Virus record (IMG/VR): IMGVR_UViG_3300011118_002165 | Coordinates: 1-58,632 of that record | DNA: 58,632 nt | Reading direction: 5' to 3' (one strand) | From: a virus | Part shown: positions 1-58,632 of the stretch, one piece after another | Layout of the letters: every line of letters begins with the position of its first letter | Position numbering within the stretch: position 1 is the stretch's first letter | Notes under the pieces: generated by a model | Told to the model about the DNA's origin: nothing | Database searches by the model: none | What the model saw: only the letters and a program-made list of their open reading frames with translations | Made by a program: the position numbers and the translations under genes

Positions 1-580
1 TCGCCAGGAGGCGCTTTTGTCGAAGACAGCGGGCGATCCGCCTTCGCTGAAGCTACGGCGGACAGGTGAGATTTCGCTTCGCGGCGCCTTCGGCGTGAAC
101 TCACGACATTCACGTTGGCAACGGGGAACGGTGGTTTGTATCCGTTGTCCGTGTAAACCGTTATGGGAGGCGTCGCGACTCGGTGACCAACTTGGTGCCA
201 AGCCCGTATTCTCGGGCAAAGCACTGCATGAGAAGCGCTTAAGCACTAGGTCCGTGGAGCGCGCCAAGCTACGAATGACCGCTTCCGCTTGGGAAGGGGC
301 GGGCATCCGGATTACATGGCGCCCCACCCCGAGGTGGGGCAGTCTTGCTCGCCGTTGCCAGGCTGTGCCACGCGGACTGGGGGCAGACGAAGGCCAGAGG
401 CGTTCATGATCCCCGTTTCTCGTCTTTTTTTCTCGGCGATATGCATGGATTGGCACGCTGGCATATAGCGATCGCAAAAGCATAATAAACAAGGATTTGC
501 GTTCAATTCGGCAGTAGGGACGAGGTGGCTATGGGCAGCGAAGGCAATGGTCAGTACATATGCTACTGACAACAACATGC
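1..580. other. Intergenic region, no convincing gene
   Basis: No reading frame here looks like a protein: the longest are arginine-rich and lack recognisable domains. The stretch holds a short palindromic repeat at 35-63 (listed separately) and a perfect 8-bp hairpin at 321-340 (GCCCCACC, loop CCGA, GGTGGGGC) with no following T-run, so it is not a classical terminator on the + strand. It ends at the promoter-like sequence of the defence operon. Confidence 0.5.
35..63. repeat. Short palindromic interspersed repeat, copy 1
   Basis: The sequence opens with GATCCGCCTTCGC and closes with ACGGCGGAC, so its ends are inverted complements (GTCCGCC/GGCGGAT). A closely related copy lies in the opposite orientation at 28361-28390 inside the phage. 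Repeats of this GGCGGAC-ended type are widespread as short mobile palindromes in environmental bacterial genomes; assignment to that class is by resemblance only. Confidence 0.5.
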
Positions 581-609
581 TTGACTGCGGCCGCCTCGGC
601 GTCTAGTAT
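581..609 (+). promoter_or_regulatory. Sigma-70-type promoter for the defence operon, probably giving a leaderless transcript
   Basis: TTGACT (581-586) and TAGTAT (604-609) are separated by exactly 17 bp, a near-consensus housekeeping promoter. The first ATG of the operon lies at 616, seven bases after the -10 box, where transcription would normally begin. No ribosome binding site fits between them. The RNA would therefore start at or within a base or two of the start codon. Confidence 0.6.
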
Positions 610-615
610 ATCAGT

Positions 616-1224
616 ATGACGCGTACTGACGACAGATCGGCGCCACGAGCTGAGTTGCTCGAAGTTGCTCACGTGCAACCGGGTTATCTGAGCCGTAGCC
701 GGGTCCGCGCCTTGCGGAGCGGCACGCACCGGCTTCTGCAAGCCAGAGACGTCTCGCCCGAGGGCGGGGTGCAGGTTGATGCCGCGATCCGCTTCCGGCC
801 CGAGCGGAACCCGGACCTCTACCGCGTCTCGCGGGGCGACATCCTTGTTGTGGCTCGGGGACAGGACCACCGGGCGTGCCTCGTCACGGTTGATCTGGTG
901 GACACGCTTGCATCCAGCGTCTTCTACATCATTCGGCCTCAGGAGCAGGTCGTGCTTCCAGGCTTCCTCGCGTGGTGGTTGAATCGGCCTCGCGTCCAGG
1001 CGGAGATCAGGTCACAGTCTCGCGGCACGGGGATTGGCTACATCAGCCGACAGACCATCGAGCACCTGCCGGTGGTGCTACCATCGCTCCGCGTGCAGCG
1101 GGGAATCTCGGAAGCTGTCAGTCTTTGGCAGAAGAAGCAGGTGCTTCAGGCCAGCCTCGACGAGAAGCGCGAGCAGTTGATCCACGCCATCTGCCGCCAG
1201 GCAGTTCGGCAGGACAAGGAATAG
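616..1224 (+). CDS. Half-length type I restriction specificity subunit (single-TRD HsdS-like)
   Basis: This 202-aa protein matches one half of an HsdS: a single target recognition domain (TRD) from about residue 13, with the typical RxGDILVVARG-type strand (here VSRGDILVVARG) and a QTIEHLPVVLPSL segment. A C-terminal helical region (residues 160-195) resembles the conserved spacer helix of HsdS. Full HsdS proteins have two such units, and one is encoded downstream at 5648. Half subunits can dimerise to make a complete specificity module, so this may give the methylase an alternative symmetric recognition site; that is inference. It opens the operon and ends 3 nt before hsdM. The ATG at 616 is chosen because the TRD begins almost immediately after it. 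Confidence 0.75.
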   Translation: MTRTDDRSAPRAELLEVAHVQPGYLSRSRVRALRSGTHRLLQARDVSPEGGVQVDAAIRFRPERNPDLYRVSRGDILVVARGQDHRACLVTVDLVDTLASSVFYIIRPQEQVVLPGFLAWWLNRPRVQAEIRSQSRGTGIGYISRQTIEHLPVVLPSLRVQRGISEAVSLWQKKQVLQASLDEKREQLIHAICRQAVRQDKE

Positions 1225-1227
1225 CCC

Positions 1228-2811
1228 ATGACCCAGACGGTATCCCAGAAAGAAATCAACGACATCCTCTGGCAGGCGTGCGACACTTTCCGGGGGACGC
1301 TCGACCCGACGCAGTACAAGGACTACATCCTTGTGATGTTGTTCATCAAGTACATGTCCGACCTCTGGAAGGACAAGCGCGAGCAGTACCTCAAGCAGTA
1401 CAGGGGGGACGAAAGACGCGTGGCGCGGGCCCTCGGCCGTGAGCGATTCGTCATGCCCCCCGTCGAGCTCAAGGACAAGAAGACCGGGGACGTCGAAGAG
1501 ACCTTTCCCGCCAGCTTCGATGCCCTCTACGATCGCCGCACGCGATCCAACATCGGCGAGCTGATCAACATCGCCCTTGAGGCCATCGAGGACGCTAACA
1601 AGGCGAAGCTAGAGAACGTCTTCCGCAACATCGACTTCAACTCTGAGCCGAACCTAGGCCAGGCCAAGGACCGCAACCGCCGGCTCAACCACCTGCTGGA
1701 GGACTTTGCCAAGCCGCAGCTCGACCTGCGCCCCAGCCGGATCGGCAACCAGGACGTCATCGGCAACGCCTACGAGTATCTGATCAGCCGTTTCGCCGCC
1801 GACTCCGGCAAGAAGGGCGGGGAATTCTACACCCCCGGCGAAGTCGCCACGCTCCTTGCCAGGCTGCTCAAGGCCGAGCCCGGCAACACGATCTGCGACC
1901 CCGCCTGCGGGTCCGGGTCTCTTCTTATCCGCGTGGCCAAGGAAATCGGCTCGCCCAACTTCGCTGTCTTCGGCCAGGAATCCAACGGCAGCACGTGGGC
2001 GCTGTGCCGGATGAACATGTTCCTCCACGCCATGGACAACGCCCGTATCGAGTGGTGCAACACCATCACCAGCCCCCACCTTGTCGAGGCCGATCGCCTG
2101 CTCAAGTTCAACGTGGTGGTCGCCAATCCGCCGTTCAGCCTCGACAAATGGGGCCAGGACCACGCCGAGAACGATCCGTATAACCGCTTCTGGCGCGGCA
2201 TCCCGCCCAAGAGCAAGGGCGACTACGCCTTCATCAGCCACATGGTGGAGACCGCCCTCGAAGATCAAGGGCGTGTTGGCGTGATCGTCCCCCACGGCGT
2301 GCTGTTCCGGGGTGGGGCCGAAGGCAAGATCCGCCAGAAGCTCATCGAGGACAACCTGCTGGAGGCCGTCATCGGCCTGCCGGCGAACCTGTTCTTCGGC
2401 ACGGGCATCCCGGCCGCCATCGTGGTCTTCAACAAAGCCCGCAAGCCGTGGGCCGGGGCCCGCTCCCAGCGCGACAAGCACATCCTCTTCATCGATGCCA
2501 GCAGGGAATACGAGGACATCAAGAACCAGAACCGCCTCCGGGACGAGGACATCGCCAAGATCGTCGCCACGTTCGACGCCTTCAAGCCGGTCGACAAATA
2601 CGCCTACCCCGCCACGCTCGCCGAGATCAAGGAGAACGAGTTCAACCTGAACATCCCGCGCTACGTGGACACCTTCGAGCCCGAGCCCGAGGTCGACATC
2701 CCGGCTGTGCAGAAGGAAATTGCCGCACTAGAGGGCGAACTCGCCGCCGTGGAGAAGGAACTGGCCGGGCATCTGAAGGAATTGGGCTTGGCCTCGAAAG
2801 GGGGAGCGTAG
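1228..2811 (+). CDS. hsdM: Type I restriction-modification system methyltransferase subunit
   Basis: HsdM supplies adenine-N6 methylation in the type I complex (with HsdS), protecting self DNA, and is required with HsdR for cleavage. The 527-aa length is normal. The N-terminal HsdM_N helical domain is recognisable (FRGTLDPTQYKDYILVML). The AdoMet motif I reads DPACGSGSLL near residue 224, and the catalytic motif IV is NPPF near residue 300. The C-terminus is a glutamate-rich coiled coil (EKELAGHLKEL). Its stop is followed after a single base by the start of the Cap5-like gene, so the R-M and CBASS genes are physically fused into one operon. Confidence 0.95.
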   Translation: MTQTVSQKEINDILWQACDTFRGTLDPTQYKDYILVMLFIKYMSDLWKDKREQYLKQYRGDERRVARALGRERFVMPPVELKDKKTGDVEETFPASFDALYDRRTRSNIGELINIALEAIEDANKAKLENVFRNIDFNSEPNLGQAKDRNRRLNHLLEDFAKPQLDLRPSRIGNQDVIGNAYEYLISRFAADSGKKGGEFYTPGEVATLLARLLKAEPGNTICDPACGSGSLLIRVAKEIGSPNFAVFGQESNGSTWALCRMNMFLHAMDNARIEWCNTITSPHLVEADRLLKFNVVVANPPFSLDKWGQDHAENDPYNRFWRGIPPKSKGDYAFISHMVETALEDQGRVGVIVPHGVLFRGGAEGKIRQKLIEDNLLEAVIGLPANLFFGTGIPAAIVVFNKARKPWAGARSQRDKHILFIDASREYEDIKNQNRLRDEDIAKIVATFDAFKPVDKYAYPATLAEIKENEFNLNIPRYVDTFEPEPEVDIPAVQKEIAALEGELAAVEKELAGHLKELGLASKGGA

Positions 2812-2812
2812 C

Positions 2813-3958
2813 ATGGCCGCACGCCCGAAGATCAAGGAAGCGAAACGCTGCATGCTCTGGGGCCGAGCTGCGGGCCGATGCGAGCTCTGCAACCAGCCTG
2901 TCTCGTGGAATCCGCAGACCAAGGAGGACGTGAATGTCGCAGAGGCCGCGCACATCATCGGCTTCAGCGCGGATGGCCCACGCGGCGAAGACGACCTTTC
3001 CGTAGAGCTCGCCGAAGACCTCAGTAACCTCATGCTGATGTGCCGAGTGTGCCACAAGACCATCGACGCAAATCCTGACCAGTATCCAGTCGAGCGATTG
3101 CGCAGAATGAAGCGTGCCCACGAAGATCGCGTCGATCTCGTAACCGCCATCGGCCAGGAACGTGGCAGTCACATCCTTCTCTACGGGGCCAACGTCGGCG
3201 ATCACAACCCGCAGGTGTCATACCAAGTGACTGCCCCAGCACTGATTCCTGACGACCGCTATCCGGCCAGCCGAACGCCCCTCACCTTGAGCATGGCCAA
3301 CAGCACCTTCCGCGACCGAACCAGTGAGTTCTGGCGCATCGAATCGCAACAGCTTCGGGCGATGATCGTCCAGCAGGTAAAGCCGCGACTGCGACCCGGC
3401 GACATTGAGCATCTGTCGATCTTCGCCGTTGCCCCGCAACCTCTGCTGGTTCTCCTGGGTTACCTGCTCTGCGACATCAACTATAGCGCCCGCGTTTACC
3501 AACTCCACCGCGAGCCGCCCGGATGGGGCTGGCAGGGCCACCCGAACGGATTCGACTACACCATCGAGCGTCCCAGCGGCGCAACAGGCCAGCCCGCGCT
3601 GGTGCTGGCGCTCAGTGCCCCGGTCACAAACGACCGCGTGACGAGCAAGATCGGCGACGATGCCGCCATCTGGCGGGTCACGATCGACAATCCTGACAAC
3701 GATTATCTGAAATCCGCACTGCAGCTTCAGCAGTTTCGCAGGCTGGTCCCGGGGCTCCTTGATGAAATCAAGAACCACTACCCCGTCGGCACGCCGCTGA
3801 ACGTGTTCCCGGCCGCGCCGGTGTCGGTCTGCGTGGAACTCGGCCGGGCCATTCAGCCCAAAGCCCACATGCCCCTACGCCTGTGGGACGAAAACAAGAA
3901 CCTGGGCGGGTTCATCCACGCCTTTGACATCAACGCGACGAACGGGGGTGACCAATGA
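2813..3958 (+). CDS. cap5: CBASS effector nuclease, HNH endonuclease fused to SAVED sensor (Cap5-type)
   Basis: The 381-aa protein combines an N-terminal HNH nuclease with a C-terminal SAVED cyclic-nucleotide sensor, the architecture of the CBASS effector Cap5. The HNH part shows zinc cysteines C23/C26 and C77/C80, the catalytic-region AAHIIGF (H47), N72 and H81. The SAVED part (about 150-381) shows the family signature LSIFAVAPQPLLVLLGYLL and a VYQLHR strand. In characterised homologues, binding of a cyclic dinucleotide assembles tetramers that degrade DNA indiscriminately, killing or stalling the infected cell. The gene overlaps the following CD-NTase by 4 nt (ATGA), the usual cyclase-effector coupling, and starts one base after hsdM. 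Confidence 0.92.
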   Translation: MAARPKIKEAKRCMLWGRAAGRCELCNQPVSWNPQTKEDVNVAEAAHIIGFSADGPRGEDDLSVELAEDLSNLMLMCRVCHKTIDANPDQYPVERLRRMKRAHEDRVDLVTAIGQERGSHILLYGANVGDHNPQVSYQVTAPALIPDDRYPASRTPLTLSMANSTFRDRTSEFWRIESQQLRAMIVQQVKPRLRPGDIEHLSIFAVAPQPLLVLLGYLLCDINYSARVYQLHREPPGWGWQGHPNGFDYTIERPSGATGQPALVLALSAPVTNDRVTSKIGDDAAIWRVTIDNPDNDYLKSALQLQQFRRLVPGLLDEIKNHYPVGTPLNVFPAAPVSVCVELGRAIQPKAHMPLRLWDENKNLGGFIHAFDINATNGGDQ

Positions 3959-5640
3959 CTGTCCAAGAGCAGGTTCTCAACGACGTGCTGAATCAGGTCG
4001 CCATCGAGCTCGACATTCCGCCCCACAAATACAAAGAGGCGATGGAGCGATTCGATGCCATCAAGCGGCATCTTGAGGACGGTGACTACCCAGGCTCATC
4101 GCCGCCGCCCAGCATCTACCTTCAGGGCTCGTTCCGGTTGGGCACGGTCATCCGCCCGACCAAAGGCGGCAAAGACTGCGGCTTCGATATCGACATCGTC
4201 TGCGAGGTCAAGAGAAGCAAAGACGGAGACGACCCGGAGGAATTGAAGAATGATGTCGGTGACGAGGTGAAAGCCTATGCCAGGGCAAACAGCATGGCAC
4301 GCCCAAAGGACGGCCGGCGGTGCTGGGCCCTGAACTACGCACCTGACAGTGAAGGCATCGGGTTCCACGTCGATGTCCTTCCTTGCCTGCCGGATACTGC
4401 CGCTGGCAAGCAGATCCTGGAGGCGAACTCCGCTACCGGCGCGACCGGCTGGGCGTACCTTCAGACAACGGTCGCGATCACGAATCGCGATGACGATGCG
4501 AATCCGCCCGAGTACGACTGGCGATCTAGCAATCCCATTGGCTTTGCCAACTGGTTCAACGAAATCTGCCTACCGGGCTACGCCCATATAGACAACCGGC
4601 GACAGAAGGAGCTGCTGTTCGAAGCCCATGGCCAGCGACAGAACTTCCCCTTCAGCCGAGCCGACGACATCCCCGACGCCTTGGTTCGGACGCCCCTCCA
4701 GCGAGCCATCCAGATCATGAAGCGCCACCGCGATGTCCGTTTCAGCGGCTGCCAGGACGAGAAGCACAAGCCAATCTCCATGATCATCACGACGCTGGCT
4801 GCACGGCTCTATCAGGGGCGGGCCGATCTGTATCAGACGACTCGGTCAGTCCTCCAGTTCATTGTCGAGACTCTGGCGCAGCACGTAGCTCTCGTGGACA
4901 ACCGGGCCCTGCTAGAAGACATTGGCCGGATGCAGCTTATCCGGCGTGTTGGTGACAAGTGGTACATCCCCAACCCGGTGAATCCCCACAATCCTGGCGA
5001 CCCGGACGATAAGGGCGAGAACTTCGCCGACCGATGGCACGAAGACAACCACGCCAACGCCAAGGCCTTCTTCCAGTGGGTCGGCTGGCTTAAGGCCGAC
5101 CTCGACGGTCTGCTCAACAGCAGCGACCTCCGTGGCATGAAGGGCACGCTCAGTGAGGCCTTCGGCGATACCGTCGCAACCCGTACACTTGCCCGGCTTG
5201 GTGTCACGTCCAGCAGCGACAGGGCCGGTACATTGGTTCAGGCAAGTCCGACGGTTCTATCGAAGTTCGACGTCCCGCACCGTCAGAAGCCGACGTGGCC
5301 CAGCCGCTTCACGCATGACGTGACGATTGAGGGCCGGGCCACGCGGAACGGCTGGCGCACCCTAGTCTCCACCAGCGGATTCCGCAAGATCGCCAAACAC
5401 TACTCGCTCACATTCAAGGCCAAGACCAGTGTCCCGTGGCCGTACGAGGTGCACTGGCAGGTGGTAAACACCGGCGACGAGGCACGCCGGTGTAACCAAC
5501 TCCGTGGCACCATCTTCGCCGGGGATGACGTGCGCCATGAGCGCACCGAATACACCGGATTTCACTGGATCGAGTGCTTCATCGTCAAGGATGGCGTTCT
5601 CGTGGCGCGTAGCGGGGAGTTCGTGGTGAACATCGAGTAG
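3955..5640 (+). CDS. CBASS CD-NTase (cyclic oligonucleotide synthase) with AGS-type C-terminal domain
   Basis: A cGAS/DncV-like nucleotidyltransferase that would make the second messenger sensed by the upstream Cap5. Visible active-site features are GS at residues 58-59 (QGSFRLGT), the metal pair D78 and D80 (FDIDIV) and the third carboxylate D140 (FHVDVLP). The last ~130 residues match the adenylyl/guanylyl and SMODS C-terminal sensor domain (RNGWRTL, FHWIECFIVKDG). Characterised CdnG enzymes paired with Cap5 make 3',2'-cGAMP; I infer a similar product but cannot assign the clade. No Cap2/Cap3 or TRIP13/HORMA accessory genes are adjacent, so this is a minimal two-gene CBASS inserted between hsdM and hsdS. 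Confidence 0.92.
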   Translation: MTVQEQVLNDVLNQVAIELDIPPHKYKEAMERFDAIKRHLEDGDYPGSSPPPSIYLQGSFRLGTVIRPTKGGKDCGFDIDIVCEVKRSKDGDDPEELKNDVGDEVKAYARANSMARPKDGRRCWALNYAPDSEGIGFHVDVLPCLPDTAAGKQILEANSATGATGWAYLQTTVAITNRDDDANPPEYDWRSSNPIGFANWFNEICLPGYAHIDNRRQKELLFEAHGQRQNFPFSRADDIPDALVRTPLQRAIQIMKRHRDVRFSGCQDEKHKPISMIITTLAARLYQGRADLYQTTRSVLQFIVETLAQHVALVDNRALLEDIGRMQLIRRVGDKWYIPNPVNPHNPGDPDDKGENFADRWHEDNHANAKAFFQWVGWLKADLDGLLNSSDLRGMKGTLSEAFGDTVATRTLARLGVTSSSDRAGTLVQASPTVLSKFDVPHRQKPTWPSRFTHDVTIEGRATRNGWRTLVSTSGFRKIAKHYSLTFKAKTSVPWPYEVHWQVVNTGDEARRCNQLRGTIFAGDDVRHERTEYTGFHWIECFIVKDGVLVARSGEFVVNIE

Positions 5641-5647
5641 AGGGAAC

Positions 5648-6889
5648 ATGACCCAGCCGAAGCAACTCCATCTTGGCGACCTGTTCCGATCCCGTCGGCA
5701 GAAGGGACGGCGGGGCCTGCCCGTCCTGTCGGTGACGATGAACGATGGGCTGGTTCATCGCGATACGCTGGAGCGGAAGACCAACGGCACGCTCGCGCCC
5801 GAGGACCACCTGCTCATCCGCAAGGGCGACATCGCCTACAACATGATGCGGATGTGGCAGGGCGCGTCCGGCCTGGCTGAGCAAGACGGCATTGTCAGCC
5901 CGGCCTACGTTGTTGTTGCACGCAAAGACGGGATCGACCCGCTGTTCGCCTCGTATTGGTTCAAGTCCGCCCGGATGGTCTATCTATTCTGGGCCTACTC
6001 CTACGGCATCACCGGCGACCGCTTGCGGCTGTACTACAAGGACTTCGCCAAGATTCCCGTCACCATCCCACCCAAGCCGGAGCAGGAACGCGTCGGGCGG
6101 ATACTGGCCACGGTGGATCGGGCGATTGAGCGGACGGCCCGGCTCATCGCGGCCAAGCGAAGGCTCAAGAAAGGCCTCGCCCAGCAACTGCTCACCGGCC
6201 AACGACGATTGCCGGGGTTCGGTGAACCAGCTGTCGAAGGAGAGACCGGCAAGGAATCGAGGTGCGGCCGGATTCCCTCGGACTGGGAATGTGTTCATCT
6301 TCGGGACATCTCCCGTCTGAACCCGGTCACGCTGCCTGAGTCGACGCCGAATGACTACTCCTTCCGGTATGTGGATCTCAGCATGGTAAAAGAGGGCGCG
6401 GTCGCCTTCCCGCCGGAGCAGATTCGTTTTCGTGATGCGCCGAGCCGGGCGCGTCGTGTTGTTTCCAAGGGCGACATCACCATGTCTACGGTTCGTCCGA
6501 ACTTGCGGGGGTACGCGATCTGGCCTGGCGAAGTTCATGACGTGGTGTGTTCCACAGGCTTCGCCGTGATACGCGTGACAGACGCCTCTGCGCAGTTCGT
6601 CTACCAGTGGCTCTACTCTACGCAGGTCGCACGCTATTTCTATGCGTGCATTGCTGGCACCGGCTATCCAGCACTGAGTCCTCGAGATGTCGAGAATACC
6701 GCAGTCCCGCAGCCACCCCAGGGTGAGCAGGACCGCATCGCCGACGTGCTGAGCGCGGCCGACCGGGAGATTGCCCTGCTCGGGAAGAAGCTCGCGGCGC
6801 TTGGCGAGCTCAAACGCGGCCTGATGCAGAGGTTGCTGGCGATGCCGGTGCCTGCTGCCCCAACCGATGGAGGGAACGCCCGTGGTTGA
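5648..6889 (+). CDS. hsdS: Type I restriction-modification system specificity subunit
   Basis: A full-length 413-aa HsdS with two target recognition domains. TRD1 occupies about 1-150 (HLLIRKGDIAYNMMRMWQ, FAKIPVTIPPKPEQE) and is followed by a conserved helix (RAIERTARLIAAKRRLKKGL). TRD2 runs from about 205 to 375 (VSKGDITMSTVRPN, AVPQPPQGEQDRIA) with the second conserved helix at the end (ALGELKRGLMQRLL). The two helices pair to set the spacer of the bipartite recognition site. It follows the CD-NTase by 7 nt with AGGGAAC just before the ATG. Together with the half HsdS at 616 the operon encodes two different specificity proteins. Confidence 0.93.
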   Translation: MTQPKQLHLGDLFRSRRQKGRRGLPVLSVTMNDGLVHRDTLERKTNGTLAPEDHLLIRKGDIAYNMMRMWQGASGLAEQDGIVSPAYVVVARKDGIDPLFASYWFKSARMVYLFWAYSYGITGDRLRLYYKDFAKIPVTIPPKPEQERVGRILATVDRAIERTARLIAAKRRLKKGLAQQLLTGQRRLPGFGEPAVEGETGKESRCGRIPSDWECVHLRDISRLNPVTLPESTPNDYSFRYVDLSMVKEGAVAFPPEQIRFRDAPSRARRVVSKGDITMSTVRPNLRGYAIWPGEVHDVVCSTGFAVIRVTDASAQFVYQWLYSTQVARYFYACIAGTGYPALSPRDVENTAVPQPPQGEQDRIADVLSAADREIALLGKKLAALGELKRGLMQRLLAMPVPAAPTDGGNARG

Positions 6890-8366
6890 CCTCACCGACT
6901 ACTCCGATCGGATTCTGGCGGCTGAAGACCGGCCTCTTTTCGAGGACGCCGTTGCAGCCGGTAAGGTCGGCGCGCTGCGGGCCGCCTACGTGATGATCTG
7001 GCTGGCTTGCGCCGAGTCCCTGAAGCGGCGATTCCGCGAGGCGCAGAAGCGTGACAGTGCAGCGGGCAAGACCGTCGGGGAGATCGAGGACAAGGAGAGG
7101 GATCACAAGGCGGTCGACAAGTTCGTCCTGGACAAAGCCCACGAATACGGCTTCCTCTCCGACTCCGGCCACACGGTTCTGAATCACGTGTACGAGATGC
7201 GCTGCTTCTACGGCCATCCTTATGAAGAGGCCCCGTCCCAGGAGCAGGTCTCGCACGCGGCGGCTATGGCAGTGGAACATGTCCTGTCTCAGCCGGTCAA
7301 GCTGCGGCACGGCTTCGGGAAGCTGCTGCTCAAGAACTTGCTGGCGGATCGAAGCTACCTAGACGACCAGCGGGCCGCGGTGGAGGCGTTCGCCAAAGAC
7401 ATCATCCCGAGGCTTGATGACAGCGTTCACGGTTGGCTGCTGGACGCCTACTGGGTGGACCTTGAGAAGACTGCCGACGATCCGTCGATGGCGGTGTTCG
7501 TTCGCCGCGGTATTTGGTTCTGCCGCACGATGCTGACGGAAGTTGGCGTCGGCGTGTTCTCTCGGGATGAATGGCACGAAAGGGTCAGCCGACACGCGAA
7601 GACACTGATGCGCGTCTGCAGCATCGCCGAGGTCTTCAGCGAGATCGGCAGACGCGCGCAGGACTCACTGGTCGGCGCAATCCTGACCGAGGCCGTCACG
7701 CGCGCCAGTGTACTCAAGCACCTGGAGAGACTCAGCGATGCCGGAGCGCTGTCCGAGCGGCAGCAAGAACGGTTCGCCGAACACGTCGCGAAGACGAAAT
7801 CAAGCAACCTGCGTTCGGCAGGCCTGAGAACGAGGACTTGCTTCAAGAAGCTGATCTCCGCGATGGGCTCGCACGACTGGTACGTGCAGAACCCGGCAAT
7901 CGATCTGGTCGTGTCGAACGGGCCCGGCCAAGCGTCAGAGCTCAATGAGAAGCAGCAGGTCGAGCTGGGCCGCAACATACTCCAAGCAGCTGAAGGGACC
8001 GCGAACTCCGCCGAGGAGTTCCTCCGCGAGTTGGTCAAGAACGCGACAGCTTGGCCGCATCACGTGGTTCGCGGGATCGCCCTGGAGACGTTCACCAACG
8101 AGAAGGACGAGATCCGATTCAAAGACCGCCATCTGGACGAGGTCTTGTCCGCACTTGCTCAGCTCAAGGCCACGCCACGGAAGCAAGTCATCGCCGAGAT
8201 CGCAGCATCGGTGGATGCCGGCACTCCAAAGGGAAGGGTCGATGAAGACGACTTCGAGGAAGTCATCGAAGCTCTGGCAAGCCATGCGTGGGCCACACCA
8301 CTGAAGAAGAGCCTCAAAGCCAAGGCGGTGTCACTGCCCGCCGAGGATGACCACGATGAGTCATGA
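6882..8366 (+). CDS. Unrecognised 494-aa protein embedded between hsdS and hsdR
   Basis: I do not recognise a catalytic motif. The sequence is largely alpha-helical and charged. Its first third (AESLKRRFREAQKR, VYEMRCFYGHPYEEAP) resembles helical HEPN/DUF4145-like folds in general character only; the middle contains helices rich in Arg/Glu. I chose the GTG at 6882 over an in-frame ATG at 6867 because GGAGGG at 6869-6874 sits 7 bases before the GTG. It overlaps hsdS at its start and hsdR at its end, so it is translated as part of the R-M set. Position suggests an accessory role in restriction or control of the complex; function unknown. Confidence 0.8.
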   Translation: MVDLTDYSDRILAAEDRPLFEDAVAAGKVGALRAAYVMIWLACAESLKRRFREAQKRDSAAGKTVGEIEDKERDHKAVDKFVLDKAHEYGFLSDSGHTVLNHVYEMRCFYGHPYEEAPSQEQVSHAAAMAVEHVLSQPVKLRHGFGKLLLKNLLADRSYLDDQRAAVEAFAKDIIPRLDDSVHGWLLDAYWVDLEKTADDPSMAVFVRRGIWFCRTMLTEVGVGVFSRDEWHERVSRHAKTLMRVCSIAEVFSEIGRRAQDSLVGAILTEAVTRASVLKHLERLSDAGALSERQQERFAEHVAKTKSSNLRSAGLRTRTCFKKLISAMGSHDWYVQNPAIDLVVSNGPGQASELNEKQQVELGRNILQAAEGTANSAEEFLRELVKNATAWPHHVVRGIALETFTNEKDEIRFKDRHLDEVLSALAQLKATPRKQVIAEIAASVDAGTPKGRVDEDDFEEVIEALASHAWATPLKKSLKAKAVSLPAEDDHDES

Positions 8367-11300
8367 CCTGCCCTCCTTCAAGGAGGACCACATCTCGCAG
8401 GTACCGGCGTTGGAGCTGCTTCAGAAGCTGCAACCCGGGTACGACTATCTCAGCCAGGCGAAAGTAGTTGAGCTGCGCGGTGGCCGGCTGGGCGGGGTGT
8501 TGCTCGAGACAGTGCTGGCTCAGCAGTTGCGGAAGATCAACGCCATTCGGTTCAAAGGACGAGAGTATCCCTTCAGTGAGGGTAACATCCTGGCGGCCGT
8601 GCAGGCGCTGAAGGACGTGGCCGACGGAGGACTGATCCAAGCCAACGAGAGAGTCTACGACCTGCTGACGCTGGGCAAGGCGATGCCCCAGTCCATCGAC
8701 GGGGACACCAAGAGCTTCCAGCTCGACTACATCGATTGGCGACACCCGGAGAACAACGTCTACCACGTGACCGAGGAGTTCGCAGTCGAACGGACCGGCA
8801 GCCATGAGACGCGCCGACCCGACGTGGTGCTGTTCGTCAACGGCATTCCCTTGGTCGTGATCGAGTGCAAACGCCCTGACCTGAAAGACCCGATCGAGCA
8901 GGCGGTCAGCCAGCAGATCCGCAACCAGCAGCGTGACCAGATCCCGCGGCTGTTTCACTACGCCCAGCTCCTGCTGGCGGTCTCGAAGAACGAGGCCACG
9001 TACGCCACCGTGGGCACGCCGGCGAAGTTTTGGTCTGTGTGGAAGGAGCATGGAGGCGAGGATGCGGCCGTGGCGGGAGTGATCGCCCGGCCGTTGGCCG
9101 AGCAGCAAAGAGGCCAGCTGTTCAGTGAGAGGTTCCGGTACGTGCGGGAGTACTTCGAGGCCTTGGAGCGCGATGGCCGGGAGGTAACGGAGCAAGACCG
9201 GGCCCTGCACGCGCTGTGCAGGCCGGAGCGGCTGCTGGAGTTGGTGTACCGGTTCATGCTCTACGATGCAGGGGAGAAGAAGGTCGCCCGGCATCAGCAA
9301 TACTTCTGCGTGAACAGGATCATGGACCGGATTCGCCGCAAGCAGCGCGACGGCACGCGTAGAGGCGGCGTGGTGTGGCACACCCAGGGCAGCGGCAAGA
9401 GCCTGACGATGGTCATGCTGGCCGAGGCGATCGCGTTGGAGGGCGGGATCGACGACTACAAGATCATCCTGGTGACCGACCGGGTGGACTTGGATGACCA
9501 GATCTACAAGACCTTCCACCACTGCGGCACGCTGCCTGTGCAGGCGAAGACCGGCAAGCATCTGGCCGAGCTTCTGCGGGACAACAAGGCCCGGATCATC
9601 ACCACGGTCATCGACAAGTTCGAGCTGGCGGTTGGCAAGGCAGGCGTGCGGGATGAGAGCCCGGACGTTTTCGTCCTGGTCGACGAGGGCCATCGGAGCC
9701 AGACGGGCAAGTTCGGGCAGTTTGGCACACTGCACACCAACATGCGTAAGGCGATGCCGAATGCCTGCTTCATCGCCTTCACCGGTACGCCGCTGCTGAA
9801 AGGCGAGAGGAACACGATCTCGACGTTTGGCGGTCTGATCGACACCTACACCATCGAGCAGGCGGTGAAGGACAGAGCGGTCGTGCCGTTGCTGTACGAA
9901 GGCCGGCATGTTGACCAGCGCGTCGACACGGAGTCCATCGATGAGTGGTTCGACCGCATCACAGAGAACCTGAGCAGGGAGCAGAAGGCCGACCTGAAGA
10001 AGAAGTTCGCTACCACCGACCAACTGAACAAAGCCCGGCAGAAGGTCATGCGGATCGCGTGGGACGTGGGCGAGCATTTCCGAGACAATTGGCAGGGAAC
10101 ACCGTACAAGGCACAGCTGGTGGCTCAGGACAAAGCGACGGCCCTGCTGTACAAGCGGTTCCTCGATGATTTCGGGATGGTCAGCAGTGAGGTACTCATC
10201 TCCGGGCCGGACGAGCGCGAAGGCGAGGAGGATGTCCACGAGGCGGCCAAAGACAAGGACGAAGAGGCCGCGAAGGATAAGGAGAGGATCAAAGCCTTCT
10301 GGACGGCGATGATGGCCAAGTATGGCAGTGAAAGGGAGTACAACCGCCAGGTCATCAGCGCCTTCAAGCATGCCGAGCAGCCTGAGATCATCATCGTCGT
10401 CGACAAGTTGTTGACCGGCTTCGATGCCCCCCGCAACACGGTGCTGTACCTGACCCGCAGGCTGACTGGCCACACGCTGCTCCAGGCTATCGCTCGCGTG
10501 AACCGGCTCTACGACGGTAAGGACTTCGGGTACATCATCGACTACCGGGGGGTGCTTCAGAATCTCGATGAAGCCCTGGACATCTACGGGCAGCTCGCCG
10601 AGTTCGACCGGGACGGGCTGGCCGACCTGTGCACGGCCCTGACGGATGTGGACGTCGAGGTGCAGAAGCTGCCCCAGCGACATTCAGACCTCTGGGATCT
10701 GTTCAAGGCCGTCCGGAACCGGCGGGATGAAGAGGCCTACGAGCGGCTGCTGGCCGACGAGGAGTTGCGGGCGAGGTTCTATGAGCGGCTGAGCGCCTAC
10801 TCCCGCGCGCTGGCGATTGCCCTGTCGTCATCGGCGTTCCTGGAGGAAACACCGGATGGCAAGCTCGCCAAGTACAGAGAGGACCTGCGGTTCTTCATGA
10901 AGCTCCGGACGTCGGTGCGGAAGCGCTACGCCGAGGTGGTGGATTTCAAGGAGTATGAGGCCCGCATCCAGAAGCTGGTGGACCAGCACGTCGGCACGGG
11001 CGAGGTGGAGAAGATCACCGACCTGGTGAACATCTTCGACGCCGACGCGTTCGCCAAGGAGGTCGAGAAGCTCGGCAGCACGGCCTCCAAGGCCGACACC
11101 ATTGCCTACCGCACGAAACGGACCATCCATGACCGCATGCAGGAAGACCCGGCGTTCTACCGGCGGTTCTCGGAGATGCTGGAGGACGCCATCCGGGCGT
11201 TTCGGGAGCAGCGGTTCTCCGACGCCGAGTATCTGCGCAAGGTCGCGGAGATCGCCGAGAAGGTGAAGAACCGGACCGGTGACGATGTTCCTGAGGCATT

Positions 11301-11604
11301 GGCACATCATGACGTGGCGAAGGCGTTCTTCGGAGTCCTGCAGGAGGTCTTCGCCGAGCACGAGGGGGACGGCTTCGAGCCCCGTTCGGCAGGTACGGCG
11401 GCGAGCCTTGCCATCGACGAGATCGTCCAGCGGAACCGCATTGTCAACTGGAAGAACAACACGGACGTGCAGAATCGGATGATGGGCGCGATTGAGGATT
11501 ACCTTTTCGAGTTGCAGGAGGAGCAAGGGCTGGAGCTGACCTTCGAGGACATCGACCGCATTCTGGAGATGGTCCTGGACATCGCACGGACACGGTATGC
11601 CTGA
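8347..11604 (+). CDS. hsdR: Type I restriction enzyme motor/nuclease subunit
   Basis: The 1085-aa HsdR translocates DNA with ATP and cleaves it when non-self DNA is bound by HsdM/HsdS. The N-terminal PD-(D/E)XK nuclease is visible as RRPDVVLFVNG followed by VVIECKRP (about 157-178). SF2 motor motifs follow: Walker A QGSGKS near 348, DEGH near 447, FTGTPL near 478 and a late motif ARVNRLYDGKDFGYIIDY. The C-terminal 350 residues form the helical HsdM-binding region. The start overlaps the upstream gene by 20 nt; an alternative ATG lies at 8356. The stop overlaps the metallopeptidase gene by 8 nt. Confidence 0.95.
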   Translation: MTTMSHDLPSFKEDHISQVPALELLQKLQPGYDYLSQAKVVELRGGRLGGVLLETVLAQQLRKINAIRFKGREYPFSEGNILAAVQALKDVADGGLIQANERVYDLLTLGKAMPQSIDGDTKSFQLDYIDWRHPENNVYHVTEEFAVERTGSHETRRPDVVLFVNGIPLVVIECKRPDLKDPIEQAVSQQIRNQQRDQIPRLFHYAQLLLAVSKNEATYATVGTPAKFWSVWKEHGGEDAAVAGVIARPLAEQQRGQLFSERFRYVREYFEALERDGREVTEQDRALHALCRPERLLELVYRFMLYDAGEKKVARHQQYFCVNRIMDRIRRKQRDGTRRGGVVWHTQGSGKSLTMVMLAEAIALEGGIDDYKIILVTDRVDLDDQIYKTFHHCGTLPVQAKTGKHLAELLRDNKARIITTVIDKFELAVGKAGVRDESPDVFVLVDEGHRSQTGKFGQFGTLHTNMRKAMPNACFIAFTGTPLLKGERNTISTFGGLIDTYTIEQAVKDRAVVPLLYEGRHVDQRVDTESIDEWFDRITENLSREQKADLKKKFATTDQLNKARQKVMRIAWDVGEHFRDNWQGTPYKAQLVAQDKATALLYKRFLDDFGMVSSEVLISGPDEREGEEDVHEAAKDKDEEAAKDKERIKAFWTAMMAKYGSEREYNRQVISAFKHAEQPEIIIVVDKLLTGFDAPRNTVLYLTRRLTGHTLLQAIARVNRLYDGKDFGYIIDYRGVLQNLDEALDIYGQLAEFDRDGLADLCTALTDVDVEVQKLPQRHSDLWDLFKAVRNRRDEEAYERLLADEELRARFYERLSAYSRALAIALSSSAFLEETPDGKLAKYREDLRFFMKLRTSVRKRYAEVVDFKEYEARIQKLVDQHVGTGEVEKITDLVNIFDADAFAKEVEKLGSTASKADTIAYRTKRTIHDRMQEDPAFYRRFSEMLEDAIRAFREQRFSDAEYLRKVAEIAEKVKNRTGDDVPEALAHHDVAKAFFGVLQEVFAEHEGDGFEPRSAGTAASLAIDEIVQRNRIVNWKNNTDVQNRMMGAIEDYLFELQEEQGLELTFEDIDRILEMVLDIARTRYA

Positions 11605-12322
11605 TCCAGCCCGCCAAACCGTGTTTGTCGAGTACGGCGGACAGCACATCTCCGTGGACGTGGAATTCCGACTGCGGAAGCGACTATCGATTTCTGTGCA
11701 TCCGGATGGGTCGGTGACCGCGCTGGCCCCGTCGGATCGGTCCCTGGAAGACGTGCTTGCGCATCTGCGCCGTCGGCGGGCGTGGATCGCGAAGCAGCGT
11801 CGTCACTTCGAGAAGTACCAGCCTCTGCCGGAGGAGAAGCGGTACGTTTCCGGGGAGACGCACCTGTACCTAGGCCGACAGTACCGTCTCCGAATTCGGC
11901 AGGCGGATGAGGCCGCGGCGAAGCTCATCGGGCGGTTCTTCAACGTGCATGTGCCCCGCCCCGATGAGCCACAGGCCGTTGCCGCGGCCATGGATGCATG
12001 GTACCGGGAGCATGCGGAATCACTTTTGCGCGACCGACTGGATCGCTGCCTTGAGTCGGCGGCTTCGCTGAGGCTGACTGAGGTGAGCCTGCGAGTCAGG
12101 CCGATGAGACGACGCTGGGGGAGCTGCTCGGAGGCGGGCACAATCACACTCAACGTGGACCTGGTCAAAGCGCCGCTGCACTGCATCGACTACGTGATCA
12201 TGCATGAGCTGTGCCACCTGCGTGTTCACGACCACAGCCCAGCGTTCTTCCGATTGCTTGGCCGTTGCATGCCGGATTGGCAAGCAAGGAAGCAACGTCT
12301 GGAAACGGTTGTGCTGCGATAG
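11597..12322 (+). CDS. YgjP-like zinc metallopeptidase (DUF45/WLM family) at the end of the R-M operon
   Basis: The 241-aa protein has the YgjP family layout: an N-terminal beta-rich part (YGGQHISVDVEF, RKRLSISVHPDGSV), a central helix, the conserved RRWGSCSEAGTITLNVDL segment and the zinc site VIMHELCHLRVHDHSPAFF, in which HELCH supplies the two histidines and the catalytic glutamate. YgjP-like genes are frequent companions of type I R-M operons, but the role there is not established; turnover or activation of HsdR is a plausible inference. It overlaps hsdR by 8 nt and is the last gene of the defence operon. Only 35 nt separate it from the convergent phage tail gene. Confidence 0.88.
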   Translation: MPDPARQTVFVEYGGQHISVDVEFRLRKRLSISVHPDGSVTALAPSDRSLEDVLAHLRRRRAWIAKQRRHFEKYQPLPEEKRYVSGETHLYLGRQYRLRIRQADEAAAKLIGRFFNVHVPRPDEPQAVAAAMDAWYREHAESLLRDRLDRCLESAASLRLTEVSLRVRPMRRRWGSCSEAGTITLNVDLVKAPLHCIDYVIMHELCHLRVHDHSPAFFRLLGRCMPDWQARKQRLETVVLR

Positions 12323-12357
12323 CCATACTGCCTACGGCGTCCACGGGAAGCGGGAAG

Positions 12358-14820
12358 TCATTCGTGCTCGAAGTCCCACGCCGCGACGGCGTACCAGGTG
12401 GCGTAGGACGCCTCGTAGCCCCAGGTTCCGTCGGGCGGGAACTCGGTTGGGCGGTCGAGGGTGCCGAAGCGGTCGGTGCTGTAGTGCGGGTCGGCGGTCG
12501 GCACGTGCCAGTCGGTGCGCCAGAGGTTCTGCTTGTCCTGGACCCAGCCTTCGCCGAAGTGGTGGAAGGTCTCTTCGTACCACGGCTCGGTCGGCACGAA
12601 GAACCACTCCATCGTCGCGTACATGCCGGGATCCAGGCCGGTGACGCGGCCCCATGGGCTGCCGCGCCAGGCATAACCGTCGGCGTCTGTGCCCTCGTAT
12701 GGTCCCCAGCCGGACTCCCACGAGCTGGTCTCCCACCAGAGCGAGCCGCTTGGGAACCACGAGCGGCGGAGGATCGCGTCGCCGTCCGGGCCCTGGCCGA
12801 AGGTGCAGACGTGGCGGGTCTTCTTCAGGAGGGCGATGGCGGCGTGGAGTTCGTTGAAGACCCACGGGCCGATGAAGTCGCCGTGGCGGGCGCGGCCGTG
12901 GGTGGTCACGAGGTCGGGCTTGGCGGTCTGGTCGGCGGCGAGCCGCCAGGCCGTGCCGTCGTGCTCCATCAGCTTGCCGCTGAGATTCGCCCAGTCGTCG
13001 GCGGTGCGGAGGTGGTCGCGGCCGATGTACATCCGCCAGCTTGAGCCCTGAAGGCCAGGATGCACGCGGACGACGGTGCCCTCCGGGGCGTCGAGGAACG
13101 TCCAGCCGCCCGGGTCGTCGTCCCAGCGGGCGATCTTGCCGTCCTGACCTTCCCAGTCGCCCGTCGCGCCGAAGGCGATGGCGTAGTAGAAGCCGTCTTG
13201 TGGACTGGCTGGCGGCTTGTTGCGGATGGCGTCCACGAGGTAGTCCCACGTCTTCGCCCATGTCGCCAGCGACCCGTTGTTGTGGTAGGAGGGGAAGAGG
13301 TAGCGGAAGCCCGTCTCTCGCGGCAGGGCCATGTACGCCATCTGTGTGCCGGCGATCCGGTGGGCCTGGTAGTGGTCCGAGCCCTCTCCGCCGTACACCC
13401 AGTAGGAGCCGTTCCACCGGGCACGAAGGCCGCCCATGCCCTCCCAAGCGCCCGTGGCGCCCGCGGCGACGAGGTACACGTCCGACGTGTTTGGGCTGGC
13501 CGGCGGGTCGGTTCGCGGCGGTTCGGCCGAGATAAGGTAGCGCCACCAGTCGTCGGCGACGCGGGACCAGTAGCGGGCCTTCTGCCCGGCCACACCCGGG
13601 GCGCCGATCGCGGCGATCTCCCGCGGGAAGCGGCGCGTGAAGCCGGTGGGGTAGTTCTCCCACCGGCCGGCCTGCACGACGAGCGTGGCCTCGATGTCCC
13701 GCATGGGGTAGCTGTTGCCCGGCGGCGTCCACTGGCCGGTGCCGCCCGTGGCGTTGACCTGGACGGCGTGGCCATCGTCGGGCGTCTCGAACGTCCAGTA
13801 GTAGTAAGCGGGGTCGCCGTCGGGGTCGTAGACGCACTCGGCGATCTGATTGGCGTGGCCGGCCCAGTCGCCTGTCGGGGCCCACATGACGGCGAACCGC
13901 TCGCCGACGTGGGCGTAGCCGGGGCTGTACGGCGGCGCGAAGCCGTAGCCGGTGAGCACCTCGTTCACCGCGCGCAGCCCGGCCGCGGCGCGGAGGCGGT
14001 TCAGACTCATCATCGGGATCGCCGCGAGGATGCCGTCGATGTCGGCGGCTTGGGGAAAGTCCACCGTGTTGACGTACTTGCCGGCCCCGGCAAGCTCCTC
14101 GGTATGCGCCTGGAGCACCCCCCACGCGGTCTGGCCGAAGTGGTAGCTGTCGTACGGGCTGGCGCTCTGGACCTGCCAGCCTTGCCAGCGGGGCCCCGTG
14201 CTGTTGTACGTCAGGACGGACTCGTCGTCCGTGCGGACCGTGCAGTACGTCCCCGGCGTGGCGAGCTCCCAGCCGCCGGTGGTCTTCGTGGCGAGCGTGT
14301 GGCTGTGGCCGGCCCATTCGCTTTCCGCGTCGGCGTCGAGGACGGCGTACGTATCGCCAATCTCGGCATCCTCGGGCGGCCGGCGGGCCGCGGCCTTCAC
14401 GTCATGCGACGCGACGACCACGCGGTACCAATGCCCGCCTTCGCGCCACTGCCCGCCCGTCAGCCAGATGATCCGCCCATCGGGCAGCTCGTACCCTCCA
14501 TAGTTGTAGCCGCCGAACGTCCAGTAGCCGGGATCGCCGGCATGCCAGGTCGCGAGTGTGTTGGGGTGGCCCGCCCACGCGCCGGTCGGGGCGTCCGCTG
14601 TGGCGTACTGCGCCCCGTCGGCAGGCGCTCCGGGCGGGTCGTTCTGCCAGCCGTCCAGCCAGCCGTTGGCGGCGTAGGGGTTGTCGAGGTAGTCCCGCCA
14701 GTTCTTCTCGCGGCCGTACGCGGCCTTGTACCGCTCATTGAGGGCGTCTGCGAACTGACCGGTGAAGTCGATGTGCGTCCAGTCGGTTCCCGCGTTGGCA
14801 GGCAGGCCCGTCCATCCCAT
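12358..14820 (-). CDS. Large phage tail fibre/receptor-binding protein with DUF2793-like repeats
   Basis: The 820-aa protein contains at least five copies of a motif in the style GATGAWEGMGGLRARW or GATGDWEGQDGKIARW followed by an aromatic GWTF strand and a P-x-G-T turn. This matches the repeat of DUF2793-type phage tail proteins. The remaining sequence is rich in Trp, Gly, Asp and Tyr, as in carbohydrate-binding tail domains. It is the last gene of the virion operon, downstream of the tape measure, where tail-tip and fibre genes normally lie. The ATG at 14820 follows a GGGAG site; longer upstream reading is arginine-rich and unlike a protein. Binding partner unknown. Confidence 0.75.
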   Translation of the reverse strand: MGWTGLPANAGTDWTHIDFTGQFADALNERYKAAYGREKNWRDYLDNPYAANGWLDGWQNDPPGAPADGAQYATADAPTGAWAGHPNTLATWHAGDPGYWTFGGYNYGGYELPDGRIIWLTGGQWREGGHWYRVVVASHDVKAAARRPPEDAEIGDTYAVLDADAESEWAGHSHTLATKTTGGWELATPGTYCTVRTDDESVLTYNSTGPRWQGWQVQSASPYDSYHFGQTAWGVLQAHTEELAGAGKYVNTVDFPQAADIDGILAAIPMMSLNRLRAAAGLRAVNEVLTGYGFAPPYSPGYAHVGERFAVMWAPTGDWAGHANQIAECVYDPDGDPAYYYWTFETPDDGHAVQVNATGGTGQWTPPGNSYPMRDIEATLVVQAGRWENYPTGFTRRFPREIAAIGAPGVAGQKARYWSRVADDWWRYLISAEPPRTDPPASPNTSDVYLVAAGATGAWEGMGGLRARWNGSYWVYGGEGSDHYQAHRIAGTQMAYMALPRETGFRYLFPSYHNNGSLATWAKTWDYLVDAIRNKPPASPQDGFYYAIAFGATGDWEGQDGKIARWDDDPGGWTFLDAPEGTVVRVHPGLQGSSWRMYIGRDHLRTADDWANLSGKLMEHDGTAWRLAADQTAKPDLVTTHGRARHGDFIGPWVFNELHAAIALLKKTRHVCTFGQGPDGDAILRRSWFPSGSLWWETSSWESGWGPYEGTDADGYAWRGSPWGRVTGLDPGMYATMEWFFVPTEPWYEETFHHFGEGWVQDKQNLWRTDWHVPTADPHYSTDRFGTLDRPTEFPPDGTWGYEASYATWYAVAAWDFEHE

Positions 14821-14834
14821 GGCACACGTTCTCC

Positions 14835-15485
14835 CTACGACGGCGGGTTGCCGTGCATCCGCACGAAGTCCCAGACCTCTTTGACGCCTTCGCCCGTGCC
14901 CTGGGCCTGGAGGACCTCGTACTCGGCCGGGTCGGTCGGTCGCCAGGGCGCGACGCCCAACAGGACGACCGCCCATCGCTCTCCGACGCCCGGCTGCTTC
15001 CAGAGGACCCGAGCCGCGCCGTGCTGGCGGGAGGCCAGCTTCGCAACGCTTTCGTCGAGAACGTCGGCGTACGTGTGCGCCTCGTCGGTGACCTCGACCT
15101 TCACGGGCGTGAGGCCCTGGATGTAAGCCCGGCCGACCTTTTGGCCGGCGATGGGCTCGGTGAGGATGACGAACTGCCCGGCATGCTTGTCCTCGTCGGG
15201 TGTGCGGCCCTCGAAGGCGAACGGCTCGCGGAGAAAGGCGTCCTCGTCGTCCGTTGGGTCGAACAGCACGTCCTCGATGCCCAACACGGCGAAGCGGTCG
15301 CGATCGGCGTAACTGGTGTTCTTCACCGGGACCGTGATCGCACTGGGCGAGAAACGCAGCTCGCCGCCCGGCCGGCCGAACTGGCGGGCCAGGTGGGTAT
15401 TGGCGGCGTCGGCGAAGCTGTTCCAGTGTTCGGCCCGGAAGGTAATCTTCTGGCCGCGTTTGACCTTGGGAACCTGGTTCGCCAT
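14835..15485 (-). CDS. Hypothetical phage tail-region protein
   Basis: A 216-aa protein beginning MANQVPKVKRGQKITFRAEHWN, with beta-strand-rich sequence and no recognised catalytic motif. The start has a strong GGGAGG ribosome site. It is encoded between the 279-aa tail protein and the terminal fibre gene. The N-terminal text (KRGQKITFRAEHWNSFADAANTH) resembles proteins found beside tail fibres in other planctomycete prophages, and the later segment (AGQFVILTEPIAGQKVGRAYIQG) looks like a small beta barrel. A distal tail or baseplate component is the likeliest role. Confidence 0.6.
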   Translation of the reverse strand: MANQVPKVKRGQKITFRAEHWNSFADAANTHLARQFGRPGGELRFSPSAITVPVKNTSYADRDRFAVLGIEDVLFDPTDDEDAFLREPFAFEGRTPDEDKHAGQFVILTEPIAGQKVGRAYIQGLTPVKVEVTDEAHTYADVLDESVAKLASRQHGAARVLWKQPGVGERWAVVLLGVAPWRPTDPAEYEVLQAQGTGEGVKEVWDFVRMHGNPPS

Positions 15486-15488
15486 CGC

Positions 15489-16328
15489 TTACCCTCCCGG
15501 CGCCTCGGGCGGTTCGAGATCCGCGAAGTCGCCGGCGTCGTACACCCGCTCGACGTGCACAGCCACGGGCCGCTTGACCAGGCGCTTGGGATTGGCCGAC
15601 TCGTCCACCTCCTCGGCGTACTCGACCCAGAGGTACTCCCAGCCCTTCTTGTCGATGTCGGAGATGTCACCGACGGTCAGGCCCGTGGCGTTGGGGCTGG
15701 CGGCGAAGCTGAAGGTGATCTCCCAGTCCCCACGGCCGCGCTTCGAGCCGCTGGCACCCAGGAACAGCACCTCGCCTTCGGCGAAGCCGCCCCAGGCGGC
15801 GTTGTTCGTCTTGCCCGTCAGGCGGAAGAGCTTGCCCTTGTACTCGTTCGTGACGCGGCTGTCGGCGATGAGGTGCGTCTCGCTGAACCGATAGACCGGC
15901 ACGGTGACGTCCACGCCCTCGATGCCGTCGGGCGTGACGCCGATCGCGCCCTTGTAGTCGGCGGCCGTCTTGTCCGGCGGGGCGAAGCTGGCGACGTGGG
16001 CCTTGGCCTGTGTGATGTGCTGGCTACCGCCGCCGGTGTCGAAGCTGTAGGACGACTCGCCTTCCTCCAACTCCTCGTCCGGCGGGCGGTACTGGACCGT
16101 CGCCTCCCAGTGCCACGGCCCGGCCGGCTCCAAGGTGATCTCGCCACGCTCCAGCTCGTTGTGCGTGGTCGGGGCCTGCTGGCGGACGGCCTGTGTCGCG
16201 AGAAGCTCGTCGTCGGTGCCCCTGACGAGGAAATGCCGCTCGACGGACAGGAGCTCCTGGTCCGCGTCGCCCTGGCCGCTGTCCTTCGTCGGGCGGCTGA
16301 GGTACTTTTCCTCGACGGTGATGGGCAT
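15489..16328 (-). CDS. Hypothetical phage tail protein downstream of the tape measure
   Basis: The 279-aa product is beta-rich with many Thr, Gly and aromatic residues, including YQYRPP-like and SYSFDTGGGSQHIT segments, and an acidic EEDxSAN-type C-terminal part. Its place immediately after the tape measure gene is where distal tail proteins are encoded in siphoviruses, and it lies only 15 nt from the tape measure start-side neighbour and 3 nt from the next gene, so it is translated in the same operon. I cannot assign a named family with confidence. Confidence 0.6.
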   Translation of the reverse strand: MPITVEEKYLSRPTKDSGQGDADQELLSVERHFLVRGTDDELLATQAVRQQAPTTHNELERGEITLEPAGPWHWEATVQYRPPDEELEEGESSYSFDTGGGSQHITQAKAHVASFAPPDKTAADYKGAIGVTPDGIEGVDVTVPVYRFSETHLIADSRVTNEYKGKLFRLTGKTNNAAWGGFAEGEVLFLGASGSKRGRGDWEITFSFAASPNATGLTVGDISDIDKKGWEYLWVEYAEEVDESANPKRLVKRPVAVHVERVYDAGDFADLEPPEAPGG

Positions 16329-16343
16329 CCGTGCCGTCCCTTC

Positions 16344-18302
16344 CTACGCGAACGACGAGCCGCCAAAGTCCTCCAGCAGCTCGCGCATCTTGCGGGTGTT
16401 CTTCTCCGTCCCTTCGGAGGCAACGGCGGTGCGTTCCATCGCCGAGCCCGCGCCGAAGCCCGACAGCCCGGCGGCGGCGTTGAACGTGCCGCGGACGGAA
16501 CGCTTGAGTTGGTCGCCCAACCCACCCGCTGCCGCTCGGATACGATTCAGCAGGTCGTCGGGCCCTTCGAGCTTGCCCGGCCCGGAGTCGGCATCTTCCT
16601 TCGCCTGGCGTTTGCCACGGGCATCGGCGAGGGCCTGCTTCCATTCGTCGCGGGCCGAGGCGAGCTCATCTTCCGCCGCCTTCATCCGATCGCGGTACTC
16701 GTCGGCCATCTCGTCGCGTTTGCGCTGGTGGGCCTGGCCGATCTGGAGCATCCGGGCCTGATGGCGGCGTTCTTCGGCTTCGCGCTTTTGCTCCCGCTGC
16801 TTCTCACGCTGGGCGATGGCGCGAGCCTGGTCACTGTCGATCCGGGCGATCGCCGCGTCCTTGGCCTTGTCGATCTGTGCGTACTCGGCATCGACGTTCA
16901 CCGAGTCGTCGAACAGGCTCTTGATCCAGGTCCACGCCTTCTGCGCCGCCGCCGACATCTGGTGCCAGGTGCGCTTGAAGAAGCCGACGAATCGGCTCCA
17001 CGTCTTCGACAGGAAGCTGGTGGTCTCGATCCAGCCGATCTCCAGCCCGTGCCAGATCAATTCCCCGAGCGCCAGCGCGCCGTACCATGTGCCGTAGACG
17101 AGCTTCAGGAAACCGTGCTTGAAGCCCAGCCACACGTCGAGCAGTGCCTGCACGCCGCGCTTCCACTGGACCTTCAGCGTCAGCCAGAGGATCTTCGCCG
17201 CCAAGCCGAGGTCGCCGGCGGCGAGCGCGTCGCCGATGCCCTGGTAGGCCGCGAGCGCGTCGTCCTTCAGCGTGGCGAACTTGCCGCCCAGCCAGTCCAG
17301 GGCCTTGCCGCCGGCCTCGGTCGAGGTCAGCAGGTACGCGCCCAGCGCCCCGACGGCGGTGATGACCATGACGATGGGAATCAACAGCCCGCCGAGGACC
17401 GTCGAGGCCACGCCGATCAGGCTGGAAAACAGCGTGACGGCCTTGCCCACGCCGACCAGCGCCGCCCCGGCGGCGACGACGCCGGCGGCGAGCTGTGCCA
17501 GCGAGACGATCAGGCCGCGGTTCTGCCCGATCCACGAGATGGCGGCCGACGCCCAGGCTGCCATGCCCTCGCCGATCTCGGTAAGGGCAGGCGCCAGCGC
17601 CGCCCCGACCTGGAAGACGACCATCTTGAGGACCTTCCAGAGTTTGTCGAAGGCGTCGGTGAGGTCCTCGGCTGCCTTGGCGTCTTTGCCGCTCATCGTC
17701 AGCCCTAGCCGTCGGGCCTCGGCCTGCATGGCCTCGATGCCCTTGGCGCCCTGGGCGAACATCGGCAGCAGGTTCGTACCCGTCCTGCCGAACAGCGACA
17801 TGGCGATGGCCGCCTTCTTGGTTGGATCGTCGATCTTCGAGATCGCCTCGGCCAGCAGCTTGAACTGCTGTTCGGGCGAGAGGCCGTCGAGGTCCTCGAA
17901 CCGCAGGCCCAGGTCAGCCAGGGCGTCGGTCTGGGTGGACAGGCCGCGGCCGGCGTCGTAGATCGACCGCTGCATCTTGCGGAAGGCCATCTCCAGCGAC
18001 GCGAACTCCGTTCCCGTCTGGCTGGCGACGAACCGCAGTTCCGAGAGCGTCTCGACCGACAGGCCCGTGCGCTTGGCCATCTTCGCGACCTGGTCACCCA
18101 TCTTCGCGAACGACTTAGCCGCCACGACGGCCGGGGCCGCGAAGGCGCTGCCGACGGCGAGAATGCGCGTGCCCCAGCGGGTCACGCCGGCTCCGAAGGC
18201 CCTCAGCCGGGCCTGGGCGCGCTTGAGCCCGGCCGTGAGCTTGTCGCCCACGCCGAGCTCGACGTACGCCCGCCCAGCCTTGATGCCCGTCGTGTTCGCC
18301 AC
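16344..18302 (-). CDS. Phage tail tape measure protein
   Basis: The 652-aa protein sets tail length during assembly. The N-terminus shows the classic tape-measure core (RAYVELGVGDKLTAGLKRAQ; GDQVAKMAKRTGLSVETLS; SLFGRTGTNLLPMFAQGAKG), followed by a hydrophobic membrane-like middle (about 260-345 with three hydrophobic stretches) and a long Lys/Glu/Arg coiled coil near 480-570. At roughly 1.5 angstrom per residue it would specify a tail of about 100 nm. It starts at a GTG preceded by GAGGA. It is short relative to many siphovirus tape measures but complete. Confidence 0.9.
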   Translation of the reverse strand: MANTTGIKAGRAYVELGVGDKLTAGLKRAQARLRAFGAGVTRWGTRILAVGSAFAAPAVVAAKSFAKMGDQVAKMAKRTGLSVETLSELRFVASQTGTEFASLEMAFRKMQRSIYDAGRGLSTQTDALADLGLRFEDLDGLSPEQQFKLLAEAISKIDDPTKKAAIAMSLFGRTGTNLLPMFAQGAKGIEAMQAEARRLGLTMSGKDAKAAEDLTDAFDKLWKVLKMVVFQVGAALAPALTEIGEGMAAWASAAISWIGQNRGLIVSLAQLAAGVVAAGAALVGVGKAVTLFSSLIGVASTVLGGLLIPIVMVITAVGALGAYLLTSTEAGGKALDWLGGKFATLKDDALAAYQGIGDALAAGDLGLAAKILWLTLKVQWKRGVQALLDVWLGFKHGFLKLVYGTWYGALALGELIWHGLEIGWIETTSFLSKTWSRFVGFFKRTWHQMSAAAQKAWTWIKSLFDDSVNVDAEYAQIDKAKDAAIARIDSDQARAIAQREKQREQKREAEERRHQARMLQIGQAHQRKRDEMADEYRDRMKAAEDELASARDEWKQALADARGKRQAKEDADSGPGKLEGPDDLLNRIRAAAGGLGDQLKRSVRGTFNAAAGLSGFGAGSAMERTAVASEGTEKNTRKMRELLEDFGGSSFA

Positions 18303-18305
18303 GGA

Positions 18306-18548
18306 TCAGTCCTCGTACGCCACGCGGATGTTCTCGCGGTCGACCGCCGCGACGAACCGCCAGACGGCCCGCCGGGCGCCCGCCTTGCGGGTATACGCCT
18401 CTCCGCCGTCGGCAACGATCCGGCCGTTGGCCCGTACGGCGCGCCATCGCCAGCCGTCGGCGGCGCGGTAGATGCGGAAGGTGGTCGTCGTCAGTCGCGC
18501 GGGCCTCGGGGCCCGCTGGCGGTCGGCTTCGGTGAGTGTCTGCGTCAT
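18306..18548 (-). CDS. Small DUF1508-like protein in the tail operon
   Basis: An 80-aa protein whose core (TTFRIYRAADGWRWRAVRANGRIVADGGEAYTRK in outline) has the two-strand plus helix pattern of the YegP/DUF1508 domain: an aromatic strand, N-G-[RQ]-I-[VI]-A-x-G-E and a helix with alternating Arg/Ala. The ATG at 18548 follows GAGGAAGG; an upstream GTG at 18560 overlaps the previous stop codon as GTGA and is an alternative. Role in the virion unknown; it is encoded between the gp10-like tail protein and the tape measure. Confidence 0.65.
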   Translation of the reverse strand: MTQTLTEADRQRAPRPARLTTTTFRIYRAADGWRWRAVRANGRIVADGGEAYTRKAGARRAVWRFVAAVDRENIRVAYED

Positions 18549-18556
18549 GGCCTTCC

Positions 18557-18991
18557 TCACTTCACGGAGTCCTTCCAGAGCTTCGGGAACTTCGGGGCTT
18601 CCTTCGCCAGGGCGGGCCCCATGAACGGGTGCGCCCTGATCCGGACGCGGCGCTTCCGGCGGCGCCGGCGCGTGCCTTCCACGACCACCGTCATTCCGCC
18701 GTGTTCCAGGGCGGCCGGAGCCGTGCCGGCCTTCTGGTTCAGCCGCATCGGCCCGACGACGACGGTCTTCCGCGCCGCGTCGTAGCCGAAGAAGATGAAC
18801 CGGCGCAACAGGCCCGTATGGGAGCTGGGCGGCTGGCCCGGCGGCGATGCGGCCTTGCGCTTGCGGATGCTGTGCTTCGCCGTGGTGCGGATGAAGGCGC
18901 CAGCCCTGGACAGGTTCTTCCGGTTGGCCCGGTCGGCAGCGCGGAGGACCACCTTCCGATCGAAGAACATCTCCAAGCTGACGGTCTTCAT
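18557..18991 (-). CDS. HK97 gp10-like tail completion protein
   Basis: The 144-aa basic protein has the signature of gp10-family/minor tail proteins: an N-terminal helix (MKTVSLEMFFDRKVVLRAAD), the motif SPPGQPPSSHTGLLRR, a strand with VVVGP and a C-terminal ALEHGG followed by RIRAHPFMGPAL. Such proteins act at the head-tail interface or tail terminator. A run of ten arginine/lysine residues (RRRRRKRRVR) is unusual. The ATG at 18991 is chosen; a TTG at 19015 would add eight residues and overlap the upstream gene. Unlike in most siphoviruses it is located directly before the tape measure rather than next to the neck genes. Confidence 0.7.
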   Translation of the reverse strand: MKTVSLEMFFDRKVVLRAADRANRKNLSRAGAFIRTTAKHSIRKRKAASPPGQPPSSHTGLLRRFIFFGYDAARKTVVVGPMRLNQKAGTAPAALEHGGMTVVVEGTRRRRRKRRVRIRAHPFMGPALAKEAPKFPKLWKDSVK

Positions 18992-19007
18992 CCGCAGCAC
19001 GGCAGGA

Positions 19008-19745
19008 TCATCCAACCCCGGCCTTGGCCTTCGTCTTGGTGATCGTGTCCTTCACCGTGCCGTACTGGCCCGTGGCGGTCGCGGCGCTGGCGATGGAGCC
19101 CTTTACGGCTGCCTGCGCGTCGGCAGGGGCGGCCTCCACGCCGCGGACGATCGCCGACAGGGCGGCCTTGGCCTTGCCGGCGAACTTGGCGTCCACCAGC
19201 CACCAGATGCCGACGCCCGCCACGGCGACCAGCGCGACCAGCAGCACCCAGGGGTAGACCTCGAACAGCACGCCGGCGGCGACCAGGGCGCCACCGCCCC
19301 CGGCGACTGCAAGCCCGAGCGTCACGCGCTTGGCCCATACGGCCAGAACGATGCCGGCGAGAACGGCCACGCCGCCCATCATGCACAGCAGGACCGGCCC
19401 GCGCCGCACCGCGTCGGTGATGCTCTCCATCCCGCCGCCGCTGAACGAACCGCCGCCGCCCTCGACCTCCACGCCGTCGCTTCGGAAGTCCGGCAGCTCG
19501 ATGCCGTCGGCCTGGAAAGGCTTGATGGCCGAGACCGTCTTCGCCGGGTCACTGCCCCACGGCGGGGCGATCACCGTTGTCTCCCGCCGGTACGTTCCGC
19601 CGTCGGCATCGTACGTCACGGCACTGCGGGCCGGCGTGATCTGCACCTTGCCGTCCTTTGCCGGGGCCGGCGCGTCCGCCCCCGGGCACGTCATCGCCAT
19701 CAGCGACACGACCAGCACCGCGATGATCCACGTTCCTGCCTTCAT
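19008..19745 (-). CDS. Membrane protein with signal peptide, encoded inside the tail operon
   Basis: A 245-aa protein with a cleavable-looking N-terminal signal (MKAGTWIIAVLVVSLMAM), a polar extracytoplasmic domain of about 95 residues and then three closely packed hydrophobic segments (GPVLLCMMGGVAVLAGIVLA; GLAVAGGGGALVAAGVLF; WVLLVALVAVAGVGIWWLV), ending with an alanine/lysine-rich tail. I recognise no family. The longer upstream reading frame is arginine-rich and overlaps the lipoprotein gene, so the ATG at 19745 is taken as start. Together with the preceding lipoprotein it forms a membrane pair between chaperone and tape-measure genes; lysis, superinfection exclusion or DNA injection are possible roles. 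Confidence 0.7.
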   Translation of the reverse strand: MKAGTWIIAVLVVSLMAMTCPGADAPAPAKDGKVQITPARSAVTYDADGGTYRRETTVIAPPWGSDPAKTVSAIKPFQADGIELPDFRSDGVEVEGGGGSFSGGGMESITDAVRRGPVLLCMMGGVAVLAGIVLAVWAKRVTLGLAVAGGGGALVAAGVLFEVYPWVLLVALVAVAGVGIWWLVDAKFAGKAKAALSAIVRGVEAAPADAQAAVKGSIASAATATGQYGTVKDTITKTKAKAGVG

Positions 19746-19780
19746 AGCTCTGCGTCTCCTTCCGTGGTTTGCAGGGGTAC

Positions 19781-20008
19781 TCACTTGATCTTGACGCGGG
19801 CGTACACCGTCTCGGTGTGCTCGGCGCCATCGGCGTCCACCCACCGGCCGGCGCCGACGGGCATGTAGCGGAAGCGCCCGTCCGTCGCCGGCGCGGCCTT
19901 GCTCACGCCCGCCTGGGGGCCATCCCACGCCTCGCTGAACTTCGCCCACTGGCAGCCGACCACCGTCAGCACCAGCAGCACCACCACGACCCATGCGATC
20001 CATCTCAT
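19781..20008 (-). CDS. Small phage lipoprotein
   Basis: A 75-aa protein with a textbook lipoprotein signal: MRW, a hydrophobic core (IAWVVVVLLVLTVVGC) and lipobox VVGC with the cysteine at residue 19, followed by a short polar domain containing several aromatic and charged residues. It begins within the stop of the upstream chaperone frame (20005-20007) and precedes the three-segment membrane protein. Rz1-type spanin partners are small lipoproteins, but this one lacks the usual proline richness, so that role is only a possibility. Confidence 0.75.
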   Translation of the reverse strand: MRWIAWVVVVLLVLTVVGCQWAKFSEAWDGPQAGVSKAAPATDGRFRYMPVGAGRWVDADGAEHTETVYARVKIK

Positions 20009-20427
20009 CTCTGTGGCTCCTTCCTGCTTGGCCTTGCCTTGCCGGCCGGGCCGTCCACGAAGACCGTCTTGAGGATTCCGATGTTGTCCCTTGTGAGGGG
20101 AATGCCTTTGCTGCGCTTGCCGCCGCGCTCGTAGGGGTGGAGCTTGGCGGGGTCGATCATCTTGGTCCGGAACGCGCTGAGCGCCGCGGCCGCGATCGTG
20201 GCCGAGTGATCCCAGAGCCGGCGGTTGCGGCCCTCGGCCATCCACAGCAGCTCGCGGAGGGTCAGGGGTCCTGGATTCGTTCCGACGAAGCCGGCGAGCT
20301 CCCAGACGAGTTGCCACGGGCTGACGTTTCGGCGCCGAGGGCCAGCAGCGCGGCCTCCGCGGCGCGGTCCAACTCCGCGTCGGCCCGGGCGTCCAGCACG
20401 TCCTGTGCTCGGTCGATCAACTTCCAC
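20005..20427 (-). CDS. Tail assembly chaperone, downstream T-like frame (probably expressed by -1 frameshift)
   Basis: From about 20340 this frame encodes a GT-type tail chaperone extension: SPWQLVWELAGFVGTNPGPL then TLRELLWMAEGRNRRLW, a motif found in tail assembly chaperones of siphoviruses. It overlaps the upstream frame (20262-20792) and is in the -1 frame relative to it, the lambda G/GT arrangement. The segment before 20340 is arginine-rich and does not look like a real N-terminus, which argues against independent initiation at the GTG at 20427. I found no canonical X-XXY-YYZ slippery heptamer in the overlap, so the mechanism is unproven. Confidence 0.6.
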   Translation of the reverse strand: MEVDRPSTGRAGRPGRRGVGPRRGGRAAGPRRRNVSPWQLVWELAGFVGTNPGPLTLRELLWMAEGRNRRLWDHSATIAAAALSAFRTKMIDPAKLHPYERGGKRSKGIPLTRDNIGILKTVFVDGPAGKARPSRKEPQR

Positions 20428-20792
20428 GTCGCGTCGATCACCTTGCGTGCCCGCGCCCGGTCGCGCGGGCTCGGGGTAAAATCCGCGAGCTCTTCCAGGA
20501 ACGCCCGCGTCGCGGCATCGATCACGTCGCCGGCCATCGCCCGGCCGAACTGCTCGTCCGTGACGTTGGCTCCGTCGGCCTGGTCCTTGCAGATGACGTA
20601 GAGCACGTCCACCAGCAGGACCGGGTCGGCGATCAACCGATACAGTAGGCCGTTGTCAGGCTTGGCTTCGTCGCCGCCGCTGTCAGAAAGGTCCAGCAGG
20701 TCCACGTTCAGCAGATCGCGGACCTTCTTCACCGCGTAGACGTTCAGCGTGATCGTCCAGGTCCGATTGGCGTTGTCCTTGAAGCTCCTCAT
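20262..20792 (-). CDS. Tail assembly chaperone, upstream G-like frame
   Basis: The 176-aa product begins MRSFKDNANRTWTITLNV, which matches the start of tail chaperone proteins known from planctomycete phages (aromatic TWT strand, then VKKVRDLLNVDLLDL and LYRLIADPVLLVDVLYVICK). It sits directly after the tail tube gene and before the tape measure region, the invariant location of G/GT chaperones, which bind the tape measure and recruit tube subunits. Its C-terminus (GNSSGSSPASSERIQDP) is low-complexity, as expected where an alternative -1 frame product takes over. Confidence 0.7.
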   Translation of the reverse strand: MRSFKDNANRTWTITLNVYAVKKVRDLLNVDLLDLSDSGGDEAKPDNGLLYRLIADPVLLVDVLYVICKDQADGANVTDEQFGRAMAGDVIDAATRAFLEELADFTPSPRDRARARKVIDATWKLIDRAQDVLDARADAELDRAAEAALLALGAETSARGNSSGSSPASSERIQDP

Positions 20793-20795
20793 CGC

Positions 20796-21251
20796 TTAGC
20801 TCCCCGGTACGACGTACCAGTCGGTGAAACTCGACGGCTTCAGCGTGACGCTGACGGTCACCGCCTCCTCCAGCGGCTCGTTCCGCGTGAAGCTGGTCAC
20901 GGAGCAGTTGCTCGCCAGCCCCTGGTTGCCCGCCTCGTCGATCGCGCCGTCCAGGGCCGCGATGGCGATCTCGCCGGCGGCCAGCCAAGCGGCCAGGATG
21001 GCGGCGAAGGCCGCGTCGGAGGGCTTCCAGAGCATCTCGAACTCGATGGTCGCCTCCTTCAGCGTTGCGGCCGTCGCCCGCCAGCCGTTGTTGGCGCGGG
21101 TCGTGACGTCGGCCTCGCCGTTCTCCTGCTGGAGGTTGACGTCCTTGGCGTTGTCGATCTCCGTCCAGCCGGTGCCGTCGGGCGGCCCGGTCAGCAGGGC
21201 CGTCTTGAAGTACAGCTTGCAGTCCATCCCGAGCGTGAAGTTCTCACTCAT
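20796..21251 (-). CDS. Phage major tail tube protein
   Basis: The 151-aa protein follows the siphovirus tail tube pattern: MSENFTLGMDCKLYF, then DNAKDVNLQQENGEADVTTRANNGWRA in outline (the beta-hairpin with TR-xx-GW), then ATIEFEMLWKP, a short helix (AAFAAILAAWLAAGE) and C-terminal strands ending TVSVTLKPSSFTDWYVV. It stacks as hexameric rings to form the tail tube. It lies directly upstream of the tail chaperone gene, 3 nt away. Confidence 0.85.
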   Translation of the reverse strand: MSENFTLGMDCKLYFKTALLTGPPDGTGWTEIDNAKDVNLQQENGEADVTTRANNGWRATAATLKEATIEFEMLWKPSDAAFAAILAAWLAAGEIAIAALDGAIDEAGNQGLASNCSVTSFTRNEPLEEAVTVSVTLKPSSFTDWYVVPGS

Positions 21252-21283
21252 CTCTCAGGCCTCCTTGCCTGTCTGCGTGCCTG

Positions 21284-21535
21284 TCACTTGGCTTGAGCGG
21301 GTTCGCCGGCGGGCTCGGCCGCTTGGAGCTGCGCGAGCTTCGCGGCCAGATCGTCGCGCTCGACCTGGAGCCGGTCGACCTCGCCCTGCTGGGCGGTGAG
21401 CCGGCGGTCGAGGTTCGTCAGAATGCGGCCGAGGGCCACGACGTCCACTTCCTGCTGCCGGGCGTGGACTTCGCGGATGCGAAGCCGCTTGCCCTCGGCG
21501 GTGTCGATGATTTCGGTGGTGACTTCCCTTGCCAT
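21284..21535 (-). CDS. Small coiled-coil protein
   Basis: An 83-aa protein whose C-terminal half is a clear heptad coiled coil (LTAQQGEVDRLQVERDDLAA) followed by an Ala/Glu/Pro tail; the N-terminal half contains the basic segment EGKRLRIREVHARQQEVDVV. It is encoded between the glycosyltransferase-like gene and the tail tube gene. No family recognised; a structural or assembly role is inferred from position only. Confidence 0.55.
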   Translation of the reverse strand: MAREVTTEIIDTAEGKRLRIREVHARQQEVDVVALGRILTNLDRRLTAQQGEVDRLQVERDDLAAKLAQLQAAEPAGEPAQAK

Positions 21536-21547
21536 GGATGCGATCTC

Positions 21548-22087
21548 CTATCTGCGGCCTGGCTTGCCCCCGTGCCCGCACCAGCCGGCGCGGGCGATGG
21601 TGAAGCCGGCCTGCTTGACCTTGTTGGCGAAGTACGCGCACTCGCAGTGCGTCAGGGCTGTTCCATCCGGGGCGTGCCCGAAGGCGAACCACGGCGGGTC
21701 GATCCGCTCGAACACCGGGCGCCGCACCCGCACCAGCCCCATGTGGATCGCGGCCGGGTCGGCCCACGTCTCCATGTGCGGGACGGGGTACTCGCAGCCG
21801 ACCACGTCCGCGTCGGCGGCGAGGAACGGCATCGCCGCGGGGCCGGGGCGCATGTCCCGGTCCATGAAGACGAAGTCCGTGGTCTCAGTCGGGGACTTGA
21901 GCACGAGCTCGCGGACCGACAGGTTCCGCGCCGCGGTCAGGTCGGTGGCGCACAGCGCGAGCACGTTCTTCGGCGGGAGGATGTTGTAGAGCCACGCGGC
22001 CGCCTCCCACGTGATCGCGTGGTCGGGCCAGGTCAGCACGATCGCCCGGGTCTTGGCGGGGTCGATGTTGAGCTTGAGTTTTCGCAT
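21548..22087 (-). CDS. Small GT-A-type glycosyltransferase-like protein
   Basis: The 179-aa protein carries the DxD-type metal/nucleotide-sugar motif in FVFMDRDMRPG, preceded by a Rossmann-like half (TRAIVLTWPDHAITWEAAAW, RNLSVRELVLKSP) and followed by DADVVGCEYP, MGLVRVRRPVFERIDPPWF and a Cys/His-containing segment. This order is that of short family-2-like transferases found in phages. It lacks membrane segments. It lies beside the Cys-rich fibre gene at 22100, so glycosylation of fibre or tail proteins is a reasonable inference; modification of host surface is an alternative. Confidence 0.65.
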   Translation of the reverse strand: MRKLKLNIDPAKTRAIVLTWPDHAITWEAAAWLYNILPPKNVLALCATDLTAARNLSVRELVLKSPTETTDFVFMDRDMRPGPAAMPFLAADADVVGCEYPVPHMETWADPAAIHMGLVRVRRPVFERIDPPWFAFGHAPDGTALTHCECAYFANKVKQAGFTIARAGWCGHGGKPGRR

Positions 22088-22099
22088 TCGGGAGGTCCC

Positions 22100-23167
22100 T
22101 TACACCGAGCCGTCGGCGTTGACGTAGTACCAGGAGCCGTTGCAGTAGAACTCCAGCCGGGAATTGCAGCTGCACCAGCGAAGCTCCCCGTTGGTCGAGC
22201 CGCTGTAGCACGTCGGGATGGTCAGCGGCGTGCACAGCGCCCATAGCGCGTAGGACGAGGAATTGCACAGATACGCGGGGCGATAGGCGCAGGAGTCCCA
22301 GTACAGCTCGCCGTCGTCGTTCCAGGGAATCGAGGTCGGCAGCGGGTTGGTCAGCAGACCGATCTCGTTGCTGCCGCAGTAGAAGGCCGGCCGGTAGTAG
22401 GAGGAATCCCACCACAGTTCGCCGTCGCAGGACCAGTTGTGGTAGTCCGGCAGGTAGAAGGCGTCGCCGAGCTCGTAATAGCCGCTCGACTCCAGGGAGT
22501 CGATTCGCGAGCAGTTGTCTTCGACGCAGGAGCAAACGTCACCGACGGTGCTGCACAAACTGTCAAACTCGTCGTATGTGGCCAGGCAATACGTCGACCC
22601 GCTGCAGTAAAAGGCGGGCCGGTAGTTGCCGGTGTCCCACCACAGCTCACCGTCCTGGCTGTAGGCGTGGCCCGTCGGCAGGTGGAAGTCGCTCCCGAGC
22701 AGATACCCGCTCTCTGTGATGCTCTGCCAGGACCCGTTGTAGAACTGGAGGACGGACGCGGAGCAGCAGTACCGCAGCCCGCCCGCTTCGCTGACCCCGC
22801 AACCGGCGCGAACGACGAAGCCGGCGTTGCCGCACGTGCGGACCTTGCCGGCAAAGTCGAAGCCGCTGCCGCCGTAGCAGAGCTTGCCGCCAGTGATCGA
22901 GGCGTTCAGGAGCTTGGCGTTGCCGATCTGGCCGTCGCTGATGTGCGAGCCAAAGACCTGCCCGGCCCCGATGTGCGCCGCGACGATGGCGCTGTCGGCG
23001 ATGTGGACCGTCTGGACGGCCCCCGCGTCGATCTTCATGTCGGTGACGGCGCCGTTGGCCAGCTTGCATGTGGTGACCGCGCCGTCGCAAAGGTCGATGG
23101 CGACGATGCTGCCGTCGGCCAGTTCGGCCGAGCCGATCACGCCGGTTGCGATGCCCCAGTAGCCCAT
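22100..23167 (-). CDS. Cysteine-rich tail fibre with tandem DGELWWD repeats
   Basis: The 355-aa protein has two repeat regions. Residues 1-95 form a parallel-coil type repeat with I/L-x-D/N-G-A-V every 7-10 residues (ADGSIVAIDLCDGAVTTCKL). Residues 165-355 hold about five copies of a cysteine-rich unit built on DGELWWDSSYYRPAFYC, each with a following S/G-rich turn. More than twenty cysteines are present, exceptional for a cytoplasmically assembled phage protein, and their spacing per repeat suggests disulfide or metal cross-links. The start forms a TAATG junction with the preceding gene. Receptor binding or surface decoration is inferred. Confidence 0.7.
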   Translation of the reverse strand: MGYWGIATGVIGSAELADGSIVAIDLCDGAVTTCKLANGAVTDMKIDAGAVQTVHIADSAIVAAHIGAGQVFGSHISDGQIGNAKLLNASITGGKLCYGGSGFDFAGKVRTCGNAGFVVRAGCGVSEAGGLRYCCSASVLQFYNGSWQSITESGYLLGSDFHLPTGHAYSQDGELWWDTGNYRPAFYCSGSTYCLATYDEFDSLCSTVGDVCSCVEDNCSRIDSLESSGYYELGDAFYLPDYHNWSCDGELWWDSSYYRPAFYCGSNEIGLLTNPLPTSIPWNDDGELYWDSCAYRPAYLCNSSSYALWALCTPLTIPTCYSGSTNGELRWCSCNSRLEFYCNGSWYYVNADGSV

Positions 23168-23421
23168 TACCAGCTCCCGCCGACCACGGTGACCACGTCA
23201 CCGGGCGTGCCCTTGACCTCGATCCCGGCCAAGTCGATGGACCTGAACTGATGCCACTCGCCGGCGACCCAAGGCACGTCGGAGCCGTCATCGCCCTTGA
23301 ACAGCACGTTGCCGCCGTTCGCGGGCGGCGTGGAGATGGTCACCGACGCGACCAGGCTGGATGACACCAGCGGCTGGTACTCGCCCGTGACCGTGATCTT
23401 CCGCATGACGATGTTGTGCAT
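23167..23421 (-). CDS. Small beta-rich head or tail fibre-associated protein
   Basis: An 84-aa beta-rich protein (VTGEYQPLVSSSLVASVTIS, GNVLFKGDDGSDVPWVAGEW) that resembles small modules attaching fibres or decorating virions, for example those with an FxFxxDxG hairpin. Its stop codon overlaps the ATG of the Cys-rich fibre gene (TAATG), so the two are translationally coupled and may form one complex. The ATG at 23421 is used, with an internal ATG at 23406 as alternative. Family not certain. Confidence 0.55.
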   Translation of the reverse strand: MHNIVMRKITVTGEYQPLVSSSLVASVTISTPPANGGNVLFKGDDGSDVPWVAGEWHQFRSIDLAGIEVKGTPGDVVTVVGGSW

Positions 23422-23437
23422 GGTTGCAGTCCTTGCC

Positions 23438-23866
23438 CTACTTCATGGCCCGGTACGTGACGGTCAGCACCGACGTGAACAGCCGCTTCTCGGCCAGATG
23501 CTCGGGCGAGTAGACCGGCTCGTTCGCGGTGCGCACCCACGCGGCGCCGCCCGCGTCGGCCAAGCGATGGCCCTTCAGGAAGGCCGCGATCTCCTCGACG
23601 AGGCCGCACAGGGCGGCGACCTCTGCGTCGAGGTCGCTTCCGAGCTTCTTCTGCACGCCCACATCGACCTGGACGTCGTGTTGGGACAGGCTGCGGGAGG
23701 CGCCCGCGATCTCCACGCCCTTCGGAACGACGGTGACCTTCAGGCCGGCCAGGTCCGCCAGCTCGAAGTCCGGCAGCACCCGCCGCTCGGGCGTGAACTC
23801 CTCCGAAAAGCTGCCGCCGGCCAGTTCGGCCGCCACGGCGTCCGCGATGTCGATCACCAGCGCCAC
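23438..23866 (-). CDS. Tail completion/terminator-like protein
   Basis: A 142-aa protein in the head-tail junction block with the common fold pattern of tail terminators: N-terminal helix (DIADAVAAELAGG), strand LKVTVVPKGVEI, a conserved middle strand (QHDVQVDVGVQKKL), helix (EVAALCGLVEEIAAFLKGH) and final strand LFTSVLTVTYRAMK. The last segment is characteristic of proteins that cap the tail tube and join it to the neck. Translation starts at a GTG behind GGGAGG. Confidence 0.65.
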   Translation of the reverse strand: MALVIDIADAVAAELAGGSFSEEFTPERRVLPDFELADLAGLKVTVVPKGVEIAGASRSLSQHDVQVDVGVQKKLGSDLDAEVAALCGLVEEIAAFLKGHRLADAGGAAWVRTANEPVYSPEHLAEKRLFTSVLTVTYRAMK

Positions 23867-23870
23867 GTTC

Positions 23871-24104
23871 TCAGCCTCCCAGGATCGCCTGCCGGATCGC
23901 CATCACGATGAGTGTCACGAGGGCGCCCACCACCAGCCACACGATGCGCCGGCGGACGGCCTCGGCGGCCTCGATCCGGTCCAGACGGCGCTGGATGCCG
24001 GGCTTGCCGTTGCCTCGGATCGCCTCGTCCAGCCGGTCGAGCTTCGCGTGAATCTCAGCGAACTCGCCCTTGCACACGTTCTCGTACTGGTCACTCGGGC
24101 ACAT
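23871..24104 (-). CDS. Small holin/XhlA-like membrane protein
   Basis: The 77-aa protein has an amphipathic coiled-coil N-terminal part (EFAEIHAKLDRLDEAIRGN, GIQRRLDRIEAAEAVRRR) followed by one strong transmembrane helix (IVWLVVGALVTLIVMAI). This is the architecture of XhlA-type and related phage membrane proteins that assist lysis. It is the only holin-like candidate in the phage, and it lies unusually within the neck gene block. No endolysin gene is next to it. Start chosen at the ATG directly before the acidic helix. Confidence 0.55.
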   Translation of the reverse strand: MCPSDQYENVCKGEFAEIHAKLDRLDEAIRGNGKPGIQRRLDRIEAAEAVRRRIVWLVVGALVTLIVMAIRQAILGG

Positions 24105-24109
24105 GGCCT

Positions 24110-24469
24110 TCACTCCGTCGCGATCTGCTTCGTGTGGATGCGTAGTGTCGCCTGGTGCGGGTCGCTCCACCGCCAGTGGCCCTGGCCCGCCAGGTCGAGC
24201 ACCTCGTACACAGTCCCGTCGGCCACGATTCGGTCGCCGGGCTCGGGCTCGTCGAAGGTGGGGGCGAAGTCGGCGGCCGCGATGAGGAAGTCCGTCATCG
24301 CCGCCCCGACCCGGACGCCGAACTGGTCCTCGACCTCGCGGTCGGGCCTGCCGAGCGTTGCGGCGAGGGCCAGTTCCGTCTCGCCGCGCTGGTAGGTGAC
24401 CTGGCTGGCGCAGTGCGCCCCGCGCATCTGCGCCAGCCATTGGCATCCCTGCCTCAGAAGGTCACCCAT
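24110..24469 (-). CDS. Neck/head-closure protein
   Basis: A 119-aa protein between the decoration protein and tail completion genes, where head-tail joining proteins are encoded. It has an N-terminal helix (GDLLRQGCQWLAQMRGAHCA), a long strand-rich middle (SQVTYQRGETELALAATLGRP) and a C-terminal barrel ending PGDRIVADGTVYEVLDLAG, the last resembling the small SH3-like beta barrel of head-closure proteins. Assignment rests on position plus this pattern. Confidence 0.55.
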   Translation of the reverse strand: MGDLLRQGCQWLAQMRGAHCASQVTYQRGETELALAATLGRPDREVEDQFGVRVGAAMTDFLIAAADFAPTFDEPEPGDRIVADGTVYEVLDLAGQGHWRWSDPHQATLRIHTKQIATE

Positions 24470-24499
24470 CGCACGGGCCTCCTTGCCCTGAGCCTGCCG

Positions 24500-24841
24500 T
24501 TACTGGTTCAGCCGGACCCGGACCGTCGCGTCGTCGTCCCCGGCGGCCGCGATGGTCTTGCCTACAGCAACGTTCGCCCCGGACTCCGAGTCGACCTTGG
24601 CCTCGGAGTCCGCGACGTCCCAGTACACGTTCGCGCCGGCCGCGATAGCCGTGCTCTCGCCCGTGGCCTTGGGCAGATCGAACACGCCCGTCACGGCCAG
24701 ACTGCCGAGGGCATTGGCCGCAATGGGCGTTCGGGCGATGCCGATCAGGTCTTCCTGGACCACCACCGCGCCGGCGGCCACGTCGGCCTCGGGGGTGTAG
24801 TCGATGCTCTTGCCGTCATGAACGAAGGTTGCCGTTGCCAT
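24500..24841 (-). CDS. Capsid decoration-like protein (DUF2190)
   Basis: The 113-aa product matches DUF2190: MATATFVHDGKSIDYTPE, then ADVAAGAVVVQEDLIGIA, AANALGSLAVTGVFDLPK, NVYWDVADSEAKV and a glycine/alanine-rich end. Members are small beta-rich cement proteins that bind the outside of the capsid shell and are encoded directly downstream of the capsid gene, as here. Confidence is high for family and moderate for function. Confidence 0.8.
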   Translation of the reverse strand: MATATFVHDGKSIDYTPEADVAAGAVVVQEDLIGIARTPIAANALGSLAVTGVFDLPKATGESTAIAAGANVYWDVADSEAKVDSESGANVAVGKTIAAAGDDDATVRVRLNQ

Positions 24842-24897
24842 CTCTCAGTTCTCCTGTGCCTGTCGGGGGAGGAATCACCATGGGCCGGGGGCTAGGC

Positions 24898-26916
24898 TTA
24901 CGCCTCGCCCTTGGCCTTCACGCCGCCCTTGGGATCCTGCAGGGCCACGCCGAAGTCGTGGTAGCCGCGCATCTGCACGCCGAGGACGTTGAAGTCCGCC
25001 TCCGCCGTCTCGATCGTCGGCGACTCCTGGCCGTTGAGGAACGCGACCTCGATCACGGGCAGGTCGTTCGGGTCGGCCAGCAGGTACCACGCCTTGGCGC
25101 TGTTGCCGGTGTAACTGGCGTTGGCCAGGTAGCGGCTGACCTCGACGCGGTACTTGCCCTGGTGCGGGTTGGCCACGGGGTACTTCGTGCTGGCGGTGGT
25201 GTCCCGCAGTTCGAGGCTCTTGAAGAGCTGCGTCCCGAGGGCGCTGAGCCCGGTAGGCACCAGCATCAGCACCGGCATCACGCCGATGGGCTTGCCGTCG
25301 CCATCGACCTGGTCCATGAAGGTGACCTCGGCCTTCGTCAGCCCGTCGATGGTCAGGGCGGTGTCGGCGCCCGAGATGTAGTTCTTGTTGGCCGTCTTGA
25401 AGAAGGCCGAGTTGCCCAGGAAGATCGTCCAGAACACGTCGTTGATCTTCAGGCCGCTTCCCCGGCCGAGCTTGCGCGGCACGGTGGTGATGGCGCCCAG
25501 GTCGTCGTTGATGATGTCCCGCCGATCGACCGATAGCAGCAGGCCGTAGGTGTCGGCCTTGTTCGTGTACGACTCCTCGCCCAGCGTCCCGTGCTTGAGC
25601 TCGCCGCCGGGCGCGACGATCTCGTATTGGTCCTTGCCGATCAGCCGGTAGCTCGTGACCGTCTTGAAGTCGCTGACGTTGCGGACGGCACAGATGTTTC
25701 GCCAGACGCGCTCGACGCCGAAGAAGCCCTCCAGGAGGAACTTGTTGGCGACGTTCGACAGGATGCCGCCAACGTCGATCGTCGAGAACGCCGCCTCGAC
25801 GCGGTTGGCAAAGGCGAACCGCAGCACGGACCGGCTGTCGCGGAAGCTTCTGCCGGTGTAGCCGTTGGCCCACGCCGCCTCCAGCAGCAGCTCTTGGAGG
25901 CCGATCCCGCCCCGGAAGCGGGTGTCGGCGGCCTCGACGGTCTTCTCGCCGTGGGTCTTGAGCACGTCGTCGCCGGTGATCCCGCCGGTCATCAGGCACG
26001 CGGCCTCGAGCACCTGGCCCGTCACCCCGTCATCGTCGCGCACGTGCACGGCGGGCGCCTTCGGACGGGAAGCCCGAAGGACCTCCAGCTCGCAGCGCGT
26101 GGCGTCCCAGCCCTCCTCGATGGCCTTCGCCTCGATGTCGGCGTGCTGGCCGTCGCACACACCCCGGATGGCCGCGATCCGCTTGGTCTCGGCAGCGGCC
26201 CGGGCGCGCATATCGGCCACGGGATCGTCGATGGTGAGGGTCTGGGCCTCATCGGCCTTCGCCTCCACCTTGGTCGCCTCTTCCTGACCGCCGTCGGCGG
26301 TCTTCCTCTCGTCGTCCTTGACGTCGGTCTTCATGGTGGTCTCCTGGGTTGCTGCCGTCTTTGGCAGAGAATCCTGGGCGGCGACCTTGGCGGTCGTCCC
26401 GCCGTCGGCGCCGCTATCGACGAAGCTGATCTCCTTGAGCACGGCCTTGCGCACCACGTGCACGGGGCCCGTGAACTGCTGGCCGTTGACCTGCACCCGC
26501 CCGCCGGCGGGCACGAACTCGGCCTCGATGACCTGGGCCCCGATGCTCGCCTGCCAGGGGAACCCCTTCGCGCCGCTGCGGGCGACATCCCGGGCCCAGG
26601 ACGTGTCCCGGCTGATCAGCCCCTCGGCCAGCAGCTTGCCGTCCTCAATGGTGATCCGGCGGGTGTGCCCCACGCCCTGGCGGCGCTCGTGGTCCAGGCG
26701 GATCGGCAGGTTCTGCGCGGGGATCGCCAGGCCGGCGAGGTCCACGACTACCGGGTGCGGGAAGCCCGCGATCCGCATGGTCCCGCCGGTGTAGGCGACC
26801 ATGTTGAAGCGGGGCAGGTCGCCGGCGTCGCCCCCTGCCGCCTCGATGGTCGGCGAGGCGATCATGGTCACAAACTCAGGCTGCTTGACGTTTTTCGGCA
26901 TCGTCATCTTCGACAT
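24898..26916 (-). CDS. Prohead protease-major capsid fusion protein
   Basis: The 672-aa protein joins a HK97-type prohead protease to a major capsid protein in one chain. Residues about 20-190 carry the protease: IRLDHERRQGVGHT with the candidate catalytic H76 and PWQASIGAQV with S124, then KEISFVDSGADGG. A charged linker (about 200-270) follows. From about 300 the sequence is capsid-like (LQELLLEAAWANGYTGRSF; NKADTYGLLLSVDRRDIIND; AFLNGQESPTIETAEADFNV). Protease and shell protein would thus be made stoichiometrically and must be separated by cleavage. The ATG at 26916 follows GGAGG, and its 5' end overlaps the portal gene by 41 nt. Confidence 0.9.
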   Translation of the reverse strand: MSKMTMPKNVKQPEFVTMIASPTIEAAGGDAGDLPRFNMVAYTGGTMRIAGFPHPVVVDLAGLAIPAQNLPIRLDHERRQGVGHTRRITIEDGKLLAEGLISRDTSWARDVARSGAKGFPWQASIGAQVIEAEFVPAGGRVQVNGQQFTGPVHVVRKAVLKEISFVDSGADGGTTAKVAAQDSLPKTAATQETTMKTDVKDDERKTADGGQEEATKVEAKADEAQTLTIDDPVADMRARAAAETKRIAAIRGVCDGQHADIEAKAIEEGWDATRCELEVLRASRPKAPAVHVRDDDGVTGQVLEAACLMTGGITGDDVLKTHGEKTVEAADTRFRGGIGLQELLLEAAWANGYTGRSFRDSRSVLRFAFANRVEAAFSTIDVGGILSNVANKFLLEGFFGVERVWRNICAVRNVSDFKTVTSYRLIGKDQYEIVAPGGELKHGTLGEESYTNKADTYGLLLSVDRRDIINDDLGAITTVPRKLGRGSGLKINDVFWTIFLGNSAFFKTANKNYISGADTALTIDGLTKAEVTFMDQVDGDGKPIGVMPVLMLVPTGLSALGTQLFKSLELRDTTASTKYPVANPHQGKYRVEVSRYLANASYTGNSAKAWYLLADPNDLPVIEVAFLNGQESPTIETAEADFNVLGVQMRGYHDFGVALQDPKGGVKAKGEA

Positions 26917-28336
26917 CCGTGTCGTCCTCCAACTGGGCTGCCGGCGCGGCCGCGGCCGCCGAGAGCCCGAGCTCTTCCATGAGCTGCTTTTCCTTGGCCC
27001 GCTGGCGGAGCTGGACCTCCCAGTCCTTGCCCTGCTTGGCGTACTCATCCGCCAGCGTGGTGGTGTGGTTCTTGAGCCGCTTCTCCTGGGCCGACGCTTC
27101 CTTGGCGGGGTCGACGTGCTCCTGGCCGTCCCAGAACCACTGATGCGGCAGATGCCCCAGGCCCCGGAGGAATGCGAAGTCGTTGAGGAGCACTGCCTCA
27201 GCCAGCCAGGCCCTGAAGATACGGTTGCAGACGGCCTCGTCGAGGTGGGCCTGCTCGATGCGGATGCTCTTGAAGTAGACCTGGTGGTCCAGCCGCCCCG
27301 AGGCGTAGTTGTAGCCCGAGCTGTTGCCGGCGGCGACGTTGAACGGCAGGTTCAAGCAGCGAGCGATCTCGTTGAGGATCTCGCGTTTGAACTCGCTGTA
27401 AGTGGTGCCCGGCTGCTCGGCCTTGATCTGCCCGAGCTTCCAGCCGTCGGGCAGGACCGTGGCCATCCGCTTCTCCAGCTCGACCACGTCCATCGGCTCG
27501 ACCGCCGCGGCCTCGCCGGTGGCGGGTGCGTCGGTGAACAGGACGGCCGCGAAGTCGGCGGCGGTCTCTGCCGCACCGAGGACCGCCAGCGTGTAACGCC
27601 GCAGTTGCGCGAACAACGGCAGCGCCGGCGTGATCTCGGGAATGCCCCGATGCTGACCCGGCCGGTCGGGGCGGTACCAGTGGATGACGCTCTCGGCCGG
27701 CACGCGATCGTATGACCCTACGGGCGACCACAGCGTTCGGGCGCCGGGGTGCTGGCGGAGGATCGTATAGGCGATCGGGTTGCCGAACGGGTCGAAAGCG
27801 ATCCCGTCGACCTCGTTGGTATTGCCCTTGAGCAGCAGCGGCGTGGACACTCGGTCGGCCTCGACGAGCTGCACGTCGAGCTTCACTGCCGCGTCCAGTC
27901 GGGGGTTGGCCGTCAGCATCGCGAAGGCCTCCCCGTCGGTCGCCTTCGCCATCCGCAGCGTCCGCAGCTTGCTCGCCAGCCCGGTCGCCTGGCACCACTG
28001 CGAGAAGGCCGCCTCGACTGTTCGGTTGATCTCGGCATCCTCGGTCAGCAGCTGAAGCCGCGGCCCGGTACCGACGCAGTCGTTGGCCAGCGTCAGGACG
28101 ATGCCTTTGGCATAGGAGTTGTTCGCGACCTCATAGCGGCTGCGGTTGCGGAGGATCCGCCGGATGTTCGCCGACGCCGCCGCGTCGGCCGAGAGGCCGT
28201 CGGCGTTGGCCCAGTGCCTGGCGTTCTCGGAGTTGGTGACTGCCGCGTCGAACCGGGCGCGAATGAACCGCGCGACCTGCCGCGCCGTCTGCTTGGCCCG
28301 TCTCTTCGTGCCGAATTGTCTCAGCCAGTCGAACAT
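26876..28336 (-). CDS. Phage portal protein, lambda family
   Basis: The 486-aa protein forms the dodecameric ring through which DNA enters the capsid. The lambda gpB-like sequence is clear: MFDWLRQFGTKRRAKQ, SADAAASANIRRILRNRSRY, YAKGIVLTLANDCVGTGPRL, DPFGNPIAYTIL, HWYRPDRPGQHRGIPEI and NEIARCLNLPFNVAAGNSSG. The C-terminus is acidic (DDTDVEDDDAEKR), typical of portals. It lies between the small W-like gene and the protease-capsid gene, the conserved lambda-like order, with a palindromic repeat just upstream of its ribosome site. Confidence 0.95.
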   Translation of the reverse strand: MFDWLRQFGTKRRAKQTARQVARFIRARFDAAVTNSENARHWANADGLSADAAASANIRRILRNRSRYEVANNSYAKGIVLTLANDCVGTGPRLQLLTEDAEINRTVEAAFSQWCQATGLASKLRTLRMAKATDGEAFAMLTANPRLDAAVKLDVQLVEADRVSTPLLLKGNTNEVDGIAFDPFGNPIAYTILRQHPGARTLWSPVGSYDRVPAESVIHWYRPDRPGQHRGIPEITPALPLFAQLRRYTLAVLGAAETAADFAAVLFTDAPATGEAAAVEPMDVVELEKRMATVLPDGWKLGQIKAEQPGTTYSEFKREILNEIARCLNLPFNVAAGNSSGYNYASGRLDHQVYFKSIRIEQAHLDEAVCNRIFRAWLAEAVLLNDFAFLRGLGHLPHQWFWDGQEHVDPAKEASAQEKRLKNHTTTLADEYAKQGKDWEVQLRQRAKEKQLMEELGLSAAAAAPAAQLEDDTDVEDDDAEKRQAA

Positions 28337-28360
28337 CCGTGTCCTTCTCGGGCCAGACCC

Positions 28361-28390
28361 GTCCGCCGAAGCCTCCGGCGAAGGCGGATC
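28361..28390. repeat. Short palindromic interspersed repeat, copy 2
   Basis: A 30-bp palindrome opening GTCCGCCGAAGCC and ending GGCGAAGGCGGATC. It is the opposite-orientation relative of the repeat at 35-63: both share the ends GATCCGCCTTCGC and CGGCGGAC. It fills most of the gap between the portal gene and its upstream neighbour, and its edge forms the last bases before that neighbour's stop codon. Presence in both phage and flanking DNA suggests a mobile or recombining short repeat. Confidence 0.55.
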
Positions 28391-28586
28391 ACGCCGTCCC
28401 TCCCGGCGAGAGCTTCACCAGCTTGACGCCCAGCCCCTTGCCGGCCGTCGCCGCCTTGCTGGCTAGGTGCTTGTCTGCGGCGATCTGGTCGGCGAGGGGG
28501 TGCTGCTCGGCGCTGACGCCATCCGCGCTGGCCCGCTTGGGCCCTTCGGCGTTCTGGCGAATCGCATTGTCCAAGTCTTCAGCCAT
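28389..28586 (-). CDS. Small head-completion/connector protein between terminase and portal
   Basis: A 65-aa protein (MAEDLDNAIRQNAEGPKRAS, then EQHPLADQIAADKHLASKAA) located exactly between terminase and portal genes, where lambda encodes gpW. The acidic then lysine/alanine-rich helical composition resembles small proteins at this position in other lambdoid-like phages. It follows the first bipartite element, which ends 19 nt upstream of its start. Function by position only. Confidence 0.6.
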   Translation of the reverse strand: MAEDLDNAIRQNAEGPKRASADGVSAEQHPLADQIAADKHLASKAATAGKGLGVKLVKLSPGGTA

Positions 28587-28604
28587 GAGACGGTCCCTCT
28601 TCCT

Positions 28605-28645
28605 GCACCCTCTACATCTGCAGTCAGGCCGATTCTGTCGCGCTG
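28605..28645 (-). promoter_or_regulatory. Bipartite phage element, copy A
   Basis: On the - strand this reads CAGCGCGACAGAATCGG, six variable bases (CCTGAC), then TGCAGATGTAGAGGGTGC. It lies between the terminase stop and the next start codon, inside the leftward operon. Copies B (45247-45287) and C (51409-51447) have identical flanking blocks with different central bases and also stand just upstream of genes in the same orientation. GCGACA and GATGTA are 17 bp apart in every copy, as in a -35/-10 promoter, but GATGTA is a poor -10, so a promoter for a phage sigma or an RNA element are both open. Confidence 0.6.
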
Positions 28646-28658
28646 ATTCCCCGGATTC

Positions 28659-30926
28659 TCACCCCCGGTGCGTCCGTTGGATTTCAGATAGCTTGATGCG
28701 CCGCCGCGGCGCCGAGGTCTTGGCATCGGTGCCTGGCAGGACGGCCCCGTGGATGGAGGCCGCCACGGCGCAGCCGACCAGGCAGTCCAGCCAGTGGTTG
28801 TCCGGATGCCCGGCCCGGAGCTTCCATTCATCCACCACGCGGCCCCGCGCCTCGGTCCGCACCCGGTACTCGGCGGTGACGTGCTCGGCCAGGAGCTGAT
28901 GTGCGGCGGGCTTGCGGCCGAACAGCGACAAACAGCCCGGGTCACCCATGGCGACCGCCAGGCGCGCGTGACAAAAACTCTTCCAGTAGTTCGTGTCGAT
29001 CAGGACGTGGCGCACCTGCCGGCGGCCATGGACGTTGGGGATGCGCCAGTGGTGGCCGATGCGCTCGCCGCGCTTGCGCTTGTACTCGCTGAACGGCACG
29101 CTGGACGCTCCGACGTAGCGCCCGTGGCTGGGCATCACGATGGCCGAGTGGGCGCTCTGGCGGCAGAACTGGTAGACGACGTCCGTGCTCTGGCCCCAGT
29201 TGGCGTCGATGAGACAGCGCTCGATCTGCAGCTCCGCCCCGTCGTCGCGCCGCCAGCGGCGGGACAGGTAGTCCCCGGTGAGGTCCTCCAGCCCGGCGTA
29301 GACTGAGCCCTCCAGGCCCGCCCCGGGCGCGGCCTGGCCGAGCGTTTTCTGCACGTCGCGTAGCGTGAACAGCGCCCGCCGCTGCTCGGGATACGCGCCA
29401 TACTCGAGCACGTAGCCGGTGAAGTCGTCCTCCCACGCTACGACGGTGTGGAACAACAGCTTGCCCTGCACGTCGATGAACATCGTCAGGTGGCTGGCCG
29501 CCAGGGGCACCTCGCCCGGGGCGTGGCCGTTGACCTTCGCGGCGACTTGCTCGGCCGTGAGTTGGTCCACGTCGCCCTCGTCCTCCGGCAGCGGCTCATT
29601 CTGATACTCCGCCCAGAAGGCCCGTTCATCCTGAAGCTTGAGGTTCATCGCGTGCTGAATGGCCGAGAGCTCGTCCTCGTTGTGGCGCTGCGGCCAGGCC
29701 ACGACAGAGCCGGCGTCCATCTGGTCGCGATGCTCGCGGTAGAACTCGGTGGCCTCGTGGCCGTCGCCGTCGCTGCGGAAGCTGTCAGCGCGGATCTGAG
29801 CGTACCGCTCCCACAGCTTCTCGTTGGCCGGGAAGGCGTAGACGAGTTTGGTGCGCTGGCCCTGCCAAGTGGGGTGCTTGTCGCGGTCGAGGATCTGGTC
29901 AGCCATGTCCCCCGGACGGATCACCGTGCACGGCATGATCCCCGAAATCTTCTGGCCCGGCCCGGCGAGGTTCAGGATCGCGCCGTTGAGCGTGTCCATC
30001 CGGGCGCCCGTCTGCGGATCGCTCCGGGCCGACTCGTCCGTCTGCGGATCGTCCAGCACCACCAGGGACGGGCGCACGGCACGGCCGTCGGCTCGCTTGA
30101 ACTTCATACCGCGGATCCGGCTCTCGATACCCGCCACGCGGATGATGGCGCCTGACGCCTTCGAATCGGGGATCGTCGGCAGGACGATCTCGTCGGCCGT
30201 CCAGACGATCCGCGTGTGCTGGCCGCCACATAGCTGGCCCTTCGCCCGGTTGTGGATGCGTTCCAGGGCGTGGATCGGGTACACCGCCTCGGGATAGTCC
30301 TCCAGCAGGGCGTCATTGGTCTCGAACTCGACCTTGATGCTCTCCAGCATGCTGCGGGCGTGCCCGGCGTCCGAACCGATCAGGCAGACGAACTCCCGCG
30401 CGCCGGTCAGCATCGCCCAGATGCACGCCGTCTCGGCCAGCGTCGTTTTGCCGCTGCCGCGCGGCATCGCCATGGCGAACAGCCCGCCGCGAAGCACCGC
30501 CTGCTCGATCTTGCCGATCACCTTCAGGTGGTCGTCCGACCATGGCAGGTTGAACGCCTGCGGGAAGTACGCCTCGCAGAAGAACCGGAAGTCGGTCTCG
30601 GCGTGGGCCTTCCGCTCGGGATCGACCACCTGCGGGATCGGGCCGATGTCCCGGCCGGTGGCGGAGATCTCCGCATTGCGCGCCCGCGCTGCCTCCTTGA
30701 TCGCCTCGTAGTCGGCCGGCGCCTTTGCCGGCGCGGGGTCGTGGCGCAGCCACGCCAGCCAGGCGACGTAGCGGAACAGGTCCACGTGCCGGTCATCCCC
30801 GATCCGGTAGCCAGCGCGGTTGCGGTGCCGGCGGAGTTGGCGCTCGCTGATCACCTCGCCCAGCGGCGTGGAGTTCAGCATCCGCGTCAACATCGATGGG
30901 CGAAGGTTGCGCGGGTCAATCGCCAC
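28659..30926 (-). CDS. Terminase large subunit (lambda gpA family)
   Basis: The 755-aa ATPase-nuclease packages phage DNA into proheads. Visible motifs are the Walker A AMPRGSGKTTLAETAC, Walker B-like LVVLDDPQTDESARSD, the FCEAYFPQAFNLPWSDDHLK segment typical of gpA-type terminases, and the C-terminal nuclease part with CLIDANWGQSTDVVYQF. Initiates at a GTG. Length and motif order are normal. The preceding small gene overlaps it by 11 nt. Confidence 0.93.
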   Translation of the reverse strand: MAIDPRNLRPSMLTRMLNSTPLGEVISERQLRRHRNRAGYRIGDDRHVDLFRYVAWLAWLRHDPAPAKAPADYEAIKEAARARNAEISATGRDIGPIPQVVDPERKAHAETDFRFFCEAYFPQAFNLPWSDDHLKVIGKIEQAVLRGGLFAMAMPRGSGKTTLAETACIWAMLTGAREFVCLIGSDAGHARSMLESIKVEFETNDALLEDYPEAVYPIHALERIHNRAKGQLCGGQHTRIVWTADEIVLPTIPDSKASGAIIRVAGIESRIRGMKFKRADGRAVRPSLVVLDDPQTDESARSDPQTGARMDTLNGAILNLAGPGQKISGIMPCTVIRPGDMADQILDRDKHPTWQGQRTKLVYAFPANEKLWERYAQIRADSFRSDGDGHEATEFYREHRDQMDAGSVVAWPQRHNEDELSAIQHAMNLKLQDERAFWAEYQNEPLPEDEGDVDQLTAEQVAAKVNGHAPGEVPLAASHLTMFIDVQGKLLFHTVVAWEDDFTGYVLEYGAYPEQRRALFTLRDVQKTLGQAAPGAGLEGSVYAGLEDLTGDYLSRRWRRDDGAELQIERCLIDANWGQSTDVVYQFCRQSAHSAIVMPSHGRYVGASSVPFSEYKRKRGERIGHHWRIPNVHGRRQVRHVLIDTNYWKSFCHARLAVAMGDPGCLSLFGRKPAAHQLLAEHVTAEYRVRTEARGRVVDEWKLRAGHPDNHWLDCLVGCAVAASIHGAVLPGTDAKTSAPRRRIKLSEIQRTHRG

Positions 30927-31116
30927 TGGCCACCTCCCGCACGAGCCACGCCGCGTAGTGCACCAGGTTCAGCGTGCCGTCGGCGTTGACGGGTGCCCCG
31001 GCGTCGACGTCCGCGCGGAGCATCTCCTCGGTGATCCGCCGCCCGCCGGCGGCGCTCAGAACCTTCGCCGCCTGGGGGGGCGTCAGGGCCGTGATTCTGG
31101 GGGTTTCGGCGGTCAT
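30916..31116 (-). CDS. Small protein preceding the terminase
   Basis: A 66-aa protein (MTAETPRITALTPPQAAKVL, then GGRRITEEMLRADVDAGAPV and LNLVHYAAWLVREVASGD) overlapping the terminase start by 11 nt. The helix-turn-helix-like pattern (ITEEMLRADVDAG) and position resemble small terminase subunits or similar regulatory proteins, but the family is not certain. An AGGGGG ribosome site precedes the ATG. Confidence 0.6.
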   Translation of the reverse strand: MTAETPRITALTPPQAAKVLSAAGGRRITEEMLRADVDAGAPVNADGTLNLVHYAAWLVREVASGD

Positions 31117-31181
31117 ATCTCTAGCCCCCTTGCCAGCTTGCGATAAGCTGTAACTTCTTTTTAAACAGGCGTTTAATTGCC

Positions 31182-31209
31182 TTGATGTGTCCGGGGTTCG
31201 AGGTAACAT
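31182..31209 (+). promoter_or_regulatory. Candidate promoter for the rightward small-gene cluster
   Basis: TTGATG (31182-31187) and TAACAT (31204-31209) lie 16 bp apart within an unusually AT-rich stretch (31140-31210) between divergent genes. The first rightward gene starts about 50 nt downstream, behind AAGGAG. No equally good leftward promoter for the virion operon was seen. Confidence 0.4.
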
Positions 31210-31258
31210 GTGTCTGTCGAATGACAAACGTAAACGACTGCCAGAGAAGGAGATAACG

Positions 31259-31450
31259 ATGAACGAGCGACGCAGAACAGCCAAACGCGACGCTGCCCTG
31301 GCCGAGATCGCCCGCGACGTCCTGGGCATCGAGACGCTCGAGACCCGCAAAAGCGACGACCTCGACTTCCACGACCTGGCGGTCTGGAGCATCGAGAAGG
31401 CCCTGAAGATCGCCTACGAGGCCGGACGCCTCGCTGGCCTGGGCGAGTAA
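31259..31450 (+). CDS. DUF6900-like small protein
   Basis: The 63-aa protein has the DUF6900 pattern: MNERRRTAKRDAALAEIARD, then VLGIETLETRKSDDLDFHDL and AVWSIEKALKIAYEAGR. Members occur in many phages and plasmids as small early-region proteins of unknown function. It is first in a cluster of at least nine small rightward genes, separated by short gaps and each with its own ribosome binding site, here AAGGAG eight bases before the ATG. Confidence 0.75.
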   Translation: MNERRRTAKRDAALAEIARDVLGIETLETRKSDDLDFHDLAVWSIEKALKIAYEAGRLAGLGE

Positions 31451-31477
31451 CCACCACCCACCGCAAAGGAGCCAACC

Positions 31478-31768
31478 ATGCGAATCAGCGCGATCGAACT
31501 GGCCGGAAGCAGCAAGACGACGCTCCGCGACGGCAGCCCGGGCCTGGCCCGAGCCTTCGCCCGGATCGAGCGAGACCGGGGTGCGGACGTTATCCGCATC
31601 ACGTTCTTCCAGCCGAACCAGCCCGAGGATGTCCACGAGGTCTTGGCCGACGACGAGGGAGACCAGCGATGCGCGGCCGAGATGCTGCAGCGCGCACTGG
31701 ACGGCTACGAGGGCACGAACAGCGAGGTCCACGACTACCTGCGGATCCTCCAGTACCTCGCGGACTAA
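31478..31768 (+). CDS. Hypothetical early-region protein
   Basis: A 96-aa protein with no recognised motif (starts MRISAIELAGSSKTTLRD; contains DVIRITFFQPNQPEDVHEVL and HDYLRILQYLAD). A mixed alpha/beta fold is likely. AAAGGAG precedes the start. It lies second in the rightward small-gene cluster, where phages commonly encode host-takeover or anti-defence proteins; no specific function can be assigned. Confidence 0.6.
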   Translation: MRISAIELAGSSKTTLRDGSPGLARAFARIERDRGADVIRITFFQPNQPEDVHEVLADDEGDQRCAAEMLQRALDGYEGTNSEVHDYLRILQYLAD

Positions 31769-31786
31769 GCGCGGAAGGACCGAACC

Positions 31787-31999
31787 ATGGCAGCGAAGAA
31801 GACCAACACCGAGACGCACGAATGGCTGATGGCCCAAGGCCGAGACGGCCGCCGCCGCATCGAGAAGCTCGGCTGGCGACGCCTCGCACGCATCTACCTC
31901 GCGGCCAGGCCCGGCAGCGCCATCCGCAAGGCGATCAACGCCGAGGCCCGCCGTTGCGGGTACACGCCGAGGACCATCCTCGCGCTGCACGCCGAGTAG
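31787..31999 (+). CDS. Small basic hypothetical protein
   Basis: A 70-aa basic, Arg/Ala-rich helical protein (MAAKKTNTETHEWLMAQGRD; RRRIEKLGWRRLARIYLAAR). The charge suggests nucleic-acid binding. It follows the upstream gene after 18 nt with a GGA-rich ribosome site. No family recognised. Confidence 0.5.
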   Translation: MAAKKTNTETHEWLMAQGRDGRRRIEKLGWRRLARIYLAARPGSAIRKAINAEARRCGYTPRTILALHAE

Positions 32000-32011
32000 A
32001 AGGAACCCACC

Positions 32012-32215
32012 ATGCAGATCGAAGGCATCGAATTCGGCACGGCCCACGAGGCCATCCAGTACACCGACGCCGCCGGGTGGGGCGTCGCCATCCGCGTCGA
32101 TCGCAAGAACCTGGTCGTCCGCGAAGCTGACGCCCAACGCATGAGCGCCGCCGGTGTCGAGTTCGCCTACCTGTGCGACCACAAGGGACGCATCGTCCAC
32201 ATCCCCGTGAACTGA
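32012..32215 (+). CDS. Small hypothetical protein
   Basis: A 67-aa beta-rich protein (MQIEGIEFGTAHEAIQYTDA, then GWGVAIRVDRKNLVVREAD, CDHKGRIVHIPVN), preceded by GAAGGAA. Unassigned member of the rightward small-gene cluster. Confidence 0.5.
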   Translation: MQIEGIEFGTAHEAIQYTDAAGWGVAIRVDRKNLVVREADAQRMSAAGVEFAYLCDHKGRIVHIPVN

Positions 32216-32227
32216 AAGGACCACGAC

Positions 32228-32407
32228 ATGAACGAGATCGAGATGGAGACCATGCTGTACGAGACGCTTCAGGACGAGGAGATCGTCCCGGAGGTCGCCA
32301 GCGTCCGAACGTTCGAGGAGGCCGGCGTGCTGACATGCAACCGCGGCGTCGTGGTGCGGTGCAAGGACGGCAGCAGCTTCCAGGTGACCGTGGTGCAGAG
32401 CCGGTAG
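32228..32407 (+). CDS. Very small hypothetical acidic protein
   Basis: A 59-aa protein (MNEIEMETMLYETLQDEEIV, then TFEEAGVLTCNRGVVVRCKD). It starts 12 nt after the preceding stop with AAAGGA upstream and ends 15 nt before the next gene, so it fills an otherwise unexplained gap at the regular spacing of this cluster. Glutamate-rich N-terminus; function unknown. Confidence 0.55.
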   Translation: MNEIEMETMLYETLQDEEIVPEVASVRTFEEAGVLTCNRGVVVRCKDGSSFQVTVVQSR

Positions 32408-32422
32408 GCAGGAGAAGCCCCC

Positions 32423-32701
32423 ATGAAACGCAAGAGACCGAGAACCTACGAAGCGGACGCGGGCGACCGAAAGGTCCGCGTCACCGTGCCGGAAGACGCC
32501 AAGCCCGAGGACGCGTTGGCAGATGCCATCCGCGACAACCTCAGCCCGAAGGCCGTGGCGACGATCGTGGCCTTCCTCCAGCCGGTCCGGACGAACGACC
32601 ACGACGTCGACGAACAGGTCCGCTGGTTCGCCGAGCAGCTGGTCGAGGCCCTGGGCGGTTACGAGGCCCAGAGCCGACTGGCCGAGGAGGTGGGCCTGTG
32701 A
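32423..32701 (+). CDS. Hypothetical protein of the small-gene cluster
   Basis: A 92-aa charged protein (MKRKRPRTYEADAGDRKVRV; VPEDAKPEDALADAIRDNL; VDEQVRWFAEQLVEALGGYE). Helical, without recognised motif. Its stop codon overlaps the GTG start of the next gene by two bases, so the pair is translationally coupled. Confidence 0.55.
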   Translation: MKRKRPRTYEADAGDRKVRVTVPEDAKPEDALADAIRDNLSPKAVATIVAFLQPVRTNDHDVDEQVRWFAEQLVEALGGYEAQSRLAEEVGL

Positions 32702-32886
32702 ACCGGTGCAAGGACAAGCCCCTGAGCATTCGCCAGGCCAACCGCCTCGCCGCCGGGCGGGTGCATGTATCACGCGACCCGGTCGACCCGACGCTCTGGC
32801 GGGTCGAGGACGAAGACGCCTGCGAAGCACACGAACCGATGACGGCCAGCGCGTGGCTGGCCTTCCTGAACGACTGGGCCGCGTAG
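32698..32886 (+). CDS. Small hypothetical protein with GTG start
   Basis: A 62-aa protein, initiating at a GTG that overlaps the previous stop codon (GTGA) with GAGGAGG seven bases upstream, which fixes the start. Contains RVHVSRDPVDPTLWRVEDED and a C-terminal ASAWLAFLNDWAA helix. No family recognised; coupled to the preceding gene. Confidence 0.55.
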   Translation: MNRCKDKPLSIRQANRLAAGRVHVSRDPVDPTLWRVEDEDACEAHEPMTASAWLAFLNDWAA

Positions 32887-32911
32887 GCCCCCAACACGAG
32901 GAGCGAGAGCG

Positions 32912-33502
32912 ATGAAGAAGAACGAAGTCAAGACGGGCAAGTACTACACCGCCAAGGTGTCGAACCGCATGGCCACCATCCGGATCGACGCCGAGAACCC
33001 CAACGGCGGGTGGGACGCGACGAACATCACCACGGGCAAGAAGGTCCGCATCAAGAGCGCCCAGCGCCTGCGACGCGAGACGCGCGGACCGGGCGGGAAG
33101 GCCAAACCCGACGTGGCGAAGACGGTCGAGGCCGTCGAGAAGGGCGACCTCGCCGAGGGCGTGACGGTGCCGACGGCCAAGAAGAAGCGCCGCGGCGGCG
33201 GCATCACCGAGGCCAACAAGGCCGACGCCGTCAACGAGGCAATGCAGGCGGTCGCGGCCGACAAGAAGAAGCGTGTCAGCGGCCTGGACGCCGCCGCGCA
33301 GGTGCTTGCCGAGGCCGGCGAGCCGCTGAACACCAAAACGATGGTCGAACGCATGCTCGCCCAGGGCCTCTGGCAGACCAACGGCAAGACGCCGGCGGCG
33401 ACGATCTACGCCGCCATCTTGCGCGAGATCAACACCAAGGGCAGCGACGCCCGGTTCCGCAAGGTCGCCCGTGGCCAGTTCGAGTTGGCCAAGGAGGCCT
33501 GA
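32912..33502 (+). CDS. HARE-HTH (winged helix) DNA-associated protein
   Basis: The 196-aa protein has an N-terminal small beta barrel (KTGKYYTAKVSNRMATIRID), a lysine-rich linker and a C-terminal HARE-HTH winged-helix domain (GLDAAAQVLAEAGEPLNTKT; TMVERMLAQGLWQTNGKTPA; ATIYAAILREI) as in bacterial RpoE-delta-related and restriction-associated HARE proteins. These domains are proposed to sense modified or alternative DNA and join chromatin or transcription factors to it. In a phage early block it could act on host transcription or recognise modified DNA; that is inference. Confidence 0.8.
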   Translation: MKKNEVKTGKYYTAKVSNRMATIRIDAENPNGGWDATNITTGKKVRIKSAQRLRRETRGPGGKAKPDVAKTVEAVEKGDLAEGVTVPTAKKKRRGGGITEANKADAVNEAMQAVAADKKKRVSGLDAAAQVLAEAGEPLNTKTMVERMLAQGLWQTNGKTPAATIYAAILREINTKGSDARFRKVARGQFELAKEA

Positions 33503-33505
33503 GCG

Positions 33506-33856
33506 ATGCGACGGCGCTACCGCGACGACCAGCGCGACGTGCGGTTCGAGGTGCTCGACGGGCGCCTCGTCCGCACGGTCGTCCTGCCGGGCGACCGTAG
33601 CTACGTCCACCGCTGCACGCGGGAGGTCTTGGAGGCCGTCGCCCACGCCGTCGAGCAGCGGGCGGCCGAGGGCGTCACGCTCGATCCGCTGGCCCAGGCC
33701 CTGGACGCCCCGGCCACGCAGGTCAACGTCGCCCTGGAGTTCCTCAAGGAACGCGGCTGCGTGGTCACCCGCTGCCGGCGCAACTACCCCGCCTCGGACG
33801 TCCTGTTCGAGGACGCCATGACGGAGTTCTGCTACCTGCGCGACCTGCCGTACTGA
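33506..33856 (+). CDS. Winged-helix-like hypothetical protein
   Basis: A 116-aa protein that follows the HARE-HTH gene after 3 nt. It contains GVTLDPLAQALDAPATQVNV and ALEFLKERGCVVTRCRRNYP, a helix-turn-helix plus wing pattern, after an N-terminal beta segment (RFEVLDGRLVRTVVLPGD). The two genes may encode partners. It is the last gene of the rightward cluster and ends 2 nt from a convergent gene, with no terminator hairpin visible. Confidence 0.6.
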   Translation: MRRRYRDDQRDVRFEVLDGRLVRTVVLPGDRSYVHRCTREVLEAVAHAVEQRAAEGVTLDPLAQALDAPATQVNVALEFLKERGCVVTRCRRNYPASDVLFEDAMTEFCYLRDLPY

Positions 33857-33858
33857 CA

Positions 33859-34095
33859 TCAAGCCGACACCCCTTCCTGCGCCCCGGCCGACGACGCCGG
33901 GGCGCTCTCAGCCACCAGGTTCCCTCGCGGGATCACCACCACACGCCCGTCGATCTCCACGCCGACGTTGCGCGGGCCGGGGCCAGCGGCGGCGACCCGC
34001 ACGACGCCGCGCTTGCCGTGGTGCGGCATGACGGCCGCCGCCCGTTTGGCGTAATGCACGCGGACCCGCTGTCCGATTCGCGGGTGGAAGATCAC
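33859..34095 (-). CDS. Small beta-barrel-like protein
   Basis: A 78-aa protein (MIFHPRIGQRVRVHYAKRAA; HHGKRGVVRVAAAGPGPRN; VGVEIDGRVVVIPRGNLV) with the look of an SH3/KOW-like barrel. It starts at a GTG overlapping the upstream stop (GTGA) and is the last gene of the leftward replication operon. Function unknown. Confidence 0.6.
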   Translation of the reverse strand: MIFHPRIGQRVRVHYAKRAAAVMPHHGKRGVVRVAAAGPGPRNVGVEIDGRVVVIPRGNLVAESAPASSAGAQEGVSA

Positions 34096-34514
34096 TTCGG
34101 CCTCCAGAGACCGTGGGGGAAGAAGTCGGCCAGGATCCGCTGCTGCTCGGAGTAGCCGTAGCTCTCGATCGACCGGGCGAAGTGGTCGCGGCAGAGCAGG
34201 TACCGGGCGCGCATGATGCGGACAGACTCCGGGCCGAAGAGGTCGAACGTCGGCCCGGCGGGTGTCTGCCGCCGCGCCTCGTAGCGCCGGTCGTCGCGCT
34301 TCACCAGCGTGGTGACCCGCAACTGCTCCAGCCTCGGCCAGTCGCCGTCGACCGGGTGCTCGATCACCGGGCTGTACGCCACGGCGAGATCGACGAAGTC
34401 CAGCACGTCCGCCAGCGGCACGCCGCCGATGACCTCCCTGCGGAGCTCGGCGTCCACGAAGCGCTCCAGCACCTGGACGACGTCCGCCGGCCCGTCCTTT
34501 GCTGGGCGGCTCAC
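34092..34514 (-). CDS. Hypothetical protein coupled to the ParB-methyltransferase
   Basis: A 140-aa helical protein (SRPAKDGPADVVQVLERFVD; AVAYSPVIEHPVDGDWPRLE; RRQTPAGPTFDLFGPESVRI) beginning at a GTG that overlaps the methyltransferase stop (GTGA). No motif recognised. Tight coupling to the methyltransferase suggests a role in DNA modification or its control. Confidence 0.6.
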   Translation of the reverse strand: MSRPAKDGPADVVQVLERFVDAELRREVIGGVPLADVLDFVDLAVAYSPVIEHPVDGDWPRLEQLRVTTLVKRDDRRYEARRQTPAGPTFDLFGPESVRIMRARYLLCRDHFARSIESYGYSEQQRILADFFPHGLWRPK

Positions 34515-35863
34515 GCTGCAGCCTCCTCGGTCGCCGCGCCGATGCGCTCGGCCTTTTTGCCGGTGAACTGCTCCCACCGCTGGACGATTACGTCGCAGTA
34601 GAGCGCGTCGATCTCCATCAGGTACGCCCGCCGGCCCGTCTGCTCGCAGCCGATCAGCGTCGAGCCGCTGCCGCCGAAGAGGTCCAGAACGTTCTCGCCC
34701 GGCAGCGAGCTGAACTGGATCGACCGAACGGCCAACTCGACGGGTTTCTCGGTCAGGTGGACCATCGCCTGGGGGTTGACCTTCTTGACGTGCCAAAGGT
34801 CGGTGGCGTTGTTAGGCCCGTAATAGCAATGACCTGCGCCTTCCTTCCACCCGTAGAAGCAGATCTCGAACGCCCCCATGAAGTCCTTGCGTGTGAGCAC
34901 CGGGTGCTGCTTGTCCCACACGATCCCCTGGCTGAAGTACAGCCCCGAAGCCTTGAGCGGCGCGGGGTAGTTGCCGAGGTTCGCATACCCGCCCCAGATG
35001 TAGAACGAGCCCCCCGGCTTGAGCACGCGCGAGGCGTTGCCAAACCATGCCAGCAACATCTCGTCGAACGCCTCGTCGGTGACGAAATCGTTCTCCAGCG
35101 GCCGGTCCTTGGCTCGCATCTTCTTGCGGGCCTTCTTCGGGTCGGTCACGCCGCGCGCTACGTCGAAGCCCTGGTGGTGCATTTTGCCAGAAGACTGCGA
35201 CAGGTCCGGGTGGGAGCTGTTGCCCGCTGCGATGGCCGTGCTGCTGCGCGGCTCGACGCGGACATTGTACGGCGGGTCCATCGAGACCAGGTCGATGGTC
35301 GCGCCGTCCAGCAGAAGGTCCAAGTCGGCCTGGCTGGCGCTGTCTCCGCACATCAGGCGGTGGTTGCCCAGCACCCAGACGTCCCCGCGCTGGGTGATCG
35401 CCTCGTCGGGCGGCTCGGGCACCGCGTCAGGGTCGGTCAGGCCCTCAGCCGTCTCGCCGTCGAGCAGCTTGGCCAGTTCCGTGTCGTCGAAGCCCAGCAG
35501 GCTCAGGTCGTAGTCGGCGCCCTGGAGGTCCTTCAGCTCGATCGGCAACAGGTCGAAGTCCCACTCGGCCAGCGACGCGGTCTGGTTATCCGCGATCCTG
35601 TATGCCTTGATCTGTTCGGGCGACAGGTCCGTGGCCACGTGGACGGGCACCTTGGCCAGGCCCAGCTTCCGCGCTGCCTTCCACCGTGTGTGGCCGACGA
35701 TGATCACACTGTCGGCGTCGACCACGATGGGCTGGCGAAAGCCGAATTCCTTCAGGCTGGCAGCAACCGCATCTACGGCCTGATCGTTGACGCGCGGGTT
35801 GGCCTCGTACGGCCGGATGGCGTCGATGGGTCGCAGCTCAACGTCGTAGGTCTTCGTCGTCAT
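34511..35863 (-). CDS. ParB-like domain fused to DNA methyltransferase
   Basis: The 450-aa protein has an N-terminal ParB/sulfiredoxin-type domain (about 1-110; PIDAIRPYEANPRVNDQAVD, then VIIVGHTRWKAARKLGL) and a C-terminal DNA methyltransferase. Motif IV DPPYNV (near 200) precedes the AdoMet motif DLFGGSGSTLIG (near 410), the beta-class order of adenine-N6/cytosine-N4 enzymes. ParB-methyltransferase fusions are common phage orphan methylases that protect phage DNA from restriction. Its upstream region is the iteron cluster. GGAGGTG precedes the ATG. Confidence 0.9.
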   Translation of the reverse strand: MTTKTYDVELRPIDAIRPYEANPRVNDQAVDAVAASLKEFGFRQPIVVDADSVIIVGHTRWKAARKLGLAKVPVHVATDLSPEQIKAYRIADNQTASLAEWDFDLLPIELKDLQGADYDLSLLGFDDTELAKLLDGETAEGLTDPDAVPEPPDEAITQRGDVWVLGNHRLMCGDSASQADLDLLLDGATIDLVSMDPPYNVRVEPRSSTAIAAGNSSHPDLSQSSGKMHHQGFDVARGVTDPKKARKKMRAKDRPLENDFVTDEAFDEMLLAWFGNASRVLKPGGSFYIWGGYANLGNYPAPLKASGLYFSQGIVWDKQHPVLTRKDFMGAFEICFYGWKEGAGHCYYGPNNATDLWHVKKVNPQAMVHLTEKPVELAVRSIQFSSLPGENVLDLFGGSGSTLIGCEQTGRRAYLMEIDALYCDVIVQRWEQFTGKKAERIGAATEEAAA

Positions 35864-35984
35864 GGGTGCACCTCCGTGCGCTTGGGGTCACGTGGAAAAA
35901 CCGGACAGCACGCAACAAACTCTGCCTATGGGCGCGACTGTTCCCGCTGGCGTCAGGAGTAGCCCGGGCGGGGTAGGACCCATC

Positions 35985-36254
35985 GAATCCTTCACGCGAA
36001 TCCCTCACGGGCCCCTCATACGCGTGCACACGCGCCTCGCGCGGGGGTGGGCGTGAACGCGTGAAGGATTCATATAGAAGAGAGAGTGTGTGTTGTTATT
36101 ACTATACTTATAGCCCGCCGAATCCTTCCCGAATCCTTCACAACGGCCCGTGAAGGATTGTGAAGGATTCGCCGTCCAACGCCGAGTATTCAGGGAATCG
36201 CCGTCGAATCCTTCACGCCCGCGTGAAGGATTGGGAAGGATCTGTGAATGATTC
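35985..36254. repeat. Iteron cluster, candidate phage replication origin
   Basis: At least nine copies of an 11-bp motif, GAATCCTTCAC or its complement GTGAAGGATTC, occur within 270 bp. Exact or one-mismatch copies start at 35985, 35998, 36061, 36120, 36131, 36150, 36160, 36206, 36223 and 36244. Several form inverted pairs (36131/36150; 36206/36223). The copies flank an AT-rich island (about 36070-36113) in otherwise GC-rich DNA. The block lies between the prim-pol/helicase gene and the ParB-methyltransferase gene. Clustered iterons beside an AT-rich stretch and a primase are the usual layout of a replication origin. Confidence 0.65.
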
Positions 36255-36267
36255 CGGAGGGCGGTGG

Positions 36268-38655
36268 TCATGCCAGCTGGTACCCGTGTGCCGTCTTGGT
36301 CTTGGTCGGGATGTCTACCGGGAGGATCTCACCTTGCTGAATCAGGGTGGCCACCAGTTGGTCGAAGTCTGCGGCCTTGCACCGCATCACACGCAGCAGG
36401 TGCTGGCGCTGCATGCGACGCCCGGGCGCTTCGGAGAGCCTGCGGGTGAGCTTCAGGCACTCGGCGTGGAACGGGTTCTCCGCCACGTACGTCGCTGCCA
36501 AGTAGAGCTGGCGCCGGGTCTGGTGCATGGCGAAGGCGGTTGCCCACTCGATGGCGGGCAGGCCGATGACCGGATCCTCGTGGTTCTCGCTGCAGGCGTA
36601 GAGCAGGGCGAGCTTCTTCGCGTTCTCGCACGTACGCGCCCAGGCGACCTTTCCGGTCGCGTCGCCGCGGTCCTCTGACCTGGCGTACTCGTCTTCCGTC
36701 ATGCGCTGGAGAGCGTCCACGGCCTCCTGGGCCTCGGGCGTCGTGGGGACCACGCGTGGCTCGGGATGGATTGCGAACAGGTCCTTGCGGACCGAGCCGG
36801 GCTGGAACTCGGCCCACCAACGGGCCGTTTGGAGGATCGCCTCGGGCACGTTGCGGGCGGAGCCGGGCCTCTGGCCACGGCCGCGCTTGCCGATGTCGAC
36901 GATGATCAGCCTGGCGAAGAAGCCGTTGGTGAGCATGCGGTAGGACAGCGCCTCGTAGAAGTACTGGGGCGTGGCGGTCCCGAACAGGGCCAGGTGCGGC
37001 TGGTCGATGTGCCCCATCTCCTTCTGCCCGGCCTTGACGCGGATGGGGTAGACGTCGCTGGCCGACGTGCTCATCGTCAGCAGGATGCTGTGGATCGACT
37101 CGGTCTTGCCCTCGCGGTCCAGGTTGATCTGGCGCAGGACGCCGTCCATCTCGTCGTTCTGGAACAGCATGGCCGGCGAACGCGCCAGCGCGTCCTGGAT
37201 GCCCTGCCCACTGGCAAACTTGTCGCCGAGGGCGTGGACGAGCCCGATCTCGAACAGGATCCGGGCGTTGACCTTGCGCGGGAAGTCCTTGCCCGTGCCG
37301 GAGCCGGCCAGGGCGAGGATCATGATGTTGGTGCGCAGGTCGTCGCCGTTGCACACCTTCCGCCCGGTCAGCAGCGACATCAGGGCCATCGCGCCGCAGA
37401 ACGCCAGGCCACCGTTCGGGTACGGGGCCTTGGCCAGCGAGAAGTCCATGACCTGCGAGACGAAGCCGGGTACCTCGAAGAGGCGCTCGGGGATCGGACC
37501 CGGGTCGGCCATGTGCAACGCGGCGCCGCCCGTGTCGGTGGTGTCCGGCAGGCAGGCGTCCGCCTTCGCCACGATGGCTGAGGTGTCGACGTCGCTGTCG
37601 TCCGGCTCGTCACTGCCGTAGCCCTCCGCCCGTAGCGCGCGGGCGGCCTGCTCGAAGTCGCCGCCATGTTCCAGCAGCGCGTAAACGGCGAACGGTGAGT
37701 ACGCCTGGTTGGGTTCGAACGGGGCGGCATTCGACGAGAAGACGTAGAACACGCCGTCCTTCAGCGTGGCCGACGTGCCCGTCTGCTTGCCCGGCCGGCG
37801 CCAGTACTCGTTCTCGCCGCCCTTGACGCACACCCAGCCGTGCTGTTGGAGCACGGCCCGCACGTCGCCACGGGCGTTGAAGTCGTCGCCAGGGCGAAGA
37901 TCGCCGCCGCTTGGCGCACCGGCCGCCGGACCGCCCCCGGTCGCCCCAGGGGCCAACGTGTGGCCACGTGGGGCGGCCCGGGCCCTGCAGTCCGCCGCGG
38001 GGGGCACGTATTCGTTCAAGTCCCACGCACACCGGAGCAGGATGTCGCGCTCCTCGGCGGTCAGGACAGGCAACTTGCGGAAGTCGCCTTGGACGAGCGC
38101 GTAGCCCTCGGTTGGGTCGCACAGGAACAACCCGCCTTCACCCCGCGTCTCGATCAGCGTAATGATCACGGACCTCGAGCCGTCGTCGTCGGTGCGGACG
38201 AGGTACTCCTTGCCGTGGAGCACGACGACTTCCTTGCCCTTCTTGTTGAGCGTGATCTCCTCGTCCCGGACGGCGCGCTTGCGCTGGGCGAGCTTCAGGC
38301 TGCCGCAGACCTCCTCCTCTACGCGACAGGCCGTGTGCCATCCGTCGGACTGGCTCCCCTCGATGACGAGCTTCTCCAGCAGCCCCGGCGCAGCCGTCCG
38401 GACGCGCTTGCACCACGGGTCGAACAGCTCCCCCGCGAAGTCGAAGTCCGTCATCTCCAGGTTGCCGGAGACCTCGCCGCAGACCAGGCACACTCCGTCG
38501 TGGTCATTGGCGAACCATGCATCCACCTCGGCTGCGGTGGGCAGCCGCGTCTTGTACGGCTCCCACTTGCCTTTGATAGCCGGCCGCTTCTCGGCCCGAT
38601 GAGCCGGCAGGACGCACAAGCCGGCGTCGAGATATGCACGGGCGGCCTGCTTCAC
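36268..38655 (-). CDS. Primase-polymerase fused to helicase-type ATPase
   Basis: The 795-aa protein begins with a prim-pol domain: catalytic D70 and D72 (MTDFDFAGELFDP) and the SQSDGWH motif (S101-H107) that binds nucleotide. The C-terminal half is a helicase-type ATPase (DUF3987-like) with Walker A GSGTGKD near residue 450 and acidic FQNDEMDG. Such proteins initiate and unwind phage or plasmid replication. It begins at a GTG overlapping the downstream-on-chromosome gene's stop codon (GTGA), and its 3' end abuts the iteron cluster. Confidence 0.88.
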   Translation of the reverse strand: MKQAARAYLDAGLCVLPAHRAEKRPAIKGKWEPYKTRLPTAAEVDAWFANDHDGVCLVCGEVSGNLEMTDFDFAGELFDPWCKRVRTAAPGLLEKLVIEGSQSDGWHTACRVEEEVCGSLKLAQRKRAVRDEEITLNKKGKEVVVLHGKEYLVRTDDDGSRSVIITLIETRGEGGLFLCDPTEGYALVQGDFRKLPVLTAEERDILLRCAWDLNEYVPPAADCRARAAPRGHTLAPGATGGGPAAGAPSGGDLRPGDDFNARGDVRAVLQQHGWVCVKGGENEYWRRPGKQTGTSATLKDGVFYVFSSNAAPFEPNQAYSPFAVYALLEHGGDFEQAARALRAEGYGSDEPDDSDVDTSAIVAKADACLPDTTDTGGAALHMADPGPIPERLFEVPGFVSQVMDFSLAKAPYPNGGLAFCGAMALMSLLTGRKVCNGDDLRTNIMILALAGSGTGKDFPRKVNARILFEIGLVHALGDKFASGQGIQDALARSPAMLFQNDEMDGVLRQINLDREGKTESIHSILLTMSTSASDVYPIRVKAGQKEMGHIDQPHLALFGTATPQYFYEALSYRMLTNGFFARLIIVDIGKRGRGQRPGSARNVPEAILQTARWWAEFQPGSVRKDLFAIHPEPRVVPTTPEAQEAVDALQRMTEDEYARSEDRGDATGKVAWARTCENAKKLALLYACSENHEDPVIGLPAIEWATAFAMHQTRRQLYLAATYVAENPFHAECLKLTRRLSEAPGRRMQRQHLLRVMRCKAADFDQLVATLIQQGEILPVDIPTKTKTAHGYQLA

Positions 38656-39077
38656 GCGATGACCCCCGTCTCGATGTCCCAGGGCTCCCAGGTCTCGGCC
38701 ATGGCGTCGATCACGGGCCGGGGTACGTCATGGACGTTGCGTTGGTCAGACAGGGCCGGCGTGATGTCCAGGTCTGTGACGCGCACGCGGTAGCCATGTC
38801 GGCGGGCCAGGTTCACCCAGTAGGCGACGTCCTCGCGGCGCGGCAGGACTTCGGCGATCGCCAGGTCGACGCTGGCCTCCATGGCCAGCAGAGCTACCTT
38901 CGTGGACCAGCCGATCGCCTCGACGTCCTGGCCCTCGCGGAACCGGTAGGCGCCACCGCGCGTGGCGTACATGTCCTGGGGCGAGATCACCAGGCAGCCG
39001 AGTCGGGCGGCGCGGGTGCTCTTGCCGGCCCCGGGCAGGCCGCGGATGATGTGGCAGATCGGTTGCTTGCCGCCCAT
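38652..39077 (-). CDS. P-loop ATP-binding protein (kinase-like)
   Basis: A 141-aa protein with an N-terminal Walker A GLPGAGKST (HIIRGLPGAGKSTRAARL), followed by ISPQDMYATRGGAYRF and an alternating helix/strand fold like small AAA/polynucleotide kinase-type proteins. Enzymes of this kind appear in phage replication modules as nucleic-acid end-modifying kinases, but motif details are too few to name the substrate. The ATG at 39077 follows GGGAG. Confidence 0.7.
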   Translation of the reverse strand: MGGKQPICHIIRGLPGAGKSTRAARLGCLVISPQDMYATRGGAYRFREGQDVEAIGWSTKVALLAMEASVDLAIAEVLPRREDVAYWVNLARRHGYRVRVTDLDITPALSDQRNVHDVPRPVIDAMAETWEPWDIETGVIA

Positions 39078-39087
39078 GGCTTCTCCC

Positions 39088-40818
39088 TCAGAAGGGAATC
39101 TCGTCGTCATCGATCCAGTCGTGGGGATCGGCGCGAACAGGCGTTTCCCGCTCGTCGCTGCCGTCCAGCCGCGGAGGGACGGGCCCAAGTTGGTGCTTCA
39201 CGATCCGGTCGTACTTCTCGCCTGCGACGGAGCGGACGGTGATGGCCAGCGTGGGTGCGAGGCCCCCGGCCTCTGCGATGTCCACGGCCTGCTCGATCAT
39301 CTCGGGAACCGGCTCGTGGCTGCGGGCCTTCCACCACGCCTCGGCTTTCTGCCGAGCGTAGCCGTCGTGCTCGAAGCAGACCCACTCGCTGTGGTAGTCG
39401 TTGAGGCCGCAGCGGTAGTCGACCCGCAGACTGCGCGGGTGGTCCTCTGGGGCGTCCCGCTTGACGTGGACGCTGTAGTAGACCTCGCTGACCTCGTAGT
39501 CGGTCTCAGTGACCTCGCCGGAGAGGATGCCCGCCGTCTCGGCCTTGTCGCTGTGCTTCTGGCGCTCCGGCGGCGGGAACTCATACCCGCACTCGGGGCA
39601 GACAGCGTAGGCGGCATGGATCACCGCCTGGCACTCGGGGCACTCCTTGGCCGGCGCTTCGCCAGTGCCGCCAGCACGGTCCTTGATCTGCAGCGCATCG
39701 ACCGGCCCGTGGCGCAGGATGTTGCCGCCGAAGTCCAAGACGAGGCAGTCGTCCTTCGACGGGTGGAGACGGAAGCCGCGACCGACCATCTGGTAGTAGA
39801 GGCCCGGGGAGTTCGTGGGCCGCAGCAGCGCCACGCAGTCGATGTTGGGCGCGTCGAAGCCCGTGGTCAGGACGTTGACGTTCACCAAGTACTTCAGCTC
39901 GCCGTCCTTGAACTGTTTCAGCGTCTCTGCACGCTCAAAGGGCAGCGTCTCGCCACAGACGAACCCGCACTCGTGGCCCGACTCGCTCAGGACGCGTTGG
40001 ACATGCTGGGCATGCTGCACGCCGGCGGCGAAGATCAGAACCGAGTGGCGATCCCGCGTGTGGTCCACGATCTCTCGGCAGGCGGAACGCACCAGCGAGT
40101 CGTCGTCCATCAGTGCCTCGACCTCGCCAGCGATGAACTCTCCGCCCCGGATGTGCAGATTCGACGTGTCGGCCTTCCGCCGGCCCGCCTTGGACTTCAG
40201 GGGGCACAGGAAGCCCTGGACGATCAGCTCGCGGACGCCCACCTCGTAGCAGACGTGGTTCAGCAGGTTGTCGGGCCCGCAGATCATGCCCGTGGTCATG
40301 CGATACGGCGTGGCCGTCAGCCCGATCAGGCGCAGGTTCGGATTGACCACCTGCGCTTCGGCCAGGAACGTGCGGTACATGCCCTCGCCGTCCGGCGGGA
40401 GCATGTGCGATTCGTCCAGAAGGATCAGATCGAAGGCATCGAGCTCCGCCGCCCTCTTGTAGACGCTCTGGATGCCGGCGACGATGATCGGGTGGTCGGT
40501 GTCGCGGCTCTTGAGCCCGGCCGAGTAGACGCCGATCCGGTTCCACAGGTCCGGCGCCATCGCGTGGAGCTTCTCGACGGCCTGTTCGAGCAGCTCCTTC
40601 ACGTGCGCCAGGATCAGCACGCGCCCGTTCCACTTCTGTACGGCGTCGCGGCAGATGGCGGCCATGACGGGCGTCTTGCCCCCGGCCGTGGGGATCACCA
40701 CGCATGGGTTGTCATCCCGGCGGCGCAGGTGGTCGTAGACGGCGTCGACCGCCTCGGTCTGGTACGGCCGCAGCACGATTGGCGGCGTCTTCGGCGGTGC
40801 GAACAGCCCTCCCGTCAT
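39088..40818 (-). CDS. DEAD/DEAH-box (SF2) helicase
   Basis: The 576-aa protein contains RPYQTEAVDAVYDHL, Walker A PTAGGKT (43-49), LLDESHMLPP, a motif III-like GLTATPYRM and the late motif MVGRGFRLHPSKDDCLVLDF. A zinc ribbon (CPECQAVIHA and AVCPECGYEF) follows. It is in the Rad25/UvsW-like branch and could act in replication restart or recombination. Its start at ATG 40818 overlaps the metallophosphoesterase gene by 4 nt. Confidence 0.9.
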   Translation of the reverse strand: MTGGLFAPPKTPPIVLRPYQTEAVDAVYDHLRRRDDNPCVVIPTAGGKTPVMAAICRDAVQKWNGRVLILAHVKELLEQAVEKLHAMAPDLWNRIGVYSAGLKSRDTDHPIIVAGIQSVYKRAAELDAFDLILLDESHMLPPDGEGMYRTFLAEAQVVNPNLRLIGLTATPYRMTTGMICGPDNLLNHVCYEVGVRELIVQGFLCPLKSKAGRRKADTSNLHIRGGEFIAGEVEALMDDDSLVRSACREIVDHTRDRHSVLIFAAGVQHAQHVQRVLSESGHECGFVCGETLPFERAETLKQFKDGELKYLVNVNVLTTGFDAPNIDCVALLRPTNSPGLYYQMVGRGFRLHPSKDDCLVLDFGGNILRHGPVDALQIKDRAGGTGEAPAKECPECQAVIHAAYAVCPECGYEFPPPERQKHSDKAETAGILSGEVTETDYEVSEVYYSVHVKRDAPEDHPRSLRVDYRCGLNDYHSEWVCFEHDGYARQKAEAWWKARSHEPVPEMIEQAVDIAEAGGLAPTLAITVRSVAGEKYDRIVKHQLGPVPPRLDGSDERETPVRADPHDWIDDDEIPF

Positions 40819-41585
40819 GCCGCGACCTCCGCACCGTCGGGCAGGATGCACCGCCCCCCGAGGATGGGGATCGTGTAGAGCGTGTCGCTGCGCCGGCCAA
40901 GGTAGCCGAGGATGAAGGCGTTGACCCACTCGACGGGCCGGCCCGTGCCATACAGCGGGATCGGCTTGCATAGACAGCCGGAGCTGCGGGCCTGGATGAC
41001 CTTCCCCGGTGACCAGATGTTCTGCATGATGCTGGCGTCGGCGCGGTGTGTGTGCCCGTGGATGACGCTCTTGCCCTGACTGATCTGGAGGTGGTTCTTC
41101 GTCGCGTGCTTGGCGTAGGACCAGCCGTGCACGGCGATCACGCGGCCGTTGAGCTGGTAGTGCGGGTACCGCCCCGCGACCGAGCCGTAGGGCACGTACG
41201 TGCACTTCGACCGGCCCTTGGTCAGCCGGATGCGCGGCGCAAGCATCGAGTACGCCCCGCGCCCCTCGGCTGTCGCGGCCGCCCAGCGGTCGAGGCGATA
41301 CTCGTGATTGCCCTCGACCATCACCAGCCGGTCGCACGTCGCCTGGAGGCGGTCGAGCAACTCGTTGGCCAGGCGGAGATCTTCCACGTAGTCGGTGTCC
41401 GGCATGCCGTAGGTCGGCGGATGCGTCGAGAATTGCCCGCAGTCGAGCAGGTCGCCCAGGCACACGATCACGTCGGGCCGAATGCACTCGGGCGCCTGAC
41501 AGAAGACCTCCAGGGCCGGGCCGTTCTGATGGGGCACGTGCACGTCGCCGAAGGCCAGGAATGTCTTGCTGTGCGCCTTCGCCAT
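40815..41585 (-). CDS. Metallophosphoesterase (calcineurin-like)
   Basis: A 256-aa enzyme with the full metal-binding motif set: FGDVHVPH, CLGDLLDCGQF, VEGNHEYRLDR, AVHGWSYAKH and IHGHTHRAD. These bind two metal ions to hydrolyse phosphoesters, with substrates ranging from nucleotides to DNA ends; in phages the substrate is rarely known. It overlaps the DUF4406-type gene by one base and is part of the leftward replication operon. Confidence 0.88.
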   Translation of the reverse strand: MAKAHSKTFLAFGDVHVPHQNGPALEVFCQAPECIRPDVIVCLGDLLDCGQFSTHPPTYGMPDTDYVEDLRLANELLDRLQATCDRLVMVEGNHEYRLDRWAAATAEGRGAYSMLAPRIRLTKGRSKCTYVPYGSVAGRYPHYQLNGRVIAVHGWSYAKHATKNHLQISQGKSVIHGHTHRADASIMQNIWSPGKVIQARSSGCLCKPIPLYGTGRPVEWVNAFILGYLGRRSDTLYTIPILGGRCILPDGAEVAA

Positions 41586-42244
41586 CACTCGTCCCCGACA
41601 ACCATAGCGGCCGTGCGGGCGTACCCGGCGATGTCCACTAGGTTGTCGCGCTTGTGCCGGTGGGCCTGGCGGGCGAGCTTGACGGCGATCATGCACAGCG
41701 GGATGTCCATGGGCGTGACGTGCTGGCCGTCGCGCAGTCGCCCGGCGAGGATGCCCGTCCAGAGCATCGCCGTGCGTGTGAAGTCCGCCAGCGGATGCCC
41801 GTAGTCCTGCTGCCGGTCGGCGGTGGTGATACGCTTCGCCTCGTCGAGCAGGGATTCGGACGCCTCCGCCGGTGCCTCGCGCACGACGGCGAGTCGGTGA
41901 AGGTTGACGCCGGGGGTGGGCGGGCGCTCCAGCGAGTCCAGCGTCTGCGTGTCGAGGACGGGCATGCCCAACTCCCAGGCGATCAGGTACTCGAGCTTCG
42001 CGCCGCGTGAGTCCTCCCAGCCAGGCAGCATGGCGACAGCGTCGCACGTGGCGAGCAGCTCGATGTCGGCGCGGAGGTACGTCTCGCGAGGCAGGTCCGT
42101 GCGCCCGTCGAAGTTCTCGGCCGGGTTGACCGTCTCCCACCCGGCCTCCTGGAGCCGCTTGGCGGCCGCGTGGAAGGCCGGGAAGTTGTGCTCGGGCAGG
42201 CCGGTCATCGGCCCGGCGATGTAGATGCGCTTGGGTTGGTCCAT
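41585..42244 (-). CDS. DUF4406 and DUF6378-like fusion protein
   Basis: The 219-aa protein is a fusion. The N-terminal half is DUF4406-like, a nucleoside 2-deoxyribosyltransferase relative (RIYIAGPMTGLPEHNFPAFH; WETVNPAENFDG; CDAVAMLPGWEDSRGAKLE). The C-terminal half matches DUF6378 (RITTADRQQDYGHPLADFTR; IPLCMIAVKLARQAHRH; NLVDIAGYA). Both domains are common separately in phages and are linked to nucleotide metabolism; joining them in one chain is less common. A catalytic glutamate is expected in the N-terminal half but cannot be fixed from sequence alone. Confidence 0.8.
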   Translation of the reverse strand: MDQPKRIYIAGPMTGLPEHNFPAFHAAAKRLQEAGWETVNPAENFDGRTDLPRETYLRADIELLATCDAVAMLPGWEDSRGAKLEYLIAWELGMPVLDTQTLDSLERPPTPGVNLHRLAVVREAPAEASESLLDEAKRITTADRQQDYGHPLADFTRTAMLWTGILAGRLRDGQHVTPMDIPLCMIAVKLARQAHRHKRDNLVDIAGYARTAAMVVGDE

Positions 42245-42246
42245 CG

Positions 42247-42645
42247 TCAGTTGGCCTCCGCAGGGATAGTGCCGCCACAGAGCGGACAGCGGCGCAGTGG
42301 CATGTCATCGAGCCGGACTTCCAGCCTGCCGCCCTTGACGGGCTCTCGCCGGCGCGTGACCAGCAGGTCCACCTGACTGTCATCCTCGTAGATGCCTGCG
42401 TGCTCGAACACGTCGAGGACGGGCTTGGCGATGTTGTCGAGGTCGCGCCGGCGCCGGTCGGGCGGGAAGGCGTCCATCGCCAGTGCGACCCGCCCGCCGG
42501 CCGGGGGCTTCCGAGGCCCGCCGCCGCCAAGGAGGGCACAGACGTTCCTGCGGAATGTCCGGCCCTCCCGGCTGATCAGCGTGCGGGGGCCGACCCGGCG
42601 CCAGTAGTGGTTGATGCTCGGTGGCCAGGGCAGCGTGAAGATCAT
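42247..42645 (-). CDS. rusA: RusA-family Holliday junction resolvase
   Basis: The 132-aa protein begins MIFTLPWPPSINHYWRRVG, the hallmark N-terminus of RusA-type resolvases, and contains RRDLDNIAKPVLDVFEHAGI with D68, D70, N71, K74 and D78, followed by EDDSQVD (D88/D89), all expected for the active site. It ends with a zinc-knuckle-like CPLCGG sequence, which is an addition. It lies in a recombination block with Sak4-like and exonuclease genes. Start chosen at the ATG at 42645, overlapping the previous gene. Confidence 0.9.
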   Translation of the reverse strand: MIFTLPWPPSINHYWRRVGPRTLISREGRTFRRNVCALLGGGGPRKPPAGGRVALAMDAFPPDRRRRDLDNIAKPVLDVFEHAGIYEDDSQVDLLVTRRREPVKGGRLEVRLDDMPLRRCPLCGGTIPAEAN

Positions 42646-42929
42646 GCCGCCTCTCGTTCGAAGGGGATCTCGGCACCGACGTCGCCGGCCTCCTGCTCGC
42701 GGCGCCACCCCAGGAACTTCTCGAGTTCGCATGTCGCTTCCACGCGGCTGGCGAACTCCTTCCGGCAACTGGCGTCCTTGGTCCAGATCAGCCCGTCGAA
42801 CGGCTCAATGCTCATCCAGAGGCCGAATTCGGGATCGTGGATGCAGTAGAAAGTGCGGGTGACGACGTCGTCGCATGCTTCGGTGAATTTCACGACTCGT
42901 TCGTTGGAGTTTGTCTCCTTGGTCTTCAT
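42642..42929 (-). CDS. Hypothetical protein of the recombination block
   Basis: A 95-aa protein (NSNERVVKFTEACDDVVTRT; FYCIHDPEFGLWMSIEPFDG) overlapping the RusA gene by 4 nt. No recognised motif; Phe/Trp-rich beta segments suggest a compact beta fold. Possibly a replication or recombination accessory by position. Confidence 0.6.
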   Translation of the reverse strand: MKTKETNSNERVVKFTEACDDVVTRTFYCIHDPEFGLWMSIEPFDGLIWTKDASCRKEFASRVEATCELEKFLGWRREQEAGDVGAEIPFEREAA

Positions 42930-42942
42930 GGTCGCGAGCCTC

Positions 42943-43401
42943 CTATCGCTTCCAGGGCGGGGTGCTGTTCGTGGCGGGCGCCTGCTGCGGCTGGCCGGCG
43001 GCGGAGGCCTTCGACTCGTAGCCCTTGATCTCGTTGGTCAACTCGCCGGTGTCCTGGCGCTTCTTGAGCTTCACGACGATGACCAGCGGGATGTTGTGCA
43101 GCTCGACGCTGTCTTTCGGCTGCATCACCCCGATGGCCCGGCAGATGGCCGACAGCTCGCCGCGGGCGATCTTGACCGCCGTGGCATTGGGGTTGTTGAG
43201 GTTCAGACGGGCCCAGAGCACGCGGTTCTTGCAGTCGCCCTCGACGATCGTGAAGGTGAACTGGAGATAGCTGCCGCTGCCGCTCTTGGTCGGCTTCATC
43301 TCCGACTCGGTGATCGCCGCGAGGTACTTGCCCGCCGGGATCGGGTCGAAGCTCGTGGTGGGCTCGACTTCGTTCGCATTGAATCCGTTCAGGTTTGCCA
43401 T
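42943..43401 (-). CDS. DUF669 single-strand DNA-binding-like protein
   Basis: A 152-aa protein matching DUF669: IPAGKYLAAITESEMKPTKS, GSYLQFTFTIVEGDCKNRVL, NNPNATAVKIARGELSAICR and ending with a disordered Pro/Gln/Ala tail and PPWKR tip. The fold is OB-like and the tip resembles partner-binding tails of SSBs. In recombination modules it works beside a Sak4-like ATPase, exactly the next gene here. Confidence 0.82.
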   Translation of the reverse strand: MANLNGFNANEVEPTTSFDPIPAGKYLAAITESEMKPTKSGSGSYLQFTFTIVEGDCKNRVLWARLNLNNPNATAVKIARGELSAICRAIGVMQPKDSVELHNIPLVIVVKLKKRQDTGELTNEIKGYESKASAAGQPQQAPATNSTPPWKR

Positions 43402-43405
43402 GGGG

Positions 43406-44200
43406 TCAGTTCTCCTTGCTGTCGGGGTTGGTCCCGGGGTTCGGGGCGCCGATCAGGGCCTGCATCAGGTCGGCCCATGCCAGGGGCAGCTCGGCCGGCA
43501 GGTCGAAGCGGTTCTTCGCCACGCAGGCCGGACTGCCAACGCACCGCAGAATGCGCTCGCCGCCGTCGGTGCCCAGCCCGGCGGCGGTGGTCCGCTTGCG
43601 GTTGAAGCCGGCCTCCTCGGTCGTGGTGATGATCTTGCGGGTCGCGAACAGCACGGCGTCGACCCACTCGGTGATCAGGGCCGTCGCGTGCTTGTGAAGG
43701 CGGGGCGAGTAGCGGTCGTAGGCCGAGTGCTCGGGGTCCTCGAACTTCTCGACCTTGGCGTGTGCCAGCAGGATCACGCACATGCCCCGCTGGGTCCGGA
43801 GGGCGTTGAGGTCGTTGAGGATCGACCGCCAGGGCGTCAGGGCGTGGGTGTAGCCCTTGGCGTAGCCGCCGTCGACCTTCTCGATGCTGGTTACCCCGTA
43901 CTGCTCGCACAGGGAATCCCAGATCAGGCGTTCGAGCCAGTCGACCGAGTCGAGAACGACGGTCTCGAAGTCATGGGGCTCCTGGAGCAGGGCCTGAATC
44001 GCCCCCTGGACGTCAGCCAGCGTGCGGGCCAGCGGGAAGGAGTGGCAGTCGATCTGGTCCAGGCCATCCTCGGTTGGGATGAAGACGGGCCTGGGCGCCT
44101 GGGCCGCCGTGGTGGATTTGCCGATGCCCTCGGTTCCGTAGATCAGCAGTCTCGGTGGTGAGTGGCGTCGGCCGCTGTGGACTTGCTTCATCAAGCTCAT
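43406..44200 (-). CDS. Sak4-like RecA-fold ATPase (single-strand annealing)
   Basis: The 264-aa protein has an N-terminal Walker A YGTEGIGKST (21-30), a Walker B-like FETVVLDSVD and RecA-core segments, matching phage AAA_24/Sak4 proteins that promote annealing during recombination. The ATG at 44200 is preceded by AGAGGAA; an upstream GTG at 44239 would add 13 residues rich in Glu and His. It is followed by the DUF669 protein and RusA, and preceded by the exonuclease: a complete recombination set. Confidence 0.85.
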   Translation of the reverse strand: MSLMKQVHSGRRHSPPRLLIYGTEGIGKSTTAAQAPRPVFIPTEDGLDQIDCHSFPLARTLADVQGAIQALLQEPHDFETVVLDSVDWLERLIWDSLCEQYGVTSIEKVDGGYAKGYTHALTPWRSILNDLNALRTQRGMCVILLAHAKVEKFEDPEHSAYDRYSPRLHKHATALITEWVDAVLFATRKIITTTEEAGFNRKRTTAAGLGTDGGERILRCVGSPACVAKNRFDLPAELPLAWADLMQALIGAPNPGTNPDSKEN

Positions 44201-44258
44201 GGGCAGTTCCTCTTGCTCGTGGGTCTCGTGTTCTGTCACACCATGGCTGGCCAGCCAC

Positions 44259-44329
44259 TGGCAGGTGCGGGAGTCGAACCCGCGTTCCGAGGCCCTTCCT
44301 GCGAAGAGCCCCGGCAGCCCGGCCCTGCC
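44259..44329 (-). tRNA. tRNA-like structure 2 (degenerate cloverleaf)
   Basis: Over 71 nt on the - strand the ends pair as GGCAGGG/ACCTGCC (six of seven pairs). A perfect T-arm is present: GCGGG, loop TTCGACT, CCCGC (plus positions 44267-44283). A 4-bp CCGG/CCGG stem stands where a D-arm would be, but the central arm is a 10-bp hairpin with a 4-base loop, so no normal anticodon loop exists. No CCA is encoded at the end. Best read as a tRNA-derived or tRNA-like element rather than a working tRNA. Confidence 0.4.
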
Positions 44330-44336
44330 GGATGTG

Positions 44337-44401
44337 CCCCGGGCGGGGGCCGGAATCGAACCGGCTGACAGGCCGCAGCCAACAACCAGTCCCGCCCGGG
44401 G
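44337..44401 (-). tRNA. tRNA-like structure 1 (D-arm-less, GGC anticodon-like loop)
   Basis: On the - strand the outer stem CCCCGGGCGGG pairs perfectly with CCCGCCCGGGG (11 bp, extendable). Inside are an anticodon-type arm, stem GGTTG/CGGCC with a 7-base loop TTGGCTG (U33-like position; GGC in the anticodon position), a 5-base variable part and a perfect T-arm GCCGG, TTCGATT, CCGGC. Only three bases (ACT) stand where a D-arm would be. The acceptor-like stem is longer than the normal 7 bp. It resembles a D-arm-less tRNA-Ala or a tRNA-like domain; expression and charging are unknown. Confidence 0.4.
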
Positions 44402-44412
44402 CGATTGGGACG

Positions 44413-45225
44413 CTATGCCGCGTCCAGCATGCGAATCTCCTCGTAGCCCGTGGGCCAGCGGTCCAACTCGCCGCAGCGGACGAGCCGCCGGATCGCGGCC
44501 TCGTTCTCCTGGCGGGCGATGGCGAGGGTGTTCTCGGTGACGCGCCAGACGCCGCAGCGGAAGGGCTCGGCCTTCTCGACGGCGATGAGATGCACGGGGA
44601 CGTGCTCGTCGACGGCCTCAGCGAACACCGACTGATAGAAGGCGACCTGGTTGTGATAGCGGCGCCGCCGGGCGTCGGCCTCGAACCAAGTCAGGTCCGC
44701 AGTGGTCTTCAGGTCGACGATGCCCCGGAAGGGATGGACCCAGTCGATGCGAATCTGGCACGGCGTGCCGCAGTACCGTGCCCGGACAACGCCTTCGGAT
44801 CGGCCGTACAGGAGCAGCTCGACGACCTCATCGTTCATGGCCACACCGCCGGCCATCTGCTCGATGAGCTCGACTTGGTCCTCCGACAAGACCGGCTTGC
44901 CCTGAGCGGCCGCCCACTCGGCGAACGCCTTCGTGTTGGCCCCGAAGGGCCGGCCCGTCCGGGGGTTGATGGGGCCGCCGAGGGTAAACTGGCTCTCGTA
45001 GGCTTCCCGCCCCTCCAGGATGCGGCAATGCGCGCCGCGGCCGACGAGCAGCGCCGGCGTCTCAACGTCCTTGATCAGGCCCAGCCACTTCTTGTGGTAC
45101 AGCCACGGGCAGGCCATGAAGTCCAGCAGCTGGTGGCTGCTGAGGTACTCGCCGGCGAGGGCGTGGTACTCCTCGGCCGGCTCGGCTTCGAGGACACTCA
45201 GGTCGATGTGGAGGGCGTCGTCCAT
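44413..45225 (-). CDS. PD-(D/E)XK exonuclease (RecE/YqaJ-like, DUF3799 type)
   Basis: A roughly 270-aa nuclease of the phage recombination module. Family hallmarks are LLDFMACPWLYHKKWLGL (N-terminal helix that contacts DNA), CQIRIDWVHPFRGIVDLKTT with the catalytic D and LKT (D-(D/E)-x-K) and YHNQVAFYQSVF. Such enzymes chew one strand to prepare single-stranded DNA for Sak4/SSB-mediated annealing. The start is ambiguous: ATG at 45225 or ATG at 45234; both follow bipartite element B by fewer than 25 nt. GGAG lies in between. Confidence 0.85.
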   Translation of the reverse strand: MDDALHIDLSVLEAEPAEEYHALAGEYLSSHQLLDFMACPWLYHKKWLGLIKDVETPALLVGRGAHCRILEGREAYESQFTLGGPINPRTGRPFGANTKAFAEWAAAQGKPVLSEDQVELIEQMAGGVAMNDEVVELLLYGRSEGVVRARYCGTPCQIRIDWVHPFRGIVDLKTTADLTWFEADARRRRYHNQVAFYQSVFAEAVDEHVPVHLIAVEKAEPFRCGVWRVTENTLAIARQENEAAIRRLVRCGELDRWPTGYEEIRMLDAA

Positions 45226-45246
45226 GGTTCGCATCGCTCCTTTCCG

Positions 45247-45287
45247 GCACCCTCTACATCTGCACCTGAGCCGATTCTGTCGCGCTG
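45247..45287 (-). promoter_or_regulatory. Bipartite phage element, copy B
   Basis: On the - strand it reads CAGCGCGACAGAATCGG, six variable bases (CTCAGG), then TGCAGATGTAGAGGGTGC, followed by CGG and the start region of the exonuclease gene 13-22 nt later. The same bases also encode the last residues of the sigma-like protein (ATESAQVQM), so the element is embedded in a coding end. Copies A and C share all but the central six bases. As a promoter it would serve the exonuclease and downstream recombination genes. Confidence 0.65.
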
Positions 45288-45910
45288 TTCCCTGGGATTC
45301 GCAGGCCTGCGGCGGCCAGGTACGGGCGGATCTCGGCGATATTGCGGTAGATGGACCCGCGACAGACGCCCAGTTTTTCAGCCACCTCGGGGGGGGCAAA
45401 CACCATAAGCAAGCGACACACCCGACGCAGCCGCTTGGGCATTCCGGCCAGCGCCGCCTCCAGGTCCAGCCGGAGCTCGCGCTGGGCCTGCTCGTCCAGC
45501 TCGCCGGCGCGCGTCTCGTTCACGACGGGCTGGAAGCCCAAGGCGACGTCGTCCAAGCCGAGGGGGCTGTCGCACGGACGGCGCTGTTGCGTGCACCGGA
45601 TGCGCGTGGCGTACTTGACGAACTTGTCCAGCACGCGGTTGACGAAGGTCTCGCGTTTCGCCTTGGCGGGATCGAACCGCTGGAAGGCCGTAAGCAGCTC
45701 GACCACCATGTCATGACGGCAGTCTTCCTGCTCGGCCTCCGACAGGTCGAACTGGCTGGTCAGCACGCGGATGCGGAAACTGATCCGCTCCAGAGCGTAC
45801 TCGTCGATCAACTGCTCCGCCGTGAGCTGGCTGACCTGCTGCTGGGAGTGGGAGGGGGAGGTTTCGCGGTCCGGGGAGACCGCCCGCCGGTCGAAGGACG
45901 TGCTCTTCAC
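45254..45910 (-). CDS. Sigma-70-like transcription factor of the phage
   Basis: The 218-aa protein has a sigma region 2-like segment (ERISFRIRVLTSQFDLSEAE; EDCRHDMVVELLTAFQRFD; ETFVNRVLDKFVKYATRI) and a region 4-like HTH (PPEVAEKLGVCRGSIYRNIA). It starts at a GTG with AAAGG upstream. It lies just upstream of the recombination genes, and its 3' end contains element B. The 5' flank holds a terminator hairpin and two 17-bp palindromic operators, so it is likely a regulated phage gene-expression switch factor; whether it recognises the bipartite elements is a hypothesis. Confidence 0.78.
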   Translation of the reverse strand: MKSTSFDRRAVSPDRETSPSHSQQQVSQLTAEQLIDEYALERISFRIRVLTSQFDLSEAEQEDCRHDMVVELLTAFQRFDPAKAKRETFVNRVLDKFVKYATRIRCTQQRRPCDSPLGLDDVALGFQPVVNETRAGELDEQAQRELRLDLEAALAGMPKRLRRVCRLLMVFAPPEVAEKLGVCRGSIYRNIAEIRPYLAAAGLRIPGNSATESAQVQM

Positions 45911-45941
45911 GGGTCACGCCTTTCTCGCGCCCGAGGGCGCG

Positions 45942-45986
45942 AAAAAGGCCCGCTGAAGAACACCGGCGGGAGCGCTTCAGCGGGCC
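45942..45986 (-). terminator. Rho-independent terminator upstream of the sigma-like gene
   Basis: On the - strand, GGCCCGCTGAAG pairs with CTTCAGCGGGCC (12 bp, 16-base loop), directly followed by TTTTT. It would stop leftward transcripts coming from the uncharacterised pair at 46087-48530 before they reach the sigma-like gene 32 nt further on, or act as an attenuator for transcripts started at the palindromic operators. A second short hairpin (45926-45941) separates it from the sigma start. Confidence 0.8.
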
Positions 45987-46034
45987 TCGGTCTGTGACGT
46001 TGCCTCGCCGGCTTTCGCTCTTCGCCGGCGGGGC

Positions 46035-46071
46035 GTCACATTTGGCGTGACCAAGTCACGTTTGGCGTGAC
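46035..46071. promoter_or_regulatory. Tandem palindromic operator pair
   Basis: Two 17-bp palindromes lie 20 bp apart centre to centre: 46035-46051 (GTCACATTTGGCGTGAC) and 46055-46071 (GTCACGTTTGGCGTGAC). Both have GTCAC/GTGAC arms around a TTTGG core. A third, 14 of 17 identical, lies at 51399-51415 and overlaps bipartite element C. Tandem spacing of two helical turns is classic for cooperative repressor binding. They are located upstream of the sigma-like gene. Confidence 0.65.
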
Positions 46072-46086
46072 TTCAGGTTTTTCTTC

Positions 46087-47352
46087 TCACTCCAGCGCCC
46101 AGTCGATGGGGCGGTCGGGCGCGTAAGACATGTTGATATGTGTCCTTATCGAGTTCCGAAGGTGAGTTGCGAGATCGGGATCGTTCTCCTCGATCTTGTC
46201 GATAGCTATGTTGATGACGCGGGCTATCCGCCGTCGCACCTTCGAGACGTCGTCGAGGGCCTTCCGCGACTTACCGCCCAAACCCAACGACGCCGACAGG
46301 TACGCAGCGATCTTCCCTATCTCCCCTTGGATGTCTGCGAGTCGTGCCTTGTCCCCCGTTCGACGGGCCTCCTCCCGCTCGACCTCAAGCTCCTCATACC
46401 TCTCCCGACATTCGCGGATCGTCGTCTCGTCCGCGAGGTCGCCGCCATCGCTCGCAGCAAGCTCCAGCCCCTCCGCCTCGGGAGTGACCCGGGCGCGCTC
46501 TGCGCCGGCAACATCGGCCATCACGCGGATGACGTGGGTTTCCTGCCCTTGGTGCCGGATCAGGTAGTGCATGAACGCGGCGCCCTTCAGGTCCCCGTCC
46601 AGGTAGGTGTCCTTACCAGCGAACCGCAGTACCCACATCCCTCGCCTGGCAAACTGATACTCCGGCTGCGCCGGGGCCATCCGGTCGGCCATGTGCCGTT
46701 GGCAGTAGGCATTCCGGTAGGTCTCCCAGGTGGGCAAGGCCGAGAACCGCCCCGCGGAGTCGCATGCGATGGTCTCTGCCAGCGGAACGATCGCTGCCTC
46801 CCGACGCTGGAGCTGAACCTGGAGCGAGTTCGGCAGCCTGGGGTGTCTGGGAACAAAGAGGAGGAACCCCTGGTCGAGCTCGGACAGAAGCCTGGCGACC
46901 TCCGACGTCAGCAGCCGTGTGGTTGGCGGCAACATCATGAACGCAGGAACGCCGGCGCCCGGGATGGGGGCCCATGTCCCAACCGCAAACGCCCGAGGCA
47001 CCCCCCGTACTGGCTGCGGATCTGGTGTGATGCCCAAAGCCTCGGCAACCACGGAGCGGAATGCCGTGACGTTCAGCCGATAGACTTTGACATCCGTTTC
47101 GGCAAGGCCTACCTGCTCGAGGTTGCCGGTCGCGGGGCAGACGAGTCCGTAAGTGCCCCTCGACATGGGCACGACGTGAAGTGCTCGCCCGTCGGCACCA
47201 GCGTATGTGCTGGCGATCCCATCGCCGACAAACAGCCGGTTACGGAGATCTCTCCAGGCACGGTCGCCGAGGGCCCGCCGCCATTCACCTGCACCGGCCG
47301 TCAGGCCGGGCCGGAAAGAGATCAAGTCCCAGAGCCCGTCCAGGCAGCTCAC
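46087..47352 (-). CDS. Uncharacterised protein with C-terminal wHTH/helical domain, second of a two-gene module
   Basis: The 421-aa protein has no recognised N-terminal domain. From about 235 it contains a KGAAFMHYLIRHQGQETHVI segment and then a coiled/helical region ending LGLGGKSRKALDDVSKVRRR, ARVINIAIDKIEENDPDLAT and HLRNSIRTHINMSYAP, a winged-helix plus coiled-coil arrangement seen at the C-terminus of bacterial signalling or defence proteins with names such as KGxxYLxxLL-type. It starts with a GTG overlapping the preceding gene's stop (GTGA), so the two proteins are coupled. Function unknown; accessory (moron or defence) is a fair guess. Confidence 0.7.
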   Translation of the reverse strand: MSCLDGLWDLISFRPGLTAGAGEWRRALGDRAWRDLRNRLFVGDGIASTYAGADGRALHVVPMSRGTYGLVCPATGNLEQVGLAETDVKVYRLNVTAFRSVVAEALGITPDPQPVRGVPRAFAVGTWAPIPGAGVPAFMMLPPTTRLLTSEVARLLSELDQGFLLFVPRHPRLPNSLQVQLQRREAAIVPLAETIACDSAGRFSALPTWETYRNAYCQRHMADRMAPAQPEYQFARRGMWVLRFAGKDTYLDGDLKGAAFMHYLIRHQGQETHVIRVMADVAGAERARVTPEAEGLELAASDGGDLADETTIRECRERYEELEVEREEARRTGDKARLADIQGEIGKIAAYLSASLGLGGKSRKALDDVSKVRRRIARVINIAIDKIEENDPDLATHLRNSIRTHINMSYAPDRPIDWALE

Positions 47353-48530
47353 GGTTGCCCAGCCCCGTTGCGCGGGAGGATGAACCCCTGGCTGACCAGA
47401 AACTGGTGGGCGAACTCCGCATCGGATTCATGGTCGTAAACCGAGACGTTCGGGGCGTAGAGCCTGACGGTTCTTTCGCCGCCCAGCCCGCCCTTCGGCG
47501 TCAGCTTCACGCCCATGCACACCAGCTCGGCCTCCTCGGGAATCTGATCGCCCAGATCCTCCAGCCCGGCGAAGACATCCTCGGCTCTGTGCGTCACGCA
47601 GTGTCTGTTGTGCCCGTTGAACTGGTACCGCAGATGGGTCAGCCGGGCCGCATCGAGTTCGGGGACATTGGTACAGTCCATGGCGGCCCGGCCCTTGGTG
47701 CGCAGCGGCTCCAGCGTGTATTTCCTGGCGTCAGCCCGCTCGAAGAACTCCGGGTCGCCGAACAGGTTCCTGCCGAGATAGGTGCAGTAAGCCCGACGCT
47801 CCTTTATGCCCCTGCTGTCGTTGTAGATGGCCAACTCGCCCTGCTGATGGTAGTAGATGAGCAGGTCGTAGGCCTCCGGGCGGTAGAAGACGACGTGCGG
47901 CTCGCCGTTCTCGAGGGCGTTCTCCCGCTTGAACGTGCCGCCGTGGCGAACGATGAGCCACGCGGCACCCGTCTTCTCGATGATCGAGACGCGCGTGCCC
48001 CGCCCCTTCTTCTGGCCGTCGTACCACATGTCCATGTCCTGTGCGAACGAGTCCAGGACGCCCTGGGCGGGCTTGCGCCACGGGGGCAGCCGTTTGACGG
48101 TGGCGAAGTAGGACAGGAAACGCTTCTTTTTCCGAAGCAGACCATGGGCGTGATAGACGGCATGGAGGTCTTCGAGCGCCTCGGGCGCACCGAGTCGCAC
48201 GAGCAGCGCCGCGTCCTCGATGGTGACCTTGTCCCCGTAGCTGATCCCATGGCGGGCCGCGATGTCGTTGAGGTCCTCGATGTGACCCATCTCCGCGACC
48301 TCGTCCCAGTAGAACAGGTCCGCCATGAGGTGGGCGGGCATCTGCTCGTCGGGTACGGCGAGGACCAGCGCCAGCCTGTCGCAGTCGATCTTGTCCGGCG
48401 ATGGCGGAAGGACGCCCTCGGCCGCGAAGAACGTCCTGTACTTACTGAGCAGCCGGTAGAGAGCCTTCGGATTGACGCGTTGGAGGATGTGCGGCGAGGA
48501 GATACGGTGCGGAGTGAACGTGCTGGCCAT
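47349..48530 (-). CDS. Uncharacterised protein, first of a two-gene module
   Basis: The 393-aa protein is predicted globular and alpha/beta, with no motif that I recognise. Notable segments are RLLSKYRTFFAAEGVLPPSP, QDMDMWYDGQKKGRGTRVSI, PHVVFYRPEAYDLLIYYHQQ and NVPELDAARLTHLRYQFNGH. The ATG at 48530 is chosen for its GGAGG six bases upstream over an ATG at 48542. It overlaps its partner by 4 nt, shares no similarity to the neighbouring phage genes and is isolated by a terminator downstream and by a gap upstream. Confidence 0.7.
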   Translation of the reverse strand: MASTFTPHRISSPHILQRVNPKALYRLLSKYRTFFAAEGVLPPSPDKIDCDRLALVLAVPDEQMPAHLMADLFYWDEVAEMGHIEDLNDIAARHGISYGDKVTIEDAALLVRLGAPEALEDLHAVYHAHGLLRKKKRFLSYFATVKRLPPWRKPAQGVLDSFAQDMDMWYDGQKKGRGTRVSIIEKTGAAWLIVRHGGTFKRENALENGEPHVVFYRPEAYDLLIYYHQQGELAIYNDSRGIKERRAYCTYLGRNLFGDPEFFERADARKYTLEPLRTKGRAAMDCTNVPELDAARLTHLRYQFNGHNRHCVTHRAEDVFAGLEDLGDQIPEEAELVCMGVKLTPKGGLGGERTVRLYAPNVSVYDHESDAEFAHQFLVSQGFILPRNGAGQP

Positions 48531-48891
48531 GGGGGCCTCCATGCACTAGCCGGGAGCGCCGGCAACCGAGATTCGCCTGATCGACAGGCCCCGTCCGTGG
48601 TCCTGTCCCGAGACTAATTGCAAATAGCATGCCATCGACATTCTGTCGCGGATAACGAACGCATGAACAAGGGTTTGTGCCATGTCCGCCGCCGCCCAGC
48701 CACCTGCCACGAACAGCTCCCAAGGGACGTTCGCCTGCCTCGATGGCCGGCTCTGCCGCCTTCTCAGCCATCTCGCTCAGTCGCAGGGCACGTCCACCTG
48801 GCGCAACGGCTCCGTCGCGCCTCCAGTCGACGCCATCGGCGGGAGCCAGCCTGTCCCTACGACAACGACGTTCTTTTCGTGGGCGGGCTTC
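48531..48891. other. Intergenic region with a weak fourth promoter-like element
   Basis: No convincing gene. At 48621-48649 on the - strand GCGACAGAAT is followed, 17 bp after GCGACA, by TATTTG, reproducing the first half (and spacing) of the bipartite elements but not their conserved second half. It is oriented towards the uncharacterised two-gene module and could be its promoter. The + strand reading frames here are low-complexity shadows. Confidence 0.4.
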
Positions 48892-49119
48892 TTACCCTAT
48901 GGGCGGGAAGGGGTCGTTCCCGTGGCTGTCGCGGGCCTGAATCTGGCCATTCTGACCGTGGATGAACAGCTCGGTCCCTTGGTTCCGGCTGATCTCCCTG
49001 GCCGCGTCCACGGCATCGGCCTTGGTCCGGGAGTGCCCGCTGATGCGATCAGCGCCGCCTCGGCGAACATTCCATCCGCCATCCGGGCCTGGAACAACAT
49101 GATGCGATTTTGCTGCCAT
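48892..49119 (-). CDS. DUF2188 small protein
   Basis: The 75-aa protein matches DUF2188: KSHHVVPGPDGGWNVRRGGA, HSRTKADAVDAAREISRNQG and a C-terminal GTELFIHGQNGQIQARDSHG. DUF2188 proteins are small, stress- or phage-associated and of unknown biochemical role. The ATG at 49119 is preceded by GAGGAG with an eight-base spacer. Confidence 0.85.
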   Translation of the reverse strand: MAAKSHHVVPGPDGGWNVRRGGADRISGHSRTKADAVDAAREISRNQGTELFIHGQNGQIQARDSHGNDPFPPIG

Positions 49120-49284
49120 GATTTCGCTCCTCAAGCATCTGGCTTACCTGTGTACCGGCTCATTGGCCGGCCTCGATCGGTCCGTCTTGTCGTCGGTCGA
49201 GTTGGCCACCCCTTGCGGGCAAGCCATCTCTCGGTAAGATCGATGGGGCGAAACCGTCTCGCCACACCGTCTCCTTACTGACAA

Positions 49285-49359
49285 ATACGACCGGCCGTTA
49301 CAGCTCTTGGCGGTCTGCCGCCCGAACCGGGGCGACCCGTCTGTAACGCCTAGTCGTAT
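49285..49359. promoter_or_regulatory. Long interrupted inverted repeat upstream of the ECF sigma operon
   Basis: Left arm 49285-49303 reads ATACGAC, four bases, CGTTACAG. The right arm at 49341-49359 is its complement, CTGTAACG, four bases, GTCGTAT. Each arm is 19 bp with 15 matching bases; the loop is 37 bp and itself contains a GGCGG/CCGCC hairpin. The right arm ends 38 nt before the sigma start codon. Such symmetric distant sites fit a looping or bound dimeric regulator controlling the lysogeny block. Confidence 0.55.
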
Positions 49360-49397
49360 GTGCTTACGGCCCGAGGCGGACGCAAGGGTAAGCCAGG

Positions 49398-50030
49398 ATG
49401 GACGACGCGACAGCAAGAAGTACGGATACGGATCTGCACGAAGACATCGCAGTCAAGCTCGTGTGCGGGGATGAGTCCGTCTACGAGGAGATCGTGCGGA
49501 ACTACGCTCCCACGATCCAGGCTTGGCTTCTCGCGCTTCCCTTCGGCCTCACCCGAGACGACGCGGAGGACATCGTCTGCGAGGCCATCATGCGGCTCTG
49601 GGAGAAACGCGAGCAGTTCGATGACTCTCAAGGCAGCAACGTGAGGAACTACCTCTACAAGATCGCGAAGAACCTGTTGCTCGACCGCCCGAAGACCCGT
49701 CGCTTCAAGACAATGTGCCGGGAGCGTCAGGTCAGCGACGAGTACCTCAAGAACCTTGCCGCCCCAAAGAAGAAGTCCGAGACCCGATCTCCCGAGAATC
49801 CCGAAACGCCGATCCTGACCGCTGTGCGAGAAGCCCTTCGGGAGTTGCCGGAGGCATACCGGACGGTTCTGCTCGAGGATGCGGGAGCGACCGTGGAGAT
49901 GCCTGCCGCGGAGCTGGGCAGGATCCTCGGCGGCATACCAGCGGGAACGATCCGGCAGCACCGGAAGCGTGGCAGGGATGCACTTCGGCGGAAACTCGCG
50001 GAACGTGGTTTCAGCGGCACAGAACGCTAG
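49398..50030 (+). CDS. ECF-type RNA polymerase sigma factor
   Basis: The 210-aa protein has a complete sigma region 2 (AVKLVCGDESVYEEIVRNYA; LTRDDAEDIVCEAIMRLWEK; RNYLYKIAKNLLLDRPK) and a sigma region 4 HTH (LRELPEAYRTVLLEDAGATV; ELGRILGGIPAGTIRQHRKR). It directs RNA polymerase to specific promoters and is first in an operon with an acidic protein and an ImmA/IrrE protease. This trio resembles controllable switches of integrated elements. A second, different sigma-like gene lies at 45254-45910. Confidence 0.88.
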   Translation: MDDATARSTDTDLHEDIAVKLVCGDESVYEEIVRNYAPTIQAWLLALPFGLTRDDAEDIVCEAIMRLWEKREQFDDSQGSNVRNYLYKIAKNLLLDRPKTRRFKTMCRERQVSDEYLKNLAAPKKKSETRSPENPETPILTAVREALRELPEAYRTVLLEDAGATVEMPAAELGRILGGIPAGTIRQHRKRGRDALRRKLAERGFSGTER

Positions 50031-50038
50031 GTGCAACC

Positions 50039-50410
50039 ATGGCTGAATATACGGACAGAGAAGTCAACGAACTCCTCTTCAGGGCCATCGTACCCAGGGG
50101 GCTCAGGCCTGAGACGCCAGAGGAGATCGACGCCATGCTGGACGCCATCGGGGGCGAAGCACTGCCTGAGGCCACGGTTCAGCGCATGTTGCGCAAGATC
50201 CGCGGCGAAGAACCATTGGCCGATCCCCAGGCCGGGCACGACGTGAGGAGGATGGACGATACGGCGGCGGGCCTCCCTGCTGCGGAACTCGCCCTTTATC
50301 GCAACCGAAACGAAGAAATGCCTCCGGAGATCGAGAAGCTGTTGGAGGAGATGGAAGAGGAAGCGCTTGAGGACGGGGAAGAAGACGGCGTGGACGACGA
50401 AGATGCGTAA
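50039..50410 (+). CDS. Acidic regulatory protein between sigma and ImmA-like protease
   Basis: A 123-aa protein with a helical N-terminal part (TDREVNELLFRAIVPRGLRP; PEEIDAMLDAIGGEALPEAT) and a very acidic end (EEEALEDGEEDGVDDEDA). No motif is recognised. It is coupled to the downstream protease gene by an 8-nt overlap. In ImmR/ImmA-type systems the protease destroys an inhibitor; by analogy this could be the anti-sigma or inhibitor substrate, but this is inference. Confidence 0.65.
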   Translation: MAEYTDREVNELLFRAIVPRGLRPETPEEIDAMLDAIGGEALPEATVQRMLRKIRGEEPLADPQAGHDVRRMDDTAAGLPAAELALYRNRNEEMPPEIEKLLEEMEEEALEDGEEDGVDDEDA

Positions 50411-51320
50411 GCCCACCTGGAAGGAGCTGCAGGGCCACCGCGACTGGGCAAACGACCAGGGCGAGGGAATCGCTGCGGTCCTCGGTTGCTCGAACCACCC
50501 CATTGATCCCTTCGCCATCGCGGCGGCGGAACCTGTCATCTTCCTGAAGGGCGCCGATCTCGGTGATGAGTTCGATGGCAGGCTGAGTTACTGCCCGCGC
50601 CGGAAGGCGACTCAGCGGGACCGCTTCCTCCTGGCCTACAACACGCGGTATGACCACATCTGCCAGTACGACGGCGAACACTGCCCCAAGGTGCGGTTCA
50701 CGATCGCGCATGAGCTCGGGCATTACTTCATGGATCGCCATCGTCATCACCTGCAGGAAGGCGGCCAAGCGTATACATGCTACACCGAGTCCTACTGCGA
50801 GATGGTGATGGAGCTTGAGGCGGATTCATTTGCTGCCGGCCTTCTCATGCCGTCGTCTCTGCTGGCGCCGGTCATCAATCGCCAGGTCGCGGAGGAACCC
50901 AGCCTCGATGACATTCGCTACGTGGCACGCGACTTCCAGATCTCGCTCACGAGCATGATGGTCAGGTGGACGAAGCTCTCTGATTTTCCCTGCGCAGTCT
51001 TCTCCGTTGCTGAGAACGAGGGGAAGCTCGGGATCCGTTGGGGGTGGGTATCGGAAGCGTTCGCGAACGTCGGGGCGTACTGGCGGCTGTACGGGCAATT
51101 CCGATCGCGGGATGCCCGTGGCTTCCTCGGCCAGGCCCCCGACTTCTCTCAGTGGCAGTGCGGCTCCGGTCTCGGCACGATGGCCGACTGGGTCGAAACC
51201 GACCATCGGATCAGCGTCAAGGAGCACTACGCTGTCATCCCGTACGCCCGGCATCTGCTTGTGTTCCTCACCGCCGCCGAAGATGAACTGAGCGACTGCC
51301 GCCCACTACGTCAGTACTGA
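50403..51320 (+). CDS. ImmA/IrrE-family metallopeptidase
   Basis: The 305-aa protein has the zinc site RFTIAHELGHYFMDRH (H103, E104, H107) and a downstream ELEADSFAAGLLMPSSLL supplying the third ligand region. ImmA/IrrE proteases cleave repressors in response to DNA damage or other signals, freeing integrated phages or elements. Its start overlaps the acidic gene by 8 nt, making the latter a natural substrate or partner. The N-terminal 80 residues and the last 100 are poorly conserved in the family and may provide signal input. Confidence 0.9.
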   Translation: MRKPTWKELQGHRDWANDQGEGIAAVLGCSNHPIDPFAIAAAEPVIFLKGADLGDEFDGRLSYCPRRKATQRDRFLLAYNTRYDHICQYDGEHCPKVRFTIAHELGHYFMDRHRHHLQEGGQAYTCYTESYCEMVMELEADSFAAGLLMPSSLLAPVINRQVAEEPSLDDIRYVARDFQISLTSMMVRWTKLSDFPCAVFSVAENEGKLGIRWGWVSEAFANVGAYWRLYGQFRSRDARGFLGQAPDFSQWQCGSGLGTMADWVETDHRISVKEHYAVIPYARHLLVFLTAAEDELSDCRPLRQY

Positions 51321-51398
51321 CGCCAACAGCCATGGGGGGATCGAGGGCACGTCAGCAGGCTACCACGTCGATCTCCCCAGCGCGCTGCGCCTGCGATC

Positions 51399-51447
51399 CG
51401 CACGTTTGGCGCGACAGAATCGGGACAGCTGCAGATGTAGAGGGTGC
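51399..51447 (+). promoter_or_regulatory. Bipartite element copy C overlapping a palindromic operator
   Basis: At 51409-51447 lies GCGCGACAGAATCGG, six variable bases (GACAGC), then TGCAGATGTAGAGGGTGC, oriented to the downstream excisionase gene (51509). Its upstream end overlaps a palindrome (51399-51415) matching 14 of 17 bases of the operator pair at 46035-46071. A promoter-like element directly under an operator would give negative control of excision and tie it to the control of the sigma-like gene. Confidence 0.65.
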
Positions 51448-51508
51448 CGGAAGACGGCGGTTGTCAGCCGTTGACAGACGCTCTCGTTGTTAAGCAAGGA
51501 CTGTCCCG

Positions 51509-51745
51509 ATGCCGAGTCAAGAGACGTGCCCGCTGCCTCTCGCCCCGTCGGCCGCTGCCATCATGCTCACCATCGATGGCGTGGCCGCCATGCTGGCCTG
51601 CTCCCCGAGGACGGTCCATCGCCTCGTGGATACCGGGCGTATCCCCCGCCCAGTCCGTCTCGGCGGCATGATCCGCTGGCCCCGAGAGCCGTTCGAGCGG
51701 TGGGTCGCCCAGGGATGCCCAAAGCCTTCCAAGAACATCGCTTAG
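51509..51745 (+). CDS. Excisionase-like DNA-binding protein (AlpA/MerR-type HTH)
   Basis: The 78-aa protein contains MLTIDGVAAMLACSPRTVHR and LVDTGRIPRPVRLGGMIRWP, the helix-turn-helix plus wing of AlpA/excisionase proteins that direct integrase towards excision. It lies 106 nt before the integrase gene. AAGGA precedes the ATG by eight bases. Its 5' region carries bipartite element C and the operator. Confidence 0.82.
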   Translation: MPSQETCPLPLAPSAAAIMLTIDGVAAMLACSPRTVHRLVDTGRIPRPVRLGGMIRWPREPFERWVAQGCPKPSKNIA

Positions 51746-51851
51746 CGATGGAGTTCTTTCTGCGGAATCCCCATAAACTCGCTTGAGCTGTTCGCGACCC
51801 CGCCGCTCAGTGTGAGGGCGGGCGAGGCGATGCCCGCGGAAGGGAGCGAAG

Positions 51852-53318
51852 ATGGCCACCATCTACAAGAAGAAGTACCCGATGGCCATGCCCGACGGCG
51901 CGGAGGTCGTCGAGCGGCAGGGCAGGAAGATCGCCCGGTGGGCGACCAGCCGGGGCCAAGTCCGCACGGCCGAGGTCCTCGACGATGGGCGCGTGCAGTT
52001 CGTCTCGGACTGCTGGTACATCCGGTATCGCGACGCCGAGGGCAAGATGCAGCGGCGGTCCACCGGCTGCCGGGGGAAGCAGGCCGCTCAGCAGGTCCTG
52101 GCCGACGCCGTGGCGGAGGTCGAGAAGGTCAAGTCGGGCATCATCACCGCCAAGGAGAAGATGGTTGCCGACCAGGCCGGCCGGCCGCTGGCTGAGCACA
52201 TGGCGGCCTACCTCGAGCACCTTGGCCGCAAGCGCATACGGGGCCGCAAGGTCACGCCAGCCTACTGCCGGAACGTCAAGGGGCGCCTGAAGCGGGTGTT
52301 TGACGAGGCATCCATGCGGTATCTGCCCGACATCACGCGCGAGGACACGGAGAAGTGGCTGGAGAAGGCGGAAGGGGCGGACCTCGGGCCCGCCACGCGG
52401 AATGAGTACCTCACGTCGGTAAAAGCGTTCTGCAACTGGGCGGTCCGGACCGGCCGGCTGGCCGCGAGCCCCGTCGCCGGCATCGGCAAGGCCGACCGCG
52501 AGAGCGACCGGCGGCGCGTTCGCCGAGCCTTGACGGCCGAGGAAGTCGCCCGTCTCCTCGACGCTGCCCGCCGCCGGCCCATCGCCATGCTTGCCCGCAA
52601 GACCGTATCCCTGCCCGAAGAGGACAAGGTCGGCCGCAGCTCCTGGACATACGAGGCCGTCACTAGCGAGAACCTCGACCGCTGCTACCGTGACGGACTC
52701 AAGCGGCTCGAAGCCGACCCCGAACGCCGGGCCCGCCTCGAACGCCTCGGCCGCGAACGAGCCCTGTTCTACCTGCTCGCCGTCTCGACCGGCCTGCGCC
52801 GCAAGGAACTCGCCAGCCTCACAGTCGGCCGCCTGCACCTCGACGCGGCACCGACGCCCTTCCTCGAACTCCAGGCCGCCGACGCCAAGAACGCCAAGGC
52901 CGCCAACCTGCCCCTGCGGGCCGATGTGGTCGCCGAGGTGAAACGCCACCTGGCCCTTCGACAGGGCTCAGGGCAAGCCGACCAAGAGGCCCTGTCCCTG
53001 GGCGCGAAGCTCTTCACCCGCGCGCCCGCCATCCGCGTCTTCGACGCCGACATCCGGGCGGCCGGAATCCCGAAGACCGACCACCGCGGCCGCGTCGTCG
53101 ACCTCCACGCCCTCCGCCACACGTTCGGCACCCACCTCTCTGCTGCCGGCGTTCATCCCCGTACGGCCATGGCCGCCATGCGCCACAGCCGGATCGAGCT
53201 GACAATGAACCTCTATACCGACCCGGTTCTGCTCGACGTGGCTGGGGCAGTAGAAGCACTCCCCAACTTTGCCGCGGCGCATAAAACCACCACACCCTCC
53301 GCCGCCGCCGGAGCGTAA
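51852..53318 (+). CDS. int: Tyrosine-type site-specific integrase
   Basis: The 488-aa recombinase has an N-terminal arm/SAM-like part (about 90-190; GRPLAEHMAAYLEHLGRKR) and a catalytic domain with Arg in STGLRRKELASLTVG (near 316), HALRHTFGTHLSAAGVHPRT (near 419-423) with His/Arg, MRHSRIELTMNLYTDP with His and the tyrosine near 455. A stretch LRQGSGQADQ (within about 370-378) looks like an inserted short repeat in frame. GGAG precedes the ATG. It defines the right end of the phage. Confidence 0.92.
   Translation: MATIYKKKYPMAMPDGAEVVERQGRKIARWATSRGQVRTAEVLDDGRVQFVSDCWYIRYRDAEGKMQRRSTGCRGKQAAQQVLADAVAEVEKVKSGIITAKEKMVADQAGRPLAEHMAAYLEHLGRKRIRGRKVTPAYCRNVKGRLKRVFDEASMRYLPDITREDTEKWLEKAEGADLGPATRNEYLTSVKAFCNWAVRTGRLAASPVAGIGKADRESDRRRVRRALTAEEVARLLDAARRRPIAMLARKTVSLPEEDKVGRSSWTYEAVTSENLDRCYRDGLKRLEADPERRARLERLGRERALFYLLAVSTGLRRKELASLTVGRLHLDAAPTPFLELQAADAKNAKAANLPLRADVVAEVKRHLALRQGSGQADQEALSLGAKLFTRAPAIRVFDADIRAAGIPKTDHRGRVVDLHALRHTFGTHLSAAGVHPRTAMAAMRHSRIELTMNLYTDPVLLDVAGAVEALPNFAAAHKTTTPSAAAGA
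52956..52978. repeat. In-frame short repeat inside the integrase gene
   Basis: CTTCGACAGGGCTCAGGGCA plus AGC encodes part of LALRQGSGQADQ in the integrase. The sequence resembles known short interspersed repeats of environmental bacteria that read RQGSGQA when translated and are often found inside genes without destroying the frame. A palindromic core (GGGCTC/GAGCCC related) is present. Resemblance-based call. Confidence 0.4.
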
Positions 53319-53383
53319 GGCTGCCAGCAGAGATTGGCTACGGCAAAGCCCGGCTGACGTCTGTCGGCCCCTTCCTTGGGAGC

Positions 53384-53995
53384 CTATCGCCGCCTCCGAC
53401 GGCGCAAGGCGGCAATCCCGCCCACTGCCATGAGAGCCAACGAGGTCGGTTCGGGGACGATGATTGTGGCAGAAGCCCCCGTGTAATCGCCACCGAGGTC
53501 GCCCCCCCAAGTCTGAAAATCGGGATCGGCGAAGTCAGACGAATCCGGGCGGACAAAGACATCGGTCTCGCCATTGGCTAATCCGGTCACGTCCAGACTG
53601 AAGATGCGGACCTTGCTACCGATGCCTAGTTCCGTGTCGTCATCCTCCGAATCGTAGACGCCCTGGAGGCCCCAAGCCTTCGGGCTGCCCGGACTGGACG
53701 ACAGTGGGTCATTCCACCAACCGCTACGGTCCACGGAGGGCAAGTCAACAGAGACGATGTTGGGATCGTCGATGACGAAGTCCAAGGCCCACGAGAAGAC
53801 GCCGTTGCCGGCGTTGGCATGGTTTCCCTTGAGCCGCGCGTAGAAGGTCAACGTCGCAGGTTCACCGATGTCGATCTTCCCGTCGCTCGGATCAACCGCA
53901 ACCGTCACATCGATCACCGGCTGAGCCCAGGCCGGCAAGGCAAGGAATCCTAGCATGAGCAAGGCAAGCGATTTCACGGCATACTTACTGAGCAT
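53384..53995 (-). CDS. PEP-CTERM secreted protein
   Basis: A 203-aa exported protein: signal peptide MLSKYAVKSLALLMLGFLAL ending PAWA, a beta-rich cohesin-like domain (DGKIDIGEPATLTFYARLKG; VFSWALDFVIDDPNIVSVDL; NGETDVFVRPDSSDF), and a C-terminal sorting tripartite signal VPEPTSLALMAVGGIAALRR with basic tail RRRR. PEP-CTERM proteins are processed by exosortase and are typical of planctomycetes and other exopolysaccharide producers. GGAG precedes the ATG at 53995. It is outside the phage and marks host DNA. Confidence 0.9.
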   Translation of the reverse strand: MLSKYAVKSLALLMLGFLALPAWAQPVIDVTVAVDPSDGKIDIGEPATLTFYARLKGNHANAGNGVFSWALDFVIDDPNIVSVDLPSVDRSGWWNDPLSSSPGSPKAWGLQGVYDSEDDDTELGIGSKVRIFSLDVTGLANGETDVFVRPDSSDFADPDFQTWGGDLGGDYTGASATIIVPEPTSLALMAVGGIAALRRRRRR

Positions 53996-54129
53996 TGAAT
54001 GTCTCCTCTCTTGTTTCTCCTGATGAGCATTGTCACTGAGCACTTTCTCCGGGCCCACGCGGCCCGGTTGACACATTCTGAGCTACTAGTCCTGCGCTCC
54101 GAAGTAAGCCGCAGGGCCGCACATCGTTC

Positions 54130-57100
54130 CTACACGGCGATCAGGTCAAGCAGATCAACGACGCCATCACCATTGCGGTCTTCCCGGAACTCCGAGATTC
54201 TCCCATCAAGCACGCGGAAACGGAACAGATAGTCTCCCGGCATGGGCAGGTCATTGGCCGTAACCTCGTCGGCGCTCAAAGTGCCTTGGCAGAAGCCGTC
54301 CTCGACGGCAACCATGGTCCAGGATGCTGTTCTCGTCACCGGCTCGTACCGGAACGCGGACACAGCCTCCGTCTGCTTAAGTCCGGTTTCGCGGGCAAGT
54401 TCCAGGGCACTTGCCCTCACCGACACGCTCTTTCTGAACGCGGCCCTAATAGTGACCCCAGTGGCGCCGGCTACGGGGAGGGCCTGCACTTCAACACGCT
54501 CGATGGTTGGGGCGGCATTCATGAGTAGTGCCGAGGAGGTCGGCGATCCAGACCCGTCAGCGGCGATTCCGGCCGGTGCCATCCCTGCCGGGGCGGCAAG
54601 GGGAGCCGGCATCGAGATCATGTTGATGCCTTGCCGGTAGTTCTGGCGTACGGCCAAGAGATCGATGGAGTTGATCACGCCGTCCGTGTTGAAGTCCGCG
54701 GCCGGATAGGCGGACGCAGGTCCTCGGTAGTTCTGACGCACCTTCAGCAAGTCCTGCGAATTCGTCACGCCGTCGCCGGTGGCGTCACCGGGCATGTTAC
54801 CGAAGCAGAAGACGCCATCCTGATCCAGGCCAGTCGCGTCGCCGGCCTTGACGGTCACCTTGAGCCACTGCTTCTGGATGGCGTTGTCCGCCCAGATGAG
54901 CGTTACGCGGTCGCTGCCATCGTCGCCCTCACCAAGGCGGACATCAACCTCCACCGGGGCAGGGGCGGACGACCAATTCCCGGGATCGTCTGAGTTACCC
55001 ACTTCGAAACCGAAGTAACTACCAATGGTCGCCAGGTTGAGGCCGCCGGGGTCGGACAGCCCGTCAATGTCCACCATGATTCCGTTGAGACCCTTGCTGT
55101 AGGCCGTGCAGTTCGCCACACCGCCTGTATTGCCGGGCGTGAGGGCGTGCTTGTCGTCGTCGATGGCATTGTCGTCCGCCGCGGATGCCCCGGGCGTGTT
55201 GCCATCCATCAAAGAATTGTTGTAGAAGACGTGACGCCCAACAATGTCCGCCTGGACATGGAGGACAGCGACCACAGGATCCGACCAACTGCCCTCATCA
55301 TCCTCAACGCGGTACTGCAGCGTGTGCTGGCCAGGAGACGCCGGAGCCGTCAGCTGGTAAGCTCCCGGCATTGGGCTGGCCACCAAACTCCCATCAAGCA
55401 GTAACTGCCCGCCGACAATGCTCTGGCCGTTCTCATCATTGTCGTGGCCACCCAGCAGCAGCTCGATTGTGCTCCCGCCGGACACGGGAGATCCTGGAGT
55501 CCCCGAGATCTCTGCTGTCGGCAGAGCGTTGCTTACGATCAACTCTCGGACGGCTGGGGGGGCAGACGGTAGTCCCTCGTCATCCCATACGCGGAACGAT
55601 ATCTCGTGCGAGCCTACGGTCAAGGTGTTTGAGGACGTGGTCCAGTCCTCGGTAGTGCTTAAGACATCATCCAGATCCGAACGCCACTCCCACGCTGTTA
55701 CCTGCCCGTCCTCATCCCTACTACCCCCATCAAACTGGATCACATCCACCGGGGGCTGGGCTGGATTCGGCGTGATGGCCTCGATCCAGGCCTCCGGGGG
55801 CAGCGGCCCGGCTAGCACGCGAGTCTCAATGTGAACCTGTGCTTCGACACCGATTCCATTCCTGGCAAGAAGGATGCACGTATTGACGCCAGCCGGCGTT
55901 CCTGTCGGCGGACTCCAGGTCAGTGTGCGTGTTGCCGGGTCGAAGGTCAACCCATCCGGGACTTCACCGGAGAGCACCAGCTCCGGGGTTGGGTCGCCCG
56001 AAACACTCACCACGTGTTTGACGCTGCTCCCGGCCTCTGCCTCCAAGACGATACAGCCGCCATAGGACTCATCGAACCGAGGCGCGTCACTGGTCGCCAG
56101 CTCGAAAAGCCCTTGCGACAGCCTGATCTGATAGAGCCTCGGATCCTCCTGGTAGGAGTCCATTGGCGAACCCGTCTTGTAGTTGAGCCTCACCTGATAG
56201 GTGGCCGGCCCGGTCCCCTCGGGCCAGAAGCAGTAGACATGACTGGTATCAACGGCCTCGCCAACTTGGGCATCCCAATACCATTGCTGAAGGCGTTGGA
56301 GTCCGATCTCCAGCCCAACGCCAATAACGCCGCCGAGCATGTTCGCCGCCAGCCCCTTCGTAGTTGTGCTGACGGCATGGCTGAACCAATCACTGTCTGT
56401 CAGCTTGTCTGCTGCAGCCTGTGCGGCTACGTCTACGGCTCCATCAATCACCGCCTTGACAGCCGCGCGCGTAGGCTCGTCCGTCTCCTGCCACTCCTGG
56501 AAGAAGCTCACTGACGAGACGATGAGGAACTCACCGGCGTAGCTCACGTCGACTTCGTCCGGATCCACGTGCCATATGTCACCAACTCCGGCGTTCTCGT
56601 TGATCTGATTGCACATCTCCGCATACGCGGCCTTGTAGGCTGATCGCAGTCCCTCCTTCGCCTCAGCGTCAACTACGCGCTCCCCGAGTAAGGCGGGCCA
56701 CCATACCCTCATGAGCTCGCCATTCTTCCCGGGAGTCATCTCACTATATGCATTTTCTGTCAGATCGCGCCCACCCGTCACGTCACGAACGGTCAAATCG
56801 AAGCCGGGCTGTGATGACCCAGCCAGCGAGGGCCCATGTACCTCGATGAATAGAGGGCTGCCTTCATTGACGATCGGATCGTACTGGATGGTGTACAATG
56901 CCGGCGCTTGGGTGTCAGGCGGAAGATCCTGCTCTGGCAGGATCATCGCCGGATCGCCGCCAGCGTATCGGTACGTAAATGGCGCGGGACGAGTGAGCCC
57001 GCCGCCCGCGTTATGCAGAACAATGAAGTCGCTCACACCCACACCAGGGACAATCGACGGCGCCCGGAGATTGATTGAGCGAAACTCCCCGGCGGGAACG

Positions 57101-58632
57101 TTAGGCAGGGCAATTGATGCGACGCCGATCTCGTAGTTATCGGCCTCGGTCGGCCAGAGCATGGGGGTCAGAATATCATGCGCCGTGCTAGCAACAAAGC
57201 CGGTGACAGCAGCGCCAGCGACTGCTGCTCCATAGGCGAGCTGTCCGCCCACTGGCACCGCATTTACAATTGCGGTGGCAATCGCAGCGCCGGCAGCGCT
57301 AGTCGCAGCACTTGTGAACGCGCCAGACGCGATCGAGCATGTCGCATCCCACCAATCCCCGCCCTTCTGCACAGTAAATGATTCGACCTCCGTGACGTAG
57401 TTGCCATAGGCATCCTGGATTACGACGTCATATGGGTCGATCGTGAAATCCCGCGGCCCAAGCACTGTTAGGTACAGATCGGCTGGCTCAGTGGAATCGT
57501 TTTCCACTACAAGCGTTGTCTTTCCATTCAGCGTCATGCCCCAGTCGATATCATAAGGGCTGTCTTCGCTGAACGCCTTGAGAGTAGTCCGATTGTCAAA
57601 GAGACTTGCTGCGCCGGAAATAAGGTATGAGTGTACGTCGCTCTGCCCTTCGATACCGACGGAATTCTCACCAATGACCTGATAATGCAAGCGACTACCA
57701 TCTGTGACCTCTGGCACGGGGATCGTGGCCCCAAAGGTCATCACTTCTGAGCTGAAGTCCAGGAGCATGGATGCCACGTCCCAGGGGCTGAAGGGCAGCC
57801 TAGCCATATCGACTTCAGTCGCGGGGAGGTCGTTGAGCCAGTAGCGCAGATGGACTGTGTCGTCATCCACGCCGCTGATGTCAAAGGCGGCAGTGCCTAC
57901 TGGCAAGGTCTCCCCCGGTGCGACGATGTCGCTTGTCCCCGCCCAGCAGGTGAACGCCGGGCCGGTGGTTCTGTCGATGGTGACGTTCATAACGTCAGCA
58001 TCACCAACGATCGCAGTGCCGGTGCCGACGTGGGGGGCTTCAGCGCGGATCTCGTCACCTGTTTCGAGGCCGGTTATGCGGGCTGAGGGAACGAGGCTGT
58101 CGAATATGTTCCATGCAGTCGTGCCTAGCTTAGTGTCATCCCTGTAGATGTCGACTCCCGCGAGTGGGAACGTTCCTGCTTCGGGAGTCGCAAAGACGAG
58201 CTTGGAGTGCAGATAGAGAGGTGTGAAGTTATTGTCGAATGGTCCATTCGGGCTGGCATTGCCAGCTTCGTCGACGGCGGTTACACACCACGTGTAGTCA
58301 CGATCCCAGACAAACTCGACAGGGAGAAGGACTTCCGAGGCCCCGGAGACGTCGCTTTCCCAGAGAAGCTCCTCGCCGCCAAGAGCATTGTACCACCATA
58401 CTCGTGGATGGTAGTAGTCAATACCTGACTCGTCCGTGACCTCACTCCATGCAAGAAGGGGATTCTGAGAGCCGGCATTGCCATGCGGCGTCAGTTCACC
58501 GGGCTTGGGCGGCGCTTCCGTATCGATGGTGAAGGTGATGCTCGACTCGAAGCCCGCCTGATGGTAGTCCGAGTCGTCTACTGCGCGGACACGCAGCGTG
58601 TAATCCCCGTCCTCAATGCCCGCCAGACCCCA
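54130..58632 (-). CDS. Giant secreted repeat protein with dockerin-like domain (5' end beyond window)
   Basis: An open frame of 1500 codons from the right window edge to the stop at 54130, so the N-terminus is missing. Near the edge it contains Ig/fibronectin-like repeats (VRAVDDSDYHQAGFESSITF; VWDRDYTWCVTAVDEAGNAS), then cadherin/PKD-like segments, WSPPTGTPAGVNTCILLARN and WEWRSDLDDVLSTTEDWTTS. A dockerin-like EF-hand pair follows (GDATGDGVTNSQDLLKVRQN; DFNTDGVINSIDLLAVRQNY) and the end is GDGVVDLLDLIAV. This is a typical large extracellular protein of planctomycetes. An internal ATG at 57990 is not the real start because no stop interrupts the frame upstream. Confidence 0.85.
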   Translation of the reverse strand, partial: WGLAGIEDGDYTLRVRAVDDSDYHQAGFESSITFTIDTEAPPKPGELTPHGNAGSQNPLLAWSEVTDESGIDYYHPRVWWYNALGGEELLWESDVSGASEVLLPVEFVWDRDYTWCVTAVDEAGNASPNGPFDNNFTPLYLHSKLVFATPEAGTFPLAGVDIYRDDTKLGTTAWNIFDSLVPSARITGLETGDEIRAEAPHVGTGTAIVGDADVMNVTIDRTTGPAFTCWAGTSDIVAPGETLPVGTAAFDISGVDDDTVHLRYWLNDLPATEVDMARLPFSPWDVASMLLDFSSEVMTFGATIPVPEVTDGSRLHYQVIGENSVGIEGQSDVHSYLISGAASLFDNRTTLKAFSEDSPYDIDWGMTLNGKTTLVVENDSTEPADLYLTVLGPRDFTIDPYDVVIQDAYGNYVTEVESFTVQKGGDWWDATCSIASGAFTSAATSAAGAAIATAIVNAVPVGGQLAYGAAVAGAAVTGFVASTAHDILTPMLWPTEADNYEIGVASIALPNVPAGEFRSINLRAPSIVPGVGVSDFIVLHNAGGGLTRPAPFTYRYAGGDPAMILPEQDLPPDTQAPALYTIQYDPIVNEGSPLFIEVHGPSLAGSSQPGFDLTVRDVTGGRDLTENAYSEMTPGKNGELMRVWWPALLGERVVDAEAKEGLRSAYKAAYAEMCNQINENAGVGDIWHVDPDEVDVSYAGEFLIVSSVSFFQEWQETDEPTRAAVKAVIDGAVDVAAQAAADKLTDSDWFSHAVSTTTKGLAANMLGGVIGVGLEIGLQRLQQWYWDAQVGEAVDTSHVYCFWPEGTGPATYQVRLNYKTGSPMDSYQEDPRLYQIRLSQGLFELATSDAPRFDESYGGCIVLEAEAGSSVKHVVSVSGDPTPELVLSGEVPDGLTFDPATRTLTWSPPTGTPAGVNTCILLARNGIGVEAQVHIETRVLAGPLPPEAWIEAITPNPAQPPVDVIQFDGGSRDEDGQVTAWEWRSDLDDVLSTTEDWTTSSNTLTVGSHEISFRVWDDEGLPSAPPAVRELIVSNALPTAEISGTPGSPVSGGSTIELLLGGHDNDENGQSIVGGQLLLDGSLVASPMPGAYQLTAPASPGQHTLQYRVEDDEGSWSDPVVAVLHVQADIVGRHVFYNNSLMDGNTPGASAADDNAIDDDKHALTPGNTGGVANCTAYSKGLNGIMVDIDGLSDPGGLNLATIGSYFGFEVGNSDDPGNWSSAPAPVEVDVRLGEGDDGSDRVTLIWADNAIQKQWLKVTVKAGDATGLDQDGVFCFGNMPGDATGDGVTNSQDLLKVRQNYRGPASAYPAADFNTDGVINSIDLLAVRQNYRQGINMISMPAPLAAPAGMAPAGIAADGSGSPTSSALLMNAAPTIERVEVQALPVAGATGVTIRAAFRKSVSVRASALELARETGLKQTEAVSAFRYEPVTRTASWTMVAVEDGFCQGTLSADEVTANDLPMPGDYLFRFRVLDGRISEFREDRNGDGVVDLLDLIAV

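Follow-up and report, generated by a model that had tools for sequence, protein, structure and literature searches.

A sigma-like protein and three promoter-like elements as a probable regulon of a temperate Phycisphaerae virus

The stretch of DNA analysed here, hereafter the window, is an IMG/VR virus record of 58,632 nucleotides and originates from a temperate virus of uncultured Phycisphaerae bacteria. The features relevant to this study are, in order of position:

26876-28336, minus strand: portal protein, lambda family (PF05136, E 2.3e-63); putative regulon member
28389-28586, minus strand: conserved 65-aa gene of the head region, lying between the terminase and portal genes; opens the head operon; putative regulon member
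28600-28645, minus strand: putative promoter element, copy 1, before the head operon (67.1 bits); upstream block GCGCGACAGA at 28634-28643, downstream block TGCAGATGTAGAGGG at 28608-28622
28659-30926, minus strand: terminase large subunit, gpA type (PF20454, E 1.1e-26; phrog_38)
43406-44239, minus strand: AAA-24 ATPase of the recombination operon (PF13479, E 1e-50)
44413-45225, minus strand: exonuclease VIII-like protein, DUF3799, PDDEXK (PF12684, E 1.2e-27; phrog_412, E 9.3e-42)
45242-45287, minus strand: putative promoter element, copy 2, before the exonuclease/recombination operon; blocks at 45276-45285 and 45250-45264
45254-45910, minus strand: sigma-like protein of 218 aa, regions 2 and 4 only (phrog_1740); proposed reader of the element
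49398-50030, plus strand: second, ECF-type sigma factor (Sigma70_r2, E 5.8e-12); probably not the reader
51407-51452, plus strand: putative promoter element, copy 3, before excisionase and integrase; blocks at 51409-51418 and 51430-51444
51509-51745, plus strand: excisionase-like HTH protein of 78 aa (from its translation); first gene after copy 3
51852-53318, plus strand: tyrosine integrase (PF00589, E 6.4e-15), following the excisionase-like gene

The window contains a bipartite element at exactly three places, each time upstream of and co-oriented with a gene, namely the small head gene, the exonuclease gene and the excisionase gene. Both blocks of the original prediction are present at all three places without a mismatch: TGCAGATGTAGAGGGTGC at 28605-28622 (-), 45247-45264 (-) and 51430-51447 (+), and GCGCGACAGAATCGG at 28629-28643 (-), 45271-45285 (-) and 51409-51423 (+). 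For the longer block alone, chance would yield 0.05 matches to TGCAGATGTAGAGGGTGC at up to three mismatches. A weight matrix trained on 14 non-window sites only scored the three copies at 67.1, 63.7 and 63.4 bits, while the next best site in the window reached -0.2 bits and the maximum in 10 shuffles was 12.0 bits. All copies lie on the coding strand, as had been predicted, approximately 21-64 nt before the start codons (ATG at 28586 (-), 45225 (-) and 51509 (+)). The terminase gene ends 13 bp upstream of copy 1. The exonuclease VIII-like gene is the first gene after copy 2, and the sigma-like gene sits just upstream of it and ends at the exonuclease promoter, such that copy 2 (45247-45287) overlaps its 3' end and encodes the last ~11 residues and the stop codon. 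The excisionase-like protein resembles in sequence a 56-aa HTH protein located before the integrase in the relative L040. The exonuclease and excisionase assignments of the original prediction hold, whereas its "connector" is the 65-aa gene, which has no Pfam or PHROG match and whose position is conserved in about 75 relatives.

Across 17 sites of the window's class, including those from related genomes, the constant parts are GCGCGACARA and TGCAGATRTAGAGGG, separated by ~11 loosely constrained bases; the six variable central bases predicted from the window thus hold for the window but not for the wider set. The predicted 17-bp distance between GCGACA and GATGTA is kept, as GATRTA, in 17 of 17 sites in an ungapped arrangement. 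Two blocks approximately 17 bp apart, in fixed orientation and upstream of start codons, are the arrangement by which sigma-dependent promoters are recognised. Two standard promoter types were considered and rejected: no sigma-70 consensus site exists around copy 2 within 44900-45500, and, as read from the sequence, a sigma-54 promoter would need a GG-GC spacing of 10 where 7 is found.

A motif search in related phages, proposed earlier as a check, recovered close copies, in Phycisphaerae prophages as well as IMG/VR phages, ahead of the same three operons. The exact motif yielded very few loci: across public collections it was found on two contigs, one viral and one from a Phycisphaerae genome, and the viral copy likewise stands before the 65-aa gene. 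Close copies are located before the head gene in L004, G030, G017 and L114/G300, before or beside the exonuclease operon in G030, G248, G090, G262 and G300-G302, and before Xis/Int or DUF2924 plus a serine recombinase in G300, G301, G248 and G030. The integration module that follows the element consists of excisionase and tyrosine integrase in G248, and of DUF2924 and serine recombinase in G030 and G077. Since the element precedes either type of integrase, its placement tracks function rather than a particular integrase.

The gene product that we propose as the reader, encoded at 45254-45910, matches phrog_1740 ("RNA polymerase sigma factor") at E 3.5e-9, but has no above-threshold Pfam match, including Sigma70_r2 and Sigma70_r4, with only a sub-threshold hit to an Mga HTH. 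An AlphaFold (AF2) model, predicted for this protein as the first row of an alignment that included the ECF sigma of the window as one row, contains confident helical domains at ~31-110 and 140-200 and nothing else confident. The model's pTM of 0.40 reflects the lack of a fixed placement of one domain against the other. The low-confidence linker (110-139) spans ~30 residues, below the 50-residue limit used for ECF (group IV) factors, and the top Foldseek matches of the model are ECF sigmas in transcription complexes (SigH, SigL, RpoE; best E 4.5e-4). The predicted structure therefore has a two-domain, ECF-like sigma fold. With regions 2 and 4 only, these structural matches and PHROG 1740, the protein is similar to ECF sigmas, but the blocks GCGCGACARA and TGCAGATRTAGAGGG differ from the classical boxes AAC (-35) and CGT (-10) of the original ECF definition, which has since been relaxed (PMC8103513), and here the factor would be part of a phage regulon. 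Considering that the Pfam sigma models give no match above threshold, we call the protein sigma-like with ECF architecture and assign no ECF group; membership of a defined group is not claimed, as the architecture fits while Pfam and the promoter boxes do not. The genes beside the sigma-like gene, at 46087-47352 and 47349-48542, match no family, and no anti-sigma gene was recognised there. Homologues of the sigma-like protein, many of them very divergent, were present in 17 of the 29 virus records searched and in every tested phage that had the element and enough sequence; no relatives were found among 50,697 phage records.

Portal homologues led to 80 viral loci with the order terminase, 65-aa gene, portal, most of which carry other short conserved sequences where the window has its element. 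The decisive data came from comparing places rather than motifs: the 200 nt that precede the 65-aa gene were set against the region where the sigma-like gene ends, for the longer contigs first and then with a set added through exonuclease homologues, which gave 31 phages with both regions. In 24 of the 31, the sequence upstream of the head gene matched that upstream of the exonuclease gene ~15-20 kb away. A phage's own two regions scored 16-46 (at least 16 in those 24) against an off-diagonal mean of 12.0, and random pairing reached the observed sum in none of 50,000 permutations. The elements differ between phages and fall into at least six classes: the window class, CGGCATAGGTAACCA, CCGGGTAATTGACT / GGGTAAGTAAC, TGCGGCAATAAGCACTA, TGCAAAAAGACAA and others. 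For instance, both regions share CGGCATAGGTAACCCATAG in G304, CTCCGCAACAAAA...GTGCTGCAGAAGTAG in G307, CACGCAAAAAAACA...CCTGCAAAAAGACAA in G309 and CGAAAAGG...CTCGCAAATATAGA in G317. In the compared phages the element always has the coding orientation and lies near the start. A third copy stands before serine recombinases in G312 (CATAGGTAAC class), G309 (GCAAAAAGACAA class) and G307, and in every class where one was found it precedes an integrase module, tyrosine or serine. The shared element is absent before the head gene in 7 of the 31 phages. In G248, G364, L073 and L121, which lack the head-gene match, the gene immediately preceding the head gene codes for another sigma-like protein, suggesting that late control may have passed to a second sigma factor there; this would explain some of the seven exceptions but not all.

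The promoter classes match sequence classes of the sigma-like protein. Cross-similarity, taking the head promoter from one phage and the exonuclease promoter from a second, correlated with sigma identity (Mantel r = 0.572, P = 0.0002, n = 14), also given terminase identity (r = 0.581, P = 0.0002, n = 14), while terminase alone gave r = 0.16 (P = 0.11); these tests are permissive on related sequences, and the compared phages are not independent. With 26 unfiltered phages, r was 0.453 for sigma and 0.454 given portal identity (P = 0.0002), against 0.029 for portal (P = 0.33); a repeat with 22 phages chosen for an own score of at least 15 gave 0.541 and 0.097. Individual genomes illustrate the pattern: G304, with a terminase 88% and a sigma 25% identical to those of the window, has another promoter class, and G030, with 63% and 43%, has the window's. 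Promoter similarity was at background level (mean 11.4) in the 14 pairs whose terminases were more than 80% but whose sigmas were less than 45% identical. The head promoter and the sigma gene lie far apart, so physical linkage does not account for the pattern. At the level of sequence comparison, then, the element covaries with sigma identity and not with portal or terminase identity.

Taken together, the three elements are very probably promoters of the phage's own sigma factor, the 45254-45910 product, and form one lytic regulon. Through the covariation, comparative computation thereby supports the original prediction that the element marks a phage-specific regulon under the phage's own sigma-like factor. 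A competing explanation has a phage repressor or activator binding the elements as operators, with a host sigma factor starting transcription. Operators, too, are typically bipartite sites that recur in exactly conserved form at several operons, and a metalloprotease/regulator (M78, 50367-51320) is encoded in the same region. However, an operator would need neither the fixed orientation relative to the gene nor the promoter-like 17-bp spacing nor covariation with a sigma-fold protein; the distance of 9-44 nt from the start and the lack of a sigma-70 consensus around the one copy scanned (44900-45500) likewise argue against this explanation, which we regard as improbable.

The original prediction had named a second candidate reader, the ECF sigma at 49398-50030, and of the two candidates only 45254-45910 fared well, its classes matching those of the promoters. 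The 49398-50030 product is an unmistakable sigma factor of the same phage and is conserved in G300. Nevertheless, outside the window it was found only in G300 and, as a weak relative, in G322. The remaining classes lack it, and so does the 57-kb G030 contig over its full length, although that contig carries the same three promoters. Judged by this distribution, it is unlikely to be the reader, and we rate its chances below those of an operator.

Exact repeats of ~40 bp can also be repeat elements, here a family or mobile sequence scattered in host genomes and present in the phage by chance, and the Phycisphaerae genome G001 has four matches. Many scattered host copies, named in advance as the finding that would speak against a regulon, did not appear: only 15 of 298 genomes of the class contain the element at up to three mismatches, mostly in prophage regions and with a maximum of four per genome, against a single match in one genome for a reversed-pattern control. 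The genome scan, the placement before the same three operons and the fact that other phages have another element at every one of these sites refute a host repeat family, to which we attach almost no probability. A conserved RNA leader acting after transcription, to which the closeness to start codons might point, is just as remote, given that RNAalifold predicts no pairs over the 17 sites, no Rfam match occurs at 44900-45500, and orientation and spacing fit a promoter.

If the elements are promoters of the sigma-like protein, region 4 would bind GCGCGACARA upstream, at about -35, and region 2 would bind TGCAGATRTAGAGGG downstream, at about -10, with 17 bp between the blocks, the sigma working on host core RNA polymerase and transcription starting a few bases downstream of the element, for a sigma-dependent phage promoter about 7-10 nt beyond the downstream block. 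Expression of the sigma gene, presumably after induction or infection, would fire the three promoters together and thus switch on excisionase-integrase, the exonuclease/recombination-replication operon and the head operon, the last beginning with the 65-aa gene and the portal gene. Since third copies precede the integration module in other classes as well, the regulon would comprise integration/excision, recombination-replication and head/tail genes, with one promoter for each part. Such a regulon amounts to the lytic programme, and the sigma gene is therefore the likely lytic switch, as far as gene content indicates.

Phage-encoded sigma factors are known, and few have assigned promoters. T4 gp55 and SPO1 gp28 and gp33-34 redirect host polymerase to phage promoters; these are lytic phages whose sigma factors act with co-activators and are not two-domain ECF-like, and we know of no family-wide exchange of sigma with promoters among them. 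In Bacillus subtilis, Xpf controls the late operon of the defective prophage PBSX. As a positive control factor linked to PBSX induction and a prophage-encoded, two-domain (sigma 2 and sigma 4) group IV factor, Xpf is, by its description, similar to the sigma-like protein (PMC10141391). Unlike in Xpf, the host here belongs to another phylum, three separate operons including excisionase-integrase are involved, and promoter sequence and sigma vary jointly among close relatives. Sporulation sigma factors of Bacillota are likewise phage-carried and are described as altering host dormancy, while the probable targets here are the phage's own operons (PMC9429907). No description of such a system was found in open-licence literature.

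These observations raise the idea that temperate phages of Phycisphaerae carry interchangeable private codes, in which a fast-diverging sigma and the promoters it reads at three distant operons are swapped or rewritten as one set; we consider the chances of this evenly balanced. Because sigma and promoters change together, relatives with 80-90% identical terminase or portal would use mutually unreadable promoters. Sequence alone is enough to read an entire family of matched sigma factors and promoters, three promoters to a genome. The family supplies orthogonal pairs with which to test how a sigma recognises its promoter, a route to predicting which operons belong to the lytic regulon in uncultured Planctomycetota phages, and a natural example of a regulator that changes in step with several distant sites. 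If true, private codes could stop co-resident prophages from switching each other on.

Two genes, whose products have no assigned family, lie just before the sigma-like gene (45254-45910, minus strand) proposed to read the bipartite putative promoter element, and homologues also precede the sigma gene in the related phage or prophage loci G300, G304, G307, G309 and G314. These and the other window features considered here are as follows.

8347-11604, plus strand: type I restriction R subunit
34511-35863: ParB-like N-terminal domain fused to an N6/N4 DNA methylase
46087-47352: protein without assigned family
47349-48542: protein without assigned family
49398-50030: ECF sigma factor
within 48682-51320, opposite strand: 170-aa gene without known function
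50367-51320: M78/IrrE-type protease

The ParB-like/methylase fusion is among the best conserved proteins between the compared phages. Plus-strand genes occupy 616-12322, the restriction subunit among them, and this segment probably lies outside the phage proper or represents cargo or host flank. The match of 37687-37705 to HIV-1_SD, a 19-nt Rfam family, is surely due to chance; its score barely exceeds the cut-off (30.4 vs 30; E = 0.02), and it falls within a protein-coding region.

Between the terminase and the 65-aa gene that opens the head operon, many relatives (e.g., G306, G321, L056, L132 and L273) encode a zinc-ribbon-like protein of about 60 aa with the pattern CPxCGCxHFxVxYTRR...RRRECRHCGRRxxTYE. 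The window has no such gene, and there the promoter element directly follows the terminase. In some relatives without the element at this position, a sigma-70-like gene (180-220 aa) stands immediately 5' of the 65-aa gene.

G248, contig C40, 38290-38835: sigma-70-like gene before the head gene
L073, L121 and L276: sigma-70-like gene directly upstream of the 65-aa gene

The sigma-70-like gene of those relatives may encode a second, late sigma factor. The ECF sigma, the 170-aa gene and the M78/IrrE-type protease are kept as a group in G300, and in G322 a weak ECF relative adjoins an M78 gene; the region that holds them in the window, 48682-51320, is possibly one of lysogeny control.
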